Program-made: the position numbers and the translations under genes
Part shown: piece by piece, positions 1-64,000 of the stretch
How the letters are laid out: the number at the start of each line of letters is the position of its first letter
Position numbering within the stretch: the first letter of the stretch is position 1
Notes under the pieces: model-generated
Database searches by the model: none
The model's input: only the letters and a program-made list of their open reading frames with translations
What the model was told of the DNA's origin: nothing
Source: Corynebacterium vitaeruminis DSM 20294
GTDB lineage: Bacteria > Actinomycetota > Actinomycetes > Mycobacteriales > Mycobacteriaceae
Assembly (NCBI RefSeq): GCF_000550805.1
Contig: NZ_CP004353.1
Location: 1,550,001 to 1,614,000 of the forward strand
DNA: 64,000 nt
Direction of reading: 5' to 3'

Positions 1-260
1 ATCGATTCCTTGCCGATCAGCCGCATGGCGTCGGAAAGCCCGATGAGGACGGTGGACTTGCCCTCGCCCGCGGGCGTCGGCGAGATGCCCGTGACGAGGA
101 TGAGCTTTCCGCTCGCCTCGCCCGGGATCTTGGAGATGTCCACCTTGGCCTTCGTGGGGCCGTAGGTGATGAGCGCGTCCTCCGGGATTCCGGCGCGGGC
201 GGCGATGTCCGTGATGGGCTCGAGCGTGTGAGCCTGGGCGATCTCGACGTCAGTAGACAT
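1..260 (-). CDS. fhs: Formate-tetrahydrofolate ligase, N-terminal part (runs off the window)
   Basis: The first 86 residues of a protein whose remainder lies beyond the left edge. It opens with [16 protein letters not shown] and carries the nucleotide-binding loop TPAGEGKST at about residues 62-70, both characteristic of formate-tetrahydrofolate ligase, which makes 10-formyl-THF from formate, ATP and THF in the cytosol. The ATG at 258-260 is preceded by AAAGG at a suitable distance, and a -10-like TAGAAT (minus strand, 348-353) lies about 90 bp upstream. The neighbour aspA is separately transcribed. Family assignment is firm although only the N-terminus is visible. Confidence 0.9.
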
Positions 261-390
261 GTAAACCTTTGTGAAAGTCGTGGGTGCATGAGGGGCGCCT
301 GCGCCTGAGCGAGGCCGCCCGTTCGCGAGCGGGTACAAAACAGCCCCATTCTAGTTCGATACAGACCTCCCAAAGACCACCCAACGCGAA

Positions 391-435
391 AACCACGGCC
401 CCCACCCCCGCGACGGGGGCATGGGAACCGTGGTT
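391..435 (-). terminator. Intrinsic terminator of aspA
   Basis: A long hairpin: outer stem AACCACGG (391-398) with CCGTGGTT (428-435), inner stem CCCCCG/CGGGGG. On the minus strand it is followed by TTTTCG. It sits just beyond the aspA stop codon. Confidence 0.75.
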
Positions 436-479
436 GAGAACGCCTGGGCGCGCGCCGGTGCCCAGGAGCCGACTGTTCC

Positions 480-2042
480 TTAGTTGTCGAGGTACAGCTG
501 GCCCCTAAACACCGGGTGCATGAGGTTTTCCACCGAGAGCACCTGGTTCAGGGTCTCCTCGTCCATGAGGCCCTTCTCCAGCACCAGCTGCTTGACGGAC
601 TTTCCCGTGGCGGCAGCCTCCTTGCCGATGAGGTCACCGTTGTGGTGGCCGATGAACGGGTTCAGGTAGGTGACGATGCCGATGGAGTTCTCCACGTAGG
701 CGCGGCAGACGTCGGCGTTGGCGGTGATGCCCACCACGCACTTCTCGCGCAGCGTGTCGGCGGCGTTGCCGAGGATGCGGATGGACTGGAACAGCGCCTC
801 GCCGATGACCGGCTCCATGACGTTGAGCTGCAGCTGGCCCGCCTCGGCCGCCATGGTGACGGTGAGGTCGTTACCGAAGACCTTGAAGCACACCTGGTTG
901 ACCACCTCGGGGATGACCGGGTTGACCTTTGCCGGCATGATGGAGGATCCGGCCTGGCGCGGGGGCAGGTTGATCTCGTGGAGGCCGGCGGTCGGGCCGG
1001 AGGAGAGAAGGCGCAGGTCGTTGCAGATCTTGGACAGTTTCATGGCGGCGCGCTTGACCGCCGAGTGGGCGAGCACGTACGCGCCGGTGTCGCTGGTGGC
1101 CTCGATGAGGTCGCGGGCGGACTTGATCTCCAGGCCGGTGACCTCCGACAGCGTCGCGGTGACCTGGTGGCGGTAGCCGGACGGGGTGTTCAGCCCCGTC
1201 CCGATGGCGGTGGCCCCGAGGTTGACCTCCAGCAGGCGGTTCGCGGCATCGCGGAGCACGGCCTGCTCCTCGGCGAGGTTGTGGGCGAAGCCCGCGAACT
1301 CCTCTCCGAGCGTCATGGGCACGGCGTCCTGGAGCTGGGTGCGGCCCATCTTGAGGATGTCCATGAACTCGTTCGCCTTGTCGCGGAAGGCGCCCTGCAG
1401 GCTGTCCATCTGTTCGATGAGCGTCATGAGGCAGGCGTAGACTCCGAGGCGGAAGCCGGTCGGGTAGGCGTCGTTGGTGGACTGGCTCATGTTGACGTCG
1501 TCATTGGGGTTGATGACGTCGTAGGCGCCCTTGGGCTCGCCGAGGTACTCGAGCGCCAGGTTGGCCACGACCTCGTTGGTGTTCATGTTGAGGCTGGTGC
1601 CCGCGCCGCCCTGAAAGACGTCGAGCGGGAACTGATCCATGCAGCGCCCTTCCTCGAGGATCTGGTCGCAGGCCCAGACGATGGCCTCGGACTTCTTGGC
1701 GGGCAGGGTGTGCAGGCGGCGGTTGGCGAGCGCTGCGGCCTTCTTCACATAGACCATGCCGCGAATGAACTCGGGCACCTGGTTGATGGTGGTGCGAGAG
1801 ATCTGGAAGTTGTCGATGGCGCGCATCGTGTGGACGCCGTAGTAGACCTCGTTGGGCACCTGCATCTCGCCCAGTAGGTCCACCTCCACGCGGAACCCGG
1901 GCGCGGCCTCGACCTTGGCGGCGACCTCCTTCTTGGCCTGCTTGGTACCGGAGGCCTTTGCCTCCTTCGGGGCCTCGCCAGCCTTCTCCGCGGAGGCGGC
2001 CTTCTTTTCGGTGGTGGTGTCCTTCGACGTGACCTTTGCCAT
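480..2042 (-). CDS. aspA: Aspartate ammonia-lyase (aspartase)
   Basis: Converts L-aspartate to fumarate and ammonia in the cytosol. The 520-residue product contains the fumarase/aspartase signature [15 protein letters not shown] in its C-terminal half and the conserved block [17 protein letters not shown]. It carries a Lys/Ala-rich, probably disordered N-terminal extension of about 45 residues before the catalytic body begins near [12 protein letters not shown]. glutamicum AspA also has a long N-terminus. I chose the ATG at 2040-2042 because AAAGGA lies 7 nt upstream; an in-frame TTG at 2060 would start inside that ribosome binding site. The adjacent C4-dicarboxylate transporter suggests aspartate-to-fumarate conversion linked to dicarboxylate exchange (inference). 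Confidence 0.96.
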
Positions 2043-2410
2043 GGTGAGTTCCTTTGACAATCGAGTGATTCAACGACCTAGGTGGTTCTGGTTCAAGGCT
2101 AGCCACGCAAAAGCCCTCGCCGCCACGAAAATCTTCTAGGTATCTACCTGCATATCTACAGGTTGAACGATGAAGTAAGGGCACCTGCGGGTTCTATAGG
2201 CCTAGAGGTATTACCACGCCCCCGCGCGCCTGCCCCTACCGCAAGACTAGCCCCTTTCGGGGGAACTAAGCCCTGCTCGGCCGGGTTTCATTCGCTCGGA
2301 GGTGGTCGCCCCGGTCACTCGCGCCCTTTCCCGGGGAAAGGCAAAGCGCCCACCCCACGAACGTGAGGCAGGCGCCGTAGGCGTCGACAAGCAACGCGAA
2401 AAGCACGCCG
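2043..2410. other. Intergenic region between aspA and the dcu gene
   Basis: About 370 bp without a convincing gene. The right part lies downstream of the transporter and contains a small CCCC/GGGG hairpin (about 2250-2262), a CCTCACG/CGTGGGG hairpin (about 2356-2371) and a dispersed-repeat copy. The left part should hold the aspA promoter and includes an inverted repeat ACCTG-N8-CAGGT near 2145-2162 that could be a regulator site; no regulator can be named. Confidence 0.5.
2374..2392 (-). repeat. Dispersed repeat, copy 1
   Basis: GCCGTAGGCGTCGACAAGC, the full consensus, followed by GAAAAG a few bases later. It lies directly downstream of the dicarboxylate transporter stop codon. Confidence 0.75.
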
Positions 2411-3718
2411 CTAGACCAAGACGGAGCCGAAGAGGAAGCCGAGCGCGACGGCGATCGCGATGCAGACGGTGCCCGGAATGATGAATGGGTGATTGAACAC
2501 GGCCTTGCCGATGCGGGTCGATCCGGTGTCGTCCATCTCGACCGCGGCCAGCAGGGTCGGGTAGGTCGGCAGGATGAACAGCGCGCACACGGCCGGGAAG
2601 GAGGCGACGGCGGTCAGCGGGGACACGCCGATGGCGAGGGCCGCCGGGATGAGCGCCTTCGCGGTGGCCGCCTGCGAGTACAGGAGCGCGGACGCGAAGA
2701 AGAGGACGACGGCGAGCATCCACGGGTAGCTGCCGAGCAGGTCGGAGGAGAAGTTCTTGATGGGATCGAGGTAGTTGTTGATGAGCGAGGTGCCCAGCCA
2801 CGCAACACCGAGGACACAGATAGAGGCGGACATGCCGGAGCGGAACACCTGCGTGGTGAGGATTTCGTTGGCGGGAATCTTGCAGAAGACCACGATCGCG
2901 GTCGCGGCGGTGAGCATGACGGTCATGATCGCCTCGTTGCGCGGCAGCGTCGGGTCCGAAATGAGCCCCAGCTGGTCCGAGATGAGGGTCGCGTAGATCA
3001 TGACCGCGAGGATCGCGATGAGGAAGATGAGCACCGAGCGCTTGGCCTCCTTGGTCGCGGTGTACTCGCGCTGGCCCTTCGGCGGCTCGATGACGCCCTG
3101 GGCCAGGCGCTCCTGGTAGACCGGGTCGTCTTTCAGCTCCTTGCCCATGTGGCTGGCGAGCCAGGCGGTCGGGAAGATGGCGAGGAAGGTGGCCGGGATG
3201 ACCACGAGCAGCAGGTTGAGGTAGCCCACGCCGAGCGGCTCGACGGTCGCCGCCATGAAGACGACGGCCGCGGAGATCGGCGAGGCACAGATCGCCAGCT
3301 GCGAGGCGACGACGGCGACGGAGAGCGGGCGCGAGGGGCGCACGCCGGACTCCTTGGCCACCTCGACGATGACCGGCAGCGTGGAGAAGGCGGTGTGGCC
3401 GGTGCCTGCGAAGAGCGTCATAAGGTAGGTGACCACCGGCGCGAGATACGTGATGTGCTTCGGGTTGCGCCGCAGGACGCGCTCGGCGAGGTTGACCAGG
3501 TAGTCGAGGCCGCCCGCGCGTTGCATCGCGGAAATCGCCGCGATGACGGTCATGATGATGCCGATGACGTCGAACGGGATGGCGTCGAATTCGATGGGAA
3601 CGCCGGTCAGTCCCAGCAAGAGTACGCCCATGCCGCCCGCCAAACCGATAGCGATGGAGCCGAGGCGCGCGCCCAAGATGATCGCCCCGAGGACGATGAG
3701 GATGTGGACGATGGCCAT
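2411..3718 (-). CDS. Anaerobic C4-dicarboxylate transporter, Dcu family
   Basis: A 435-residue polytopic membrane protein, the usual Dcu length. It opens with hydrophobic helices rich in Gly and Ala (residues 1-45) and contains the family-like stretch FAGTGHTAFSTLPVIVEVAK, several strongly hydrophobic helices and a hydrophobic C-terminus. DcuA/DcuB proteins exchange fumarate, malate, succinate or aspartate across the cytoplasmic membrane. The gene follows aspA in the same orientation with about 370 bp between, so it probably has its own transcript. AAAGGGAG precedes the ATG at about 9 nt. I cannot separate DcuA from DcuB by eye. Confidence 0.9.
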   Translation of the reverse strand: MAIVHILIVLGAIILGARLGSIAIGLAGGMGVLLLGLTGVPIEFDAIPFDVIGIIMTVIAAISAMQRAGGLDYLVNLAERVLRRNPKHITYLAPVVTYLMTLFAGTGHTAFSTLPVIVEVAKESGVRPSRPLSVAVVASQLAICASPISAAVVFMAATVEPLGVGYLNLLLVVIPATFLAIFPTAWLASHMGKELKDDPVYQERLAQGVIEPPKGQREYTATKEAKRSVLIFLIAILAVMIYATLISDQLGLISDPTLPRNEAIMTVMLTAATAIVVFCKIPANEILTTQVFRSGMSASICVLGVAWLGTSLINNYLDPIKNFSSDLLGSYPWMLAVVLFFASALLYSQAATAKALIPAALAIGVSPLTAVASFPAVCALFILPTYPTLLAAVEMDDTGSTRIGKAVFNHPFIIPGTVCIAIAVALGFLFGSVLV

Positions 3719-3924
3719 GAATATATCTCCCTTTACTAGTATCTATAGGGGGACAGAAATGCGATATTCTGTTGAGGTTACTTCCGAGCTAAGTCTCAAA
3801 AATCCGGAAAATCAACTTTTTCCAACGTAACCAAAAACGCATTTTGTTGATATTCTGTGGCTTTTCCCAAGAAAATGCGCGTGAGGCCGTCATCGTGCAC
3901 GGCGGAGAGTGACCAAACAGACAA

Positions 3925-3954
3925 AACCCTAGGCCCGAATGGGGACCTAGGGTT
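3925..3954 (-). terminator. Terminator downstream of the MBL hydrolase gene
   Basis: Perfect 9-bp stem AACCCTAGG/CCTAGGGTT with a 12-nt loop, followed on the minus strand by TTTTGTCTG. The rest of 3719-4009 holds the dcu promoter region and a repeat copy. Confidence 0.8.
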
Positions 3955-3964
3955 CGTGCTTTTG

Positions 3965-3982
3965 GCTTGTCGACGCCTACGG
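3965..3982 (+). repeat. Dispersed repeat, copy 2
   Basis: GCTTGTCGACGCCTACGG between the MBL hydrolase stop codon and its terminator; inverse orientation to copy 1. Confidence 0.7.
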
Positions 3983-4009
3983 TTTGCCGCCTCTTTGCCG
4001 CAGCGGGGA

Positions 4010-4648
4010 TTAGTAGCCGCGAGCGATGTACTCGTCGATGCGCGCCGCCTCAGCGCCGACGGTGGTCTCGTCGCCGTGGCCCGGCAGCACCCGCGTGTCG
4101 GCGGGCAGGGTGAAGACCTTCTCCTTGAGCGAGGCGATGATCGTCTCGAAGCTGGAGTACTTCCGCCCGGTCGCGCCCGGGCCGCCGTTGAAGAGGGTGT
4201 CGCCGCTGAGCAGCGTGTCCTCGCTGGCGACGTAGGCGACGATGCAGCCCGGCGAGTGCCCCGTCGTGTGGCGGATCGAGACGTTCTCCCCGCCGAGGAC
4301 GAACTGCTGCCCGTCGCGCAGCGGGGTGTACGCGGCGTTGCCGTTGGTCTCCTCCCACAGCGGCTGGTCGTCGGGGTGCAGGTACACCTCGACGCCGTAG
4401 TGGCTCGCCACGGCGGGCGCCAGCTCGCAGTGGTCGTTGTGCGCGTGGGTCAAGAGCACGCACTGGACGTTCCTGTCCCCCACGGCCGCGTAGACGGCCT
4501 CGGCGTCGTGCGAGGGGTCGACGATGATGACCTCCTCCTTCGATCCCTCCTCGTCCACGCTGGCGAGCAGGTAGACGTTGTTGTCCACCTCCCACTCGCC
4601 GCCATCGAGGCGGAAAACGCCGGAGGTCACCAGTTTCTCGATCTTCAT
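4010..4648 (-). CDS. MBL-fold metallo-hydrolase, partner of mycothiol-dependent formaldehyde dehydrogenase
   Basis: A 212-residue metallo-beta-lactamase-fold protein with the metal motif HAHNDH at residues 68-73 and further metal ligands in TGHSPGC and LPGHGDET, as in glyoxalase-II-like hydrolases. It starts 51 bp downstream of mscR in the same orientation, the arrangement known in actinobacteria, where such hydrolases are proposed to process the S-formylmycothiol product of MscR (established association; the exact substrate is inferred). Start ATG at 4646-4648. It ends at a clear terminator, so mscR and this gene probably form a two-gene operon. Confidence 0.85.
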   Translation of the reverse strand: MKIEKLVTSGVFRLDGGEWEVDNNVYLLASVDEEGSKEEVIIVDPSHDAEAVYAAVGDRNVQCVLLTHAHNDHCELAPAVASHYGVEVYLHPDDQPLWEETNGNAAYTPLRDGQQFVLGGENVSIRHTTGHSPGCIVAYVASEDTLLSGDTLFNGGPGATGRKYSSFETIIASLKEKVFTLPADTRVLPGHGDETTVGAEAARIDEYIARGY

Positions 4649-4699
4649 GAAGGCCTCTTTCTGCTCTTAGCTTCGGTTCGCGCAGCTTATGGGTCGGGA

Positions 4700-5809
4700 C
4701 TAGATCTCAACGACCGAACGTAGCACCTTGCCGGTCTTCATGGTGGCGAACGCCGCCTCCACGTCGTCAAGCCCCACGCGCTCGGAGACGAAGTCCTGCA
4801 GCGGGAAGCGGCCCTGGAGGGAAAGATCCACGTACAAGGGGAAGTCGCGCTCGGGCAGGCAGTCGCCGTACCAGGAGGACTTCAGCGATCCGCCGCGGCC
4901 GAAGAAGTCGATCGCCGGCACATCGAAGCGGGCGGTGAGGTTGGGGACGCCGACGAGCACCATGCGCCCTGCCAGGTCGCGGGAGTAGAAGGCCTGGCGG
5001 CTGGTGGCGGGGATGCCGACCGCGTCGATGGCCACGTCGGTGCCGAAGCCGTCGGTGAGCTCGCGGACGGCCTCAATGACCTCCTCCTCGCTCTTGCCCG
5101 CGCCGCAGACGGTGTGGGTGGCGCCGAACTTCGTGGCGGTCTCCAGCTTCTCCGGGTCAAGGTCGACCGCGATGACCTTGGACGCCCCGGCGAGCACCGC
5201 GCCCGCCACGGCCGCCATGCCCACGCCGCCGCAGCCGAACACGGCCACGGACTCGCCGCGCTTGACGTCCGCGGTATTCACGGCGGCGCCGAGGCCCGCC
5301 ATGATGCCGCAGCCCAGGAGACCAGCGGCAGCGGGATCGGCGGCGGGGTTCACCTTGGTGCACTGCCCCTCGTGGACGAGGGTCTTCTCTACGAAGGCGC
5401 CGATGCCCAGCGCCGGGGTCAGCTCCGCTCCTGCGTCCGGGTCCCCCTCGGCGATCGTCATCTTGGCGGAGGCGTTGTGGGTGTTGAAGCAGTACTTCGG
5501 CTCGCCCTTCTTGCAGGCGCGGCACTCGCCGCACACGGCGCGCCAGTTGAGGACGACGAAGTCGCCCACCTCGACGTGGCTCACCTCTGTGCCGATCTTT
5601 TCCACGATGCCAGCCGCCTCGTGGCCTAAGAGGAAGGGAAACTCGTCGGCGATGTCGCCGTCGCGGTAGGCGAGGTCGGTGTGGCACACGCCGCACGCCT
5701 GGACCTTCACCACGACGTCGTGCGCGCCGGGCTCGGGAATGGCGATGCGGACGTTTTCGACGGGTGCTCCCTTTGAGCGGGCGATGATTCCATTAACGAT
5801 TTCGGTCAT
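4700..5809 (-). CDS. mscR: S-(hydroxymethyl)mycothiol dehydrogenase (zinc-type alcohol dehydrogenase)
   Basis: A 369-residue class III-like alcohol dehydrogenase that oxidises the formaldehyde-mycothiol adduct with NAD+. The catalytic-zinc region [14 protein letters not shown] lies near residues 37-50, the structural-zinc cysteines in [15 protein letters not shown], and the Rossmann motif [10 protein letters not shown] around residue 200. The partner MBL hydrolase follows in the same orientation. mshC, needed for mycothiol synthesis, is also in this window. Literature uses adhE, fadH or mscR for this gene in corynebacteria. Start ATG at 5807-5809. Confidence 0.9.
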
Positions 5810-5965
5810 GCCGGCAACCCTACCGAAGAATTTCTCCCCTCGCCGGGTTTACCTGTAAATCAATAGAAATTAATTGGCTGATGAAATGGGTTGCCAATAG
5901 AATCACCTCCGTGCGGGCACTCGCTTCCCTCCATGACGTGCGCCGTTACCTTCAGGAATGGCGAA

Positions 5966-6000
5966 GCCCCCGCCGCGTCCTTAATGAAAACGCCGGGGGC
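5966..6000 (-). terminator. Probable terminator of hisG
   Basis: Stem GCCCCCG (5966-5972) with CGGGGGC (5994-6000), about 50 bp past the hisG stop. There is no strong T-tract, so this is a moderate call. Confidence 0.5.
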
Positions 6001-6047
6001 ATACGTCGGTCGTTACGCGGCTCAATTCCGCCGCCCGCCAACCGGGG

Positions 6048-6893
6048 CTAGATGCGCGCGATGCGGATCTCGGAGGCGAGGATCGCCTGCGCGCCGAGTG
6101 CGGCGAGCTCGTCCATGATGTGGTTGGCGCGCTCGCGCGGGACCATGGCGCGGACCGCGACCCAGTTCTCCTTGGCCAGCGGCGACACTGTGGGGCCGGA
6201 GATGCCCGGCGTGATGGCCTCGGCGGCCTCGAGCTGACCGCGGTCGATGTTGTAATCGAGCATGAGGTAGTTCTGCGCGTGCAGGATGCCCTCGAGGCGG
6301 CGCAGGAAGACGCGCTGCTCGTCGTCGACCTCCACGCCCTTGCGGCCCACCACGATCGCCTCGGAGTTGCAGATGACCTCGCCGAAGGTCTCCAGCCCCT
6401 GCTTGCGCAGGGTGCGGCCGGTGGAGACGACGTCGGCGATGGCGTCGGCCACGCCTAGGCGGATGGAGATCTCCACCGCGCCGTCGAGGCGGATCACCTT
6501 GGCGTCGATACCGCGCGCCTCGAGGTCGGCGCGGACGAGGTTCGGGTAGGAGGTCGCGATGCGCTTGCCCTGAAGCATGTCCACGGTCCACGTCTGCGTG
6601 TTCGGCGCGGCGTAGCGGAAGGTGGAGGCGCCGAAGCCCAGCGGCATGACCTCCTCGACGTCGGCCTTGGAGTCGGCAGCGAGGTCGCGGCCGGTGATGC
6701 CCAGGTCCAGCTGGCCGCCCGCCACGTAGATGGCGATGTCCTTCGGGCGCAGGAAGAAGAACTCGACGTCGTTGGCGGTGTCCATGACGCGCAGCTGCTT
6801 CGACTCCCCGCGGCCGGCGTAGCCAGCCTCCTTGAGGATCTCGACGGCCGCCTCGGACAGGGAACCCTTGTTGGGGATGGCAATTTTCAGCAT
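6048..6893 (-). CDS. hisG: ATP phosphoribosyltransferase, long form
   Basis: First enzyme of histidine biosynthesis: couples ATP and PRPP to phosphoribosyl-ATP. The product has 281 residues, the length of the long hexameric form whose C-terminal ACT-like domain binds feedback-inhibiting histidine; that domain corresponds to the last 75 residues or so. Visible family blocks are [11 protein letters not shown] at the start, DLGITGRDL and [12 protein letters not shown]. An upstream in-frame extension exists, but the ATG at 6891-6893 begins the conserved N-terminus exactly. hisE lies 100 bp upstream, as in C. glutamicum and M. tuberculosis. Confidence 0.96.
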
Positions 6894-6993
6894 GTTTCGT
6901 GCACCCTTCATTGGTGGTGGAAGTGACTCCGCGCGCACCGCACGCGAAAAGGCCGCACCCCGCACCCGTGGCGACGGCCTAAAAGACGAGGTC

Positions 6994-7257
6994 CTAGAGG
7001 TACTTGTAGACGTCCTCGGGACGCAGCCCGCGCTTGACCATAATGACCTGGCACCAGTACATGAGCTGGGAGATCTCCTCCGCGAGCTCGTCGTCGGACT
7101 GGTACTCGGCGGCGAGCCACACCTCGCCCGCCTCCTCGACGACCTTCTTGCCCAGAGTATGCAGCCCCGAGTCCAGTGCCTTCACCGTGCCGGAACCCTC
7201 TGGTCGGTTCTCGGCGCGCTCCAATAGTTCTTCAAAGAGGCTGTCAAAATTTTTCAC
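6994..7257 (-). CDS. hisE: Phosphoribosyl-ATP pyrophosphatase
   Basis: An 87-residue cytosolic enzyme that hydrolyses phosphoribosyl-ATP to phosphoribosyl-AMP, the second step of histidine synthesis. The all-alpha MazG-like motif [14 protein letters not shown] (residues 37-50) with EE-x2-E metal ligands is clear. The start is a GTG at 7255-7257. A -10-like TACTAT lies 5 nt before it, so the transcript may be leaderless. It is stand-alone, not fused to hisI, as usual in actinobacteria, and probably co-transcribed with hisG. Confidence 0.95.
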
Positions 7258-7279
7258 GCCTAATAGTATGTCACATTCC

Positions 7280-7969
7280 TCATGCAGAGGCGCCCACGAC
7301 CTCGTACCAGTCGCGCACCATCTGCGCGGTCACCCCCGAAAACTCGATGCTGCCGTGCAGGGCCCGCATGGCGGTCACCGAGCGGGGAAGCTCGAGCGTC
7401 GACGAGTCGGGCAGCCCGACCACGCGGCAGCCGGCGGCCACCGCCCCAGTCATCCCCGCCATCGAGTCCTCGAAGACGAGGCACTCGTCGGGGTCGGCGC
7501 CGATGATGCCCGCCGCCTTCAGGTACATGTCGGGCGCGGGCTTGGGCGCGCGCACCTCGTTGCCGCACACGGTGGTGGCGAACAGCTCCTCCCCGATCAC
7601 CTCGAACGGCGCCTCGGCGACCAGCCGCTCGGTGTTGGTGGCGATCGCCATGGGGACCGACTGGCGGTGCAGGTCGGTGAGCAGCTCGCGCACGCCGGGG
7701 CGCAGCGTGAGCTTCTCCCGCATGAGCCGCATGACCGTGGAGTACATCGTGCTGCGCCAGTAGTCGCGGTCGAGGTCTTTGGGGTCGTGGCCGCCGTTTC
7801 GGGCGGCGAGCTCGAAGGTGAAGTCGAAGTTGGTTCCCACCGTCTGCATCCGCTGCTCGAGGGTGAAGCGCTTGCCCAGAGCCTCGCTCATGGCGTAGGT
7901 GGCCTCGCCCCACAAGGGCTCGGAGTCGACGAGGGTGCCGTCCATGTCCCAAATAACCGCTTTCAGCAT
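7280..7969 (-). CDS. HAD-superfamily phosphatase, phosphoglucomutase/phosphatase-like
   Basis: A 229-residue HAD hydrolase with the nucleophile motif [10 protein letters not shown] at residues 8-17 (Asp8 nucleophile, Asp10 acid/base), motif II ATNTE and the late acidic motif VFEDSMAG, plus an alpha-helical cap between motifs I and II as in subfamily IA. The substrate cannot be read from sequence. The ATG at 7967-7969 starts the conserved motif I strand; longer in-frame starts lack support. TATTCT lies 7 nt upstream of it. C. glutamicum has a HAD gene between hisE and metH, so this is the syntenic homologue. Confidence 0.88.
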
Positions 7970-8009
7970 GTCCTCAAGAATAGAGCTCGAAGGGGGCCGA
8001 AGGCGAAAT

Positions 8010-8031
8010 GCCGTAGGCGTCGGAAAGCGAA
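8010..8031 (-). repeat. Dispersed repeat, copy 3 (GGA variant)
   Basis: GCCGTAGGCGTCGGAAAGCG followed by AA; it differs from copy 1 in the GGA replacing GAC. It lies about 40 bp upstream of the HAD phosphatase start. Confidence 0.7.
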
Positions 8032-8240
8032 AGCAGCGGGCGGAAGACGAGGAAGTGAATTGACGTGGACGGATTGCCCCACGCCACGGCGTGTGCGCAT
8101 CCGGCGCTGCCCACTTCCGCAAGCCATCAGCCCGAAATTATGTAGGGTGGGCACTACGATGACCCGCGGGAAGGCGTGCACCAAGCTGACTCACCCAGCG
8201 CGCGGAATCCCTCACACAGAATGAGTCGATAGGAATTTTC

Positions 8241-9122
8241 ATGAAGAAGACACTCGGTATCCTCGCAGCCACCGGCCTGCTCGCCACGGGGCTTGCGGCC
8301 TGCTCCTCCGACGCGGCTAGCTCGGGCAGCTCAAAGATCGTGATCGGCTCGCAGGACTACTACTCCAACGAGATCGTCGCGGAGATCTACGCCCAGACCC
8401 TCGAGGAGAAGGGCTTCAGCGTGGACCGCGACTTCCGCATCGGCCAGCGCGAGGTCTACATGTCCGACGTAGAATCCGGCAACATCAACCTCTTCCCGGA
8501 GTACACCGGCCCGCTGCTTCAGTACTGGCAGCCGGACTCCACGATGACCAAGTCCGATGACGTTTACGCCGCGCTCGTCCAGGCCGCGCCGGGCAATCTA
8601 CAGATCCTCCACCAGTCCCCCGCCACCGACCAGGACTCCTACGTGGTCACCCGCGAGTTCGCGGACAAGTACAACGTCCACTCGCTGGCCGACCTCAAGG
8701 CGCTCAATATCCCGATCACCATCGGCGGTAACTCCGAGCTCGAAAGCCGCCCGAACGGCCCGAAGGGCCTCAAGGCCAGCTACGACCTCGACGTCAGCTT
8801 CACCCCGATCGAGGACGGCGGCGGCCCGCTGACGATCAAGGCGCTCAAGGACAACTCGGTCCAGCTCGCGCTTGTCTACACCGCGGACCCCTCAATCAAG
8901 TCGAACGACCTCGTCGTCCTCGACGACCCGGCGGCGATGTTCAGGGCCTCCAACCTCGTGCCCATCGCCTCCAAGGACCTAGACTCCGGCGCCGTCGACG
9001 CGATCAACACCGTGAGCGAGAAGCTCACCACCGATGACCTCGTCTCCATGAACTCGGAGTCGGTCAACGATCAGAAGTCGGCCTCGGACATCGCCGCGGA
9101 GTGGCTGGAGAAGAACTCCTAG
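8241..9122 (+). CDS. Osmoprotectant/glycine-betaine ABC transporter substrate-binding lipoprotein
   Basis: A 293-residue secreted lipoprotein. The signal peptide MKKTLGILAATGLLATGLAAC ends in a clear lipobox (LAAC, Cys21). The mature part begins SKIVIGSQDYYSNEIVAEIY and contains LFPEYTGPLLQYW, typical of OpuAC/ProX/OsmF-type quaternary-amine binding domains. AGGA lies about 6 nt before the ATG. No permease or ATPase gene is adjacent: it is flanked by a HAD phosphatase and a metal ATPase, both on the other strand, so it is an orphan binding protein relying on a transporter elsewhere or serving another role (inference). The 8150-8240 leader has no recognised riboswitch. Confidence 0.88.
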   Translation: MKKTLGILAATGLLATGLAACSSDAASSGSSKIVIGSQDYYSNEIVAEIYAQTLEEKGFSVDRDFRIGQREVYMSDVESGNINLFPEYTGPLLQYWQPDSTMTKSDDVYAALVQAAPGNLQILHQSPATDQDSYVVTREFADKYNVHSLADLKALNIPITIGGNSELESRPNGPKGLKASYDLDVSFTPIEDGGGPLTIKALKDNSVQLALVYTADPSIKSNDLVVLDDPAAMFRASNLVPIASKDLDSGAVDAINTVSEKLTTDDLVSMNSESVNDQKSASDIAAEWLEKNS

Positions 9123-9130
9123 CCTTTTAC

Positions 9131-9153
9131 TTTCGCTTGTCGACGCCTACGGC
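9131..9153 (-). repeat. Dispersed repeat, copy 4, supplying the stop codon of the P-type ATPase
   Basis: Read on the minus strand: GCCGTAGGCGTCGACAAGCG followed by AAA. The TAG inside GCCGTAGGC is the stop codon of the metal ATPase gene, so the repeat overlaps the coding end. Confidence 0.8.
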
Positions 9154-11117
9154 ATCTCATCCTCGGCCCCCGGCTCGAAGTCGGAGAGCTCCTTGTTGTG
9201 GATTCCCACCCGGGCCGCGTTCGCGATGGCGAGCACGTCGATGAGCTCCTGCGCGATGGCACCCATGAGCGGGGTAAACAGCCCGAACACCGCGAGGATC
9301 ATGCCCGCGATCGATAGCCCCATGCCGCCGATGACGCTCTGGAGCGCGATCCGCCGCATGCGCGTGCCGATGTGCAGCAGGTCGTCGAGGCGCTCCAGCG
9401 AGGAATCCAGCACCACCGCGTCGGCGGCCTCGCTGGTGACATCCGAGGTCGCCCCGAAGGCCACGCCGGCCGAGGCCGCGGTCATCGCGGGCGCGTCGTT
9501 GATGCCGTCGCCGAGGAAGAGCGTCGGCCCCTCCTTGGTCTTGGCGCGCACCATCTCCAGCTTCTCCTCCGGCGCCATGCCGCCATAGACCGTCTTGATG
9601 CCGACCTTGTCCGCGAGGTGGCGCACCTCCGACTCGCGGTCTCCGGACAGGATCATCATCTCCTCCACCCCGTGCTTATGCGGCAGGTGCTCGATGAAGC
9701 TGGAGGCGGACAGCCGCGGCTCGTCGCGGAACTGGAGGGTGGCGGCGTAGGCCTCGTCGATGAGCACGACGGACTCCATGCCCGTCGCCGTGGGCGGCAG
9801 CAGCGGCACCGACCCCGGGTCGACCGCGGCCAAGCCCTTGCGGTTGGTGACCCTCAGGCCGTGGCCAGCCACCGTGCCCACCAACCCCTGGCCGGGGCGC
9901 TCGGAGATCTCCTGCACCTCGGGGATGACAAGCCCCCGTCGTTCGGCCTCGTTGACGATCGCGGTGGCCAGCGGGTGCTTGGAGTACTTTTCGAGGGCCG
10001 CGCACAGCCGCAGAACCTCGTCCGCGCCGAATCGAGCGCCTTGCGGGGTGTCCACCTTGGTCACCGACGGGCGGCCGTAGGTCAGGGTGCCCGTCTTGTC
10101 GAACATGACGATCTTCACTCGGCCGACGTCCTCCAGCATGGCCGGGTTCTTCACGATGATCCCGCGCTTGGCGGCCAGCGAGATCGCGCCGATGATCGCC
10201 ACCGGCACGCCGATGAGCAGCGGGCACGGAGTGGCGATGACGAGCACCGCGAGAAACCTCGACGGCTCCCCCGAGACGACCCAACCCAGGATTCCCAGCG
10301 CCAGCGCGATGAGCGTGTACCAGGCGCCCAGCCGGTCGGCCATCCTCCGCATGGGCGGGCGGTTGTTTTCCGCCTCTCGCAGCACGCCGACGATCTTCGC
10401 GTAGCGGGAGTCCTTCGCCGCGGCCTGGGCGCGGATCACCAGGGCGACCTCACCGTTGATTGCGCCGGAGATGACGGACGAGCCGGTGGACTTGGGCACG
10501 ACGTAGGGCTCGCCGGTGAGGTAGGACTCGTCCATGGAACCGTGGCCCTCGACGACCTCGCCGTCGACCGGGCACAGCTCGTGCGGGAGTACGACGCACA
10601 GGTCGTCAACGCCGATCTCTTCGGCGTGAACGTCGTCGGTCCCCTCCGCCAGCGTGGTCCCCCGCAGGCGGTGGGCCACGGTGGGGCTGCGCTTGGCCAG
10701 CGCGTCGAGGGTCGCGGAGGCCCGCTTGGAGGCGGCCTCCTCCAGCGCCTCGCCGCCGGAGAGCATGAGCACGATGATGGCCGCGACCAGCCACTCGCCC
10801 ATCACGACGGCGGCGATGATCGAGATGGCGGCGAGCAAGTCGGCGCCGCCCTTCGCCTTGATCGCGCCCTTGATCACGTCGATGGTCAGCGGTACACCGC
10901 CGATGACCACCATGGCCACCAGCGGCCAGTTCGCGGCCCAGCCCTCGAGACCAAAGGCGTAGCGCAGGAGGAGGTACAGGGCGATCGCGATCAACGTCGC
11001 GGTGGCGATGGCTCCCTCCTGCGAGGTGAGGAACTCTCTGAGACCGCGGCTGGGCGGGGAGCCTGCGGCGGCATTGCTGACGTGAGGGTCTTGAGTAACG
11101 CTGCTCATAACTTCCAT
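9147..11117 (-). CDS. P1B-type heavy-metal-transporting ATPase
   Basis: A 656-residue P-type ATPase that pumps metal ions across the cytoplasmic membrane. Signature motifs in order: YLTGEP (actuator), the transmembrane metal-site motif TPCPLLIGVPVAI, the phosphorylation site DKTGTLTYG, the P1B-specific HP dipeptide in SKHPLATAIV, and GDGINDAPAM. There is no N-terminal heavy-metal-associated domain; the N-terminus is short and polar. The TPC motif differs from the CPC of copper and zinc pumps and resembles P1B-5 proteins, so the metal is uncertain. The start is ambiguous between 11117 and an ATG three codons later. It sits between the HAD gene and metH, where I recall nothing comparable in C. 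glutamicum. Confidence 0.9.
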   Translation of the reverse strand: MEVMSSVTQDPHVSNAAAGSPPSRGLREFLTSQEGAIATATLIAIALYLLLRYAFGLEGWAANWPLVAMVVIGGVPLTIDVIKGAIKAKGGADLLAAISIIAAVVMGEWLVAAIIVLMLSGGEALEEAASKRASATLDALAKRSPTVAHRLRGTTLAEGTDDVHAEEIGVDDLCVVLPHELCPVDGEVVEGHGSMDESYLTGEPYVVPKSTGSSVISGAINGEVALVIRAQAAAKDSRYAKIVGVLREAENNRPPMRRMADRLGAWYTLIALALGILGWVVSGEPSRFLAVLVIATPCPLLIGVPVAIIGAISLAAKRGIIVKNPAMLEDVGRVKIVMFDKTGTLTYGRPSVTKVDTPQGARFGADEVLRLCAALEKYSKHPLATAIVNEAERRGLVIPEVQEISERPGQGLVGTVAGHGLRVTNRKGLAAVDPGSVPLLPPTATGMESVVLIDEAYAATLQFRDEPRLSASSFIEHLPHKHGVEEMMILSGDRESEVRHLADKVGIKTVYGGMAPEEKLEMVRAKTKEGPTLFLGDGINDAPAMTAASAGVAFGATSDVTSEAADAVVLDSSLERLDDLLHIGTRMRRIALQSVIGGMGLSIAGMILAVFGLFTPLMGAIAQELIDVLAIANAARVGIHNKELSDFEPGAEDEMP

Positions 11118-11174
11118 TGTCGTCTAAGCGTGGCCGGTTATCACCCATGCTTAGGCTAGCCATTTACGCAGCTA

Positions 11175-11204
11175 GGGGAGCCTATCGTAACCGATAAGCT
11201 CCCC
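11175..11204 (-). terminator. Terminator after metH
   Basis: Hairpin GGGGAG-cc-TATCG-taac-CGATA-ag-CTCCCC. It lies immediately past the metH stop (minus strand) and could also act on the opposite strand. Confidence 0.7.
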
Positions 11205-11222
11205 TAACCTAGGCACGCGCAC

Positions 11223-14822
<3,600 letters not shown>

Positions 14823-14895
14823 CGAGTAGACAGCTTAGTGCGTCCCTAGGCATTCAGAGAACTTCCGCACCCGCCATGAATAAAATTCAGCCCCG

Positions 14896-15318
14896 CTAGG
14901 AATCCTCTTCTCCAGCCTCGTGCCATTGCGGCAGCTTGTCGACGTCTACAGCACCGAACCCCACCTCGGCGAGAGCTTCCTTCAGGATGTCCAGGAGATC
15001 TGCCATCTCCTCGTCCTCCACGACGGGAATGGCGCCAGCCTGCTCGTTGAGGCCGTCGATCTCCCGGTAGAACTCGAGGACTAGCGCCCCGGACGCGTCC
15101 GCCGGATCGGCGGGGCCAGCCCCGGCGGCGCGCTCGAGCTCGCCGAGGAGCCTTTCGAACGCCGCGCGCACCTGCGGGAGCAGGCTCGCGTCCATCGTGG
15201 GGTCCCACGAGTCATCTTCGCCGTGGACGTAGCTTCCGGAGGCGAACTCGGTGAGGAACTGAAAGGTCTCGTCGATGCGCGGACGCAGCCTGTCGGCCAG
15301 GGTCTCAGTCACGGTCAT
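14896..15318 (-). CDS. Conserved hypothetical acidic protein
   Basis: About 140 residues, strongly acidic, predicted soluble with no signal peptide or membrane segment. It begins MTVTETLADRLRPRIDETFQ and ends with EAGEEDS. I do not recognise a domain. It lies between metH and mshC on the same strand, 20 bp from the mshC stop, so it may be translationally linked to mshC. An in-frame ATG three codons earlier (15327) is an alternative start. A stretch encoding VDVDKLP happens to resemble the dispersed repeat of this genome. Confidence 0.6.
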   Translation of the reverse strand: MTVTETLADRLRPRIDETFQFLTEFASGSYVHGEDDSWDPTMDASLLPQVRAAFERLLGELERAAGAGPADPADASGALVLEFYREIDGLNEQAGAIPVVEDEEMADLLDILKEALAEVGFGAVDVDKLPQWHEAGEEDS

Positions 15319-15337
15319 ACACCCCATTGTCCCCGAA

Positions 15338-16591
15338 CTAGGCGATTTTTACACCGAGAAGCGCGTCCACGGCGGTGGCCACGACCGCGCCCGCCTCGCT
15401 GAGCGCCGCGCCCGCCACGTACTCGCTGGCGCCTTCGGCCCAGGCGTCGATGAGCGCCAACGCCCTGGGCGTGTCGAGGTCGTTGGCCAGGCAGGAGCGG
15501 ACCTGCTGCACGAGCAGCTCGGCCTCATCCACGGGGCTGTCCGCGCGTGCGGCCGCGCCCCAGGCGGCGAGCCGGGCCTCGGCGGCGCCGAGCACTTCGT
15601 CGGACCAGTCGCGGGACTTGCGGTAGTGCCCGGCGTAGACGCCCAGTCGGATCGCCGAGGGGTCGTGGCCCTGCTCGGTGAGCTTGGAGACGAACACGAG
15701 GTTGCCCAGCGACTTGCTCATCTTCACGCCGTCGAGCGAGATCATGCCGGTGTGCACGTAGTGCCCGGCCATGCGCTCGCTGCCGTAGGTGGCCTCTGCG
15801 TGGGCGGCGGAGAACTCGTGGTGCGGGAAGATGAGGTCGCTGCCGCCGCCCTGGATGGCGAAGTGGGAGCCCAGGCGGTTGGTGGCGATCGCCGAGCACT
15901 CCACGTGCCACCCGGGGCGTCCCGCGCCGAAGGGGGCGTCCCACCTGGGTTCGCCGGGCCGCGCAGCGCGCCAGATGAGCGCGTCCAGCGGGTCCTTCTT
16001 GCCCGCGCGATCCGGGTCCCCGCCGCGCTCGGCGAAGAACTCCTCCATGAGCGCGCGGGAGTAATTCGACTCGTAACCGAACTGCGAGGTGGCCGTGATG
16101 GAGGCGTAGATGTCCGGGTACTCCGGGTCGTCGACGACGTAGGCCGCACCCTTGTCCAGCAGCGAGCTCACCATCTCGATGACCTCGTCCACGGACTCCA
16201 TCGCGCCGACGTAGTCGCGCGGGGGCAGGACCCCGAGCGCCTCCATGTCGGAGCGGAAGAGGTTGATCTGGCTGGTGCCCAGCTGGCGCCAGTCCACGCC
16301 GTCGCGCTCGGCGCGCTCGAACAGCGGGTCGTCGACGTCGGTGATGTTCTGCACGTAGTGCACCTTGAGACCATTGTCGATCAGCTGGCGCTGGATGAGG
16401 TCGAAGGTGAGGTAGGTGGCCGCGTGGCCCAGGTGGGTGGAGTCGTAGGGCGTGATGCCGCAGACGTAGACCCCGACCTCCTCGCCGGAGACCTCCACGG
16501 GCTTGATGACCTGATCCGCGGTGTCGTACAGGTTGAGCGCGACCGGGGTGCCGGCGACGGCGGGAATGGTTGGGACGGGCCAAGATTGCAT
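15338..16591 (-). CDS. mshC: L-cysteine:1D-myo-inositol 2-amino-2-deoxy-alpha-D-glucopyranoside ligase
   Basis: Catalyses the ATP-dependent addition of cysteine to GlcN-inositol in mycothiol synthesis. The 417-residue protein is a class I cysteinyl-tRNA-synthetase paralogue: the zinc/HIGH region appears as [18 protein letters not shown] (about residues 40-57) and the KMSKS-like loop as KMSKSLGN. It lacks the C-terminal anticodon-binding domain of CysS. The start ATG at 16589-16591 gives the conserved [16 protein letters not shown] lies 7 nt upstream, fitting a leaderless transcript. uppP lies just upstream on the same strand, as in mycobacteria and corynebacteria. Confidence 0.95.
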
Positions 16592-16682
16592 AAGCACTAC
16601 TCTAACCCGTGCCCGAATCCGATGACGATTCAGCCGGGATAGCAAAACGGCCTCCGGGTACCTCGTTGAACGAGGGCCGGAA

Positions 16683-16708
16683 GCCGTAGGCGTCGGAAAG
16701 CGAAAAGC
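16683..16708 (-). repeat. Dispersed repeat, copy 5 (GGA variant)
   Basis: GCCGTAGGCGTCGGAAAGCG followed by AAAAGC, ending directly at the uppP stop codon. Same variant as copy 3. Confidence 0.75.
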
Positions 16709-17581
16709 TTAAGCGGCCATGACGCCGAAGCCGAGCAGCGCCATGACGATGAGGCCCACCGGGATGCGGTAGGCCGCGAACCAGCTAAACGAGTGGTGGG
16801 AGACGAACTTCAGCAGCCACGCTATGGACGCGTAGCCGAGCACGAAGGCGATCGCCGTGCCCACGAACAGCTGCGCGCCGCTGGCCGCCTGGCCCGCCTC
16901 GGGGCTAAAGGCATCGGGCAGGGAGAACAGGCCGGAGGCGAGCACCGCGGGGATGGCCAGGAGGAAGCTGAAGCGGGTGGCCACCTCGCGGTCGAGGCCT
17001 AGGAACAGGCCCGCGGAGACCGTGCCGCCGGAGCGGGACACGCCCGGGATGAGCGCGAGGCACTGGGCCAGGCCCATCCAGATGGCGTCGCGCATGGACA
17101 GGTCGTTGAAGTTGCGCTTCTTCGAGCCCCACTTCTCCGCGGCGATGAACACGAAGGAGAAGAGGATGAGCACGCTCGCCGTGATCCACAGGTTGCGCAG
17201 CGCCTCGCGGATGATGTCCTTGGCGAGGAAACCGATGATCGCCACCGGCAGGGTGCCCACGATGACCATCCAGCCCATGCGGTAGTTGAAGCCGCGCTTG
17301 TCCTTATTGAAAAGCCCCGCGAGCCACCCGGTGAAGAAGGTCCAGATGTCGCGCGCGAAGTACACGAGGACCGCCGCCTCGGTGCCCAGCTGCACGACTG
17401 CGGTGAAGGAGGCGCCGGCGTCCTTGCCCCACAGGAGCTCGGAGACGATGCGGAGGTGTCCTGAGGAGCTGATGGGCAGAAACTCGGTGAGCCCCTGCAC
17501 GATGGACAAGATGATGGTCTGCGCCCAGGTGACGTTGTCGGAACTGGTGGCGGCCTGCGCCAGGATGGAGGTATCAATCAC
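16709..17581 (-). CDS. uppP: Undecaprenyl-diphosphatase
   Basis: A 290-residue polytopic membrane phosphatase that recycles undecaprenyl pyrophosphate for cell-wall synthesis. The two family motifs are intact: [14 protein letters not shown] (about residues 31-44), holding the catalytic Glu and Ser cluster, and PGVSRSGGT (about 178-186). Eight or so hydrophobic segments are visible. The start is a GTG at 17579-17581, 7 nt behind a -10-like TAGCGT; the divergent gene begins only 21 bp away and appears to share that -10 element on the other strand. Confidence 0.95.
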
Positions 17582-17587
17582 GCGGGA

Positions 17588-17594
17588 TACGCTA
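17588..17594. promoter_or_regulatory. Shared bidirectional -10 element between uppP and the aldo/keto reductase
   Basis: The heptamer TACGCTA reads TACGCT rightward and TAGCGT leftward, both fitting TANNNT. It lies 9 nt before the rightward GTG (17603) and 7 nt before the leftward GTG (17581). There is no room for a Shine-Dalgarno leader for either gene. Confidence 0.5.
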
Positions 17595-17602
17595 CTACTA
17601 CA

Positions 17603-18517
17603 GTGGACACCGTGCAGGAAACGACATTAGGTTCAAGCGGACTCCGCATCTCCTCCCTGGGGCTGGGCACGGTCACCTGGGGGCGCGGCACCGACGCCGC
17701 GGAGGCCCTGGGGGTGTTGAAGGCCTTCGCCGACGCGGGCGGCACCCTGCTCGACCTCTCGCCCCAGGCGCTGCCGATGGCCGGCGAGCTCCTGGCCAAG
17801 TTTCCCCGGGGCCAGTTCGTCCTCTCCGTGACTAGTGGCGTGGACTTGCTCGCGCCCTTGGGGCGGCGCGTCGACTGCTCGCGCCGGGCGCTGTACCTCT
17901 CGCTCGACGAGGCGCTGAACCTGCTCGGGGTCGAAGCCATCGACCTGTGGAACGTCGGGCACTGGGACGCGCACACCCCGCCGTCCGAGGTTTCCTCGGC
18001 CATCGAGGCGATGCAGTTCCAGGGCAAGGTGCGCTACGGCTGCCTGCGCGGCTATACCGGCTGGCAGCTGGCGGTGACCTCCTCCCCCGCCATAGCCGCC
18101 GCGACCAGCGCGTACAACCTGCTCGAGCGCGCGCCCGAGACGGAACTCATCCCGGCCGCCGAACACCTCGGCGTGGGGTTCATCGCGGGCGCGCCGCTGG
18201 GCCAGGGCGTGCTGAGCGGAAAGTACCGGGCGGGCGGCTACCCCGTCGGCTCGCGCGGGGCCCAACCCACCGACTACGCCGACATCCACGGGCTCATCAA
18301 CGGCTCGGACGCCGTGGTGGAGGCGCTGCGCACGGCCGCCGTGGGCCTGGGGATCTCGATGGCCACCGCCGCGATGGCCTGGGCGCGAACGCGGCCGGGG
18401 GTTGCCGCGGTCATGGCGACCCCGCGCACCGTGCAGCAGTGCGCGGAGCTCATCGCGAGCCAAGAGGTGGCGTTCCCCCGGGCGATCGCCCACGCGCTCG
18501 ACGACGTGACCTTGTAG
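17603..18517 (+). CDS. Aldo/keto reductase-fold protein with altered catalytic residues
   Basis: A 304-residue (beta/alpha)8 protein of the aldo/keto reductase family: N-terminal [19 protein letters not shown], the strand-4 segment [10 protein letters not shown] and a late cofactor-region helix ([19 protein letters not shown]). The usual tetrad seems eroded: the Asp is present (TLLDLSPQA, Asp51) but the Tyr five residues on is Ala, and the Lys expected after strand 3 (FVLSVTSG) is missing. It may therefore be a redox-inactive or re-tasked member. The GTG start is probably leaderless. It is divergent from uppP, followed by a lipoprotein and pyrD. Confidence 0.8.
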
Positions 18518-18647
18518 CCGTGGGTGCTCCGCCGAAGGTGGGATAGTTCCCCCAACTATCGATGGGGCCGCGATTCTCGCGCCGCTGCGCTCGGCCCCGC
18601 TGCGTCAAGGGGGATCCCCGCCGGGCGAGGTGGTAGATTGACTCCTT

Positions 18648-19712
18648 GTGAAACCAGCCCCTGAACTCCGCTCCCGTGGGGCTCGAAAGAGCCGCCGCCG
18701 GGCCGTTATGTCCCTGCTCGCAGCCTGTTCGGTCTCCGCCGCGGCGCTGAGCGCCTGCACCTCCGCCGAGAAGTCCTCGGACATCGACACCGCGACGATG
18801 GGCGACGCCACCGCCGCCGTCTCCCCCGCCTCCGCGAACCCCGCGGGCGAGGTAATCCCCCTCGATTCCGACATCGCGCAGGTTAGCGACATGGAGCGCG
18901 CGGGCGACACGCTGGCACTTCGCTCCGGCAGCAAGCTGCAGGTTGGCACCCTGGAGGAGTTCCGCTCGAAGGCCGCCACGACCCTCGACATCGACGGGCA
19001 GTGCGGCGACATGACCGCCACGGGCAGCACCTTCGTGCTCGCCTGCCCGAACGCGGTCTACCTCATCGACAAGGACGCCCCCAGCATGGACAACAAGGTC
19101 TCCTCCGACCGGAACCTGTCCACGGCCGTGCAGACCACGTCCGGCGAGATTGTCGCCGGCGTGAAGGACGAGGCCACCGTCGTGGTGATCAAGGACGGCA
19201 AGGAGACCAAGGACTTCTCCGTCGAGGATCCCACCGACGAGATGGTCGCCGTCCCCGTCGACGGCAAGCCCGACGCGATCGTGCGCATCAACCGCAAGTA
19301 CACGATCATCCAGGATGTGAAATGGGCCGACGGTAAGCAGGGCGCCATCCTCCGCATGGGCAAGGGCGTGGGCCAGATCTCCCCGGCCGAAAAGGGCATG
19401 GTCTTGGCCTCCGACACGATCGGCAACCAGATCGGGCTCTACTTCGCCGACGACGTGATCCGCCTGCAGAAGACGATGACGGTTCCGGAGAGCCCGTGGG
19501 CCGTGGCCTGGGACCACAAGAACACCCTCGCGTGGATCGCCTCCACGAAGGAGAATCAGATCGTCGGCTACGACCCCTCCCAGGGCAACCTCGACGAGAA
19601 GACCCGCTACCAGTCGGTTGCGGACGTCCACAACATGACCGTCCTCGACGACGGCACCATCGTCGCCGCCTCCGCCACCGGCGCCGGCCTCGAGGTCATC
19701 CCCAGCGTCTAA
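18648..19712 (+). CDS. Conserved lipoprotein, beta-propeller-like, adjacent to pyrD
   Basis: A 354-residue secreted lipoprotein. A long Arg/Lys-rich n-region is followed by a hydrophobic stretch and the lipobox LSAC (Cys at about residue 36). The mature part is rich in short beta-type repeats ([39 protein letters not shown]), suggesting a beta-propeller (inference). Its position next to pyrD matches M. tuberculosis lppL (Rv2138) and a C. glutamicum secreted protein. The start is a GTG at 18648 with TAGATT 8 nt upstream, fitting a leaderless transcript. Function unknown. Confidence 0.8.
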
Positions 19713-19746
19713 CCCCTCGCTCAACTACCCGAAGGATCCCGAACCC

Positions 19747-20862
19747 ATGAGCACCCTCCCCCAGCACCCGCTGCGCACCAAGGCCTACAACCTCGCCCTC
19801 AAGGGCATGTTCACGCTCACCCCGGAGCGCATCCACGGCATCATCAGCCAGGGCATCGGCCTGCTCCAGGCGGTGTACCCCGCGAACCGCGCCGTGGGCA
19901 AGGTGCTCGCCGTCAACGACCCGATCCTCTCGCAGGAGGTCTTCGGCACCGTCTTCCCGCGCCCACTGGGCTTGGCCGCCGGCTTCGACAAGAACGGCAG
20001 CGCGCCGGACGCATGGTCGGCCATCGGCTTCGGCTACGCGGAGCTGGGTACTGTCACCGCCTCCCCGCAGCCGGGCAACCCCACCCCGCGGCTGTTCCGC
20101 CTGCCCGCGGACAAGGCGATCCTCAACCGCATGGGCTTCAACAACTCCGGCGCCGCTGCGGTCGCCGAGAACCTCCGCCGCCGCAAGAGCACAGACGTCA
20201 TCGGCATCAACATCGGCAAGACCAAGGTGGTTCCGCCGGAGGGCGCCGTCGACGACTACCGCCGCTCCGCCTCACTGCTCGGCGACCTCGCCGACTACCT
20301 CGTGGTCAACGTCTCCTCGCCGAACACCCCGGGCCTGCGCGACCTCCAGGCCGTCGAGTCCCTGCGCCCGATCCTCCAGGCGGTGCAGGAGTCCACGAAG
20401 ACCCCGGTGCTGGTCAAGATCGCCCCGGATCTGAGCAACGAGGACGTCGACGCCGTGGCCGACCTCGCCCTCGAGCTGGGCATCGCGGGCATCGTGGCCA
20501 CGAACACCACCATCTCCCGCGAGGGTCTTGCCACCGATAAGCACACGGTAGAGGCGATGGGCGCCGGCGGCATCTCCGGCAAGCCGCTCACCGCCCGTTC
20601 GCTCGAGGTCCTCCAGCGCCTCTACGACCGCGTAGGCGACAAGCTCGTCCTCGTCGGCGTCGGCGGCATCACCACGCCGCAGGAGGCCTGGGAGCGTATC
20701 GCCGCCGGTGCCACCCTGCTGCAGGGCTACACTAATTTCATCTACGGCGGCCCCGATTGGATCCGCGACATCCACCTGGGCATCGCCGCCCAGCTGCGCG
20801 CCTACGGCTACGGAAACATCTCCGAGGCCGTCGGTTGCGGCAAGCCGTGGACGCTTGGCTAG
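19747..20862 (+). CDS. pyrD: Quinone-dependent dihydroorotate dehydrogenase (class 2)
   Basis: Oxidises dihydroorotate to orotate in pyrimidine synthesis, passing electrons to the quinone pool at the membrane. The 371-residue length and an N-terminal amphipathic extension of about 60 residues fit class 2. FMN and substrate motifs are visible: [10 protein letters not shown] (about 77-86), [24 protein letters not shown] (with the catalytic Ser loop), VKIAPDL and [19 protein letters not shown] precedes the ATG. The preceding lipoprotein gene ends 34 bp upstream, so the two are probably co-transcribed. Confidence 0.97.
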
Positions 20863-20880
20863 TTCGCTTGTCGACGGCTA
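20863..20880 (+). repeat. Dispersed repeat, copy 6 (degenerate)
   Basis: TTCGCTTGTCGACGGCTA directly after the pyrD stop codon; it matches the reverse of the consensus except near its end. It lies just ahead of the pyrD terminator. Confidence 0.6.
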
Positions 20881-20892
20881 AAGCGGCCAACC

Positions 20893-20918
20893 ACACCCCT
20901 CTCCGAGGGGTGTTTTTC
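20893..20918 (+). terminator. pyrD terminator
   Basis: Stem ACACCCCT/AGGGGTGT with loop CTCCG, followed by TTTTTCTTT: a canonical rho-independent terminator. Confidence 0.92.
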
Positions 20919-21005
20919 TTTAGCTTTTGTTTAAGTGCACACTGAGAAACGATTCTGAACCCCATTTCTATACAGGGGCTTTTCGCTCTGCTAACGTTTG
21001 CATTG

Positions 21006-22049
21006 ATGTCTCCCCTCAATTCTTCCCCCAAGTCCCGCCGCACCCCCTCGCGGCTGGTTCGTGCGGCCATCGTCGCCGCCACGATCGCAACCTCCGTCAT
21101 CGGTGCGGGTCCCGCCGTCGCGCAGTCCTCGAGCTCCCTGCCGGGCAGCGCCAGCCCCCAGCCGTGGCTGGGCGACGCGCCCTACATCGTCTCGTCGAAC
21201 CAGGTAGACGGCAATTATTGGCGCGTCGACGTCTGGTCTCCCGCCAACCGCGTGGTGATCTCCAACAACGTGTTGCTCCCCGGCCACGGCGGGCCGAGGC
21301 CCTCCCTCTACCTGCTGCCCGGCCTTCAGGGCGGGCAGGCGGGCATGAACTGGATGTCACATTCCGACGTCAAGAACTGGGCCCTGGACAAGAACGTCAA
21401 CGTGGTCATGCCCCTGGGCGGCCCCTACTCGCTCTACACCGACTGGGACTTCAACGACCCCATCCTCGGGGTCAACAAGTGGAACACCTACATGACCTCC
21501 GAGCTCCCTCCGCTTATCGACCAGGCCTTCAACGGCACCGGGCGCGACGCCATCGGTGGCATTTCCTCCACTGGAGCCGCGGCCCTCGACATCGCCGCCC
21601 ACGCGCCGTGGCGCTACGCCGCGGCCGCCTCCTACTCGGGCTGCCCGATCCGCTCCGGCGCCTTCGGCGGCCTCGTGAGCTCCAGCATGATGGTCGCGGG
21701 CGGCGGCTCGGCCTTCAACGCTTGGGGGCTTCCCGGCTCGCCCTCGTGGGCCGACCACGACCCGGGCGCGAACCCGGGGCGCCTCCGCGACGTGAAGGTC
21801 TTCGTCTCCTCGGCTTCTGGCACCCCGGGCGCCATCGACGGCACCAATGACCCCAGCATGTGGCTGGGCCCGCGCGCGGTGGAGCTGGTGGCCACCGAGT
21901 GCACCAACCAGTACACCAACATCGCCCGCGGCGCTGGCGTGGACGTTAACCGCCAGTTCTACCCGGAGGGCGCCCACTCCTTCGGGCTGTTCTTCCAGGA
22001 GATGAAGGACAGCTGGGATCAGACGATCCGCTGGGCCATCGGCGCCTAA
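21006..22049 (+). CDS. Secreted corynomycolyltransferase / antigen-85-type esterase
   Basis: A 347-residue secreted alpha/beta hydrolase of the antigen 85 family, which moves mycolic acids onto trehalose and arabinogalactan in the outer envelope. Residues 1-40 form a signal peptide ending near GAGPAVAQ. The nucleophile elbow is GISSTG (Ser in G-x-S-x-x-G) and the C-terminal His is in EGAHSFGLF; the conserved N-terminal WSPANRVVISNNVLLPG stretch fits the family. I prefer the ATG at 21006; an upstream TTG is in frame. A TAACGT -10-like box lies about 10 nt before it, so the mRNA may be leaderless. Which Cmt paralogue it is cannot be told. Confidence 0.88.
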   Translation: MSPLNSSPKSRRTPSRLVRAAIVAATIATSVIGAGPAVAQSSSSLPGSASPQPWLGDAPYIVSSNQVDGNYWRVDVWSPANRVVISNNVLLPGHGGPRPSLYLLPGLQGGQAGMNWMSHSDVKNWALDKNVNVVMPLGGPYSLYTDWDFNDPILGVNKWNTYMTSELPPLIDQAFNGTGRDAIGGISSTGAAALDIAAHAPWRYAAAASYSGCPIRSGAFGGLVSSSMMVAGGGSAFNAWGLPGSPSWADHDPGANPGRLRDVKVFVSSASGTPGAIDGTNDPSMWLGPRAVELVATECTNQYTNIARGAGVDVNRQFYPEGAHSFGLFFQEMKDSWDQTIRWAIGA

Positions 22050-22062
22050 CCGGAAACGAAGA

Positions 22063-22096
22063 AAGCCCCTCGATGAACCACATCATCGAGGGGCTT
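22063..22096. terminator. Bidirectional terminator between convergent genes
   Basis: Perfect 13-bp stem AAGCCCCTCGATG/CATCGAGGGGCTT with an 8-nt loop, flanked by A-rich and T-rich sequence. It separates the mycolyltransferase from the converging membrane-protein gene. Confidence 0.9.
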
Positions 22097-22117
22097 CACT
22101 TTTAGCCGCGTGTGGAG

Positions 22118-22510
22118 TTACGCCTTCGGCGTCATCGCCCGGCGAATGACCAGTCCGCACAGCAGCGCCAGGACCGCGTAGCCGGGCAGCCAGTACTGCT
22201 CCCAGGTGGCCAGCGTCGGGTTGGGCAGGAACCTGCCCGCCACCACGAGGAGCAACGCCACCGCGAGCGCGCCCACCTGAACGGCGCTCGGGGCCTGGTT
22301 CCGGTTCACGGTCGCGAAGGCTCCGAGGACGGCCGCCGCGACGACGATGAGCAGGAAGCGGGTGTTCACCTCGAAGGGCGTCATCCAGCCCTTGGTGAAG
22401 ATCTCGATGGCGGTGAAGATGAACAGCACCACCGCGATCGCCATGAAGGCCCCGCCCACGCGGATCGCCACGGGGATGTTGACCACCTCGGGCTTGGTCC
22501 GATTAGTCAT
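22118..22510 (-). CDS. Small conserved membrane protein
   Basis: A 130-residue protein with four hydrophobic segments (about residues 15-37, 47-65, 75-92 and 100-120) and a short cytoplasmic tail ending RRAMTPKA. I do not recognise a named family. The ATG at 22508-22510 overlaps the last codons of the PEBP gene (ATGACTAA), indicating translational coupling and one operon. Confidence 0.7.
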   Translation of the reverse strand: MTNRTKPEVVNIPVAIRVGGAFMAIAVVLFIFTAIEIFTKGWMTPFEVNTRFLLIVVAAAVLGAFATVNRNQAPSAVQVGALAVALLLVVAGRFLPNPTLATWEQYWLPGYAVLALLCGLVIRRAMTPKA

Positions 22511-23042
22511 TCTGGTACCACCCCCACGCGATGGTGCGCGCGATCGAGTGGAAGTACAGGTTAAAGCCCAAAACGGTACAGGTGGACTCCGGATCAATGT
22601 CCAGCTTGTCGACGTCCACGGCGTGGACCGCAAAAAGATAGCGGTGCGGCCCGTGTCCGGCCGGCGGCTGCGGGCCGTAGAAGGCCTTCATACCGGAGTC
22701 GCCGCGCAGGGTGATGGCGCCGGGGATGCCCGCGTCCTCGGCGGAGCCCGCGCCGGCGGGAAGCTCGGTGACGTCCGCGGGGATGTTGAACACGCCCCAG
22801 TGCCAGAAACCGGAGGCGGTGGGCGCGTCCGGATCGAAGCAGGTCACCGCGATGGACTTGGTGCCCTCGGGCAGCCCGGTCCACTTCAGCTGTGGCGAGA
22901 TGTTGTTCGGCGCGGCGATGTCGTCGGCCAGTCGCTCGCCATCCGCGAAGTCGGTCGACTTTAGCTCAAAGGCGGGCAGATCCTTCAGCGGCGCGTAAGG
23001 ATCCGGCCCCGGGAAACGGCCATCTTCTGCGTAGTTGCTCAT
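22503..23042 (-). CDS. YbhB/YbcL-family (PEBP, Raf-kinase-inhibitor-like) protein
   Basis: A 179-residue soluble protein of the phosphatidylethanolamine-binding family: the core motif FDPDAPTASGFWHWGVFNIPAD in two parts, ligand-pocket GPQPPAGHGPHRY and YLFAVHAVD. It is close in kind to M. tuberculosis Rv2140c, which also lies near pyrD. The role in bacteria is unclear; small-ligand binding is established for the fold. It overlaps the downstream membrane-protein gene by 8 bp. The upstream 236 bp (23043-23278) hold its promoter and that of the tRNA gene on the other strand. Confidence 0.9.
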   Translation of the reverse strand: MSNYAEDGRFPGPDPYAPLKDLPAFELKSTDFADGERLADDIAAPNNISPQLKWTGLPEGTKSIAVTCFDPDAPTASGFWHWGVFNIPADVTELPAGAGSAEDAGIPGAITLRGDSGMKAFYGPQPPAGHGPHRYLFAVHAVDVDKLDIDPESTCTVLGFNLYFHSIARTIAWGWYQND

Positions 23043-23278
23043 AGGCTTTTTCTACCGCATTGTTGTGACGATTACCACTAGACGCGGCCAGAAGTTGCGC
23101 ACATCTCCCCCCGTGACCCCTTTTCGGGCGTGGAAAGGCTCGCTCGCGAAGAGGGAAAATTCCAACGCTGTAATTGCCACCCAAAAAATGGCCATCTACC
23201 AGCAGATTTGCAAAGTTTTTGTTTGCCCCATATAGTTTAGCGAGTGCCCAGCCGAACGGCTCAAAGCACAATCACCCA

Positions 23279-23364
23279 GCCCGGGTGGCGGAATGGCAGA
23301 CGCGCTAGCTTGAGGTGCTAGTGTCCTACTAACGGACGTGGGGGTTCAAGTCCCCCCTCGGGCA
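23279..23364 (+). tRNA. tRNA-Leu (anticodon GAG)
   Basis: An 86-nt class II tRNA. Acceptor stem GCCCGGG/CTCGGGC (one G-U pair), anticodon stem CTAGC/GCTAG closing the loop TTGAGGT with anticodon GAG at 23312-23314, a long variable arm (GTCC..GGAC type) and the T-arm GGGGGTTCAAGTCCCCC. The 3' CCA is not encoded. It reads CUC/CUU leucine codons. Confidence 0.95.
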
Positions 23365-23371
23365 CAAAAAT

Positions 23372-23408
23372 AATCCCGAGTCATCAACAAGATGGCTCGG
23401 GATTTTTG
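23372..23408 (+). terminator. Terminator after tRNA-Leu
   Basis: Stem AATCCCGAG-t-CATC with GATG-g-CTCGGGATT followed by a T run. Confidence 0.85.
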
Positions 23409-23418
23409 CGCATGAGGA

Positions 23419-24852
23419 ATGACTATCGTGACCCCAGCTGGCATCGACCCCGATCGACTTCGAATCGCCCTGAACGTTATTAAGGAGGCTGGTTCACTTC
23501 CCTCCTCGCATCCCGATGCGGTGGCCCTCCATCGCGCGGTTTCCAAGCTGTTTAAGGACGTCAAGCGTAGCCGTCGACAAGCGGCGAAAAGGGCGCGCCA
23601 AGAGGCCGATAAACGGGTCTTGGAGGCGACGGCCACCGCAAACCCCCGCCGCATCGACGATGAGACGGCGGGGCTGCTGATCGCGCCGCTGGGGCAGGAA
23701 CCGGTCGCGCTCGAGGCGGGTGCCGTAGCGACCCCGCACGGGTTCGCGGGCGCGCTGCGGCGCTCGCAGAACTGTTACGTGTGCAAGAAGCCGTACACGC
23801 TGGTCGACAGCTTTCACCACCAGCTGTGCCCGGAGTGCGCCGCTGACAATCGCGCGCGGCGGACGGCGAGGGTCGATCTGACCGGACGGCGGGCACTGCT
23901 TACGGGAGGACGCGCAAAGATCGGCATGTACATCGCGCTCAAGCTGCTGCGCGACGGCTGCGACCTCACGATCACCACCCGCTTCCCCAAGGACGCGGTG
24001 CGCCGATTCGCGGCAGTGGGCGACTCACCTGAGTGGCTGGGGCGCCTCCACGTAGTGGGCATCGACCTGCGCGACCCCGCCCGCGTCGCGGAGCTCGCCG
24101 ACGCGGTCGCGGAACGGCCGCTGGACATCCTCATCAACAACGCGGCGCAGACGGTCAGGCGCAGCGCGGGGGCCTACTCGGGGCTCGTGGCGGCCGAGAC
24201 CGCGCCGCTTGCGGGCATCGAGAACGACGTGCCGCTGCTGGAGCTGGGTAGCCCTCACGAGCGCCATCCGCGGGCGATCTCCTCGGGCGTGCCGAGCCTA
24301 GATGTCGCTCGTCAGGCGCTGACCGCTGGCGGCGAGGTCGACGCCGGCGGCCTCATTCCCGACCTCGTGAGCCACAATTCTTGGGTGGCGAAGGTCGGCG
24401 AGGTGGACCCCGTGGAGATGCTCGAGGTGCAGCTGTGCAACGCCACCGCGCCGTTTATTCTGTTCAACCGCCTGCGCCCAGCGCTGGAGGCCTCGCCCGC
24501 GCGCCGAAAGTACGTGGTCAATGTCTCCGCAATGGAGGGTGTGTTCGGTCGCGGGTACAAGGGGCCCGGACACCCGCACACGAACATGGCCAAGGCGGCG
24601 CTCAACATGCTCACCCGCACGACGGCGACCGAGATGTTCCAGCACGGGGTGCTGGTGACCTCCGTGGATACGGGCTGGATCACGGACGAGCGGCCGCACA
24701 CCACCAAGACCCGGCTGGCGGCCGAAGGTTTTAGGGCGCCACTCGACCTCGTCGACGGTGCGGCGCGGGTCTACGACCCCATCGTGCAGGGTGAGAACGG
24801 AGTTGACCTCTACGGCTGCTTCCTGAAGGACTACCGGCCGCACCCGTGGTGA
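23419..24852 (+). CDS. Zinc-ribbon-containing short-chain dehydrogenase family protein
   Basis: A 477-residue two-part protein. Residues 40-75 are a basic, helical stretch; a CxxC..CxxC zinc ribbon follows (Cys119, Cys122, Cys137, Cys140); then a Rossmann short-chain dehydrogenase domain with the dinucleotide motif TGGRAKIG (162-169), ILINNAAQT and NVSAMEG. At the usual YxxxK site the sequence is TNMAK, so the catalytic Tyr is Thr. An unusual middle segment of about 60 residues interrupts the fold after NNAAQT. Substrate unknown. The GTG at 23428 has better spacing to GAGGA than the ATG at 23419. It follows tRNA-Leu and its terminator. Confidence 0.8.
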   Translation: MTIVTPAGIDPDRLRIALNVIKEAGSLPSSHPDAVALHRAVSKLFKDVKRSRRQAAKRARQEADKRVLEATATANPRRIDDETAGLLIAPLGQEPVALEAGAVATPHGFAGALRRSQNCYVCKKPYTLVDSFHHQLCPECAADNRARRTARVDLTGRRALLTGGRAKIGMYIALKLLRDGCDLTITTRFPKDAVRRFAAVGDSPEWLGRLHVVGIDLRDPARVAELADAVAERPLDILINNAAQTVRRSAGAYSGLVAAETAPLAGIENDVPLLELGSPHERHPRAISSGVPSLDVARQALTAGGEVDAGGLIPDLVSHNSWVAKVGEVDPVEMLEVQLCNATAPFILFNRLRPALEASPARRKYVVNVSAMEGVFGRGYKGPGHPHTNMAKAALNMLTRTTATEMFQHGVLVTSVDTGWITDERPHTTKTRLAAEGFRAPLDLVDGAARVYDPIVQGENGVDLYGCFLKDYRPHPW

Positions 24853-24877
24853 GGCTGGCGAGCGCCCACTCGCAAAG

Positions 24878-24964
24878 AAGCGCTTGTTTGACAGCGGCGC
24901 TGCGCGAAAAGGGCAGGTGGTCAAATCTGAAGCCTGTCAAACAAGCGCTTGTTTGACAGCGGCG
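24878..24964. repeat. 22-bp direct repeats with an embedded 26-bp perfect palindrome
   Basis: AAGCGCTTGTTTGACAGCGG (plus CG) occurs at 24878-24899 and 24943-24964. The second copy is the right half of a perfect palindrome at 24934-24959, CTGTCAAACAAGC and its reverse complement. The form resembles a TetR-type operator rather than a terminator (no loop, no T-tract), yet it lies between two convergent genes. Confidence 0.7.
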
Positions 24965-25023
24965 AGAGCCAGCCGCGCGGATTTTCGGCGGCGCCCCACC
25001 CGAATCCGCGCATCCGCGCAGAA

Positions 25024-25053
25024 AGCCCGCCCAACGGGGTCGCTGGGCGGGCT
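25024..25053 (-). terminator. Terminator after meaB
   Basis: Perfect stem AGCCCGCCCA/TGGGCGGGCT with a 10-nt loop, followed on the minus strand by TTTC; just past the meaB stop. Confidence 0.8.
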
Positions 25054-25075
25054 CGATCGGCGCTTAAGACCTGAC

Positions 25076-26188
25076 CTAGTCCTCGGCCACCTTGTCGAAG
25101 GCCTGCAGGATGCGCTCGGCGCCGAGGGTCGGCGTGATCTGCGCGTGGCGCAGCTGATCCTCGACGAGCTTCTTCACGGCCACCACGTCCGGGTCGCCGT
25201 TGAGCCGCTGCAGGATGGTCTCGTGGACCATCGACCACATCCACTGGACCTGCTGCTCGCGGCGGGTGTGCTCGAAGTCGCCAGACTCGAGCATGGCGGC
25301 GTGGTGCTTCTCCACGATCTCCCAGAACTCGTCGATGCCCTCGTGCTCGACGGCGGACATGGTAATCGTCGGCGGGTGCCAGCCGTCGGTCTCCGCACGC
25401 ACCATGCGCATCGCCGCGGCGAGCTCGCGGGCCGCGCGCTTGGCGTTGCGCAGGTTGGGGCCGTCGGCCTTGTTGATGGCCACGAGGTCGGCCATCTCCA
25501 GCACGCCCTTCTTGATGCCCTGGAGCTGGTCGCCCGCGCCCGCAAGAGCAAGGAAAGTGAAGCAGTCCACCATCTGGGAGACGGCGACCTCGGACTGGCC
25601 CACGCCCACGGTCTCGACGAGAATCACGTCGTAGCCGGCCGCCTCGAAGACCACCATCGACTCGCGGGTCGCCTTGGCCACGCCGCCGAGGGTTCCCGCC
25701 GACGGCGAGGGGCGGATGAAGGCGTTTTCCTCGCGGGCAAGCTTGGACATGCGGGTCTTGTCGCCAAGGATCGAGCCGCGGGTGCGGGTCGAGGACGGGT
25801 CGATCGCGAGGACCGCGACCTTGTGCCCCTCCTTGATCAGCTTCATGCCCAGCGCCTCGATGAAGGTGGACTTGCCCACGCCCGGCACGCCGGTAATACC
25901 CACGCGCAGCGCCTTGCCGGAAAACGGCAGCAACCGCACCAGCAGCTCCTGAGCCAGCACGCGGTGCGCCGGGGCGGTGGACTCGAGCAGCGTGATCGCG
26001 CGCGACATGAGCGTGCGGTTGTGCTCGCGCACGCCGTTGAACAGCTCATCGACGTCGATGCGGCGGCGCGCACGCTTGACCACTTCCGGCGCGACGGCGG
26101 TCACTGCTCCCAGATCGGTACCCGCGGTGGTCATGAGCGAACCCAGGTGGTGTTCGAGATACTCGTTTCCTTGGAAGGAACCGGTCAT
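25076..26188 (-). CDS. meaB: Methylmalonyl-CoA mutase-associated GTPase
   Basis: A 370-residue G3E-type P-loop GTPase that loads and protects the cobalamin cofactor of methylmalonyl-CoA mutase. Walker A GVPGVGKSTFIEALG (about residues 103-117), the DPSSTRTRGSILGDKTRM switch region, ETVGVGQSEVAV and the guanine-specificity motif NKADG are all present. AAAGGAG lies about 8 nt upstream of the ATG at 26186-26188; a longer in-frame start at 26224 is less likely. mutB-mutA lie directly upstream on the same strand, separated by a hairpin, so meaB may have some transcription of its own. Confidence 0.93.
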   Translation of the reverse strand: MTGSFQGNEYLEHHLGSLMTTAGTDLGAVTAVAPEVVKRARRRIDVDELFNGVREHNRTLMSRAITLLESTAPAHRVLAQELLVRLLPFSGKALRVGITGVPGVGKSTFIEALGMKLIKEGHKVAVLAIDPSSTRTRGSILGDKTRMSKLAREENAFIRPSPSAGTLGGVAKATRESMVVFEAAGYDVILVETVGVGQSEVAVSQMVDCFTFLALAGAGDQLQGIKKGVLEMADLVAINKADGPNLRNAKRAARELAAAMRMVRAETDGWHPPTITMSAVEHEGIDEFWEIVEKHHAAMLESGDFEHTRREQQVQWMWSMVHETILQRLNGDPDVVAVKKLVEDQLRHAQITPTLGAERILQAFDKVAED

Positions 26189-26234
26189 GAGCTGGCACTC
26201 CTTTGTGCTTTTCGACGTGCCCACGGCGCCGAGA

Positions 26235-26251
26235 GGCGTCGATAAGCGAAA
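26235..26251 (-). repeat. Dispersed repeat, copy 7 (partial)
   Basis: GGCGTCGATAAGCGAAA in the gap between mutB and meaB; it lacks the GCCGTA half. Confidence 0.55.
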
Positions 26252-26269
26252 TAAAATAGGAAATATGCG

Positions 26270-26303
26270 CGCACCGGCCCGAAGAAACCCTCGGGCCGGT
26301 GCG
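26270..26303 (-). terminator. Hairpin after mutB
   Basis: Stem CGCACCGGCCCGA/TCGGGCCGGTGCG, 13 bp perfect, about 20 bp past the mutB stop. There is no T-tract, so it may only attenuate read-through into meaB or protect mRNA ends. Confidence 0.6.
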
Positions 26304-26324
26304 AAAACTGACTTCTTCTAGCCC

Positions 26325-28529
26325 TTAGGCCTCGACGTCAAGCTCAAGGCCAAGGTTGGCGGCGAGCTTGGTCAGCATGTCGATAGCGGAATCTGCGATG
26401 ACGGTTCCCGGCGGGTAGATGGCCACCGCGCCGTCGTCGTAGAGCTCCTGGAAATCACCCGGCGGGATGACGCCGCCGACGATGATCATGATGTCCTCGC
26501 GGCCGAGCTTCTTCAGCTCCTCGCGCAGGGCTGGCACCAGGGTGAGGTGACCTGCGGCGAGCGAGGACACGCCGACGACGTGGACGTCGGCATCGACAGC
26601 GGCCTGGGCGGCCTCTGCCGGGGTCTGGAACAGCGGTCCGACGTCGACGTCCATGCCGAGGTCGGCGTAGGCGGACGCGACGACCTTCTGGCCGCGGTCG
26701 TGACCGTCCTGGCCCATCTTGGCGATGTAGATGCGCGGGCGGCGGCCTTCCTCGGCCTCGAAAGCGTCGGCCATGGCGATTGCCTTCTCGACGTTGCCCA
26801 CGGTGCCTTCCTTTCCAACCTCGTCCTTGTAGACGCCGGAGAGGGTGCGGATCTCGGCCTCGTGGCGGCCAAAGACCTCCTCGAGGGCGTCGGAGATTTC
26901 ACCGATGGAGCACTTGGCGCGGGCGCAGTCCACAGCCAGCTTCAGCAGGTTGTGGTCGAGGTCGCCCGGCTCCTTGTTCTCCATGCGCGCGGCCTCGGTC
27001 AGGGCGGCAAGCGTGCGCTTGACCTCCTCCGGGTCGCGCTCGGCGCGCAGCTTCTCCAGCTTGGCGATCTGCTCGGCGCGCACCTTGGTGTTGTCGACCT
27101 TGAGGACCTCGATCTGCTCGTCCTCTTCGACGACGTACTTGTTCACGCCGATAAGTGCCTGGCGGCCGGAGTCGATGCGGGCCTGGGTGCGGGCTGCGGA
27201 CTCCTCGATGCGCAGCTTCGGGATGCCCTCGATGGTGGCCTGGGCCATACCACCGGCGGCCTCGACCTCCTCGATGTGCTTGCGGGCGCGCTCGGCGAGC
27301 TGCTCGGTCAGCCACTCGACGTAGTAGGAACCAGCCCACGGGTCGACCGGGCGCACGGTGCCGGACTCCTGCTGCAGCAGCAGCTGAGTGTTACGGGCGA
27401 TGCGCGCGGAGAAGTCGGTCGGCAGGGCCAGCGCCTCGTCGAGGGCGTTGGTGTGCAGCGACTGGGTGTGGCCCTGGGTGGCGCCCATGGCCTCGATCGC
27501 GGTGCGAGCCACGTTGTTGTAGACGTCCTGCGCGGTCAGCGACCAGCCGGAGGTCTGGGAGTGGGTACGCAGGGAGCGCGACTTCGGGTTCTTCGGGCCG
27601 AACTTCGCAACCAGCTCGCTCCACAGGAGGCGGCCGGCGCGCAGCTTCGCGATCTCCATGAAGGTGTTCATGGAAATGCCCCAGAAGAAGGACAGACGCG
27701 GCGCGAACTTGTCCACCTCGAGGCCCACGGACTCGCCAGCACGGATGTACTCGATGCCGTCGGCCAGGGTGTAGGCCAGCTCGAGGTCGGCGGTAGCACC
27801 GGCCTCCTGGATGTGGTAGCCGGAGATCGAGATCGAGTTCCAGCGCGGCATCTTCATGGAGGTGTACTCGAAGATGTTCGCGATGATGCGCATCGACGGC
27901 TTCGGCGGGTAGATGTAGGTGTTGCGGACCATGAACTCCTTCAGAATGTCGTTCTGAATGGTTCCGGCCAGCTGCTCGGGCTTCACGCCCTGCTCCTCGG
28001 CGGTGACGATGTAGAACGCCAGAACCGGGAGGACGGCGCCGTTCATGGTCATCGAGACGGAGACGTTGGCCAGGTCGATGCCGGCGAACAGCTCGCGCAT
28101 GTCGAGGATGGAGTCGATGGCCACGCCCGCCATACCGACGTCGCCGAGCACGCGCTCGTTGTCGGAGTCGTAGCCGCGGTGGGTGGCCAGGTCGAAGGCG
28201 ACCGACAGGCCCTTCTGGCCAGCGGCCAGATTGCGGCGGTAGAAGGCGTTGGACTCAGCGGCGGTGGAGAAGCCAGCGTACTGGCGAATGGTCCACGGCT
28301 GGTTGGTGTACATGGTCGGGTACGGGCCACGCATGAACGGCGGCATACCCGGGAAGGAATCCAGCTGATCCGCAGGAACGGTCTCGTTGCGGTCCTCGCG
28401 GGTGAACACGCGGGGGACGTCGATGCCCTCCGGGGTGTTCCAGACCTGCTCGCGCAGCGCGCTCGCGTCGGCGGCGGCGGAGGACTCGGAGGAGGCGGCG
28501 TAATCAGCGAAATTAGGAATGGTACTCAT
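26325..28529 (-). CDS. mutB: Methylmalonyl-CoA mutase, large (catalytic) subunit
   Basis: Interconverts (R)-methylmalonyl-CoA and succinyl-CoA using adenosylcobalamin. The 734-residue protein has the N-terminal TIM-barrel ([17 protein letters not shown], about 80-100) and a C-terminal B12 domain with the cobalamin-ligand motif DGHDRG followed by [11 protein letters not shown]. Length is typical. It starts 6 bp downstream of mutA, so the subunits are made from one mRNA. meaB follows. This links propionyl-CoA/odd-chain fatty acid metabolism to the TCA cycle or supplies methylmalonyl-CoA. Confidence 0.97.
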
Positions 28530-28535
28530 GAGTGC

Positions 28536-30347
28536 TTATGCTCCCAACTTCTCAAGCAGGTCGGACAGGGTCTGAGCTGCGTCGATCTTCATGTTGAGGT
28601 AGCCGTCAGCCTCGACGCCGGTGCCCTCGGCACCCGCGAGAAGGACGGTCTCGACGCCGAGCTCGCGCAGCGCGGCCAGCGCCTCGGCGCCGGAGGCTGC
28701 GTACTCCTGGTCGGTGCCGCAGATGACGACGATGGAGGCAGCCTTCGCGGCCTCGGCGAACTCCGGGGTGCCGGGGACGACCTGGCCCGGGTTCAGCGCC
28801 TCGATGCCGCCGGAGGCGAGCAGGTTGGAGGCGAAACCGGTGCGAATGTTGTGCTTGGCCAGCGGGCCGAGCGGGATGAGCGCGATCTGCGGACGGGTGC
28901 CCTTGACCTCGAAGTAGTCGTCGGAGCGGTTGCGCAGGCCCTCGAACTGTGCGGCCCAACGCTTGACGTTGGTCGGCTCGACGCGCAGGTCTTTCGGGAG
29001 CGGCGCCTCGCCCAGGTTCGGGAACTCGTTGATAGCGGTGATCTTGCGCACGCGGTGAGCGATGGCGTCGCGGATCTTCTCGTAGCCAGCCTCGAGCTTC
29101 GAGGTGATCTCGCCGGTTGCGAAGACGGCGGAGAAGCCGCCCTTGGCCTCGACGTCCTGGAAGACCTCCCAGGACTTCTCGATCAGCTGGTTGGTGTACT
29201 GCTCGACGTAGTAGGAGCCGCCGGCCGGGTCGACGACGTGGCCGATGTGGGACTCCTCGAGGAGCAGCAGGTTGGTGTTGCGCGCGATGCGGTGCGCGAA
29301 GGTGCGGGACACACCCGGCAGACCGCCGGGGATAGCCCAGTCGAAGCACAGGACCTCGACGTCGGTGGCGCCGCCGACGCCTGCGGCGAAGGCAGACACG
29401 GTGGAACGCAGCATGTTGACCCAGGCGTCGCGCTGGCTGAACATGGCCGGCGCGGTCAGGGCGTGGATCGGGCAGGAGCCCTTCTCCGGCGCGCCGACGA
29501 TCTCGGCGACGCGGGCCCACAGGGTGCGGGCGGCGCGCAGCTTGGCGATCTGGCCGAACTGGTCGTCGGTGATCGCGTAGCGGAAGGAGAGCTGGTCGAG
29601 CGCCTGCTCGACGGTCAGCCCGGCGTCGGTCAGCCTGCGCAGGTACTCAACGCCCGCGGCCAGGGTGAAGCCGATCTGCTGGGCGTAGGTGCCGCCCTGG
29701 TTGGAGAAGGCCACGCCGTCGACGAGGATGGCGCGGGTGTTCTCGCGGGTGGTGGCCTCCTTGGCCAGCTCGATGGCGGTGTCCAGGTCGCAGGATGCGG
29801 AGCCGTCGACCTGAGAGGTCAGCGGGGACGCGCCCAGCTCAACGCGGGCGGGCGTGGCGCCTTCGGCGTCGACAAGCTTGTACAGCTCTGCCACCTGAGC
29901 CTTGACGTTCTCGCCTGCGTTGAGGCGAACCGGAGCGTACTGGAACAGAACCCCCTTGAGAAGATCCGCCAGCGGGGCGTCGCCGTAGGCGACGATGTCG
30001 GTGGTGCCGTTCTCCAGGGCGGACAGGACCTGGGCGTTGGTGGCGGAGGCACCGAAGGACTCGGTCACGCCCCAGCCGCTGTTGGTAGCGGCGTCCACGC
30101 CCGCGGCGCCGCGGGTGTACGGGAAGCTACCCGGAACCTGCGCCTCAGGAAGTTCGTCCTGGCGGGTGTACAGCGGGTTGACGTCGATCCCGTCGTAGGT
30201 GGTCTTGATTAGTTTGCGCCAAGCGTCAAGCGGGACGTCGGCGACGTCCTTCTTGTGCACTCGCGCGAAGACGCCAGCGACACCCTTGTACCAGGCTTCC
30301 TGTCGCTGGGCGAAGTCTTCAATAAGGGAATTCCGTGCATCACTCAC
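28536..30347 (-). CDS. mutA: Methylmalonyl-CoA mutase, small subunit
   Basis: A 603-residue paralogue of MutB that forms the heterodimer but binds no cobalamin: the DxHxxG motif is absent from its C-terminal domain (GPLAKHNIRTGFASN instead). Conserved barrel segments such as WAIPGGLPGVSRTFAHRIARNTNLLL, split here in thought at residues 370-395, are clear. I chose the GTG at 30345-30347 (VSDARNSLIEDF), preceded by GGGGAG at about 10 nt; a longer in-frame opening reaches 30482 without support. The 220 bp upstream are shared with the divergent membrane-protein gene. Confidence 0.94.
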   Translation of the reverse strand: MSDARNSLIEDFAQRQEAWYKGVAGVFARVHKKDVADVPLDAWRKLIKTTYDGIDVNPLYTRQDELPEAQVPGSFPYTRGAAGVDAATNSGWGVTESFGASATNAQVLSALENGTTDIVAYGDAPLADLLKGVLFQYAPVRLNAGENVKAQVAELYKLVDAEGATPARVELGASPLTSQVDGSASCDLDTAIELAKEATTRENTRAILVDGVAFSNQGGTYAQQIGFTLAAGVEYLRRLTDAGLTVEQALDQLSFRYAITDDQFGQIAKLRAARTLWARVAEIVGAPEKGSCPIHALTAPAMFSQRDAWVNMLRSTVSAFAAGVGGATDVEVLCFDWAIPGGLPGVSRTFAHRIARNTNLLLLEESHIGHVVDPAGGSYYVEQYTNQLIEKSWEVFQDVEAKGGFSAVFATGEITSKLEAGYEKIRDAIAHRVRKITAINEFPNLGEAPLPKDLRVEPTNVKRWAAQFEGLRNRSDDYFEVKGTRPQIALIPLGPLAKHNIRTGFASNLLASGGIEALNPGQVVPGTPEFAEAAKAASIVVICGTDQEYAASGAEALAALRELGVETVLLAGAEGTGVEADGYLNMKIDAAQTLSDLLEKLGA

Positions 30348-30566
30348 GTAAAACCCACTCCCCTCGCATCGGTGGCAAGCCACGAGGGTGAAAGCCCCGA
30401 AGCCCGCCTTTAGAGCTGTCAGTAAAAGTGTGAGACTTGTCCACGACCGCGAGGGTGGCAGACAACTCACAACCGTGTTCAATCCTAGTACGCATCACAG
30501 TCGTTTATTGGTCACCCCGGCAGGTTGTGGTTAATCTTGCACCCCCACCGGCTACCCTATTTTCTT

Positions 30567-31280
30567 GTGAGCACCGCCTATGATTTTCTGTTCGGGCTTT
30601 TCAGGTCCGCGTACACCGCCGTTCGTGGGTGGAGCCCTATTCGGAAATTGGTGGCTTTAGCTGCGGTTTTCCTCGGCGTCTACATGCTTTTCGGCTTTGA
30701 CGTCCCCTCGCTTGCGACGCTGCAGCAGTGGTCCCTGCACTTAGGTCCCTGGTTCCCGTTTCTATTCGGCGGGCTGTACGTGCTCGTGGTCCAGTTCCCC
30801 ATTCCGAGAACGTTTTTCACCTTGAGCTCCGGCGTGCTCTTCGGACCGGCGCTCGGCATCACGGTCGCGCTCGTTTCCACCACGGTCGGCGCCGCGTTGT
30901 CGATCAGCATCGTGCGCGCCTTCTTCGGCGAGTGGATCGCGCAGCGCCTCACGCACCCAGCCGTTGCCCGCATCGATCGGCACCTCAAGCAGCGCGGCTG
31001 GCTCGCCGTCGCCTCGCTGCGCATGATCGCGGCCGTCCCGTTTTCCATCCTCAACTACGTCGCCGCGCTCAGCAGCGTGCCTATCCTCAGCTTCACCGTG
31101 GCCACGCTCGTCGGCTCCGCACCCGGCACCATCGCCACCGTCCTGCTCGGTAACACGCTCACCGGCGACATGGATCCGAAGCTGCTTGCGGTCGCATTGA
31201 GTCTTGCGGTGATCGGCTCCGCGGGGTTGCTTATCGACGCCAAGGTCCCCCTCAAGGGTCAAGACTCAAGCATGGATTAG
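30567..31280 (+). CDS. TVP38/TMEM64 (VTT-domain) family membrane protein
   Basis: About 237 residues with five or six hydrophobic segments. The VTT-domain signature is seen as FPIPRTFFTLSSGVLFGP and the later RMIAAVPFSILNYVAAL; these proteins belong to the DedA/VTT lipid scramblase-like group (family knowledge; this member's substrate unknown). The GTG at 30567 lies 8 nt behind TACCCT, fitting a leaderless start; an in-frame TTG at 30525 would put that promoter inside the gene. A homologue is next to mutA in mycobacteria (Rv1491c). Confidence 0.82.
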   Translation: MSTAYDFLFGLFRSAYTAVRGWSPIRKLVALAAVFLGVYMLFGFDVPSLATLQQWSLHLGPWFPFLFGGLYVLVVQFPIPRTFFTLSSGVLFGPALGITVALVSTTVGAALSISIVRAFFGEWIAQRLTHPAVARIDRHLKQRGWLAVASLRMIAAVPFSILNYVAALSSVPILSFTVATLVGSAPGTIATVLLGNTLTGDMDPKLLAVALSLAVIGSAGLLIDAKVPLKGQDSSMD

Positions 31281-31334
31281 CCATCGTGGGCTAGGCTGGG
31301 TGGAGCTTTACCCATCCGTGAAGGGGCCCAGATC

Positions 31335-31922
31335 ATGTTCGCCATTCATGCCCGGTACCGCGGCCGCGAGCGCCGCCGCGCCGACTTCGTCCGCCAGTCC
31401 GCCCAGGCGCTGTCCACGCTGCCCGACGTCAACGAGTTTTCGGTCGTGGGCGTGGAGGACATCCAGGCCACGGTCGACACCGCCGAGGCGGCTTGCGACA
31501 CGACGATGGCGCTGCTTTCCGCCGGCGACTGGGCCGTCGGCATCGGCGTGCTCGTCGACGACTCCCTGCCCGACCCCGAGCTCGCCGCGACGCAGGCACT
31601 CTCGCTGGCGGCCATGACCCTGGGCACCCACGCCCGCAGCGGGCAGGTCAAGGTCGGCGTCAAGCGCGGCAACCGCAAGGACCAGGCCTGGAGCGCGGAC
31701 GTGCAGGCGGTGTTCACGATGCTGGCCCACATCCTCTCCAAGCGCACCTCCGAGGGGCGGGAGGCGACCTCGCTCGTGCGCTCGGGCATGAATCAAAACG
31801 AGGCGGCGGCAGAGCTGGGGATCTCCAAGCAGGCGATGAGCCAACGCCTGCAGGCGGCCGGGTGGCAGGCAGAGATGGCCGGGTACCGGCTCGCCATCAG
31901 CCTGCTGCAGCGCGCGGCATAG
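31335..31922 (+). CDS. Hypothetical protein with C-terminal helix-turn-helix
   Basis: A 195-residue soluble protein. The C-terminus has a clear helix-turn-helix, NQNEAAAELGISKQAMSQRLQ in its pattern (about residues 155-175), like sigma-region-4 or SatD-type domains. The N-terminal 120 residues look like an alpha/beta domain with no motif I can name. GAAGGGG lies 9 nt before the ATG. It may be a regulator; target unknown. It stands between the VTT protein and a terminator. Confidence 0.65.
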   Translation: MFAIHARYRGRERRRADFVRQSAQALSTLPDVNEFSVVGVEDIQATVDTAEAACDTTMALLSAGDWAVGIGVLVDDSLPDPELAATQALSLAAMTLGTHARSGQVKVGVKRGNRKDQAWSADVQAVFTMLAHILSKRTSEGREATSLVRSGMNQNEAAAELGISKQAMSQRLQAAGWQAEMAGYRLAISLLQRAA

Positions 31923-31924
31923 GA

Positions 31925-31957
31925 AAAGCGCCCGCGTCCATGTGACGCGAGCGCTTT
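31925..31957. terminator. Hairpin between convergent genes
   Basis: AAAGCGC-c-CGCGTC, loop of 5, GACGCG-a-GCGCTTT; separates the HTH gene from the SPFH gene. Confidence 0.75.
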
Positions 31958-31962
31958 GCGCG

Positions 31963-33069
31963 TTATTGCTCGGTGGGCTCGTCCACCGGCTTGTTGGCCA
32001 CGGCGTTGGCCGCCGCCACAGCCGCGGCGATCTCCGGGTTGGACTCGGTCTTGAACCAATCCTCGTGGTCGTCCTCGCTGAGCACCTCGGCGGCGTCCAC
32101 CTTCTTGGGCTCGTAACGGAAGACACCGTCGACCCCCTTGTCCGCGAAGGATCGGGCGAACTGCTCGAGCGAGTCGCTGAACTGGCTGGGGATCATCCAC
32201 ATAGTCGACGCCTGGCCCTCGGCCATCTTCGGCAGCTTGTCCAGGTACTGGTACGCCAGGACCTCGGGCGTGAGCTGCGAGGCGGCGATGGCGGCGTTGA
32301 CCTTCTGGATGGCGCGGGCCTCGCCCTGCGCCTCCAGGTACTTGGCGGCTCGTTCGCCCTCCGCGCGCAGGATGGTGGCCTGGCGCTCGGCCTCCGCGGC
32401 GAGGATGGCGGCGTGCTTCTCGCCCTCGGCCGCCAGAATCTTCGCCTGCTTCTCGCCCTCGGCGGTGCGGATGTCGGATTCCCTGCGGCCCTCGGCGGTG
32501 AGGATCATGGCGCGCTTCTCGCGGTCCGCCTTCATCTGCATCTCCATCGACTGCTGGATGGACGGCGGCGGATCGATGGCCTTGAGCTCGACTCGGCTGA
32601 TGCGCAGGCCCCACTTGGTGGTGGCGGCGTCGAGCTCACCGCGCAGGCGGCGGTTGATGACCTCGCGCGAGGTCAGCGTCTCCTCCAGGGTCATGCCGCC
32701 CACGACGTCGCGGAGCGTGGCCACGGAGATCTGCTCGACGCCCACGATGTAGTTGTCCACGCCGTAGATGGCGCGGGCGGCGTCGTTGATCTGGAAGGTG
32801 ACCACCGTGTCGATGGCGACGGTGAGGTTGTCCTGGGTGATGACGGCCTGCGGCGGGAAGGAGACCACGCGCTCGCGGGTGTCCACCTTGTCGCGCACGC
32901 GGTCGATGAACGGGATGAGCAGGGTCAGCCCGCCCGAGACGGTGCGGGTGTAGCGGCCGAGCCGCTCGATGACGGCGGCCTCACCCTGCGGAATCAATGC
33001 TATGGACTTGAGAACAATGGCTGCGATGAGAACCAGCAGCGCGACAACGGCGATAAAGGATGCTGACAT
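31963..33069 (-). CDS. SPFH/Band-7 (stomatin-like) membrane protein
   Basis: A 368-residue protein with one N-terminal membrane anchor (residues 5-25), a Band-7 domain (QGEAAVIERLGRYTRTVSGGL onward, 30-200) and a repeated heptad-rich coiled coil in which AAEGEKQAKI-like units recur about six times (about 205-265). Such proteins build membrane microdomain scaffolds and pair with NfeD proteins. Here the NfeD gene lies directly upstream with its stop codon touching this ATG (TAG-ATG), so the pair is one operon. Homologous to the Rv1488 region of M. tuberculosis. The C-terminal tail is acidic. Confidence 0.9.
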   Translation of the reverse strand: MSASFIAVVALLVLIAAIVLKSIALIPQGEAAVIERLGRYTRTVSGGLTLLIPFIDRVRDKVDTRERVVSFPPQAVITQDNLTVAIDTVVTFQINDAARAIYGVDNYIVGVEQISVATLRDVVGGMTLEETLTSREVINRRLRGELDAATTKWGLRISRVELKAIDPPPSIQQSMEMQMKADREKRAMILTAEGRRESDIRTAEGEKQAKILAAEGEKHAAILAAEAERQATILRAEGERAAKYLEAQGEARAIQKVNAAIAASQLTPEVLAYQYLDKLPKMAEGQASTMWMIPSQFSDSLEQFARSFADKGVDGVFRYEPKKVDAAEVLSEDDHEDWFKTESNPEIAAAVAAANAVANKPVDEPTEQ

Positions 33070-33498
33070 CTATACTCCCTTCCACACAACGGCGGTTGTG
33101 CCCTCGATTTCTACGACGTGTACAACTTCACCGGGGGCGAAGGTGTCTGTGGGAGTCAGCGCTCGCGCGGACCAGATGGAGCCGTCGAGCCGCACCTGGC
33201 CGGAGGTCGCCCCGACCGCCTCGAGCACCTCCGCCTTCTGCCCCACGAGGGCCGAGGGCGAGGTGTCGAGCACGAGGCTGGTGTTCATGCGCCTCTTGAT
33301 CATCGGCTTGAGCCCCACCACCGTGGCGATGGAGGCCACGCCGAAGACGGCGAGCTCCGCCCACAGCGGGATCCCCGCCAGCGCCGTCGCACTGACTACG
33401 AGCGCGGCGACGCCCAGCATCAAGAGGGTGAGCTCGCCCACGAGCAGCTCCGCGCTCGCGAGAACTAAGGCGATGATGAACCAGATGAGTGCTCCCAC
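33070..33498 (-). CDS. NfeD-family membrane protein
   Basis: About 142 residues: two or three hydrophobic helices in the first 65 residues, a basic turn (KPMIKRR) and a C-terminal OB-fold (VGQKAEVLEAVGATSGQVRLDG..WSARA), the NfeD layout. It partners the SPFH protein encoded immediately downstream. The GTG at 33496-33498 lies 7 nt behind TAGGGT, fitting a leaderless transcript; the GTG at 33507 overlaps that -10 box and is less likely. Confidence 0.88.
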   Translation of the reverse strand: MGALIWFIIALVLASAELLVGELTLLMLGVAALVVSATALAGIPLWAELAVFGVASIATVVGLKPMIKRRMNTSLVLDTSPSALVGQKAEVLEAVGATSGQVRLDGSIWSARALTPTDTFAPGEVVHVVEIEGTTAVVWKGV

Positions 33499-33591
33499 GA
33501 CCCCCACCCTAACGAAGACACGATTCGATTACCGCTCCAAAACGGAATCGATACCCAATCGAAATAAATGGGAGATAAGTGGGAATGGTCT

Positions 33592-34434
33592 CTAAATGAG
33601 GTCTTCCTTCTTCAGCTCCGGGGTGGTGACGAAGTCGACGAGCCTTTCGACGGCGCCGATGAGCGTGGAGTCGATGTCGCGGAAGGTGCTGACCGCGCTG
33701 TAGACCCGGTTCCAGCCCTCCTTGGGGTCGCTCCAGCCCACGCGCTTGCAGATACCCGTCTTCCAGTCCTCGCCGTAGGGAACCTCCGGCCACGCGCGCA
33801 AGCCCAGCCGTTCCGGCTTCACCGCCGCCCAGATGTCGATGTAGGGATGGCCGGTGACCAGCACGTCGGGACCGACGGACTCGGTGAGCCGGGTCTCCTT
33901 GGACCCGCGCACGAGGTGGTCCGCCAGCACCCCGATGCGACGGCCGGGGCCCGGCTTGAACTCGGCGAGGCGCTCGGGAAGGTTGTCGAGCCCCTCCAGA
34001 TATTCCACGACGACGCCCTCGACGCGAAGGTCGTGGCCCCAGATCTTCTCCACGATGGCGGCGTCGTGGATGCCCTCCACCCAGATCCGGGAGGGGGCCG
34101 CGACCTTCGCCTCCACCTGCTCCACGCGACGCGACCCGGAGTTGGAGCGCTGGGGCTTGGCCTTGGGCACGAAGCGGGTGAGCGTGACCCGCTCGCCGTC
34201 GATCATGAAGGCGCCCTCGCGGAGTTTGAAGAGCCGCTGGGTACCGTAACGATCCTCCAGCCGGATGAAATCGCCGTCATAGGTCCGCTCGAAACCCACC
34301 ACGGCACCCACGAAGCCGTCGGCAAGCACCTCTGCAACAAGACCCGGCTCGGCTGGGACCTTCGGGTAGGTGGGACGCTGGTTGCGCGCGTGCCCGCTCA
34401 GGATGTCGCCGCCGTAGGGATCGTTGAAGCTCAT
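33592..34434 (-). CDS. DUF3097 family protein
   Basis: A 280-residue cytosolic actinobacterial protein of unknown function. Recognisable DUF3097 features are the start MSFNDPYGGDILSGH, the central IWVEGIHDAAIVEKIWGHDLR with GHDLR, and VLVTGHPYIDIWAAVKPERLG. A homologue (Rv1486c) lies near the same neighbours in M. tuberculosis. The frame stays open far upstream but the ATG at 34432-34434 fits the family start and has TAGGCT 8 nt before it, suggesting a leaderless mRNA. Confidence 0.87.
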   Translation of the reverse strand: MSFNDPYGGDILSGHARNQRPTYPKVPAEPGLVAEVLADGFVGAVVGFERTYDGDFIRLEDRYGTQRLFKLREGAFMIDGERVTLTRFVPKAKPQRSNSGSRRVEQVEAKVAAPSRIWVEGIHDAAIVEKIWGHDLRVEGVVVEYLEGLDNLPERLAEFKPGPGRRIGVLADHLVRGSKETRLTESVGPDVLVTGHPYIDIWAAVKPERLGLRAWPEVPYGEDWKTGICKRVGWSDPKEGWNRVYSAVSTFRDIDSTLIGAVERLVDFVTTPELKKEDLI

Positions 34435-34488
34435 AGCGAAACAGCCTACTTCGCTTTTCGCGGGGCGTGGATTAGGCTTGCCCGAGTT

Positions 34489-35283
34489 ATGGATTTCAGA
34501 GCTCACGTCTACTCCCCGCTGCAAAACCAGGCGCTGTGGCTGGCGGCAACCTTGTACGGCGAGGCCTCCTTCGACGACGCCGACTACGCGCTCACCGAGC
34601 TCGGCGGCCCGCAGCGATTCGAGGACGAGGAGTACGGGCTCGCCCCGCTCATTCGCCAGATCCGCTCGTTTAACTCGGGCTTCATGGATTCCTTTTCCTC
34701 CCAGCCTGCGTTGTCGCTCACGCTCGCAGGCCCCGGCACCCCCGTCGGCCTGCCCGCCGCCTCCGCGGCGGCAGGGCTTGCCACCGGTGCCGGCGGCGCG
34801 ATAGTACTCGCATCCGAGCGCGCCCGCGCCTACGCCGCGGCCGTCCCGCTCTATGGTCAAGGCGGCACCCAGTGGCGCTGGTTCGAGCTCGAGGGCTATC
34901 CCCCGGCACCCGCCTACCTGTCCCCCGGCGAGGCCGACTTCCTGCTCACCACCGCCACCCGCGAGGCCGCCGAGCTCATCGAGCGCATGGGGCCGATAGC
35001 CACCGACCTACCCAACCCCCGGCTGACGGTGGGCACGCTCAGCGACTTCTACGACACCCCCGGTCTTCCCTCGTCGATCGCGCCACGCGCGGCGAAGCTC
35101 ATCGCCCGCGCCGACCGGGTCTCCGCGATCATCGAGACCGTGACCGCCAGGATCAACGATCACACCTTCGACCCGGGGCTGCTGAGCCTGGGCAGGCACA
35201 TCCGCCAGGCGCGCATGAGCGCGGTCACCTACGCCACCGTCGAGTGGGCGCGGGTCTACGATCGCAACCTCCACGCCCGCTAG
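34489..35283 (+). CDS. Hypothetical protein divergent from DUF3097 gene
   Basis: A 264-residue protein without signal peptide. An Ala/Gly-rich segment (PAASAAAGLATGAGGAIVLA, about residues 85-105) is not clearly transmembrane. I recognise no domain; position suggests a conserved corynebacterial gene. The frame is open upstream to 33568 but that part runs antisense to DUF3097. The ATG at 34489 lies 10 nt behind TAGGCT, the same hexamer as the divergent gene's -10. Confidence 0.7.
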   Translation: MDFRAHVYSPLQNQALWLAATLYGEASFDDADYALTELGGPQRFEDEEYGLAPLIRQIRSFNSGFMDSFSSQPALSLTLAGPGTPVGLPAASAAAGLATGAGGAIVLASERARAYAAAVPLYGQGGTQWRWFELEGYPPAPAYLSPGEADFLLTTATREAAELIERMGPIATDLPNPRLTVGTLSDFYDTPGLPSSIAPRAAKLIARADRVSAIIETVTARINDHTFDPGLLSLGRHIRQARMSAVTYATVEWARVYDRNLHAR

Positions 35284-35287
35284 CCGC

Positions 35288-36394
35288 CTAGCGGCGCGGC
35301 CTGGTGGGGCAGCACCCGGGCTCGCACACGGCGCCGTTGAGGCTGCAGCCCTTGGAGGCCACGCACCCGGAGTGCTTCGCGGTCTCGGGCGCCAGCGACT
35401 CCCCGATAAGGTCCACGATCATCTTCGCGAACTCCGGGCGCGGGCCCACCGTCGCCGCGCGTTCGACGAGCATCCCGTGCTCCTTGGCCTGTGCCGCGAG
35501 CTCGTGGTCGAGGTCCCAGACCACCTCCATGTGGTCGGAGATGAAACCGACGGAGCAGACGACCATGGCGCCCACCCCGGCGTCGTGCAGGGACTGCTCG
35601 TGATCGAGAATGTCCGGTTCCAGCCACGGGACCGTGCCGTCGCCGGAGGCCGACTGCCACACGACCTCGTAGTCGGAAATCCCCGCCTTCGCCGCGACGA
35701 GCCGCGCGGCCTCGGCGACCTGACGGGAGTAGAGGTTTCCGTCGGCCTTGGTGCCGGAGGCGGCATCAGCGCGGACGGGGATGCTGTGGGCGGTAAACAC
35801 CAAGCGCGCGGATTCGCGGAAAGCCTCGGGCAGCCGACCGTAGGCGTCGGCAATAGCCTGCGCGTTGAGCTCGATGAAGGCCGGGTGGTCGAAGAACTGG
35901 CGGGACTTGAAAAAGTCCGTCTGCTCGAACCCCGCCGCGCCCTGCGCCTCACGCATCGCCTGGATGTCCTCGTCATACTGCTTGCAGCCGGAGTATCCGC
36001 CCCAGGCGCTGGTGGCGAAGACCACGGCCTTGCGCACGCCGTCGCGCGAAAGCTCCAGCGCTACGTCGTTGGCGTAGGGCTTCCAATTGCGATTGCCGAA
36101 GTAGACGGGAAGGTCCCAGCCGCGGCGGCGCAGCTCTTCTTCCACGTTGAAGATGATCTCGCGGTTGAGCTCGTTGAGCGGGCTGAGCCCGTCGAAGTGA
36201 TTATAGTGCTGCCCGACCTCGTCGAGGCGCTCCGGCGGGATGCCCCGGCCGCGGGTGACGTTCTCGAGGAAGGGACGGATGTCTTCCGGCCCCTCGGGGG
36301 CTCCGAAAGACAGTACGACCAACGCGTCGACGTCGGCCGGCGACCAGCCAGGAGCAGTGGATTCGAGGGGATTCATCTCGCCTTCCAAGTTCAT
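35288..36394 (-). CDS. cpfC: Coproporphyrin III ferrochelatase
   Basis: Inserts iron into coproporphyrin III in the actinobacterial heme pathway (often annotated hemH). The 368-residue protein starts with VDALVVLSFGAPEGPEDIRPFLE and has the metal-site histidine region FTAHSIPV and the conserved VVCSVGFISDHMEVVWD. The C-terminus has five cysteines in HSGCVASKGCSLNGAVCEPGCC order; with a mid-chain Cys (SGCKQY) this fits the [2Fe-2S]-binding actinobacterial type. The ATG at 36392-36394 has TACGGT 7 nt before it; an ATG six codons later is an alternative. Confidence 0.92.
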   Translation of the reverse strand: MNLEGEMNPLESTAPGWSPADVDALVVLSFGAPEGPEDIRPFLENVTRGRGIPPERLDEVGQHYNHFDGLSPLNELNREIIFNVEEELRRRGWDLPVYFGNRNWKPYANDVALELSRDGVRKAVVFATSAWGGYSGCKQYDEDIQAMREAQGAAGFEQTDFFKSRQFFDHPAFIELNAQAIADAYGRLPEAFRESARLVFTAHSIPVRADAASGTKADGNLYSRQVAEAARLVAAKAGISDYEVVWQSASGDGTVPWLEPDILDHEQSLHDAGVGAMVVCSVGFISDHMEVVWDLDHELAAQAKEHGMLVERAATVGPRPEFAKMIVDLIGESLAPETAKHSGCVASKGCSLNGAVCEPGCCPTRPRR

Positions 36395-36526
36395 GGTGGT
36401 TACCGTATCACCAAACCAAGGGTTGCCTGAAAAGCCGAAGAAGGCGGGGTGTGCACCACGTTGCCGTGATTGCACACCCCGCCTGGGATGTTTTCCACTC
36501 GGGCCTGCCCCTAGCGCGGAATCGCG

Positions 36527-38281
36527 CTAACCGATGAGGCGAACCGCGTACGGGCTCATGCCCGACCAGCGCACCGGCGAGATCTTCACCGTCGAGCCCG
36601 AGTTCGGGGCCTCGATCATCGTGCCGTCTCCCAGGTAGATGGCGACGTGGTTCTCGGCGTTCGGGCCGTAGAAGATGAGGTCGCCGCGCTTCATCTCTGA
36701 GGGCGAGATCTTCGTGCCGCGCTGGTACTGGTAGCCGGTGTAGTGCGGCAGAGAGATGCCGACACCCGCGAAGGCGTAGAGCACGAGGCCAGAGCAGTCG
36801 AAGCCGATCTTGTTGTAGTCGCCGTAGGAGTCGGCCACGCCACCGTCGCGGATGCCCTTGGTGGGGCCGTTTGCGTTGCCGCCGCCCCAGGCGTAGGGCA
36901 CGCCGAGCTGGGACTTGGCTCTAGCGATGACCGCCTCGATCTTCTGATCCGCGGAGGCGTCGCTGACCAGCGCGCTCGCCTTCTGCGTCACCGAGTCGGT
37001 GGACTCGAGCTTGACGGTGTCCAGGTCGGCAACCGCGGAGTTACCGCTGTTGGCCACCTCGTCGGACTGGACGGCCGCGATAGGATTGCTCGTGCTCGTG
37101 GTGCTGTTTGCGCCGGTGGTGTCCGAACCCGCGTAGGGATCGGCGGTGGAGGCATGGTCGGCCTGGGAGGCGGCGACTAGCGCGGCCGCCGCGACGCCAG
37201 CCGCCGTGGCAGCGGCATCCTTGGCGGCCTGCGCCTGGCTTGCGTTGTTCGCCTGGGCTTCGGCGTCGGCCTTCGCCTCCGCAGCCGCGGCAGCCTTCTC
37301 CTCCGCGTCCTTCTGCGCCGCGAGGCGCTGGTTCTCCTCGGCCTGGGCCGCGGCATCGGCAGCGGCCTGCGCTGCTGCCTGCTCCTGGGCCTTCTTCTGC
37401 GCCTCGGCCTCGGCGGCCTGGCGCGCTGCCTCAGCGGCCGCCGCCTCCTGCTCGGCCTTCTCCTTGGCGGCCTGAGCCTCCTGATAGGCCTGGAACTCGT
37501 CGCGCTGGTTGTTGAGGTTAGTCGCGTTGGCCTTGGCAGCATCGAGGTTGGACTGCGCCTGGTCGCGGCTGGCGACGAGCTCGTCGTGCTGACGCTGCTT
37601 GTCCTCGAGCTGCGAGTTGGTGTCGTCGATCGCCTGCTGGGCGTCCTGCTGCGCCTGCGTCGCGTCCTGCTCCTGCTGCTCCGCGTAGTTGCGAGCCTCG
37701 CGCAGGCGGGACTCCTCGTTGGCCTGCTCGGTGCGCAGTCGGTCGAGGTCGTCGATGGCCTGGCGCTGCTTCTCAGCGGTAGTGCGCAGGTACGTCTGGC
37801 GGTCGAGCGAGTCCTCCGAATTGGCGTTGCCGGAGACCCCGCCCACGCCGGGGGCGGTGGCGCCCTGGCGGTAGGCGCTGCGTGAGATGTCATCGAGCTT
37901 GGCCTGGGCCGCCTCGATCTCCGACTGCGTCGCGTCGAGGTTCGCGCGCGCAGAGGACACGCCCTGGCGGGCCTGCTCGGCCTTTGCCTGCGCGTCGTGT
38001 AGGTCGACCAAGGCCTTGTTGACAGCCTCCCGCAGTCCACCCATCTCCATCTCGAGATTGGCGATCTCGGAGTCCGAGGAGGACAGCGACGCCGCGAGCG
38101 ATCCCACCACGTTCTGGGCGGTGGTGACCGCGTCCTGGGCGGCGGCGATCTCCGAGTCGGAGGGGTTGGTGGGCTGGGCCACGGCGGTGACGCCGGATAC
38201 GAGTGACGTGGTCAGCACGACAGACAAGATGCCTGTCGCGGTGCGCTGGGCAACGACCCGCCGCCTATTAAAGGTACGCAC
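36527..38281 (-). CDS. ripA: NlpC/P60 peptidoglycan endopeptidase, RipA-type
   Basis: A secreted 584-residue cell-wall hydrolase for daughter-cell separation. Residues 1-35 are a signal peptide ending near AVAQ. A coiled-coil region (about 40-280) is followed by an extremely Ala/Glu/Gln/Lys-rich stretch (about 270-370), a Ser/Thr/Asn linker, and a C-terminal NlpC/P60 domain (about 450-584) with the catalytic Cys in FDCSGLVLY and the His in ENHVAIYLGDG. The long regulatory coiled coil fits RipA. AAGGAG lies 5 nt before the GTG start. It precedes acn as in C. glutamicum (cg1735). Confidence 0.93.
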   Translation of the reverse strand: MRTFNRRRVVAQRTATGILSVVLTTSLVSGVTAVAQPTNPSDSEIAAAQDAVTTAQNVVGSLAASLSSSDSEIANLEMEMGGLREAVNKALVDLHDAQAKAEQARQGVSSARANLDATQSEIEAAQAKLDDISRSAYRQGATAPGVGGVSGNANSEDSLDRQTYLRTTAEKQRQAIDDLDRLRTEQANEESRLREARNYAEQQEQDATQAQQDAQQAIDDTNSQLEDKQRQHDELVASRDQAQSNLDAAKANATNLNNQRDEFQAYQEAQAAKEKAEQEAAAAEAARQAAEAEAQKKAQEQAAAQAAADAAAQAEENQRLAAQKDAEEKAAAAAEAKADAEAQANNASQAQAAKDAAATAAGVAAAALVAASQADHASTADPYAGSDTTGANSTTSTSNPIAAVQSDEVANSGNSAVADLDTVKLESTDSVTQKASALVSDASADQKIEAVIARAKSQLGVPYAWGGGNANGPTKGIRDGGVADSYGDYNKIGFDCSGLVLYAFAGVGISLPHYTGYQYQRGTKISPSEMKRGDLIFYGPNAENHVAIYLGDGTMIEAPNSGSTVKISPVRWSGMSPYAVRLIG

Positions 38282-38509
38282 ACAAACTCCTTTTTCGCCC
38301 GTCCAAGGTTTCCCGCAGATACTCTGCGTGACCTACGGGCCGACCCTTCCCCTGACTGCGCCCCTTCGATGCGTGCTTCCCCACATGCCCGAAAACTATT
38401 GGCGAAAATCAAGTTTCAAGAGTCGACTCGTAAGTCGACAATGGAAACTTTAGAGCACTACTCCCACATTGTCTGCATCAATTACCATCGATATTGTTTG
38501 AAAACACTA

Positions 38510-38537
38510 GTCACATATGTCACGCACGTATCGTGAC
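38510..38537. promoter_or_regulatory. Clustered GTCAC sites upstream of ripA
   Basis: GTCACA (38510-38515) and GTCACG (38519-38524) as a direct repeat, the second forming an inverted repeat with CGTGAC (38532-38537). GTCAC direct repeats resemble published MtrA-type targets, and MtrAB is known to control cell-wall hydrolases in corynebacteria; the assignment here is inference. Confidence 0.4.
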
Positions 38538-38565
38538 CTGCGCAGGAGAGGTTACGCCGTCGTAG

Positions 38566-38581
38566 TGTGAAATAAGTCACT
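38566..38581. promoter_or_regulatory. Putative GlxR (CRP-like) binding site
   Basis: TGTGAAATAAGTCACT differs from the GlxR consensus TGTGA-N6-TCACA at one position. It is about 285 bp upstream of ripA. Confidence 0.6.
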
Positions 38582-38658
38582 CAAAGATAAATTTCCGGCG
38601 TGTCGGCACAGCCCGCCACACTTCAAAACGTTATAAAGCCGCCACGGATGCGCAGTAG

Positions 38659-38676
38659 TCAAGTTTTAAAACTTGA
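38659..38676. repeat. 18-bp perfect palindrome
   Basis: TCAAGTTTTAAAACTTGA. It is AT-rich with no loop, so operator-like rather than a terminator; a related half (ATCAAGTTT) recurs near 38408. Regulator unknown. Confidence 0.6.
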
Positions 38677-38763
38677 TTTTCCCCATGGTATTCATCCGCC
38701 TCTATAGTCACGCCAAACCAACCGTCATGATTGTGGACTTGACTTTGGGATTTACGAGCAAAT

Positions 38764-38781
38764 CCGTAGGCGTCGACAAGC
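38764..38781 (-). repeat. Dispersed repeat, copy 8
   Basis: CCGTAGGCGTCGACAAGC, directly beyond the terminator hairpin of the Rv1476-like gene. Confidence 0.7.
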
Positions 38782-38783
38782 AA

Positions 38784-38805
38784 GAAAAAGGGACCCGTAG
38801 GTCCC
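38784..38805 (-). terminator. Terminator of the Rv1476-like gene
   Basis: Stem GGGACC/GGTCCC with a 4-nt loop, followed on the minus strand by TTTTTCTT. Confidence 0.85.
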
Positions 38806-38821
38806 GATCGGTTTAAAAACG

Positions 38822-39295
38822 TTATCTTCCCATTCGCTTCACGACGACCACGGTGGCCGCCACCGCTGCAACGATGGCCACAAGCGCCAGCGCCACCAAC
38901 GCCCCGCCTGGAACCGGGTCCGCCTCAATGTGATCGACAAGCCCCACCGTCGCCTGCGCATAGTCCGGGTTTGCAAGGAAGTTCCACTGGGCGGACTCAA
39001 TGTCGGCACGGCTGTGGGTCGTGCTCACGATCGCACCGGATCCAGGCGACCGTACGATCACGGTGTCCAGCGCGGTATCCGTACGCAACACCTGTGCAAT
39101 GTCGCGGAGGTCCGCAGTGACCGCCGGATCTTGGTCGAGCACGGCGATGCCGAGCGAACCGAAACCGTGATCCGACGCGTAGGAGACCGACGACTCCAGC
39201 GATTGGCGCAGCCCGCCATTCTCGCTCTGGAGCGCAACCTGCCCCTGCTCCAGCTGCGCGGTAAGCGCGCCCATGTCAACGTTTGCCGGGATCAC
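38822..39295 (-). CDS. Rv1476-family membrane protein
   Basis: A 157-residue protein with a soluble N-terminal alpha/beta domain (LGIAVLDQDPAVTADLRDIAQ, TVIVRSPGSGAIVS) and one C-terminal transmembrane helix (about residues 130-150) ending KRMGR. It sits between ripA and acn exactly as Rv1476 does in M. tuberculosis; function is unknown but the context suggests the envelope. I chose the GTG at 39293-39295 (VIPANVDMGALTAQL); the open frame continues to 39397 without ribosome-binding support. Confidence 0.75.
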   Translation of the reverse strand: MIPANVDMGALTAQLEQGQVALQSENGGLRQSLESSVSYASDHGFGSLGIAVLDQDPAVTADLRDIAQVLRTDTALDTVIVRSPGSGAIVSTTHSRADIESAQWNFLANPDYAQATVGLVDHIEADPVPGGALVALALVAIVAAVAATVVVVKRMGR

Positions 39296-39538
39296 GGATG
39301 CTCGACCTGCTTTCTGTGAGGAGGGGCGCCAAAGCCACAACCGGCCGGCCCGCATTGTCGTTTGCAACAATAGCTTATTGGGGAGCCTCGCCGACACTGA
39401 TCGTCGTCCCCGGCGTGCCCCGCCGCGGGCCGGGGTTCGCCCACCCCGCCTCGTCGGGGGTAACGCAGCTCCCCCACAGCCGCATTTCCCGGCCTTGCGT
39501 CCCCTAATTGGTCGTGTCGGGGGTGCATTTCAATGCAA

Positions 39539-39554
39539 CAGAACGCTCGTACTG
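39539..39554. promoter_or_regulatory. AcnR operator in the acn promoter
   Basis: CAGAACGCTCGTACTG matches the published C. glutamicum AcnR consensus CAGNACnnncGTACTG at every fixed position. It immediately precedes a -10-like TAAGAT (39556-39561), so bound repressor would cover the acn promoter. AcnR itself is encoded downstream of acn. Confidence 0.9.
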
Positions 39555-39579
39555 TTAAGATTGGCGCTAGGCGACGTTC

Positions 39580-39594
39580 GTGTGCCTTTCACAC
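39580..39594. promoter_or_regulatory. Inverted repeat in the acn leader
   Basis: GTGTGCCTTTCACAC lies about 20 bp past the -10 box. It resembles a GlxR half-site pair but with N5 spacing. Possible second control site or mRNA hairpin. Confidence 0.35.
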
Positions 39595-39702
39595 AAACGT
39601 TGGCACTATCAAACGCGCGGGTACCAGCCAATGCAAGCATCCCCCGCACGAGTGAACAGACATCAAACTGATCACCTAATCACAATCGAAGTGGAGCTCA
39701 CT

Positions 39703-42519
<2,817 letters not shown>

Positions 42520-42585
42520 TCTTTCATTAGGGGATTGCTTCTTGGCGGGGGCAACGACGCGATCCTAGCGCCGCCCCGCCACCGT

Positions 42586-42617
42586 TGAGGGGCCGACCCA
42601 TCGTGGCCGGCCCCTCA
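42586..42617 (+). terminator. Hairpin between acn and acnR
   Basis: TGAGGGGCC/GGCCCCTCA with a 14-nt loop. With no strong T-tract it may act as a partial terminator that lowers acnR expression relative to acn. Confidence 0.6.
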
Positions 42618-42664
42618 CCCAATTTCACCGTTGTTCTTATTTTCTCTTCCTGAAAGGATGCGTC

Positions 42665-43240
42665 ATGCCAGTCGTGAGCAATGCCGAGCTCAACTCCCGC
42701 CGCCATGAGATCCTTGAGGGTGCCCGCAAGTGCTTCGCCGAGCACGGCTACGAGGGGGCCACCGTTCGCCGCCTCGAGGAGGCCACCGGCAAGTCGCGCG
42801 GCGCGATTTTCCACCACTTCGGGGACAAGGAAAACCTCTTCCTCGCCCTCGCCCGCGAGGACGCCGCCCGCATGGCCGAGGTCGTCGCGGACAACGGCCT
42901 CGTCGAGGTCATGCGCGACATGCTCGACCACCCCGAGCGCTACGACTGGCTGGCAACCAGGCTCGAGATCACCAAGATGCTGCGCACCGACCCGGTGTTC
43001 CGCGCCAAGTGGCAGGCGCACCAGCAGGTGCTCGACGAGGCGGTCCTGCGCCGCCTCGAGCACAATGCAAAGCTCGGGTCCATGCGCGACGACGTGCCCA
43101 TCGAGGTGCTGCACACCTACCTCGAAACGGTTCTCGACGGGTTCATCACGAGGCTCGCCTCGGGAGCGTCGACCAAGGACCTCGAGGCGGTCTTGAGCCT
43201 CGTCGAGTCGAGCGTGCGTGCCCCCGCACGTACGGCCTAA
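42665..43240 (+). CDS. acnR: TetR-family repressor of aconitase
   Basis: A 191-residue TetR regulator. The N-terminal HTH is clear (ILEGARKCFAEHGYEGATVRR then GAIFHHFGDKENLF, residues 15-60); the rest is the ligand/dimer domain. In C. glutamicum AcnR represses acn and binds citrate-Mg; here the perfect operator upstream of acn supports the same circuit. GAAAGGA precedes the ATG at about 6 nt. Confidence 0.95.
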   Translation: MPVVSNAELNSRRHEILEGARKCFAEHGYEGATVRRLEEATGKSRGAIFHHFGDKENLFLALAREDAARMAEVVADNGLVEVMRDMLDHPERYDWLATRLEITKMLRTDPVFRAKWQAHQQVLDEAVLRRLEHNAKLGSMRDDVPIEVLHTYLETVLDGFITRLASGASTKDLEAVLSLVESSVRAPARTA

Positions 43241-43264
43241 CCGCCACCCCTCCCCCATTTTCAC

Positions 43265-43308
43265 GGCGCCGCCTGAGAGGAACATTCAAGATTTCCTCCG
43301 GCGGCGCC
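43265..43308 (+). terminator. acnR terminator
   Basis: GGCGCCGCC-tga-GAGGAA, loop, TTTCCTC-C-GGCGGCGCC, followed by TTTCTT. Confidence 0.88.
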
Positions 43309-43330
43309 TTTCTTACTAAGATTTTCCCTT

Positions 43331-44050
43331 ATGGTCAATATCCTCCTCGTTTCTCCACGCACCGGCGCCGAGATCGCCGCCGCCGAGTACTCTGACGTCC
43401 TCAAGGCCACCGGCCTGAACACGGCTCAGCTCACTCAGCGAATGCTGGACGACGAGTTCAAGAGCGTGGGGGAAACCGAGGATTTCCAGGGGATCATCGT
43501 CGGCGGCAGCCCCCTGCTCGTCTCGAGCGAGGAGTACTCCGCCTGGCAGCACCGCGTCCACCAAGAGCTCGGTGCGCTCCTGGAAAACCCGCAGCCGACC
43601 TTCTTCCTCTGCTTCGGCAACACGCTGCTCGCGCACCTGACCGGCGGCACGATCAACCGCGAGTACGCCGAGAATTCCGGAGCGACCGTCGTGCAGCTCA
43701 CCCAGGCGGGACAGACGGACCGCCTCACCCGCGGCCTGCCCGAGGAGTTCCTGGCTCTGACCGGCCACACGGAGAACGCCGTCACCGTCGGCCGCGGCGC
43801 CGAGCTGCTGGCCACCGGCCCCTCCTGCCCGGTGCAGATCGTCCGCGCGAACGAGACCAGCTGGGCCTGCCAATTCCACGCCGAGATGGACGCGGCCGCC
43901 ATGCAGACCCGCATGGATTACTACTTCGACTACGGGTACTTCTCCCCCGCCGAGTACGACCACATCGTCCAGGAGATCAGCCGCCACGACTACTCGCCGG
44001 CCCACCAGGTGCTGCGCAACTTCGTCGACGTCTGCTCGGGCGCGCGTTAA
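43331..44050 (+). CDS. Class I glutamine amidotransferase-like protein
   Basis: A 239-residue single-domain amidotransferase of the GuaA-like group: the nucleophile region FFLCFGNTLLAHLTGG has Cys in the strand-turn but GNTLL replaces the usual GxQ, and the His-Glu pair appears as CQFHAEMD. Such stand-alone proteins are common next to acnR in corynebacteria (cg1739); substrate unknown. The ATG at 43331 lies 8 nt behind TAAGAT, fitting a leaderless transcript. Its TAA overlaps the stop codon of the convergent DUF1990 gene by 3 of 4 bases. Confidence 0.85.
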   Translation: MVNILLVSPRTGAEIAAAEYSDVLKATGLNTAQLTQRMLDDEFKSVGETEDFQGIIVGGSPLLVSSEEYSAWQHRVHQELGALLENPQPTFFLCFGNTLLAHLTGGTINREYAENSGATVVQLTQAGQTDRLTRGLPEEFLALTGHTENAVTVGRGAELLATGPSCPVQIVRANETSWACQFHAEMDAAAMQTRMDYYFDYGYFSPAEYDHIVQEISRHDYSPAHQVLRNFVDVCSGAR

Positions 44051-44670
44051 CCTGGGCGCGAGCCAGCCCGCCCGAAGCGCTCGTAGGCGCGCAGGTATCT
44101 CCTGGTGAGCAGCTTCTGTCCCAGCCGGGTCAGCGGCGGGCACAGCCTTGCCGCCCACCACCCTGGGGCGGAGACGGCCCTAATCGTCACAGTGACGGTG
44201 TCGTCGGCCCCCAGCGCGATGATGAACGCCTCCTCCCCGGTTTCCACGTGCCTAGGCAGCGTGCCGTACACGAACACGTACTCCGCGCGCGAGCCCGCGA
44301 AAACCGGCAGCTCGACTCGCTCGTTCAGCGCCGCCAGTTCCTCCTGCACGTCGCTTGTCGACGCCCAAGGCGCGCCGTCCGAGGAATAGAGGCGGTCGAC
44401 GAGGATGCTGCAGGGGTTGAGCAGCGGACCAAGCCGCAGCCGAAGCAGGGTCCCCTCCCTGCAGGCCCGCAACCCAGCCGCTCGGTGAACGTCGAAAAGC
44501 CTATGCGCAACCACCAACGAGCGAAACGCCTCGATGCCGCGCCCCACCTCGCGCGAGTAGACGTCTTTGTGCCACCTCCTGCCCGGCACCGCGACGTCCT
44601 CGCCGCGGGCGAGCGCCACGGAGGACAGAAGCAGCCGGTCGGGATAGGTGAGGCTTGAAGGCGTGTGCAC
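44047..44670 (-). CDS. DUF1990 family protein
   Basis: A 207-residue protein of the DUF1990 family, recognisable by VGRGIEAFRSLVVAHRLFDVHRAAG in its pattern (residues 45-70), the strand VFVYGTLPRHVETGEEAF and the C-terminal arginine-rich RRYLRAYERFGRA. Function unknown; the fold may bind lipids or small ligands. The GTG at 44668-44670 has TAGACT 7 nt before it (leaderless). It is convergent with the amidotransferase, sharing the sequence TTAA for both stop codons. Confidence 0.82.
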   Translation of the reverse strand: MHTPSSLTYPDRLLLSSVALARGEDVAVPGRRWHKDVYSREVGRGIEAFRSLVVAHRLFDVHRAAGLRACREGTLLRLRLGPLLNPCSILVDRLYSSDGAPWASTSDVQEELAALNERVELPVFAGSRAEYVFVYGTLPRHVETGEEAFIIALGADDTVTVTIRAVSAPGWWAARLCPPLTRLGQKLLTRRYLRAYERFGRAGSRPG

Positions 44671-44722
44671 TCTCGCCAGTCTATGCGGAAGCGTGGGCTC
44701 CGGTGGCGTAACATGAGAAAAC

Positions 44723-44992
44723 ATGTTTGCCATTATGACCGTCACGGGCGTTGACCACACCGGAATCATCGCCGCCGTCTCCACCGCGTGCGCGGAGATG
44801 AACGTCAACATTCACAATGTTTCCCAGACCCTCATGGGCGAGTACTTCACCATGATCCTCCACGTCGCCTTCGACGAGAACGAGGTCGACATCGCCACCA
44901 TCCAGAAGCGCATGGACGAGGTCGGTGAGAAGGAAGCGCTGGTCATCCGCATCCAGTCGCAGGCCATCTTCGACGCAATGAACGTGATCTAG
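44723..44992 (+). CDS. ACT-domain protein (UPF0237)
   Basis: An 89-residue single ACT domain (MTVTGVDHTGIIAAVSTACAE pattern at residues 5-25), expected to bind an amino acid and regulate a partner. The next gene, UPF0210, starts 15 bp downstream, the usual pairing. TAACAT lies 8 nt before the ATG, fitting a leaderless transcript. Confidence 0.92.
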   Translation: MFAIMTVTGVDHTGIIAAVSTACAEMNVNIHNVSQTLMGEYFTMILHVAFDENEVDIATIQKRMDEVGEKEALVIRIQSQAIFDAMNVI

Positions 44993-45007
44993 GGGTAGCG
45001 TCGCGCA

Positions 45008-46372
45008 ATGACTATTCACCACTCCAACTCGAGCATCCTCGAGACCATCGCGATGATCGAGAAGTACCGCCTCGACATCCGCACCGTCACCATGGGCATC
45101 AGCCTGCTCGACTGCATCCGCGGCGACATGGAGGCCACCTGCGAGGCGATCTACGACAAGATCACCACCAAGGCCAAGAACCTCGTCTCCGAGTGCGAGG
45201 GCATCGAGCGCGAGCTCGGCATCCCGATCGTCAACAAGCGCATCTCGGTCACCCCGGTCGCGCTCATCGCGCAGTCGGTCGAGGGCTCCCCGGTCGACAT
45301 CGCCAAGGCCCTCGACCGCGCGGCCAAGGAGGTCGGCGTCAACTTCATCGGCGGGTACTCGGCGCTGGTGGAAAAGGGCATGACCCCCGGCGACGAGCGG
45401 CTCATCCGCTCCATCCCGAAGGCGCTGACGGTCACCGACGTGGTCTGCTCCTCGGTCAACATCGGCTCCTCTCGCGCGGGCATCAACATGGACGCAGTTC
45501 GCACGATGGGCCAGGTGGTCAAGGAGGCGGCAGCGCTCACCGCCGATGACTCGGCCATCGCCTGCGCGAAGCTGGTCGTCTTCGCCAACGCCGTCGGCGA
45601 CAACCCGTTCATGGCCGGCGCCTTCCACGGCGTGGAGGAGGCCGACTGCGTGGTCAGCGTCGGCGTCTCCGGCCCCGGCGTGGTCAACCGCGCGCTCGGC
45701 GACCTCGACGGCGCGACCCTCAACGAGGTCGCCGAGGCGATCAAGAAGGCCGCCTTCAAGATCACCCGCGCTGGCCAGCTGGTGGGCACCATGGCCTCCG
45801 AGCGCCTCGGCGTGCCGTTCGGCATCGTCGACCTCTCGCTGGCGCCCACCGCCGAGCTCGGCGACTCCGTCGCCCACATCATGGAGCACATGGGCCTGGC
45901 GCAGGTGGGCACCCACGGCACCACCGCCGCGCTCGCGCTGCTCAACGACGCGGTGAAGAAGGGCGGCATGATGGCCTGCTCCCGCGTCGGCGGCCTGTCC
46001 GGCTCCTTCATCCCGGTCTCTGAGGACAAGGGCATGATCGACTCGGTGCGCGCGGGCAACATCTCCATCGAGAAGCTCGAGGCCATGACGGCGATCTGCT
46101 CCGTCGGCCTCGACATGATCGCCATCCCCGGCGACACCTCCGCGGAGCTCATCTCCGGCATGATCGCCGACGAGGCGGCCATCGGCGTGATGAACCATAA
46201 GACCACCGCGGTGCGCGTCATCCCGGTGCCCGGCACCAAGCCCGGCGACGAGGTCAACTTCGGCGGTCTGCTCGGCTACGCCCCGGTCATCCCGGTATCC
46301 ACCGTGGACAACGCCGAATTCATCAACCGCGGCGGCTACATCCCCGCCCCGGTCCACGGCTTCCGCAACTAG
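45008..46372 (+). CDS. UPF0210 / PFL family protein
   Basis: A 454-residue cytosolic protein of the UPF0210 family, structurally related to glycyl-radical PFL-like barrels but without a glycyl-radical domain. Segments [30 protein letters not shown] and [14 protein letters not shown] are family-typical. Its role is unknown; invariable pairing with the ACT protein suggests amino-acid-responsive activity (inference). Runs to a strong bidirectional terminator. Confidence 0.9.
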
Positions 46373-46377
46373 CAAAG

Positions 46378-46414
46378 AACCGGCCCCACCTGCACATTCG
46401 GTGGGGCCGGTTTT
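46378..46414. terminator. Bidirectional terminator
   Basis: AACCGGCCCCACC/GGTGGGGCCGGTT, 13 bp perfect, then TTTCT; separates UPF0210 from the convergent DUF4126 gene. Confidence 0.93.
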
Positions 46415-47014
46415 CTAGTAGCTGAGCTCTCGTTGCCTTCGCTTGTCGACGCGCTGGCGAAACTTGACCACCATCCAGACAACCGGCGCTAGGACGATAG
46501 CAAGCACCACGAGCACGAGCACGGGGGCGAAGATGGCGGTGGCGGTCAGCGACGCCGCGACGACGTCCTCGGCGGTGGACACCACCGGCGCCCCGAGCCC
46601 CGCTGTTCCCGCGTTGACCGCCGGGCGCGCCGTCGTCTTGAACAGATGCATGGCCAGCGCCACGGCAAAGCCCACCACGAGTAGGACCCACGTCTTCGGC
46701 TCCGAGAACACCGAGCCGCTGCTTACCGTCTCGTCCGCGAAGGCGGAGGCGAACATCAGCCCGCCGGAGGTGGGTCGGATGAGTGTCTGGATGACGTCGT
46801 TGACCGAGTCCACCGCGGGTACCTTGTCGGCGACGATCTCGATGAGCAGAAGCGCCCCCACGATCGACAGCAGGATCGGATCCGTGAGCCACATCCACCC
46901 CTCGGGCAGGCTCACGAAGTCGGTGTACCGAGCGAGCAGCCCGTAGGCAAGCAGCGGAATGTAGGCGTTGAGCCCGGCGGAGGTGGCCAGGCCGATGGCG
47001 GTAGATAAACCCAT
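46415..47014 (-). CDS. DUF4126 family membrane protein
   Basis: A 199-residue protein with four or five hydrophobic segments. The DUF4126 hallmark is the start GLSTAIGLATSAGLNAYIPLL and the motif DKVPAVDSVND; a basic tail ends KRRQRELSY. Function unknown. The coding end contains a degenerate copy of the dispersed repeat (46438-46453). Confidence 0.87.
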   Translation of the reverse strand: MGLSTAIGLATSAGLNAYIPLLAYGLLARYTDFVSLPEGWMWLTDPILLSIVGALLLIEIVADKVPAVDSVNDVIQTLIRPTSGGLMFASAFADETVSSGSVFSEPKTWVLLVVGFAVALAMHLFKTTARPAVNAGTAGLGAPVVSTAEDVVAASLTATAIFAPVLVLVVLAIVLAPVVWMVVKFRQRVDKRRQRELSY

Positions 47015-47096
47015 GGCACCTAGTAAAGCACACCCTTAACAAATACTTGGCTTAGCCCAAGAAACGAGGGTGATTATCGGTGCTAGCTGCTCGCAC

Positions 47097-47393
47097 TTAC
47101 TCGGCCGAGTCCTTCTTGATCCCTCCAAGAAGGAACGCCAACGGACCAAACGTGCCCACCAAGGTGGTGATCAGGGTCCAGAGCGCCTTCGGCCCGCGGA
47201 TGCGCTCCTTGGGCAGGTGGTAGAGGAAGTGCCACGCTGCTGCCTTAAGCCCCAAGTCGAGAGGGACGAGCGCGTAGATCAGGTTCTTTTGCTTATGGGG
47301 CAGATCCGACCACTTGGTCTTCTCGGCGCGCCCTCGCGAGCAGCAGGTGCAGTGGCAGGATTCCGACGAGGCGCATTTCTTGCGGCAGTTCAT
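47097..47393 (-). CDS. Small membrane protein with Cys-rich N-terminus
   Basis: A 98-residue protein. Residues 1-20 hold five cysteines (CRKKCASSESCHCTCC, counting six with the last pair), followed by a two-helix region WSDLPHKQKNLIYALVPLDL and GTFGPLAFLLGG, which resembles the PLD nuclease N-terminal-like small membrane proteins. The Cys cluster could bind metal or be an artefact of a too-early start. TACCAT lies 7 nt before the ATG, in favour of this start. Function unknown. Confidence 0.65.
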   Translation of the reverse strand: MNCRKKCASSESCHCTCCSRGRAEKTKWSDLPHKQKNLIYALVPLDLGLKAAAWHFLYHLPKERIRGPKALWTLITTLVGTFGPLAFLLGGIKKDSAE

Positions 47394-47466
47394 GGTGTTA
47401 ATGGTACGCCGAGAGTGAGGCCCAAAACTGACGGCCCGGGGTAGACCTTAGAAGGACGAACTCCCC

Positions 47467-48483
47467 CTACTCGACTTGTTTTCTCCGTCTTATTGCCTCG
47501 ACCTCAGCTTGGAGCTGCCGCATATCGATCTCATTGACCTCTCGATCACGTCGGTCAAGATACGCATCCCATTCGGTATTTGCCTTGTCCATTGCCTGCT
47601 CGTGACTGCGCGTTCCATTGCCTTCGAGAACCTCGCGATCATTGAAAACGAGCCAAGCATCCGTCTTCGCCATCCAATCTTTCAACAGCATCGTCTTCCT
47701 CATTTCCGCCTGGTCTTCCGCGTAATCAAGAAACATTGACGTTAATCGCCTCATTCTCCTTGACTCGTCTTCCGTGAGGAAATTCTTTGCCACTTTCATG
47801 TCACCCTTGTGCGGTTCTTCGCCCGACCAAACTGTGAGTCCAGCATTGGGCTTGTCACGGTCCGCACGTGAATAAATGAGTTCTGCAGCGGTTTGCCCAT
47901 GGGTTGCAAAGTGGAGTCTGTTTTGAATACCCGCGAAGAATCTCCGTACTGTTTCGTACGACTTGGTCTCTTCGTAATCTGCGCTGGTCGCTGCGATAAC
48001 GTCACAGACCTTTCTGAAGAATTGGCGCTCCGACGTGCGAATTTCGCGAACGCGCTCGAGAAGTTCGTCAAAGTGAGAGTCTGCCCCGTCGTTCTTCAGA
48101 CGTTGATCATCGAGCACGAATCCCTTTTCTAGATATTCTCGAAGAACCTCGGTCGCCCATTTTCTGAATTGGGTGCCACGTGGCCCTCGCACTCTGTAAC
48201 CAACGGCTAGAATCGCATCAAGACTATAGTGCTCGATACGCCTCCGAACGCTTCTTCCCTGTTCAAGAGCAACATTTTCCATTTTGGAAATAGTTGCTTC
48301 GCGCGAGAGCTCACCCTCCTCGAAGAGTGTTTTCAAGTGCTTGCTCACCGTTGGAACCCCAACGTCGAAAAGTTCAGCAATCTGCTTTTGGTTGAGCCAT
48401 GCTGTGCCCTCCTTTAATTGAAGACGCACCTGCGTGGCGCCATCCGCAGTTGTGTAAATGGCAATCTGATCAGGGGTATCCAC
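47467..48483 (-). CDS. RhuM-family protein
   Basis: A 338-residue protein of the RhuM (virulence RhuM) family: N-terminal winged HTH TAWLNQKQIAELFDVGVPTVSKHLK in pattern (residues 28-52), the family block RRRIEHYSLDAILAVGYRVRGPRGTQFRKWA, and a C-terminal helical region. Members occur on genomic islands and beside restriction systems; biochemical function is not established. Base composition is lower in GC than the core genes on either side, consistent with transfer. GTG start at 48481-48483. It lies outside the 24-bp repeats of the adjacent element. Confidence 0.88.
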   Translation of the reverse strand: MDTPDQIAIYTTADGATQVRLQLKEGTAWLNQKQIAELFDVGVPTVSKHLKTLFEEGELSREATISKMENVALEQGRSVRRRIEHYSLDAILAVGYRVRGPRGTQFRKWATEVLREYLEKGFVLDDQRLKNDGADSHFDELLERVREIRTSERQFFRKVCDVIAATSADYEETKSYETVRRFFAGIQNRLHFATHGQTAAELIYSRADRDKPNAGLTVWSGEEPHKGDMKVAKNFLTEDESRRMRRLTSMFLDYAEDQAEMRKTMLLKDWMAKTDAWLVFNDREVLEGNGTRSHEQAMDKANTEWDAYLDRRDREVNEIDMRQLQAEVEAIRRRKQVE

Positions 48484-48679
48484 TTAGATCATCCCATCTT
48501 CTCGTAGCATTCATCGTGAACTGACAGTGAGAACAGTCGATACCATCGTAAACTTCCTCGGCGACAGCTGGCGTGGCGGCGTTTGGCGGCTGCCACACTT
48601 CTGCAAGAACGCACCGCTCACAAAGGTTGTTCACTCGGCCGCGTTCCCATTGGCTTACGAAGCTCTCAACGTTACGCAC
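48470..48679 (-). CDS. Small hypothetical protein with two CxxC motifs
   Basis: A 69-residue frame that overlaps the RhuM start by 14 bp. It contains CERC and CSHC 28 residues apart, as in zinc ribbons, and a fragment VSQWERGR that looks like part of an XRE helix-turn-helix. It may be a small regulator coupled to rhuM or the tail of a decayed regulator. The GTG start has no good ribosome binding site. Confidence 0.35.
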   Translation of the reverse strand: MRNVESFVSQWERGRVNNLCERCVLAEVWQPPNAATPAVAEEVYDGIDCSHCQFTMNATRRWDDLSGYP

Positions 48680-48733
48680 ACACGCACGAGAATCCGCCTA
48701 GATAGGTCACAGAACGCAAGGATGCACGATTAT

Positions 48734-48757
48734 GTCTAAGCCAGCTCCACGATCTCC
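48734..48757. repeat. Left attachment-site repeat
   Basis: GTCTAAGCCAGCTCCACGAT followed by CTCC; differs from the right copy at two positions. It probably represents the former gene end displaced by integration. Confidence 0.8.
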
Positions 48758-48906
48758 GAGTAGTAGGTGGTGACTGCTTCAGCGGCGTCTCGGGCTGACG
48801 CGGCAATGCTTCCCTGAGCCTGATCTGTTTTGTTGTTGGCGTCGACGATCGCCATGACAGCAGCGGTGGCATCAGCGAGAGCAAGTCCCCACGGCCCACC
48901 AAACAT
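48736..48906 (-). CDS. Small hypothetical protein ending in the att repeat
   Basis: A 56-residue frame starting MFGGPWGLALADATAAVM, with GAGGTGG upstream as a ribosome binding site, rich in Ala. Its last codons (EIVELA-stop) come from the left att repeat and so equal the C-terminus of the ABC-F protein. Overlaps the preceding small gene by 35 bp. No family recognised; probably phage-derived. Confidence 0.4.
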   Translation of the reverse strand: MFGGPWGLALADATAAVMAIVDANNKTDQAQGSIAASARDAAEAVTTYYSEIVELA

Positions 48907-49054
48907 GGACCCCCACCTCATCTGTGGATCCTTCCTTGGCCTCAGCAACCTCATTCGGAGACGCAGTTGCATCCTTTGCACCAGTTGCAGCTGGCGCGGC
49001 TTTCCCGTCGGGGCCTTCGATGAAGCGAAGCCAGGGGCAGGTTTTCTTGTTCAC
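48872..49054 (-). CDS. Small hypothetical protein of the element
   Basis: A 60-residue frame starting at a GTG (MNKKTCPWLRFIEGPDG) with a strong AAGGAG 7 nt upstream. The middle is rich in Ala, Glu and Thr. No family recognised. The good ribosome binding site is the main support; it is followed by the overlapping 56-residue frame. Confidence 0.45.
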   Translation of the reverse strand: MNKKTCPWLRFIEGPDGKAAPAATGAKDATASPNEVAEAKEGSTDEVGVHVWWAVGTCSR

Positions 49055-49099
49055 TTTTCTTCTCCTTTTTCAGGGGTTTCCGCCCGTTCCGGGCATGAC

Positions 49100-49139
49100 A
49101 AAACCCCTAACCAGAAAACGTTCCCTGGTTAGGGGTTTT
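49100..49139. terminator. Strong bidirectional terminator
   Basis: Perfect 15-bp stem AAAACCCCTAACCAG/CTGGTTAGGGGTTTT with a 10-nt loop, giving A- and T-tracts on either side. Confidence 0.9.
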
Positions 49140-49142
49140 GAG

Positions 49143-49190
49143 TGCAGCCGCTGGGAATCGAACCCAGTCACCTACCAACTAGGCGGCGCT
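49143..49190 (-). other. tRNA-like remnant (D-arm joined to T-arm)
   Basis: On the minus strand: CGCC-TAGTTGGTA-GGTG, a D-arm-like hairpin, followed by the perfect T-arm CTGGGTTCGATTCCCAG and CGGCTGCA, like an acceptor 3' strand. There is no anticodon arm and no matching 5' acceptor strand. It may be a broken phage-borne tRNA; note that GTTGGTAGG also occurs in the IS21 ends. Confidence 0.3.
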
Positions 49191-49374
49191 AATCTTCATC
49201 ATCAATCCGACGGTACATCTCGTCACGGGCTAGGTCTAGCATGCCCAGAGCCATCACAAACGGAGGATTGCCTTGCGTCTCAATCTCAACAGCCATGTCA
49301 CCATCATCAGTGGCAACCATGTCAACGATGATGCGATGCAAAAGCACTCTGGACTCCCCTCTCAGCAACTCCAA
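49189..49374 (-). CDS. Small hypothetical acidic protein of the element
   Basis: A 61-residue frame with a TTG start, ending RRIDDED, acidic, with no recognised domain. Contains DMAVEIETQGNPPFVMALGM. It follows the 79-residue gene at 23 bp on the same strand, suggesting a small operon. Confidence 0.4.
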   Translation of the reverse strand: MELLRGESRVLLHRIIVDMVATDDGDMAVEIETQGNPPFVMALGMLDLARDEMYRRIDDED

Positions 49375-49397
49375 ATCACACGAGTTCTCCGCGAACG

Positions 49398-49637
49398 CTA
49401 TCCCAGCAAGCCATCGAGTCGGCGAATCTGAAGCCTCAGCAAACCTATCGGCTCGTTATCTTTCAGCCACTCCTCCACCGCAGCACGCTGCTCCACCGCA
49501 GGTTTCCCCTTCACTCCTAGATCATTAAGTAGCGCAGGCAGATTTGTCGGAGGATCGCCAGGCTTGCGCACGCCCAAATTATCCCAAAGCCGCTCTTGAT
49601 AGACCTTGAAAGCTAGTTCCTGCTCTGTCTCATTCAT
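49398..49637 (-). CDS. Hypothetical protein of the element
   Basis: A 79-residue soluble protein starting MNETEQELAFKVYQERLWDN, with charged helices and no recognised motif. The ATG at 49635-49637 is preferred over an in-frame start five codons earlier. It is upstream of the 61-residue gene. Likely phage or island derived. Confidence 0.5.
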   Translation of the reverse strand: MNETEQELAFKVYQERLWDNLGVRKPGDPPTNLPALLNDLGVKGKPAVEQRAAVEEWLKDNEPIGLLRLQIRRLDGLLG

Positions 49638-49765
49638 AAAACAACTCCACATGGACGATGGGCAGCTTGTCCTTTTCGACGCGCAATACCTTCATTATAT
49701 GAAAACGGCTATGAGCACTTCACATACGACAGAGCTGTAGAAGCTGGCGTTTACAAATAAGAAAA

Positions 49766-49803
49766 CGCCCCTCACCTGCCCTGGGAAGCATTGGTGAGGG
49801 GCG
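49766..49803 (-). terminator. Hairpin upstream of the integrase
   Basis: CGCCCCTCACC/GGTGAGGGGCG, 11 bp perfect, with TTTTC following on the minus strand. No leftward gene ends here now, so it may be a relic. Confidence 0.6.
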
Positions 49804-49901
49804 CACCGAAGAGGTGTTTCCGCCTCAACTCAGACACACATGTCCGGAATCGGCGCCTAGCGCACGACAACAGCGCTGGCTATCAAGGAGAAGCATACTA
49901 A

Positions 49902-50053
49902 ATGGCCATCCAACGACGAGTCCTCAAAAACGGAAAAACCCGCTCCATCGCACGCTACCGCGACGCCGGAGGCAAGGAACACTAAAAGACTTCGAGAAGG
50001 AACGCGAAGCCAAAAAGTGATTAACCGACTAGAAACCCGATGTTCGCCGAGGC
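49902..50053 (+). pseudogene. Tyrosine integrase, N-terminal fragment
   Basis: ATG at 49902 with AAGGAG 11 nt upstream encodes MAIQRRVLKNGKTRSIARYR, typical of the arm-binding domain of phage integrases. It hits a TAA at 49983-49985; shifting frame restores KTFEKEREAKK-like sequence up to a TGA where Trp is expected. The reading is then cut by the IS21 element at 50053. Confidence 0.8.
50049..50053. repeat. IS21 target-site duplication, left copy
   Basis: GAGGC, repeated at 52737-52741 on the other side of the element. Confidence 0.75.
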
Positions 50054-50176
50054 TGCTGGGTGCGGCTTGTTGGTAGGGGTGTTACGGGCCGTTGGTAGGG
50101 CCGGTTTCCGGCGAAGTGGTAGGGCTCGGCAACCAGTCCCTTTAGGTGCTAGTTGCCGAGTCGTTCGTGTGATCGG

Positions 50177-50944
50177 TTATTCGGCTGTACCGCGTACGGT
50201 GCTTGCGAGGTGCTGGCGCATGTCATAGTCACCGAGTTCGATGCGTTGTCCGGCGTTGAGTCTGCTAACCAGCGAGTCCGCGCCGACGGGGTCGGGCAGC
50301 TTTTTGATCCAGTAGGCGGCGGTTGTCTGGGAAACGATGATGGTCGGTAGTCTGCCATCGCGGTCGAATATGATCTTGGTTAGGTCTTCTTGTCCGCGCT
50401 GGTTGATTCCTATGGTCAGGAAATCATCGAGGATGAGCACATCAATGTTTTGTAGTCGGCGCATTTTGGCTACATAACGATCATCTGCTGGCGAGAAGGC
50501 CGCTAATTCATCGACGAGCTGATCCAGTCGATAGTAAGCGACGCTGTAGTCAGCCTGACAGGCGGCAACGCCAATGGCACAGGCAATGTAGGTTTTGCCG
50601 GCACCTGTCGGGGCAAGTACATGCACGTTGGATGGTTGATCGCGCCACGGAGTTGCGGCCATCCGCTTGAGCTGGCGTAAGTTCAGTCCTCGTTCATCAG
50701 GGTTGATGAGTTCGGTCAGCGTAGCACCGGGGTACCGGAACTTTGCCTGGGCAATGGCTTTGGTGATGTTGTTCTGCCGACGCTTGGTCGCGGTTTCTTC
50801 TACAGCCTTGAGGAAGATCTCCTCAGGTAGTGCGGTGTTGGTTTCATCGGCGGCGGCAAGGTTAAAGAAGATGTCAGCGAAGGTCGAAAGCCTCAGTTTG
50901 CGCAGTGTTGCACGAATATCATCGTCAAGGGTGATGGTGGTCAT
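50177..50944 (-). CDS. istB: IS21-family helper ATPase
   Basis: A 255-residue AAA+ ATPase that helps IstA choose targets and strand-transfer. Walker A is APTGAGKTYIACAIG (about residues 111-125), Walker B DVLILDDFLTIG and a later sensor region SQTTAAYW. Length is typical. It begins 6 bp after istA on the same strand, as in other IS21 elements. Confidence 0.95.
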   Translation of the reverse strand: MTTITLDDDIRATLRKLRLSTFADIFFNLAAADETNTALPEEIFLKAVEETATKRRQNNITKAIAQAKFRYPGATLTELINPDERGLNLRQLKRMAATPWRDQPSNVHVLAPTGAGKTYIACAIGVAACQADYSVAYYRLDQLVDELAAFSPADDRYVAKMRRLQNIDVLILDDFLTIGINQRGQEDLTKIIFDRDGRLPTIIVSQTTAAYWIKKLPDPVGADSLVSRLNAGQRIELGDYDMRQHLASTVRGTAE

Positions 50945-50950
50945 GATGGC

Positions 50951-52579
50951 TTAGTCCTCCTTCTTCTTCGGGGTCTTCTTTGGTGTGTCGTAGTGGCTTG
51001 CCGGGCGCAGGTACACCGCATCCGGGATGGCTGTGATATCAACAGTGCGCGAGTGAGCTGCTTGATCGGTCGGGGCTGCTGATGTGTTGTCGAAGGTGCG
51101 ATCGTTGCGGGCTATATCGCTTTGAATACGGGCGATAACCTGCATGTTTGGTGCGAGGTTATGGTCAAGAACTTGCTGGCAGGCAGGCTCTAAGGTGGTC
51201 TTGTTGTGCTTGTTGCCCAGCTTGACGAGTACGTTACGAGCCATGTGCAGTCCGCGAGGTACGGCTTTGGCATTGCGTTCCAAGATCATGGCGATGACCT
51301 TCATCGTCGCCGGCCCAAACGAGGAAGCCCGGGTAGAAAGCTCATCGCGGGTCAGCGGTTTCACCCCAGTAATCTCCTTGTCTGGGGTGTGCGCTGGGTC
51401 CGTGGAATAGCGGTACTTAAAGCCATGCATGCGGCTGTGTTCTGCAATCAGTTCGTCACCGTCGAAGATACTGACCAGGCTGTTGGTCAACCGTGCCCGC
51501 AGAGTCTTACCGATGTACTGGAAAGGTACGGAATAGTACTGGTAGTCGCAGCAAATGTGCCAGTTGCGATCGACTTTGACGTGGCGCCAGGATACTTCCG
51601 CAAATGGGGTGTCAGGAAGGTCGCGCATCATGGGCGCTTCATCGGCATCAAAAAGCTCACGCCGGGTCAGCCCATCTGGCCTGGGCATGTGCATGTTGAT
51701 GTCGTCGAGCCGCTCGGCGACAGCCTCATTAAGCTCATCGAGACTATAGAAGGTTACGCCGTCGAAGTAGCCAAGGATGCGCGTGTAGACGAGTTGGACG
51801 GCGCGTTCTACCGCTGATTTATCCCTAGGCTTCGCCGGTCGTGCTGGGACAATCAGGATGTCGTAGTAGTCAGCGAAGTCAGCGTAGCGCTGCTGAATAC
51901 GCCGGGCGGCTTTGCTCTTCACCGGCCGATAAGTAGCAGTCGGCGCGTTATCAGGCACGATAATGCCAGGGCGTTTGCCGAGGTACTCCAAGGCTTTCAC
52001 ATGACAGGCAATCCAGTTGTCCATCCTCTCATTAGCCGTTGCGGTCACAAACAACAGTGAAGAATACGGGCAGATGGCTACGAAGATGCTGGCTCTCATC
52101 CCGACGGTATCGGTGGCCTGATCGATGATGGAGACTTTGTCGCCTGCCCAGTCGACGTAGAGTTCTTGACCAGGATCATGTTCGATAACCGAAGTCATGC
52201 CGGTGGTGCGAATGTAGTCACGCAGGCGCTCGCAGAATTGGGAGTACTGGTATTTGGACTCGCCTTGGGTGGCCGGGGTGGCAATGTAGTCCATCCAGAG
52301 CTTATGACGAGTCAGGTGCTTGTTGTTCGCTAGGCGTTTGGCGATCTTTTCGAAATCCGGCTGGTCGTAGCGCTCACGTCGAGCCCCGCGATGATCGCTG
52401 AAGTGCCGGTCGAAGAACCCTGGATCCAGCTGAGCGAACGACTCTTTGGTGATTGCGAGGTCAGCAATCAGTGACTTGGCTTTGGCAATGTCTCGATTCG
52501 AGCATCCTAATGCTGCGGAGATGACAGCATAACTTGCCCCGTCCAAACACATTGCCATGATGTCCTTGAAGTTGGCCAT
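50951..52579 (-). CDS. istA: IS21-family transposase
   Basis: A 542-residue DDE transposase. An N-terminal HTH (YAVISAALGCSNRDIAKAK, about 15-33) is followed by the catalytic core: Asp in LYVDWAGDKV, Asp in IIVPDNAPTAT and Glu in KPRDKSAVERAVQ. AAGGAGGG lies 5 nt before the ATG at 52577-52579, so the longer frame to 52642 is not the start. No frameshifts are visible, so the element may still be mobile. Confidence 0.95.
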   Translation of the reverse strand: MANFKDIMAMCLDGASYAVISAALGCSNRDIAKAKSLIADLAITKESFAQLDPGFFDRHFSDHRGARRERYDQPDFEKIAKRLANNKHLTRHKLWMDYIATPATQGESKYQYSQFCERLRDYIRTTGMTSVIEHDPGQELYVDWAGDKVSIIDQATDTVGMRASIFVAICPYSSLLFVTATANERMDNWIACHVKALEYLGKRPGIIVPDNAPTATYRPVKSKAARRIQQRYADFADYYDILIVPARPAKPRDKSAVERAVQLVYTRILGYFDGVTFYSLDELNEAVAERLDDINMHMPRPDGLTRRELFDADEAPMMRDLPDTPFAEVSWRHVKVDRNWHICCDYQYYSVPFQYIGKTLRARLTNSLVSIFDGDELIAEHSRMHGFKYRYSTDPAHTPDKEITGVKPLTRDELSTRASSFGPATMKVIAMILERNAKAVPRGLHMARNVLVKLGNKHNKTTLEPACQQVLDHNLAPNMQVIARIQSDIARNDRTFDNTSAAPTDQAAHSRTVDITAIPDAVYLRPASHYDTPKKTPKKKED

Positions 52580-52741
52580 GAAGGCCCTCCTTGAGGTCAT
52601 AAAGAGGTGATGACACGTCGGCACAGATTGTGCCAACGCCACCTATACAATGACCGGAAAAGAAGGCCCCTACCACCTAGTCGGAAACTCCCTACCAACT
52701 ACGCGGAATACCCCTACCAACTACACCGAAACGGCAGAGGC

Positions 52742-53840
52742 ACGCACATTGCCCCCGAAACACTGAAAAACAACGTTGCTCAAGCTATGCCGAACATGGA
52801 TGGGTCGAGATGTTTCCGACGGCGCCCCAACACCTACAAGCAGTCTAAGTGCGAACTCGCTGACAGCATCTGAGGGACACTACCCGGCGACCGCTGCTAC
52901 GACCATCATGATCGACGCCTGGAACTCACAGCTGATCCACGGGAGACCATGGATGGACGGCACCTCCATTGCCGGGTCGTCTGCTAGAGAGCACATGGTG
53001 AGGCTGTTCTCCGCCTACAACTACGCGATCAAAAGCGGTATCCTATAACGCAACCCCGTCAAGGTGCCGGCAAAAAGTAGTCAAGCGATCCGGGAGAAGG
53101 ACATTCCCACAGTCGACGATGTACGGCGAATCGTGTCGCTCATCAACACCGGTAGAGCCTCCTATGAGGCATACTCAGCTCGGCGTGGGAAGCAGAAATA
53201 GGTAACACACTGCACGACTCCGCAGCCGGTTCTGGCCTCTATGGTGTCCGCAGCAGTAGGGACGGGGATGCGCAACTCTGAGCTATGCGGGCTCATCGTC
53301 TCAGATGTTGATCTAAACGGGCAGGTCATTCACGTCACACAGCAGCTGCATCGGGACGGGAAACACCGGATTTAGCCGAAGACTCAGACGTCGGTGCGTG
53401 ATGTTCCGATTGCTGATGACTTGGTGCGTGTGCTTTTGCCGCTGGTGGAGGGGAAGGGTGTCAGTGACGGTGGAAAAGTAGCCCATCCGAGAAGAATTGG
53501 ATGGGTGATTTCCATGGATGATTGGGTGTTTCAGACGTCTCGGGGTACTCCGTATCCTGCTGCGACGTCGAATGCGGAGGTGCGTCGTGCGGCGAGGCAT
53601 CTTGGCATGCCGTGGATTTTCCACGACTCTAAACATTCCAATGCGTCTTAGTTGATTCTGTATTGGGTGCCAGTGAATGTCAGGCAAAGGATTTTGGTGT
53701 ATTCGTCGGCGTCGGTGACGTTAGATGTTTATGCGCATATTTGGCCTGCTTCGGATGATGTGACGCGGGCGGCTATTGGTGGGGTGGTGAGTTCTTGCGG
53801 GATTTTTGCGGGATTTGTTCCTCTTAAAAGGGCGGTTTAG
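52742..53840 (+). pseudogene. Tyrosine integrase, C-terminal fragment
   Basis: Continues the integrase after the IS21 element through several stops and frame changes (for example after SAYNYAIKSGIL at 53047 and after GKHRI near 53372). The catalytic box I Arg survives (GTGMRNSELCGL). Box II reads HDSKHSNAS, so the Arg of HxxR is Lys, and the usual GHSS reads VYSS. The Tyr is present in LDVYAHIWP. It cannot make a functional recombinase. Confidence 0.85.
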
Positions 53841-53858
53841 CTGTGTTTATGCAGGTCA

Positions 53859-53882
53859 GTTTAGGCCAGCTCCACGATCTCC
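53859..53882. repeat. Right attachment-site repeat within the ABC-F gene end
   Basis: GTTTAGGCCAGCTCCACGAT followed by CTCC; contains the stop codon and last six codons of the ABC-F gene. Confidence 0.8.
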
Positions 53883-55492
53883 ATATACGAGTCGTTCCAC
53901 AGGTCCTCGTCGCCATCGGGCAGCACGATGACGCGCTCGGGCTCGAGCGCGCGCACGGCGCCGGGATCGTGGGTGACGAGCACGACGGCTCCCTTGTAGG
54001 TGTGCAGGGCCTGGAGGACCTGCTCGCGGGAGACAGGGTCCAAGTTGTTCGTGGGCTCGTCGAGAAGCAGGACGTTGGCGCGGGAGGAGACGAGCGCGGC
54101 GAGCGCGAGGCGGGTCTTCTCACCGCCGGAGAGGGTGCCAGCGGGCTGGTCGAGCTGCTCGCCGGAGAACATGAACGCGCCGAGCAGTCCACGCAGGTCC
54201 TGCTCGCCCGCCTCGGGGCAGGCCTCGATGGTGTTCTCCCACACCGTCTTGTTCGGGTCGATGGTGTCGTGTTCCTGGGCGAAGTAACCGATCTTCAGGC
54301 CGTGGCCGGTGACGATGCCGCCCTCGCCGTCGGTGCGCTCCACGCCAGCGAGAAGCTTGAGCAACGTGGTCTTGCCCGCGCCGTTGAAGCCGAGCACCAC
54401 CACGCGCGAACCCTTGTCCACGGCTAGGTCCACGCCCGCGAAGACCTCGAGCGAGCCGTACATCTTGGTCAGGCCCTTGGCGAATAGCGGGGTCTTGCCA
54501 CAGGGGGCGGGCTCGGGGAAGGTGATGTGGGCGACGTGGTCGGCCACGCGCACCTCGTCGAGGCTATTCATCATGCGGTCGGCGCGCGCGATCATCTGCT
54601 TCGCCGCGGCCGCCTTCGTGGCCTTGGCGCCGAGGCGGGCGGCCTGCTTGCGCAGGGCGTCGGCCTTCTTCTCGGCGTTGGCACGCTCGCGGCGGCGGCG
54701 GGCCTCGTCGGTGGCGCGAGCGTCCTTGTACTTGGCAAAGCCCATGTTGTACACGTCGGCCTCGGCGCGCACGGCGTCGAGGAACCAGACTTTGTTGCAC
54801 ACGGCGTCGAGAAGCTCGACGTCGTGGGAGATCATGATGAGGCCGCCCTCGTGCTTCTTGAGGAAGTCGCGCAGCCACGTGATCGAGTCGGCGTCGAGGT
54901 GGTTCGTCGGCTCGTCGAGCAGCAGGGTCGTCTGCGACTTGCCGGAACCGGCCGAGGCGGCGAACAGGATCTGCGCGAGCTCCACGCGGCGGCGCTGGCC
55001 ACCGGAGAGGGTCTTCAGCGGCTGGTCGAGGATGCGCTCGGGAAGGCCCAGGTTGTCGCAGATCTGAGCACACTCGCTCGCGGCCTCGTATCCGCCAAGC
55101 TGGTGGTAGCGCTCCTCCAGGCGGGAGTACTTCTTGATCGCCTGGTTGCGCTTGCGCTCGTCCTCGGTGGTCTCCATAATCTCCTGCTGGCGCTCCATAT
55201 TGCGCATGATGGAGTCCAGGCCGCGGGCAGAAAGCACGCGATCGCGCGCGGACTGCTCGATGTTGCCCTCGCGGGAGTCCTGCGGCAGGTAGCCGATGTC
55301 GCCGGAGCGGGTCACGGATCCGCCGTAGGGCTCGGTCTCCCCCGCCAGGATGCGCATGGTCGTGGTCTTGCCCGCGCCGTTTCGACCAACGAGCCCGATG
55401 CGGTCGCCCGGCTGCACGCGAAGGTGCTGGCCAGGGGCATTAAGCAGGGTTCGGGCGCCGACGCGCACTTCAAAGTCGTTGGTCACAATCAC
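53861..55492 (-). CDS. ABC-F family ATPase
   Basis: A 543-residue soluble twin-ABC protein that acts on ribosomes rather than transport. Two Walker A motifs, GRNGAGKTTT (about residue 37) and GFNGAGKTTL (about 355), two signature motifs LSGGQRRRVELA and LSGGEKTRLALA, and LLLDEPTNHLD/LLLDEPTNNLD; an ABC-F linker rich in Arg, Lys and Ala lies between. Homologous to Rv1473, which also neighbours the suf cluster. The start is a GTG (MIVTNDFEVRVG). Its 3' end is the attachment site of the adjacent element, which restores the coding end. Confidence 0.93.
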   Translation of the reverse strand: MIVTNDFEVRVGARTLLNAPGQHLRVQPGDRIGLVGRNGAGKTTTMRILAGETEPYGGSVTRSGDIGYLPQDSREGNIEQSARDRVLSARGLDSIMRNMERQQEIMETTEDERKRNQAIKKYSRLEERYHQLGGYEAASECAQICDNLGLPERILDQPLKTLSGGQRRRVELAQILFAASAGSGKSQTTLLLDEPTNHLDADSITWLRDFLKKHEGGLIMISHDVELLDAVCNKVWFLDAVRAEADVYNMGFAKYKDARATDEARRRRERANAEKKADALRKQAARLGAKATKAAAAKQMIARADRMMNSLDEVRVADHVAHITFPEPAPCGKTPLFAKGLTKMYGSLEVFAGVDLAVDKGSRVVVLGFNGAGKTTLLKLLAGVERTDGEGGIVTGHGLKIGYFAQEHDTIDPNKTVWENTIEACPEAGEQDLRGLLGAFMFSGEQLDQPAGTLSGGEKTRLALAALVSSRANVLLLDEPTNNLDPVSREQVLQALHTYKGAVVLVTHDPGAVRALEPERVIVLPDGDEDLWNDSYMEIVELA

Positions 55493-55517
55493 GAAGAGCC
55501 AGCTTAGCAGATAGGAA

Positions 55518-55572
55518 TTTTCGCTTATCGACGCCCAAAGGTTCCTAGCCGATAGGCGTCGAGAAGCGAAAA
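55518..55572 (-). terminator. suf operon terminator made of two inverted dispersed-repeat copies
   Basis: TTTTCGCTTATCGACGCC (55518-55535) pairs with GGCGTCGAGAAGCGAAAA (55555-55572), 17 of 18 bp, loop of 19 nt. Both arms are copies of the dispersed repeat. The arms end in A/T runs, giving a terminator on either strand. Confidence 0.88.
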
Positions 55573-55573
55573 A

Positions 55574-56017
55574 CTAGACGGAGAAGCCGATCGCGCGGAG
55601 CATCTCGCGGCCCTCTTCGGAGATCATGTGCGGGCCCCACGGCGGCATCCATACCCAGTTGATGGTGAGCTTCTCCGCGATGCCGTTGCCGACGACGGCG
55701 GTCTGCGCCTGGTCCTCGAGGACGTCGGTGAGCGGGCAGGCGGGCGAGGTCAGTGTCATGGAGATTTGCGCCTCGTTGCCGTTTTCCATCCAGATGTCGT
55801 AGACGAGGCCCAGGTCGACGACGTTGATCCCCAGCTCGGGGTCGATGACGTCGCGCATGTACTCCTCGACCTCGGCGGCCTTCGCGATGTCCGCATCCGT
55901 CTGCGGCGGGCGCTCGGGCAGGCCGGCGTCGGCGAGCGAGGACTCGACCGCGGTGCTGTCGGCAGCGGCGGGCTCGGTTGCGCCCTGACCTTCTACCGGG
56001 GTGTTTTCTTCACTCAT
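55574..56017 (-). CDS. sufT: SufT-type iron-sulfur assembly protein (MIP18/DUF59)
   Basis: A 147-residue protein with an acidic, disordered N-terminus (about 50 residues) and a DUF59 domain: VEEYMRDVIDPELGINVVDLGLVY (about 55-78) and TLTSPACPLTDVL with the conserved Cys. It takes part in Fe-S maturation. Its ATG overlaps the sufU stop (ATGA). Last gene of the suf operon, ending at the repeat-derived terminator. Confidence 0.92.
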   Translation of the reverse strand: MSEENTPVEGQGATEPAAADSTAVESSLADAGLPERPPQTDADIAKAAEVEEYMRDVIDPELGINVVDLGLVYDIWMENGNEAQISMTLTSPACPLTDVLEDQAQTAVVGNGIAEKLTINWVWMPPWGPHMISEEGREMLRAIGFSV

Positions 56018-56460
56018 TTTTCCTCCAATGCTTCTGCCGTCGCCGCCTGGAAGGCCTTCCAGCCAAGCAGCGCACACTTCACGCGGGCGGGGTACTTGGC
56101 AACGCCCGAGAAAGCGATGCCGTCGCCGATCAGATCCTCGTCGCCCTCGTACTTGCCGCGGGAGGTGATCATCTTCTCGAAGTCCTCGAGCTTGGCCATC
56201 GCGTCCTCGACCTTGAGGCCGATGACCTCTTCGGCCATCACCGAGGTCGACGCCTGGCTGATCGAGCAGCCCTCGGCTTCGTAGGACACGTCCTCGACGG
56301 TGGATCCGTCGCCGGACAGCTTCACGCGCAGGGTCAGCTCGTCGCCGCAGGACGGGTTGACGTGGTGGACCTCGCAGTCGTGAGGCTCGCGCAGGCCCGC
56401 GTGCTGCGGGTTCTTGTAGTGATCGAGGATCACTTCCTGGTACATGGACTCCATGTTCAT
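56014..56460 (-). CDS. sufU: SufU zinc-dependent sulfurtransferase
   Basis: A 148-residue partner that takes sulfur from SufS. Zinc/sulfur ligands are in NPSCGDELT (Cys and Asp, about residue 38), EGCSISQAS and VKCALLGW. It starts 3 bp after sufS and overlaps sufT by 4 bp. Confidence 0.95.
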   Translation of the reverse strand: MNMESMYQEVILDHYKNPQHAGLREPHDCEVHHVNPSCGDELTLRVKLSGDGSTVEDVSYEAEGCSISQASTSVMAEEVIGLKVEDAMAKLEDFEKMITSRGKYEGDEDLIGDGIAFSGVAKYPARVKCALLGWKAFQAATAEALEEK

Positions 56461-56463
56461 GGG

Positions 56464-57822
<1,359 letters not shown>

Positions 57823-58581
57823 TTACTTCAGGAAGCGGTCGTAGCCGTGGGCCTCAAGCTCGTCGGCCAGCTCCGGGCCGCCCGAGGTGATGATGTGGCC
57901 GTTGGCGAAAACGTGAACGAAGTCGGGCTCGACGTAGTTCAGGATGCGCTTGTAGTGCGTGATCATGAGGATGCCGCCGTCGTTGTTCTCCTGGTAGCGG
58001 TTGATGCCCTCGGAGACGATGCGCAGGGCGTCGACGTCGAGGCCGGAGTCGGTCTCGTCCATGACCGCGAACTTGGGCTTGAGCAGCTCGAGCTGGAGGA
58101 CCTCGTGGCGCTTCTTCTCGCCGCCGGAGAAGCCCTCGTTCACCGAGCGCTCGCCGAAGGCCTTGTCGATGGACAGCGCGTCCTGGGCCCCGCGGACCTC
58201 CTTGATCCAATCGCGCAGCTTCGGGGCCTCGCCGCGGACGGCGGTGGCGGCGGAGCGCAGGAAGTTGGACATGGACACGCCGGGGATCTCGGTCGGGTAC
58301 TGCATGGCCAGGAAGAGGCCAGCGCGGGCGCGCTCGTCGACCTCGAGCTCCAGGATGTTGACACCGTCCAAGAGCACCTCGCCCTCGGTCACCTCGTAGC
58401 GCGGGTGGCCGGCCAGGGTGTAGGCGAGGGTGGACTTGCCGGAGCCGTTGGGTCCCATGATGGCGTGAGTCTCGCCGGACTTGATGGTCAGGTTCACGCC
58501 CTTGAGGATCTCCTTGGGGGCGGCGTTCTCATCTGTGGGGATGACCTGTGCGTGCAGGTTGCGGATTTCAAGAGTGCTCAT
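57823..58581 (-). CDS. sufC: Fe-S scaffold ATPase SufC
   Basis: A 252-residue ABC-type ATPase of the SufBCD scaffold. Walker A GPNGSGKSTLAYTL (about 42-55), signature FSGGEKKRHEVLQ and Walker B AVMDETDSGLD. Length is usual. It works in the cytosol and drives conformational change of SufB-SufD. Confidence 0.97.
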   Translation of the reverse strand: MSTLEIRNLHAQVIPTDENAAPKEILKGVNLTIKSGETHAIMGPNGSGKSTLAYTLAGHPRYEVTEGEVLLDGVNILELEVDERARAGLFLAMQYPTEIPGVSMSNFLRSAATAVRGEAPKLRDWIKEVRGAQDALSIDKAFGERSVNEGFSGGEKKRHEVLQLELLKPKFAVMDETDSGLDVDALRIVSEGINRYQENNDGGILMITHYKRILNYVEPDFVHVFANGHIITSGGPELADELEAHGYDRFLK

Positions 58582-58607
58582 GAAAGTACTTTCGGGTTCG
58601 TAGCTTT

Positions 58608-59798
58608 TTAGTTAGTTGCCTGCTGCGCACGCAGGGTTTCCAGTTCGGCGCTGACTCGGTTCTCCAGCTCCTCGCGGATGGACTCCACGGGGATGCGGCC
58701 GATGACCTCGGAGAAGAAGCCGCGGACGATGAGGCGGCGGGCCTCCTCTGGCGGGATGCCGCGCGACATGAGGTAGAACTCCTGCTCGTCGTCGAAGCGC
58801 CCGACGGTGGCCGCGTGGCCTGCGCCGACGATCTCGCCGGTCTCGATCTCGAGGTTCGGGACCGCGTCCGCGCGGGCGCCCTCGGTGAGCACGAGATTGC
58901 GGTTGGCCTCGTAGGTGTCGGTGCCCTGCGCGTCGTGGCGGATGAGCACGTCGCCGACCCACACGGTGTGGGCGTCGGGCTTGTCGGAGCCGGGGATGGC
59001 CTGCAGCGCACCCTTGTAGAGCACGTTGGAGCGGCAGTTCGGGACCGAGTGGTCCACGAGCAGGCGCTGCTCGAAGAACTGGCCGTCGTCGGCGAAGTAG
59101 ACGCCGAGCAGCTCCGCGTCGCCGCCGGGGGCGGTGAACTGCACGCGGGGCACGAGGCGGACGATCTCGCCGCCGAAGACGGCGGTGGTGTGGCGCAGCG
59201 TGGCGTCGCGACCGAGCACGGCCTGCTGGCCCGAAAGGTGGACCGCGTCGTCCGCCCAGGAGGCGTCCACGATCACGGTGAGCTTGGCGTTGTGGCCGAT
59301 CACGAACTCGACGTTGTCCGCGTGGGTGCCGGAGCCGGTGTAACGCAGGTCGACCACGGCGTCCGCCCCGGCCTCGACCTCAATAACGAGGTGGCCGAAG
59401 GAGGTAACCCCCTCGCCCCTGCCCTTGACGCTGACGAGGACGGGCTCGGCGTTGACGCTGTCCTTGGCGAAGCTCACGAAGCGCGCCGCCTGGGCGGCGG
59501 TGAAGGCTTGGGCCCCGACGCGGTCGATCGGCGCGCCGGTGCGGCCGACGCGCGGGTCATCGAGCGGGAGCACGTCGGTGGTGACTCCCTGGGCCCCCTC
59601 CGGGACGGTGATCGTCACGTCCGGCGTGGTGGCCGGGGCGAAGGAGCCGTCGCCGAGGCCGCGCAGGCGGCGAAGCGGCATGAAGCGCCAGACCTCGTCC
59701 TTGAAGTGCGGCTCCGCGAAGTCGGCGACATCGAAGGAGCGGAAGAGGTCACCCTTGGTGTTGTGAACGGTCGAGTTCTGCTTGAGTGCGGAGGTCAT
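58608..59798 (-). CDS. sufD: Fe-S scaffold protein SufD
   Basis: A 396-residue beta-helix scaffold subunit; the C-terminal region with HAATVGRFDDEQEFYLMSRGIPPEEARRLIV in pattern is diagnostic. Pairs with SufB and SufC. It starts 3 bp after the sufB stop; the gap to sufC is 26 bp. Confidence 0.96.
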   Translation of the reverse strand: MTSALKQNSTVHNTKGDLFRSFDVADFAEPHFKDEVWRFMPLRRLRGLGDGSFAPATTPDVTITVPEGAQGVTTDVLPLDDPRVGRTGAPIDRVGAQAFTAAQAARFVSFAKDSVNAEPVLVSVKGRGEGVTSFGHLVIEVEAGADAVVDLRYTGSGTHADNVEFVIGHNAKLTVIVDASWADDAVHLSGQQAVLGRDATLRHTTAVFGGEIVRLVPRVQFTAPGGDAELLGVYFADDGQFFEQRLLVDHSVPNCRSNVLYKGALQAIPGSDKPDAHTVWVGDVLIRHDAQGTDTYEANRNLVLTEGARADAVPNLEIETGEIVGAGHAATVGRFDDEQEFYLMSRGIPPEEARRLIVRGFFSEVIGRIPVESIREELENRVSAELETLRAQQATN

Positions 59799-59801
59799 TG
59801 G

Positions 59802-61256
59802 TTAACCCACCGATCCTTCCATCTGCAGTTCAATGAGGCGGTTGAGCTCGAGGGCGTACTCCATCGGGAGCTCCTTGGCGATTGGCTCGACGAAGCCGCG
59901 GACGATCATGGCCATGGCCTCGTCGCCGGCGATTCCTCGCGACTGCAGATAGAACAGCTGCTCCTCCGACACCTGCGAGACGGTGGCCTCGTGGCCAAGC
60001 GACACGTGGTCGTTGCGGATGTCGTTGTAGGGGTAGGTGTCCGAGCGGGAGATGTTGTCCACCAGCAGGGCGTCGCACTCGACGTTGGCCGTGGAGTGGT
60101 GGGCGTTGTTCATCACCTTCACTTGGCCGCGGTAGGCGGCGCGGCCACCGCCGCGGGCGACGGACTTGGACACGATGCTCGAAGACGTGTGCGGCGCCAT
60201 GTGCAGCATCTTCGAACCGGTGTCCTGCACCTGGCCCTCGCCGGCGAACGCGAGGGAGAGCACATCACCCTTGGCGTGCTCGCCGACCAGCCAGCACGAC
60301 GGGTACTTCATGGTGACCTTGGAGCCGATGTTGCCGTCGACCCACTCCATGGTGCCGCCCTCTTCCACCTTGGCGCGCTGGGTGACCAGGTTGTAGACGT
60401 TGGTCGACCAGTTCTGGATGGTGGTGTAGCGGCAGCGGCCGCCCTTCTTCACGACGATCTCGATGACGCCCGTGTGCAGGGAGTCGGAGTTGTAGATCGG
60501 CGCGGTGCACCCCTCGACGTAGTGGACGTAGGCGTCCTCCTCGACGATGATGAGCGTGCGCTCGAACTGACCCATGTTCTCCGTGTTGATGCGGAAGTAG
60601 GCCTGCAGCGGGATGTCCACGTGGACGCCCTTCGGAACGTACACGAAGGAGCCGCCCGACCAGCAGGCGTTGTTGAGCGCGGAGAACTTGTTGTCGCCAG
60701 CCGGAATGACGGTGCCGAAGTACTCCTGGAGGATCTCCGGGTACTGCTGGACCGCGGTGTCGGTGTCGACGAAGATCACGCCCTGGGCCTCGAGGTCCTC
60801 GCGGATCTTGTGGTAGACCACCTCGGACTCGTACTGGGCGGCCACGCCGGAGACGAGGCGCTTCTTCTCCGCCTCCGGAATGCCCAGCCTGTCGTAGGTG
60901 TTCTTGATGTCCTCGGGCAGGTCGTCCCACGTGGTCGCCTGCTTCTCCGTGGAGCGCACGAAGTACTTGATGTTGTCGAAGTCGATGGCGGAGAGGTCCG
61001 GACCCCACGTCGGCACGGGCTTCTTATTGAATACCCGAAGAGCCTTCAGGCGGGATTCGAGCATCCATTCCGGCTCGTTCTTCTTGGCCGAGATGTCGCG
61101 AACGACGTCCTCGCTGAGGCCGCGGTGGGCTGCCTGTCCAGCGGTATCAGAGTCATGCCAGCCGTATTCGTACGCGCCGATGGACTGGATGATCTCGTCG
61201 TCGGTTGCGGGTCCAGAAGGTGCAGCGACACCGGGATTACTCGTCGCCTGAGTCAT
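59802..61256 (-). CDS. sufB: Fe-S scaffold protein SufB
   Basis: A 484-residue scaffold subunit on which the cluster is built. Typical blocks are [33 protein letters not shown] and [14 protein letters not shown]. It is uninterrupted; no intein, unlike M. tuberculosis SufB. The start overlaps the sufR coding end by 20 bp, so repressor and scaffold are coupled. Confidence 0.97.
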
Positions 61257-61974
61257 GAACCGCTCCTTTCTTCGGGAGGTGTGGGTGAGTTTTCACTATC
61301 GAGGTGATGGGGATGTTCGTCGTGCAGATGCCGTGCCCGTCCGCGATCGAGGCCAACGGCTGGACGTGGTGGCCCAGCAGGCTGGCGATGACCTCGTGTT
61401 CCGCCTCGCAGAGCTCGGGGAACTCCGCCGCCACGCCCGCGATCGGGCAGTGGTGCTGGCAGATCTGGACGCCCTGACCGGCATTGGTGACGGTGGCCGC
61501 GTAACCGTTCTTGCTGAACGCGTCTACCACCGCCTGCGCCGCCTTTTCCAGGGACTCTGCATCCTCGTCGCTTGGGGTCTCCACTCCGGACACGATGTCG
61601 GCGGCGCGCTTGCGGGCAAACGCCATGACTGCCTCGTCCCCGCCGGTCTCCCGGAGGGTGGACAGCGCCTGCGCCGCCAGCGAGTCGTAGTTGTGGCCGA
61701 ACTGGCCGCGACCGTGCTCGGTGAGCCGGAAGGATTTGGCCGGTCGACCCCGGGAGCGGTCCCCCGCCGACCTGCGGGCGGGCGCGATCTCCGCGCTGCC
61801 CTCATCGACGAGGTTGTCGAGGTGCCTGCGAATTCCGGTGGCGGAAAGACCCAGGATGTGCCCGAGCTCCGTGGCTGACAGCGCGCCCTTCTGGAGCAGC
61901 AGCTCCATGATCTGCCTGCGGGTTTCGCCGTCGGTGGACCGGGTATCGCTCAAGCCGTGATGCGTCTGGGACAT
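61237..61974 (-). CDS. sufR: SufR, iron-sulfur-sensing repressor of the suf operon
   Basis: A 245-residue DNA-binding protein. The N-terminal winged HTH is seen at [20 protein letters not shown] and [13 protein letters not shown] (about 15-50); the C-terminal cluster ligands are in CQHHCPIAG and ELCEAEH. SufR with a [4Fe-4S] cluster represses the operon. AGGAGG lies about 10 nt before the ATG at 61972-61974; longer in-frame starts would place the RBS inside the gene. A palindrome at 62021-62032 may be its operator. Confidence 0.93.
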
Positions 61975-62020
61975 GTGGGTTCTCACCTCCTGCATTACTA
62001 CAGTCCTTACACCTTTAGAC

Positions 62021-62032
62021 AACACTAGTGTT
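62021..62032. promoter_or_regulatory. Palindrome upstream of sufR, possible operator
   Basis: AACACTAGTGTT, 47 bp upstream of the sufR ATG. The ACACT half resembles what is reported for mycobacterial SufR (ACACT-N5-TGTGA); the match is partial. Confidence 0.5.
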
Positions 62033-62157
62033 CCTTAATTCTATTCCCGCTATCAACCCCCCGTTTGCGCGAGTTTTTCTCCCGCCGGCACACTCTTGCC
62101 CGTTTAAACGATGTTCAGCCTGCTCATCACAGGCATCTCGTGGTTGTTTTTGCATTT

Positions 62158-62176
62158 GCTTTCCGACGCCTTCGGC
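62158..62176 (+). repeat. Dispersed repeat, copy 9 (GGA variant, reverse)
   Basis: GCTTTCCGACGCCTTCGGC, and a second partial copy GCCGTCGACAAGC at 62219-62231, both in the gap between sufR and mptB. Confidence 0.55.
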
Positions 62177-62287
62177 CCAGGTCCCCGTTTCCAACATGAA
62201 CGGGCACTGCCCGCCATGGCCGTCGACAAGCAGGCGCGGGCGAGGCGTCGCCCTATTAGAAAGGGCCCCTGTCTAGACTGTCTATTT

Positions 62288-64000
62288 GTGAAGTATCGTC
62301 CGCGGGCCCTGTGGCAGGCCTTAACAAGGGAGCTCCCCCGCCTGGGTCAGGCGGGTTCCCGCAGCGCCCACCTGCACCAGGCGGCCGAGGAGGAGCTGCC
62401 GCTCACGCCCGCCCTCCCGCTCGTCGTCTCCGCCACCGGCGTGGACGTCCTCGATGTGACTCACCGAGAGGCCCCCGCCGCGGGATCGGGCGAGCAGCAG
62501 GTCAAGCAGCTGAGCTTTACCCAACTGAGGCGGTTCGCCTTTCTGCGCTGGGCGGGCACGCTCGGTGCCTTGCTGCTTGGCCTCGGAGGATTGGGCGGCG
62601 GCGCGCTGCCGGTGGTCAACAATCCCTATGGCATGGCCCCGCTCGGCTCGATCATGGGTCGCATGCTGCAGACATCGATGATGCTCTGCTTCCTAGGCGT
62701 AGGGCTCCTCGTCGTGGCGTGGCTGGGAATGTCCGCCTTCTGCGGCGTGGTGTTCCGGCACCAGCGCGGCGTCGAGGCCGTGGTCAGCCTGTCGATGCTG
62801 CGGCGCACCTTCCTCGCGTGGACCCTCCCGATCCTGCTTTCCGCACCGATGTTCACCCAGGACATCTACTCCTACCTAGCCAACGGCAAGATCTTGCGGC
62901 TGGGGCTGGACCCCTATTCCGGCGGCCCCATCGACCTGCTCGGTACGGACGACCCGCTCGCGCGCAGCGTGCCCTTCATCTGGGCGCATTCTTCCTCCCC
63001 CTACGGCCCGGTCTCCCTGGGAATCGCCGAGCTCATCAGCGCGGCGACCAACGACCACATCGCCTTCGGCGTCATCGCCCACCGGCTCGTTTCCATCGTG
63101 GGCGTGGCACTTGCCGGGTGGGCGATGGTGCGGCTGGCCAGGCGCTGCCGGATCCACCCGCAGGCGGCCGTCTGGCTCGGCATCCTCAACCCGCTGACCC
63201 TGCTGCACCTCGTGGCCGGCATCCACAACGAGTCGATCATGCTGGGGCTCGCGCTCGCGGGCTTCGAGCTGGGGCTCCTAGGCTGCGACCGGGTCCGCAT
63301 GGAGCTTCACCGCAGCGGATTTGCGCTCGTGGCGGCCTCCGGCTTCCTCATTTCCTGCGCGGGCATGGTCAAGGTTTCCGGCTTTATCGGACTGGGCTTC
63401 ATCGGCGTGGTTCTGGCCCGCAGCCTCCACGCCCGCGGCACGGGGCGCCTGTGGTCGCTTTCGGCCGCGGTCGCGGTGCAGGTGGCAGTCCTCGTGGCCA
63501 GCATCGGCGTGGTCACCCTGCTCACGGGCATCGGCCTGGGCTGGGTCACCGGCCAGGGCGGCGCGGCGACCATCCGCAGCTGGATGTCGCTGTCCACCGC
63601 GGTCGGCGTCATCGCGGGCTGGTGGTCGATGGTCCTAGGCCTAGGCGATTACACCGACTCGATCCTCTCCTTCACCCGCATGGTGGGCGTGGGCATCGCC
63701 GTAGCGTTCATGCTCCGCATGCTGCTGGCCACCTTCTCAGGCAGGATCAACGCCATCGGCGCGCTGGGCGTGTCCACGCTGGTGCTCGTGATCTTCTTTC
63801 CCGTCGTCCACCCGTGGTACATCCTGTGGGCGGTCTTCCCGCTCGCGCCGTGGGCGAACCGAATCGTGTTCCGCCTGGCCGTGGTGGTCTACTCGGTCTT
63901 CGTCTCCTTCATGGTGCTCCCCCGCGGCATGGGGCTGCCGCCCGGAACCATCTTTTCGGTGTACCTGGGTTCCATCCTTAGTTTCATTGCATTAATCGCC
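62288..64000 (+). CDS. mptB: Alpha-(1->6)-mannopyranosyltransferase MptB, N-terminal part (runs off the window)
   Basis: 571 codons are visible without a stop. It is a polytopic GT-C glycosyltransferase with at least ten hydrophobic segments; conserved loops are SAPMFTQDIYSYLANG (with the catalytic-type acidic residue), SSPYGPVSLG, NPLTLLHLVAGIHNE and VVHPWYILWAVFPL. It builds the mannan core of lipomannan/lipoarabinomannan using polyprenyl-phosphomannose. A homologue follows suf in C. glutamicum (cg1766). The GTG at 62288 lies 8 nt behind TAGACT, fitting a leaderless start. A longer overlapping frame from 62311 is in another register and is a shadow. Confidence 0.9.
   Translation, partial: MKYRPRALWQALTRELPRLGQAGSRSAHLHQAAEEELPLTPALPLVVSATGVDVLDVTHREAPAAGSGEQQVKQLSFTQLRRFAFLRWAGTLGALLLGLGGLGGGALPVVNNPYGMAPLGSIMGRMLQTSMMLCFLGVGLLVVAWLGMSAFCGVVFRHQRGVEAVVSLSMLRRTFLAWTLPILLSAPMFTQDIYSYLANGKILRLGLDPYSGGPIDLLGTDDPLARSVPFIWAHSSSPYGPVSLGIAELISAATNDHIAFGVIAHRLVSIVGVALAGWAMVRLARRCRIHPQAAVWLGILNPLTLLHLVAGIHNESIMLGLALAGFELGLLGCDRVRMELHRSGFALVAASGFLISCAGMVKVSGFIGLGFIGVVLARSLHARGTGRLWSLSAAVAVQVAVLVASIGVVTLLTGIGLGWVTGQGGAATIRSWMSLSTAVGVIAGWWSMVLGLGDYTDSILSFTRMVGVGIAVAFMLRMLLATFSGRINAIGALGVSTLVLVIFFPVVHPWYILWAVFPLAPWANRIVFRLAVVVYSVFVSFMVLPRGMGLPPGTIFSVYLGSILSFIALIA

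Follow-up and report, generated by a model that had tools for sequence, protein, structure and literature searches.

The window analysed here, a 64-kb stretch of the Corynebacterium vitaeruminis DSM 20294 genome, contains 28 exact copies of a bipartite word, CGTCG-NN-AAGC, often with a mini-hairpin on the 5' side. The word is the fixed part of a dispersed repeat first noted in a sequence-only reading, and all the sites named there carry it. The copies are listed below; gene calls come from a home-made gene finder, so that single calls are rough.

29-39, plus strand: core CGTCG-GA-AAGC; antisense within a predicted CDS
2374-2392, plus strand: mini-hairpin GCC-GTA-GGC and core (2382-2392); intergenic, 18 bp beyond a stop codon
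3965-3983, minus strand: hairpin ACC-GTA-GG and core (3965-3975); intergenic
4762-4772, plus strand: core, NN = TC (rare, possibly by chance); predicted CDS
8010-8028, plus strand: hairpin GCC-GTA-GGC and core, NN = GA (8018-8028); intergenic per gene finder
9135-9153, minus strand: hairpin GCC-GTA-GGC and core, NN = AC (9135-9145); flanked by convergent genes
14934-14952, minus strand: GCTGTAGA and core; predicted CDS, sense
16683-16701, plus strand: hairpin GCC-GTA-GGC and core, NN = GA (16691-16701); 7 bp beyond a stop codon
20866-20884, minus strand: GCTTTAGC and core (20866-20876); directly after the stop codon of pyrD (19747-20862)
22604-22622, minus strand: core; predicted CDS, sense
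23564-23582, plus strand: hairpin GC-GTA-GC and core (23572-23582); intergenic per gene finder, within a longer ORF (23419-24852)
26207-26217, minus strand: core, NN = AA; divergent pair with 26237-26247
26237-26247, plus strand: core, NN = AT, preceded by hairpin CC-GAGA-GG; divergent pair with 26207-26217
29859-29877, plus strand: GCC-TTC-GGC and core; antisense in a methylmalonyl-CoA mutase subunit-like CDS
31229-31239, minus strand: core, NN = AT; predicted CDS
34317-34327, plus strand: core, NN = GC; predicted CDS
38763-38781, plus strand: hairpin TCC-GTA-GG and core (38771-38781); intergenic
38836-38846, minus strand: core, NN = TG (rare, possibly by chance); predicted CDS
44353-44371, minus strand: GCC-TTG-GGC and core (44353-44363); intergenic per gene finder, within a longer ORF (44047-44811)
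44490-44500, plus strand: core, NN = AA; within ORF 44047-44811
46441-46451, minus strand: core, NN = AC; predicted CDS, sense
54058-54068, plus strand: core, NN = AG; predicted CDS
54805-54815, plus strand: core, NN = AG; predicted CDS
55523-55533, minus strand: core, NN = AT; divergent pair with 55557-55567
55557-55567, plus strand: core, NN = AG, preceded by hairpin CC-GATA-GG; divergent pair with 55523-55533
57790-57800, plus strand: core, preceded by hairpin GC-GAA-GC; intergenic per gene finder
62158-62176, minus strand: hairpin GCC-GAA-GGC and core, NN = GA (62158-62168); intergenic
62213-62231, plus strand: GCCATGGC and core (62221-62231); divergent from 62158-62168

The repeat is real and occurs far beyond chance, as the sequence-only reading had proposed. 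Allowing up to three mismatches, GCCGTAGGCGTCGRMAAGC matched 16 times in the window compared with 0.17 expected by shuffling (shuffle maximum, 2) and 568 times genome-wide (290 forward, 278 reverse) compared with 3 matches to the reversed pattern, so that counts lie far above the control and copies extend beyond the 64-kb segment. The subset CGTCGRHAAGC occurs 1171 times in the 2.93-Mb genome, in both orientations as had been noted (594 and 577), whereas the reversed word occurs 28 times. In 864 kb of the genome, 374 copies of CGTCG-NN-AAGC were observed where 27 were expected, and the density is about 400 copies per Mb, or roughly one per 5 kb per orientation. The totals vary by analysis (374, 362, 304, and 150 on 400 kb) because some scripts skipped copies near stretch ends and the allowed NN were not identical.

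The unit of about 20 bp originally proposed is longer than its fixed part, as the GCCGTAG half proved to be a variable mini-hairpin. Likewise, there are more than the two subtypes first suggested: among the 374 copies, NN was AC in 137, AT in 43, GA in 42, GC in 41, AA in 38 and AG in 34, with other dinucleotides rarer. A gap of 2 nt between CGTCG and AAGC is the only spacing enriched. The core is nearly all-or-none, since its 27 one-mismatch variants pooled are near chance (656 observed, 603 expected), and near-miss copies show a small excess at most. Known USS and DUS genomes contain many near-perfect copies besides exact ones. On the 3' side of the core, A-richness is weak in this species. 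The mini-hairpin on the 5' side was assessed by a column-shuffle test on 304 copies, in place of covariation between fixed-loop pair columns, which variable loop lengths blur; GNA or GNNA loops make up 62% of the hairpins at these sites compared with 4% of hairpins in the genome. In four other species, the hairpin is weaker or absent.

With regard to placement, 151 of the 362 copies scored are intergenic, 203 lie within predicted genes and 8 lie at edges, while intergenic sequence makes up 24%. The view that the repeat sits mostly at gene ends thus holds for the strict consensus in the window and not for the genome as a whole. The occurrence of coding copies was borne out, and for 44353-44371, inside ORF 44047-44811, the coding reading is likely right; 177 of the 203 copies within predicted CDS share one codon phase. 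Copies had been described as often lying next to stop codons or terminators. The intergenic copies adjoining a stop codon have no preferred orientation (40 sense, 43 antisense), and no strand bias relative to replication was found among 150 copies in 400 kb (76 versus 74), which disfavors a polar replication guide. Several copies sit between a stop codon and a terminator, and inverted neighbors are able to pair.

Spacing and pairs were analyzed in 684 kb, consisting of the window and 31 further stretches, with two word-empty stretches and their flanks excluded (L032, L036, L174, L175 and L177 to L181). Pairs no more than 60 bp apart numbered 9, with 6.8 expected, and all 9 were in opposite orientation. 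Within 1.5 kb, copies in the same orientation avoid one another, whereas copies in opposite orientation do not. This effect is strong in C. vitaeruminis and weak in eight other species pooled (z of -2.4). Both the mini-hairpin and this dependence of spacing on orientation suggest that a single strand is involved at some step.

The word is nearly missing from one prophage and one acquired island of the genome: a 45-kb stretch with the prophage and a 95-kb stretch with the island contain 1 copy each, while their flanks contain 1 to 6 per 5 kb. Both were first met in 20-kb samples (L032 and L036) that had not been chosen for emptiness, although the exact size of the empty stretches is partly circular, as their boundaries were set where copies stop.

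A scan of relatives found the word in most of 151 Corynebacterium genomes, with bimodal counts: 46 genomes have 4 to 68 copies and 105 have 152 to 1458. Within the order, as sampled, it is confined to Corynebacterium. A variant differing by one letter, CATCG-NN-AAGC, is present in 625 to 1337 copies in 8 of the 151 genomes, the next highest having 213, and the CG and CA words are two near-exclusive dialects. In an unsupervised search, CGTCG--AAGC ranked first among spaced words in all four other positive species tested; among seven CGTCG-poor species, CATCG--AAGC ranked first in two (G168 and G006) and fourth in one (G077). No clear further dialect came out of de novo searches in 40- to 60-kb samples of G014, G015, G118 and G157, a weak negative because G118 turned out to be a CATCG user genome-wide. 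In one species pair, G004 and G006, which are relatives at 79% identity, the letter has switched in concert at the same sites. When 56 CATCG sites of G006 were aligned to G004, 22 read CGTCG and 2 read CATCG; conversely, 22 of 40 CGTCG sites of G004 read CATCG in G006 and 1 read CGTCG. In the control outside the motif, 42% of 715 CATCG occurrences in G006 stay CATCG in G004 and 9% are CGTCG. On a tree of 38 of 40 genomes (G063 and G162 omitted), CA users fall in one subclade that also includes some CG users, and some non-users are placed among users.

Taken together, we judge, with somewhat better than even confidence, that CGTCG-NN-AAGC, or CATCG-NN-AAGC in some species, is a Corynebacterium self-DNA signal and most likely an uptake signal sequence. 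Of the three roles first guessed for the repeat (an architectural protein site, an uptake-type sequence or a terminator-forming element), the uptake type fits best, given the copy number, the presence of both orientations, the near all-or-none core, the near-absence from prophage and island DNA, the genus-wide dialects and the concerted switching. A trans-acting factor would read the word during DNA uptake, the candidate being a sequence-specific receptor that prefers fragments bearing it. Imported fragments would recombine home, such that copies spread into resident DNA and stay exact, and a change in the receptor's taste would make copies switch together. Orientation may determine which strand or flank is imported. 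Against an uptake role, the spacing and the mini-hairpin suggest a single-strand step, for which the classic recognition of double-stranded DNA during uptake has no need. The near-perfect copies that are numerous in known USS and DUS genomes, at most slightly in excess here, also speak against it.

The competence machinery genes comEA, comEC, dprA and tad are present. However, ComEC was found in all 151 genomes and TadA and a Flp-like DUF4244 protein in 148 each, in users and non-users alike, and comEC and tad therefore fail to explain which genomes carry the word. ComEC frames looked shorter in users (at least 650 codons in 28 of the 46 CG-poor genomes, compared with 13 of the 104 CG-rich ones), but frame length was set aside as a discriminator: start choice and phylogeny confound it, and a short ComEC is also present in several non-users scattered among users. 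Tad T2SSF, found in 143 of the 151 genomes and weaker or missing in many non-users, was also considered; no gene discriminating users from non-users emerged from the ComEC, TadA, T2SSF and Flp-like searches in these genomes. Another actinobacterium, Micrococcus luteus, needs Flp pili in order to be transformed (PMC4322843). For Corynebacterium, the open-licence PMC papers searched yielded no report of natural transformation, which counts against the uptake reading.

The word resembles the DUS of Neisseriaceae, described in PMC3630211 as short exact words with hundreds to thousands of intergenic and genic copies and with species dialects that track phylogeny within one family. Unlike these continuous 10- to 12-mers, it is bipartite, has an actinobacterial host, is without an identified counterpart of the receptor ComP and is preceded by a hairpin; its orientation-dependent spacing, measured in Corynebacterium and for E. 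coli Chi, may be a further difference. With the USS of Pasteurellaceae it shares nine fixed bases, two dialects and a similar density (200 to 500 per Mb for Apl-USS, PMC12616744), but word and host differ, A-richness after the core is weak and the uptake role is inferred. It is conceivable, at slightly below even probability, that this is a third uptake-sequence system, Corynebacterium's own and the first outside two proteobacterial families: bipartite, read strand by strand, with a single-stranded mini-hairpin in this species and a dialect that flips by one base genome-wide within a clade of close species. PMC3630211 describes uptake sequences as unique to Neisseria and Pasteurellaceae, and consistent with the repeat not having been recognized at first, we found no description of it, or of any Corynebacterium uptake sequence, in the open-licence PMC papers searched.

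The single-strand features could also reflect another per-strand DNA mark, such as a priming or restart site, a site for a nucleoid or segregation protein or a self-mark against a defense nuclease. We regard this as rather unlikely. The GNA and GNNA mini-hairpins suggest recognition of single-stranded DNA, and presence and dialects require just some sequence-specific factor; yet no candidate factor was found, the hairpin is not general among the species, and the even split between replication strands is contrary to polar guides of the FtsK/KOPS type. The main rival to uptake, also unlikely by our estimate, is a Chi-like recombination signal read on one strand by AdnAB or a similar helicase-nuclease. 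As for RecBCD and AddAB Chi, orientation matters, the word is over-represented and there is one copy per few kb, near the densities quoted for Chi in PMC5959072; the same-strand spacing, the exactness of the word and its absence from phage would be compatible too. Adjacent long frames with RecB-type nuclease domains were found in 39 of 40 genomes searched (the exception being G097), and we read this pair, from the nuclease domains, as putative AdnA/AdnB. The even strand distribution does not exclude Chi: according to PMC5959072, Chi sites show no skew in Pseudomonas, and their skew does not reach significance in B. subtilis, S. aureus or H. influenzae. However, the AdnAB-like genes are shared by users and non-users, even by non-users that branch among users in the tree, and the word is absent from many genomes that have them. 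In the same tests, E. coli Chi (73 sites in 300 kb) was 1.7-fold over expectation, compared with 14-fold for the word under similar models, had a strand bias of 58 to 15 and showed no same-orientation depletion (16 observed, 18.6 expected). To our knowledge, neither intergenic enrichment nor a one-letter switch between close relatives, both features of the word, is known of Chi.

A selfish interspersed repeat spread by an HUH transposase, of the REP/RAYT type or an IS200/IS605 end, would account for a mini-hairpin adjoining fixed bases, about 1000 copies and intergenic frequency above chance. It is very improbable: Y1_Tnp had no match in the genome at E 0.001, although the search did detect it in 5 of 14 controls, there are hardly any decayed copies, more than half of the copies are in predicted CDS and mostly in one codon phase, and a base has switched in concert at fixed places. 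Least probable, to the point of being nearly negligible as the main role, is an RNA-level 3'-end or terminator element as had been suggested. The copies between stop codon and terminator and the pairing of inverted neighbors would suit it, but gene-end orientation is even, over half of the copies lie within predicted CDS and close pairs number 9 with 6.8 expected; moreover, the aligned contexts have no T-rich column 3' of the core, and a tRNA is the one Rfam match in the window.

If the word is an uptake signal, natural transformation with self-recognition would exist unnoticed in mycolic-acid actinobacteria, in a genus whose members include commensals of human skin as well as pathogens. The receptor should then be findable through co-variation of dialect and protein, and molecular drive and selection as origins of such words could be tested against each other on CG and CA sister species. 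As to phages, Poushou carries 1 copy per 40 kb, and Juicebox, which has another host, carries 5 per 41 kb.

The repeat family of about 20 bp described in the sequence-only reading is present at all the places named there and, as claimed, is too frequent for chance, with 16 matches in the window at up to 3 mismatches versus 0.17 in shuffled sequence. In the complete genome (G000), a single contig of 2,931,780 bases in which the window occupies positions 1,550,001 to 1,614,000, 568 matches were found, versus 3 for the reversed pattern. The unit was defined on 464 kb (the window plus 20 evenly spaced stretches) and then on 864 kb of this genome, in which its fixed part, CGTCG-NN-AAGC (here referred to as the word), occurs in 374 copies versus 27 expected under an order-4 Markov model. 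In the same 864 kb, all 27 one-mismatch words pooled were seen 656 times versus 603 expected, and the two halves at other spacings, from 0 to 6, gave 4 to 39 copies. The NN is mostly AC, AT, GA, GC, AA, or AG. CGTCG-NN-GAGC (175 versus 90 expected) and CGTCG-NN-CAGC (81 versus 63 expected) depart from a perfect all-or-none rule; these are synonymous neighbors of the CTT leucine codon in coding copies.

The GCCGTAG half of the repeat is real but does not belong to the fixed unit, being a mini-hairpin that immediately precedes the core on its 5' side. A GC-rich stem of in effect at least 3 pairs is found at 39% of 304 sites, versus 18% (largest, 23%) after column shuffling. GTA, the commonest loop, occurs with stems GCC/GGC (34), GGC/GCC (5), GCG/CGC (4), GGG/CCC (1), and two longer ones. 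GNA or GNNA loops, a type that forms unusually stable DNA hairpins, account for 62% of site hairpins versus 4% of genome hairpins. Hairpin frequency is similar at coding (57%) and intergenic (61%) copies, with an intergenic control of 19%; in four other species, the hairpin is weaker or missing.

Counts of CGTCGRHAAGC are bimodal in 151 Corynebacterium genomes, 46 having 4 to 68 copies and 105 having 152 to 1,458. Outside the genus, in 120 genomes of the same order from 49 other genera, counts lie near each genome's reversed control, the largest ratio being 98 versus 37 (G231) and the largest count being 131 versus 128 (G040, an 8.9-Mb genome). Around pyrD, 32 named Corynebacterium loci (640 kb) have 157 copies, versus 22 for the reversed control, and 48 loci of other genera (878 kb) have 44, versus 41. 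An unsupervised spaced-word search ranked CGTCG--AAGC at the top in all four other positive species tested; among seven CGTCG-poor species, CATCG--AAGC was the leading word in two (G168 and G006) and the fourth in another (G077), and nothing clear emerged in four. The second dialect, CATCGNNAAGC, reaches 625 to 1,337 copies in 8 of the 151 genomes (G006, G077, G118, G129, G135, G162, G167, and G168), the next highest count being 213 and the rest at most about 160. Seven of these eight CA users have only 16 to 59 CGTCG copies; G167 has both dialects (1,337 CATCG and 171 CGTCG copies) and is a possible transitional genome. A FastTree phylogeny was built from the ComEC, ComEA, and HolA sequences of 38 of the 40 fetched genomes (without G162 and G063). 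It places the CA users in a single subclade, which also contains some CG users (G011 and G004), and divides the non-users into a deep clade, another small group, and several isolated tips that lie among users. A different spaced word, GACGA-N5-ACGA, is in excess in G014 (L196 to L198), a species with neither dialect, and may be a local repeat.

In an alignment of G006 (CA) with G004 (CG) over 113 kb at 79.3% identity, the 56 CATCG sites of G006 correspond to perfect CGTCG sites of G004 in 22 cases and to CATCG in 2. In the other direction, the 40 CGTCG sites of G004 correspond to perfect CATCG sites of G006 in 22 cases and to CGTCG in 1. At the remaining sites, other bases of the motif are lost. 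Outside the motif, 715 CATCG places in G006 are 42% CATCG and 9% CGTCG in G004, and of 356 CGTCG places in G004, 24% are kept and 18.5% are CATCG in G006; there is thus a general drift towards CATCG, far weaker than that in the motif. The remaining eight fixed bases are conserved at 24/39 and 24/56 sites, versus 22 to 26% for similar words. This switching, seen in the one CG/CA pair compared at this depth, is the trace that would be expected of a genome-wide reader with a changeable taste. The more distant G167 shares fewer sites with G006 and G004. When the CG user G087 is compared with G153, a sister that does not use the word (160 kb, 82.3%), just 7 of 36 ungapped sites prove to be conserved, fewer than the 29% baseline would give; the most frequent difference (25 sites) falls on the wobble base of the CTT codon.

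Among the 20 evenly spaced stretches of G000, two have 0 and 1 copies. One, L032 (186 to 206 kb), carries phage genes for portal, scaffold, head, and tail proteins; the other, L036 (770 to 790 kb), carries genes for a methyltransferase of the MmeI type, a ResIII helicase, and a transposase. With outer limits set where copies stop and gene content read only in L032 and L036, the prophage stretch (176 to 221 kb) has 1 copy in 45 kb and the island stretch (695 to 790 kb) has 1 copy in 95 kb, and the flanks of both have 1 to 6 copies per 5-kb bin. The prophage portal protein matches its counterpart in phages of C. vitaeruminis CAG1, e.g., Poushou, at 100% identity. Poushou itself contains 1 copy in 40 kb; in phage Juicebox (C. 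xerosis), the count is 5 in 41 kb, above our expectation. In the 95-kb stretch (L177 to L180 and L036), GC content is mostly lower, and the transposase at its end is of the mutator type.

The placement of the repeat mostly at gene ends was borne out in part: as assigned by a home-made gene finder, 151 of 362 copies are intergenic (24% of the sequence is), but 203 lie in predicted genes, and 8 are at gene edges. Coding copies share one codon phase (177/203), xxC GTC GNN AAG Cxx, or xxG CTT NNC GAC Gxx in the other-strand form. Intergenic copies adjoining a stop codon are evenly oriented (40 and 43), which makes an RNA 3'-end signal very unlikely. In 684 kb of G000 (two empty stretches left out), neighboring copies alternate, with 174 opposite and 78 same (134±8 opposite expected), because same-orientation pairs within 1.5 kb are depleted (27 versus 79.5 expected); opposite-orientation pairs are near expectation (99 versus 88.6). 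As for the excess of inverted pairs at terminators known for uptake sequences, this sample has 9 pairs within 60 bp, all in opposite orientation, versus 6.8 expected. Eight other species pooled show the trend weakly (same, 142 versus 172, z = -2.4; opposite, 220 versus 183, z = +3.0), and several of them alone show nothing. Therefore, in the species of G000, a copy seems to have an effect limited to one direction or one strand, to which a second one nearby adds little.

The cheapest account of these observations, and the one towards which we lean, is that the word is a putative uptake signal sequence. A receptor would prefer fragments bearing the word and recombination would carry them in; copies would be kept exact and would spread by drive, they would be missing from foreign DNA, and a change of receptor would drag all of them along. 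G000 has comEA, comEC, dprA, and a tad locus, whose small DUF4244 protein we read as a Flp pilin; passages in PMC4322843 describe a role of Flp pili in the transformation of Micrococcus luteus. Counting against uptake, users and non-users have genes for ComEC, TadA, and DUF4244 equally often, and no receptor for the word was found. Replication-strand bias is absent in 150 copies from the 20 stretches (76 leading versus 74 lagging, as inferred from local GC skew), and because Chi skew is not universal, as sections of PMC5959072 state, this evenness leaves room for a Chi-like recombination signal. We nevertheless consider such a signal unlikely, as AdnAB-like genes (39/40 genomes) do not track the word and E. 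coli Chi, measured in the same way, has no same-orientation depletion.

As a putative uptake signal, the word resembles the DUS and USS in most genomic respects tested, preferred uptake itself being putative; it differs in that near-perfect copies are more numerous in USS genomes than here. Parts of PMC3630211 describe eight DUS dialects following phylogeny in the Neisseriaceae, and parts of PMC12616744 describe two USS dialects in the Pasteurellaceae, at about 200 to 800 per Mb. No description of the word was found in the open-licence literature, including the available portions of PMC5217627, PMC2267715, PMC1590033, and PMC6299819; in its available portion, the first, a spaced-motif survey with three Corynebacterium species, lists only CRISPR-derived pairs for them.

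Other sequence features were noted, including a CRISPR array in L046 (16362 to 17337; 15 repeats counted), the repeat of which ends CTGCGGGGATGAGCC, and the following inverted repeat.

Window 24866 to 24962: inverted repeat, 29 bp, 86% complementary, 39 bp between arms

In the 464-kb G000 sample, AAGTCGTTGCA is also strongly over-represented, and AGTCGTTGCA occurs 21 times versus 0.5 expected.
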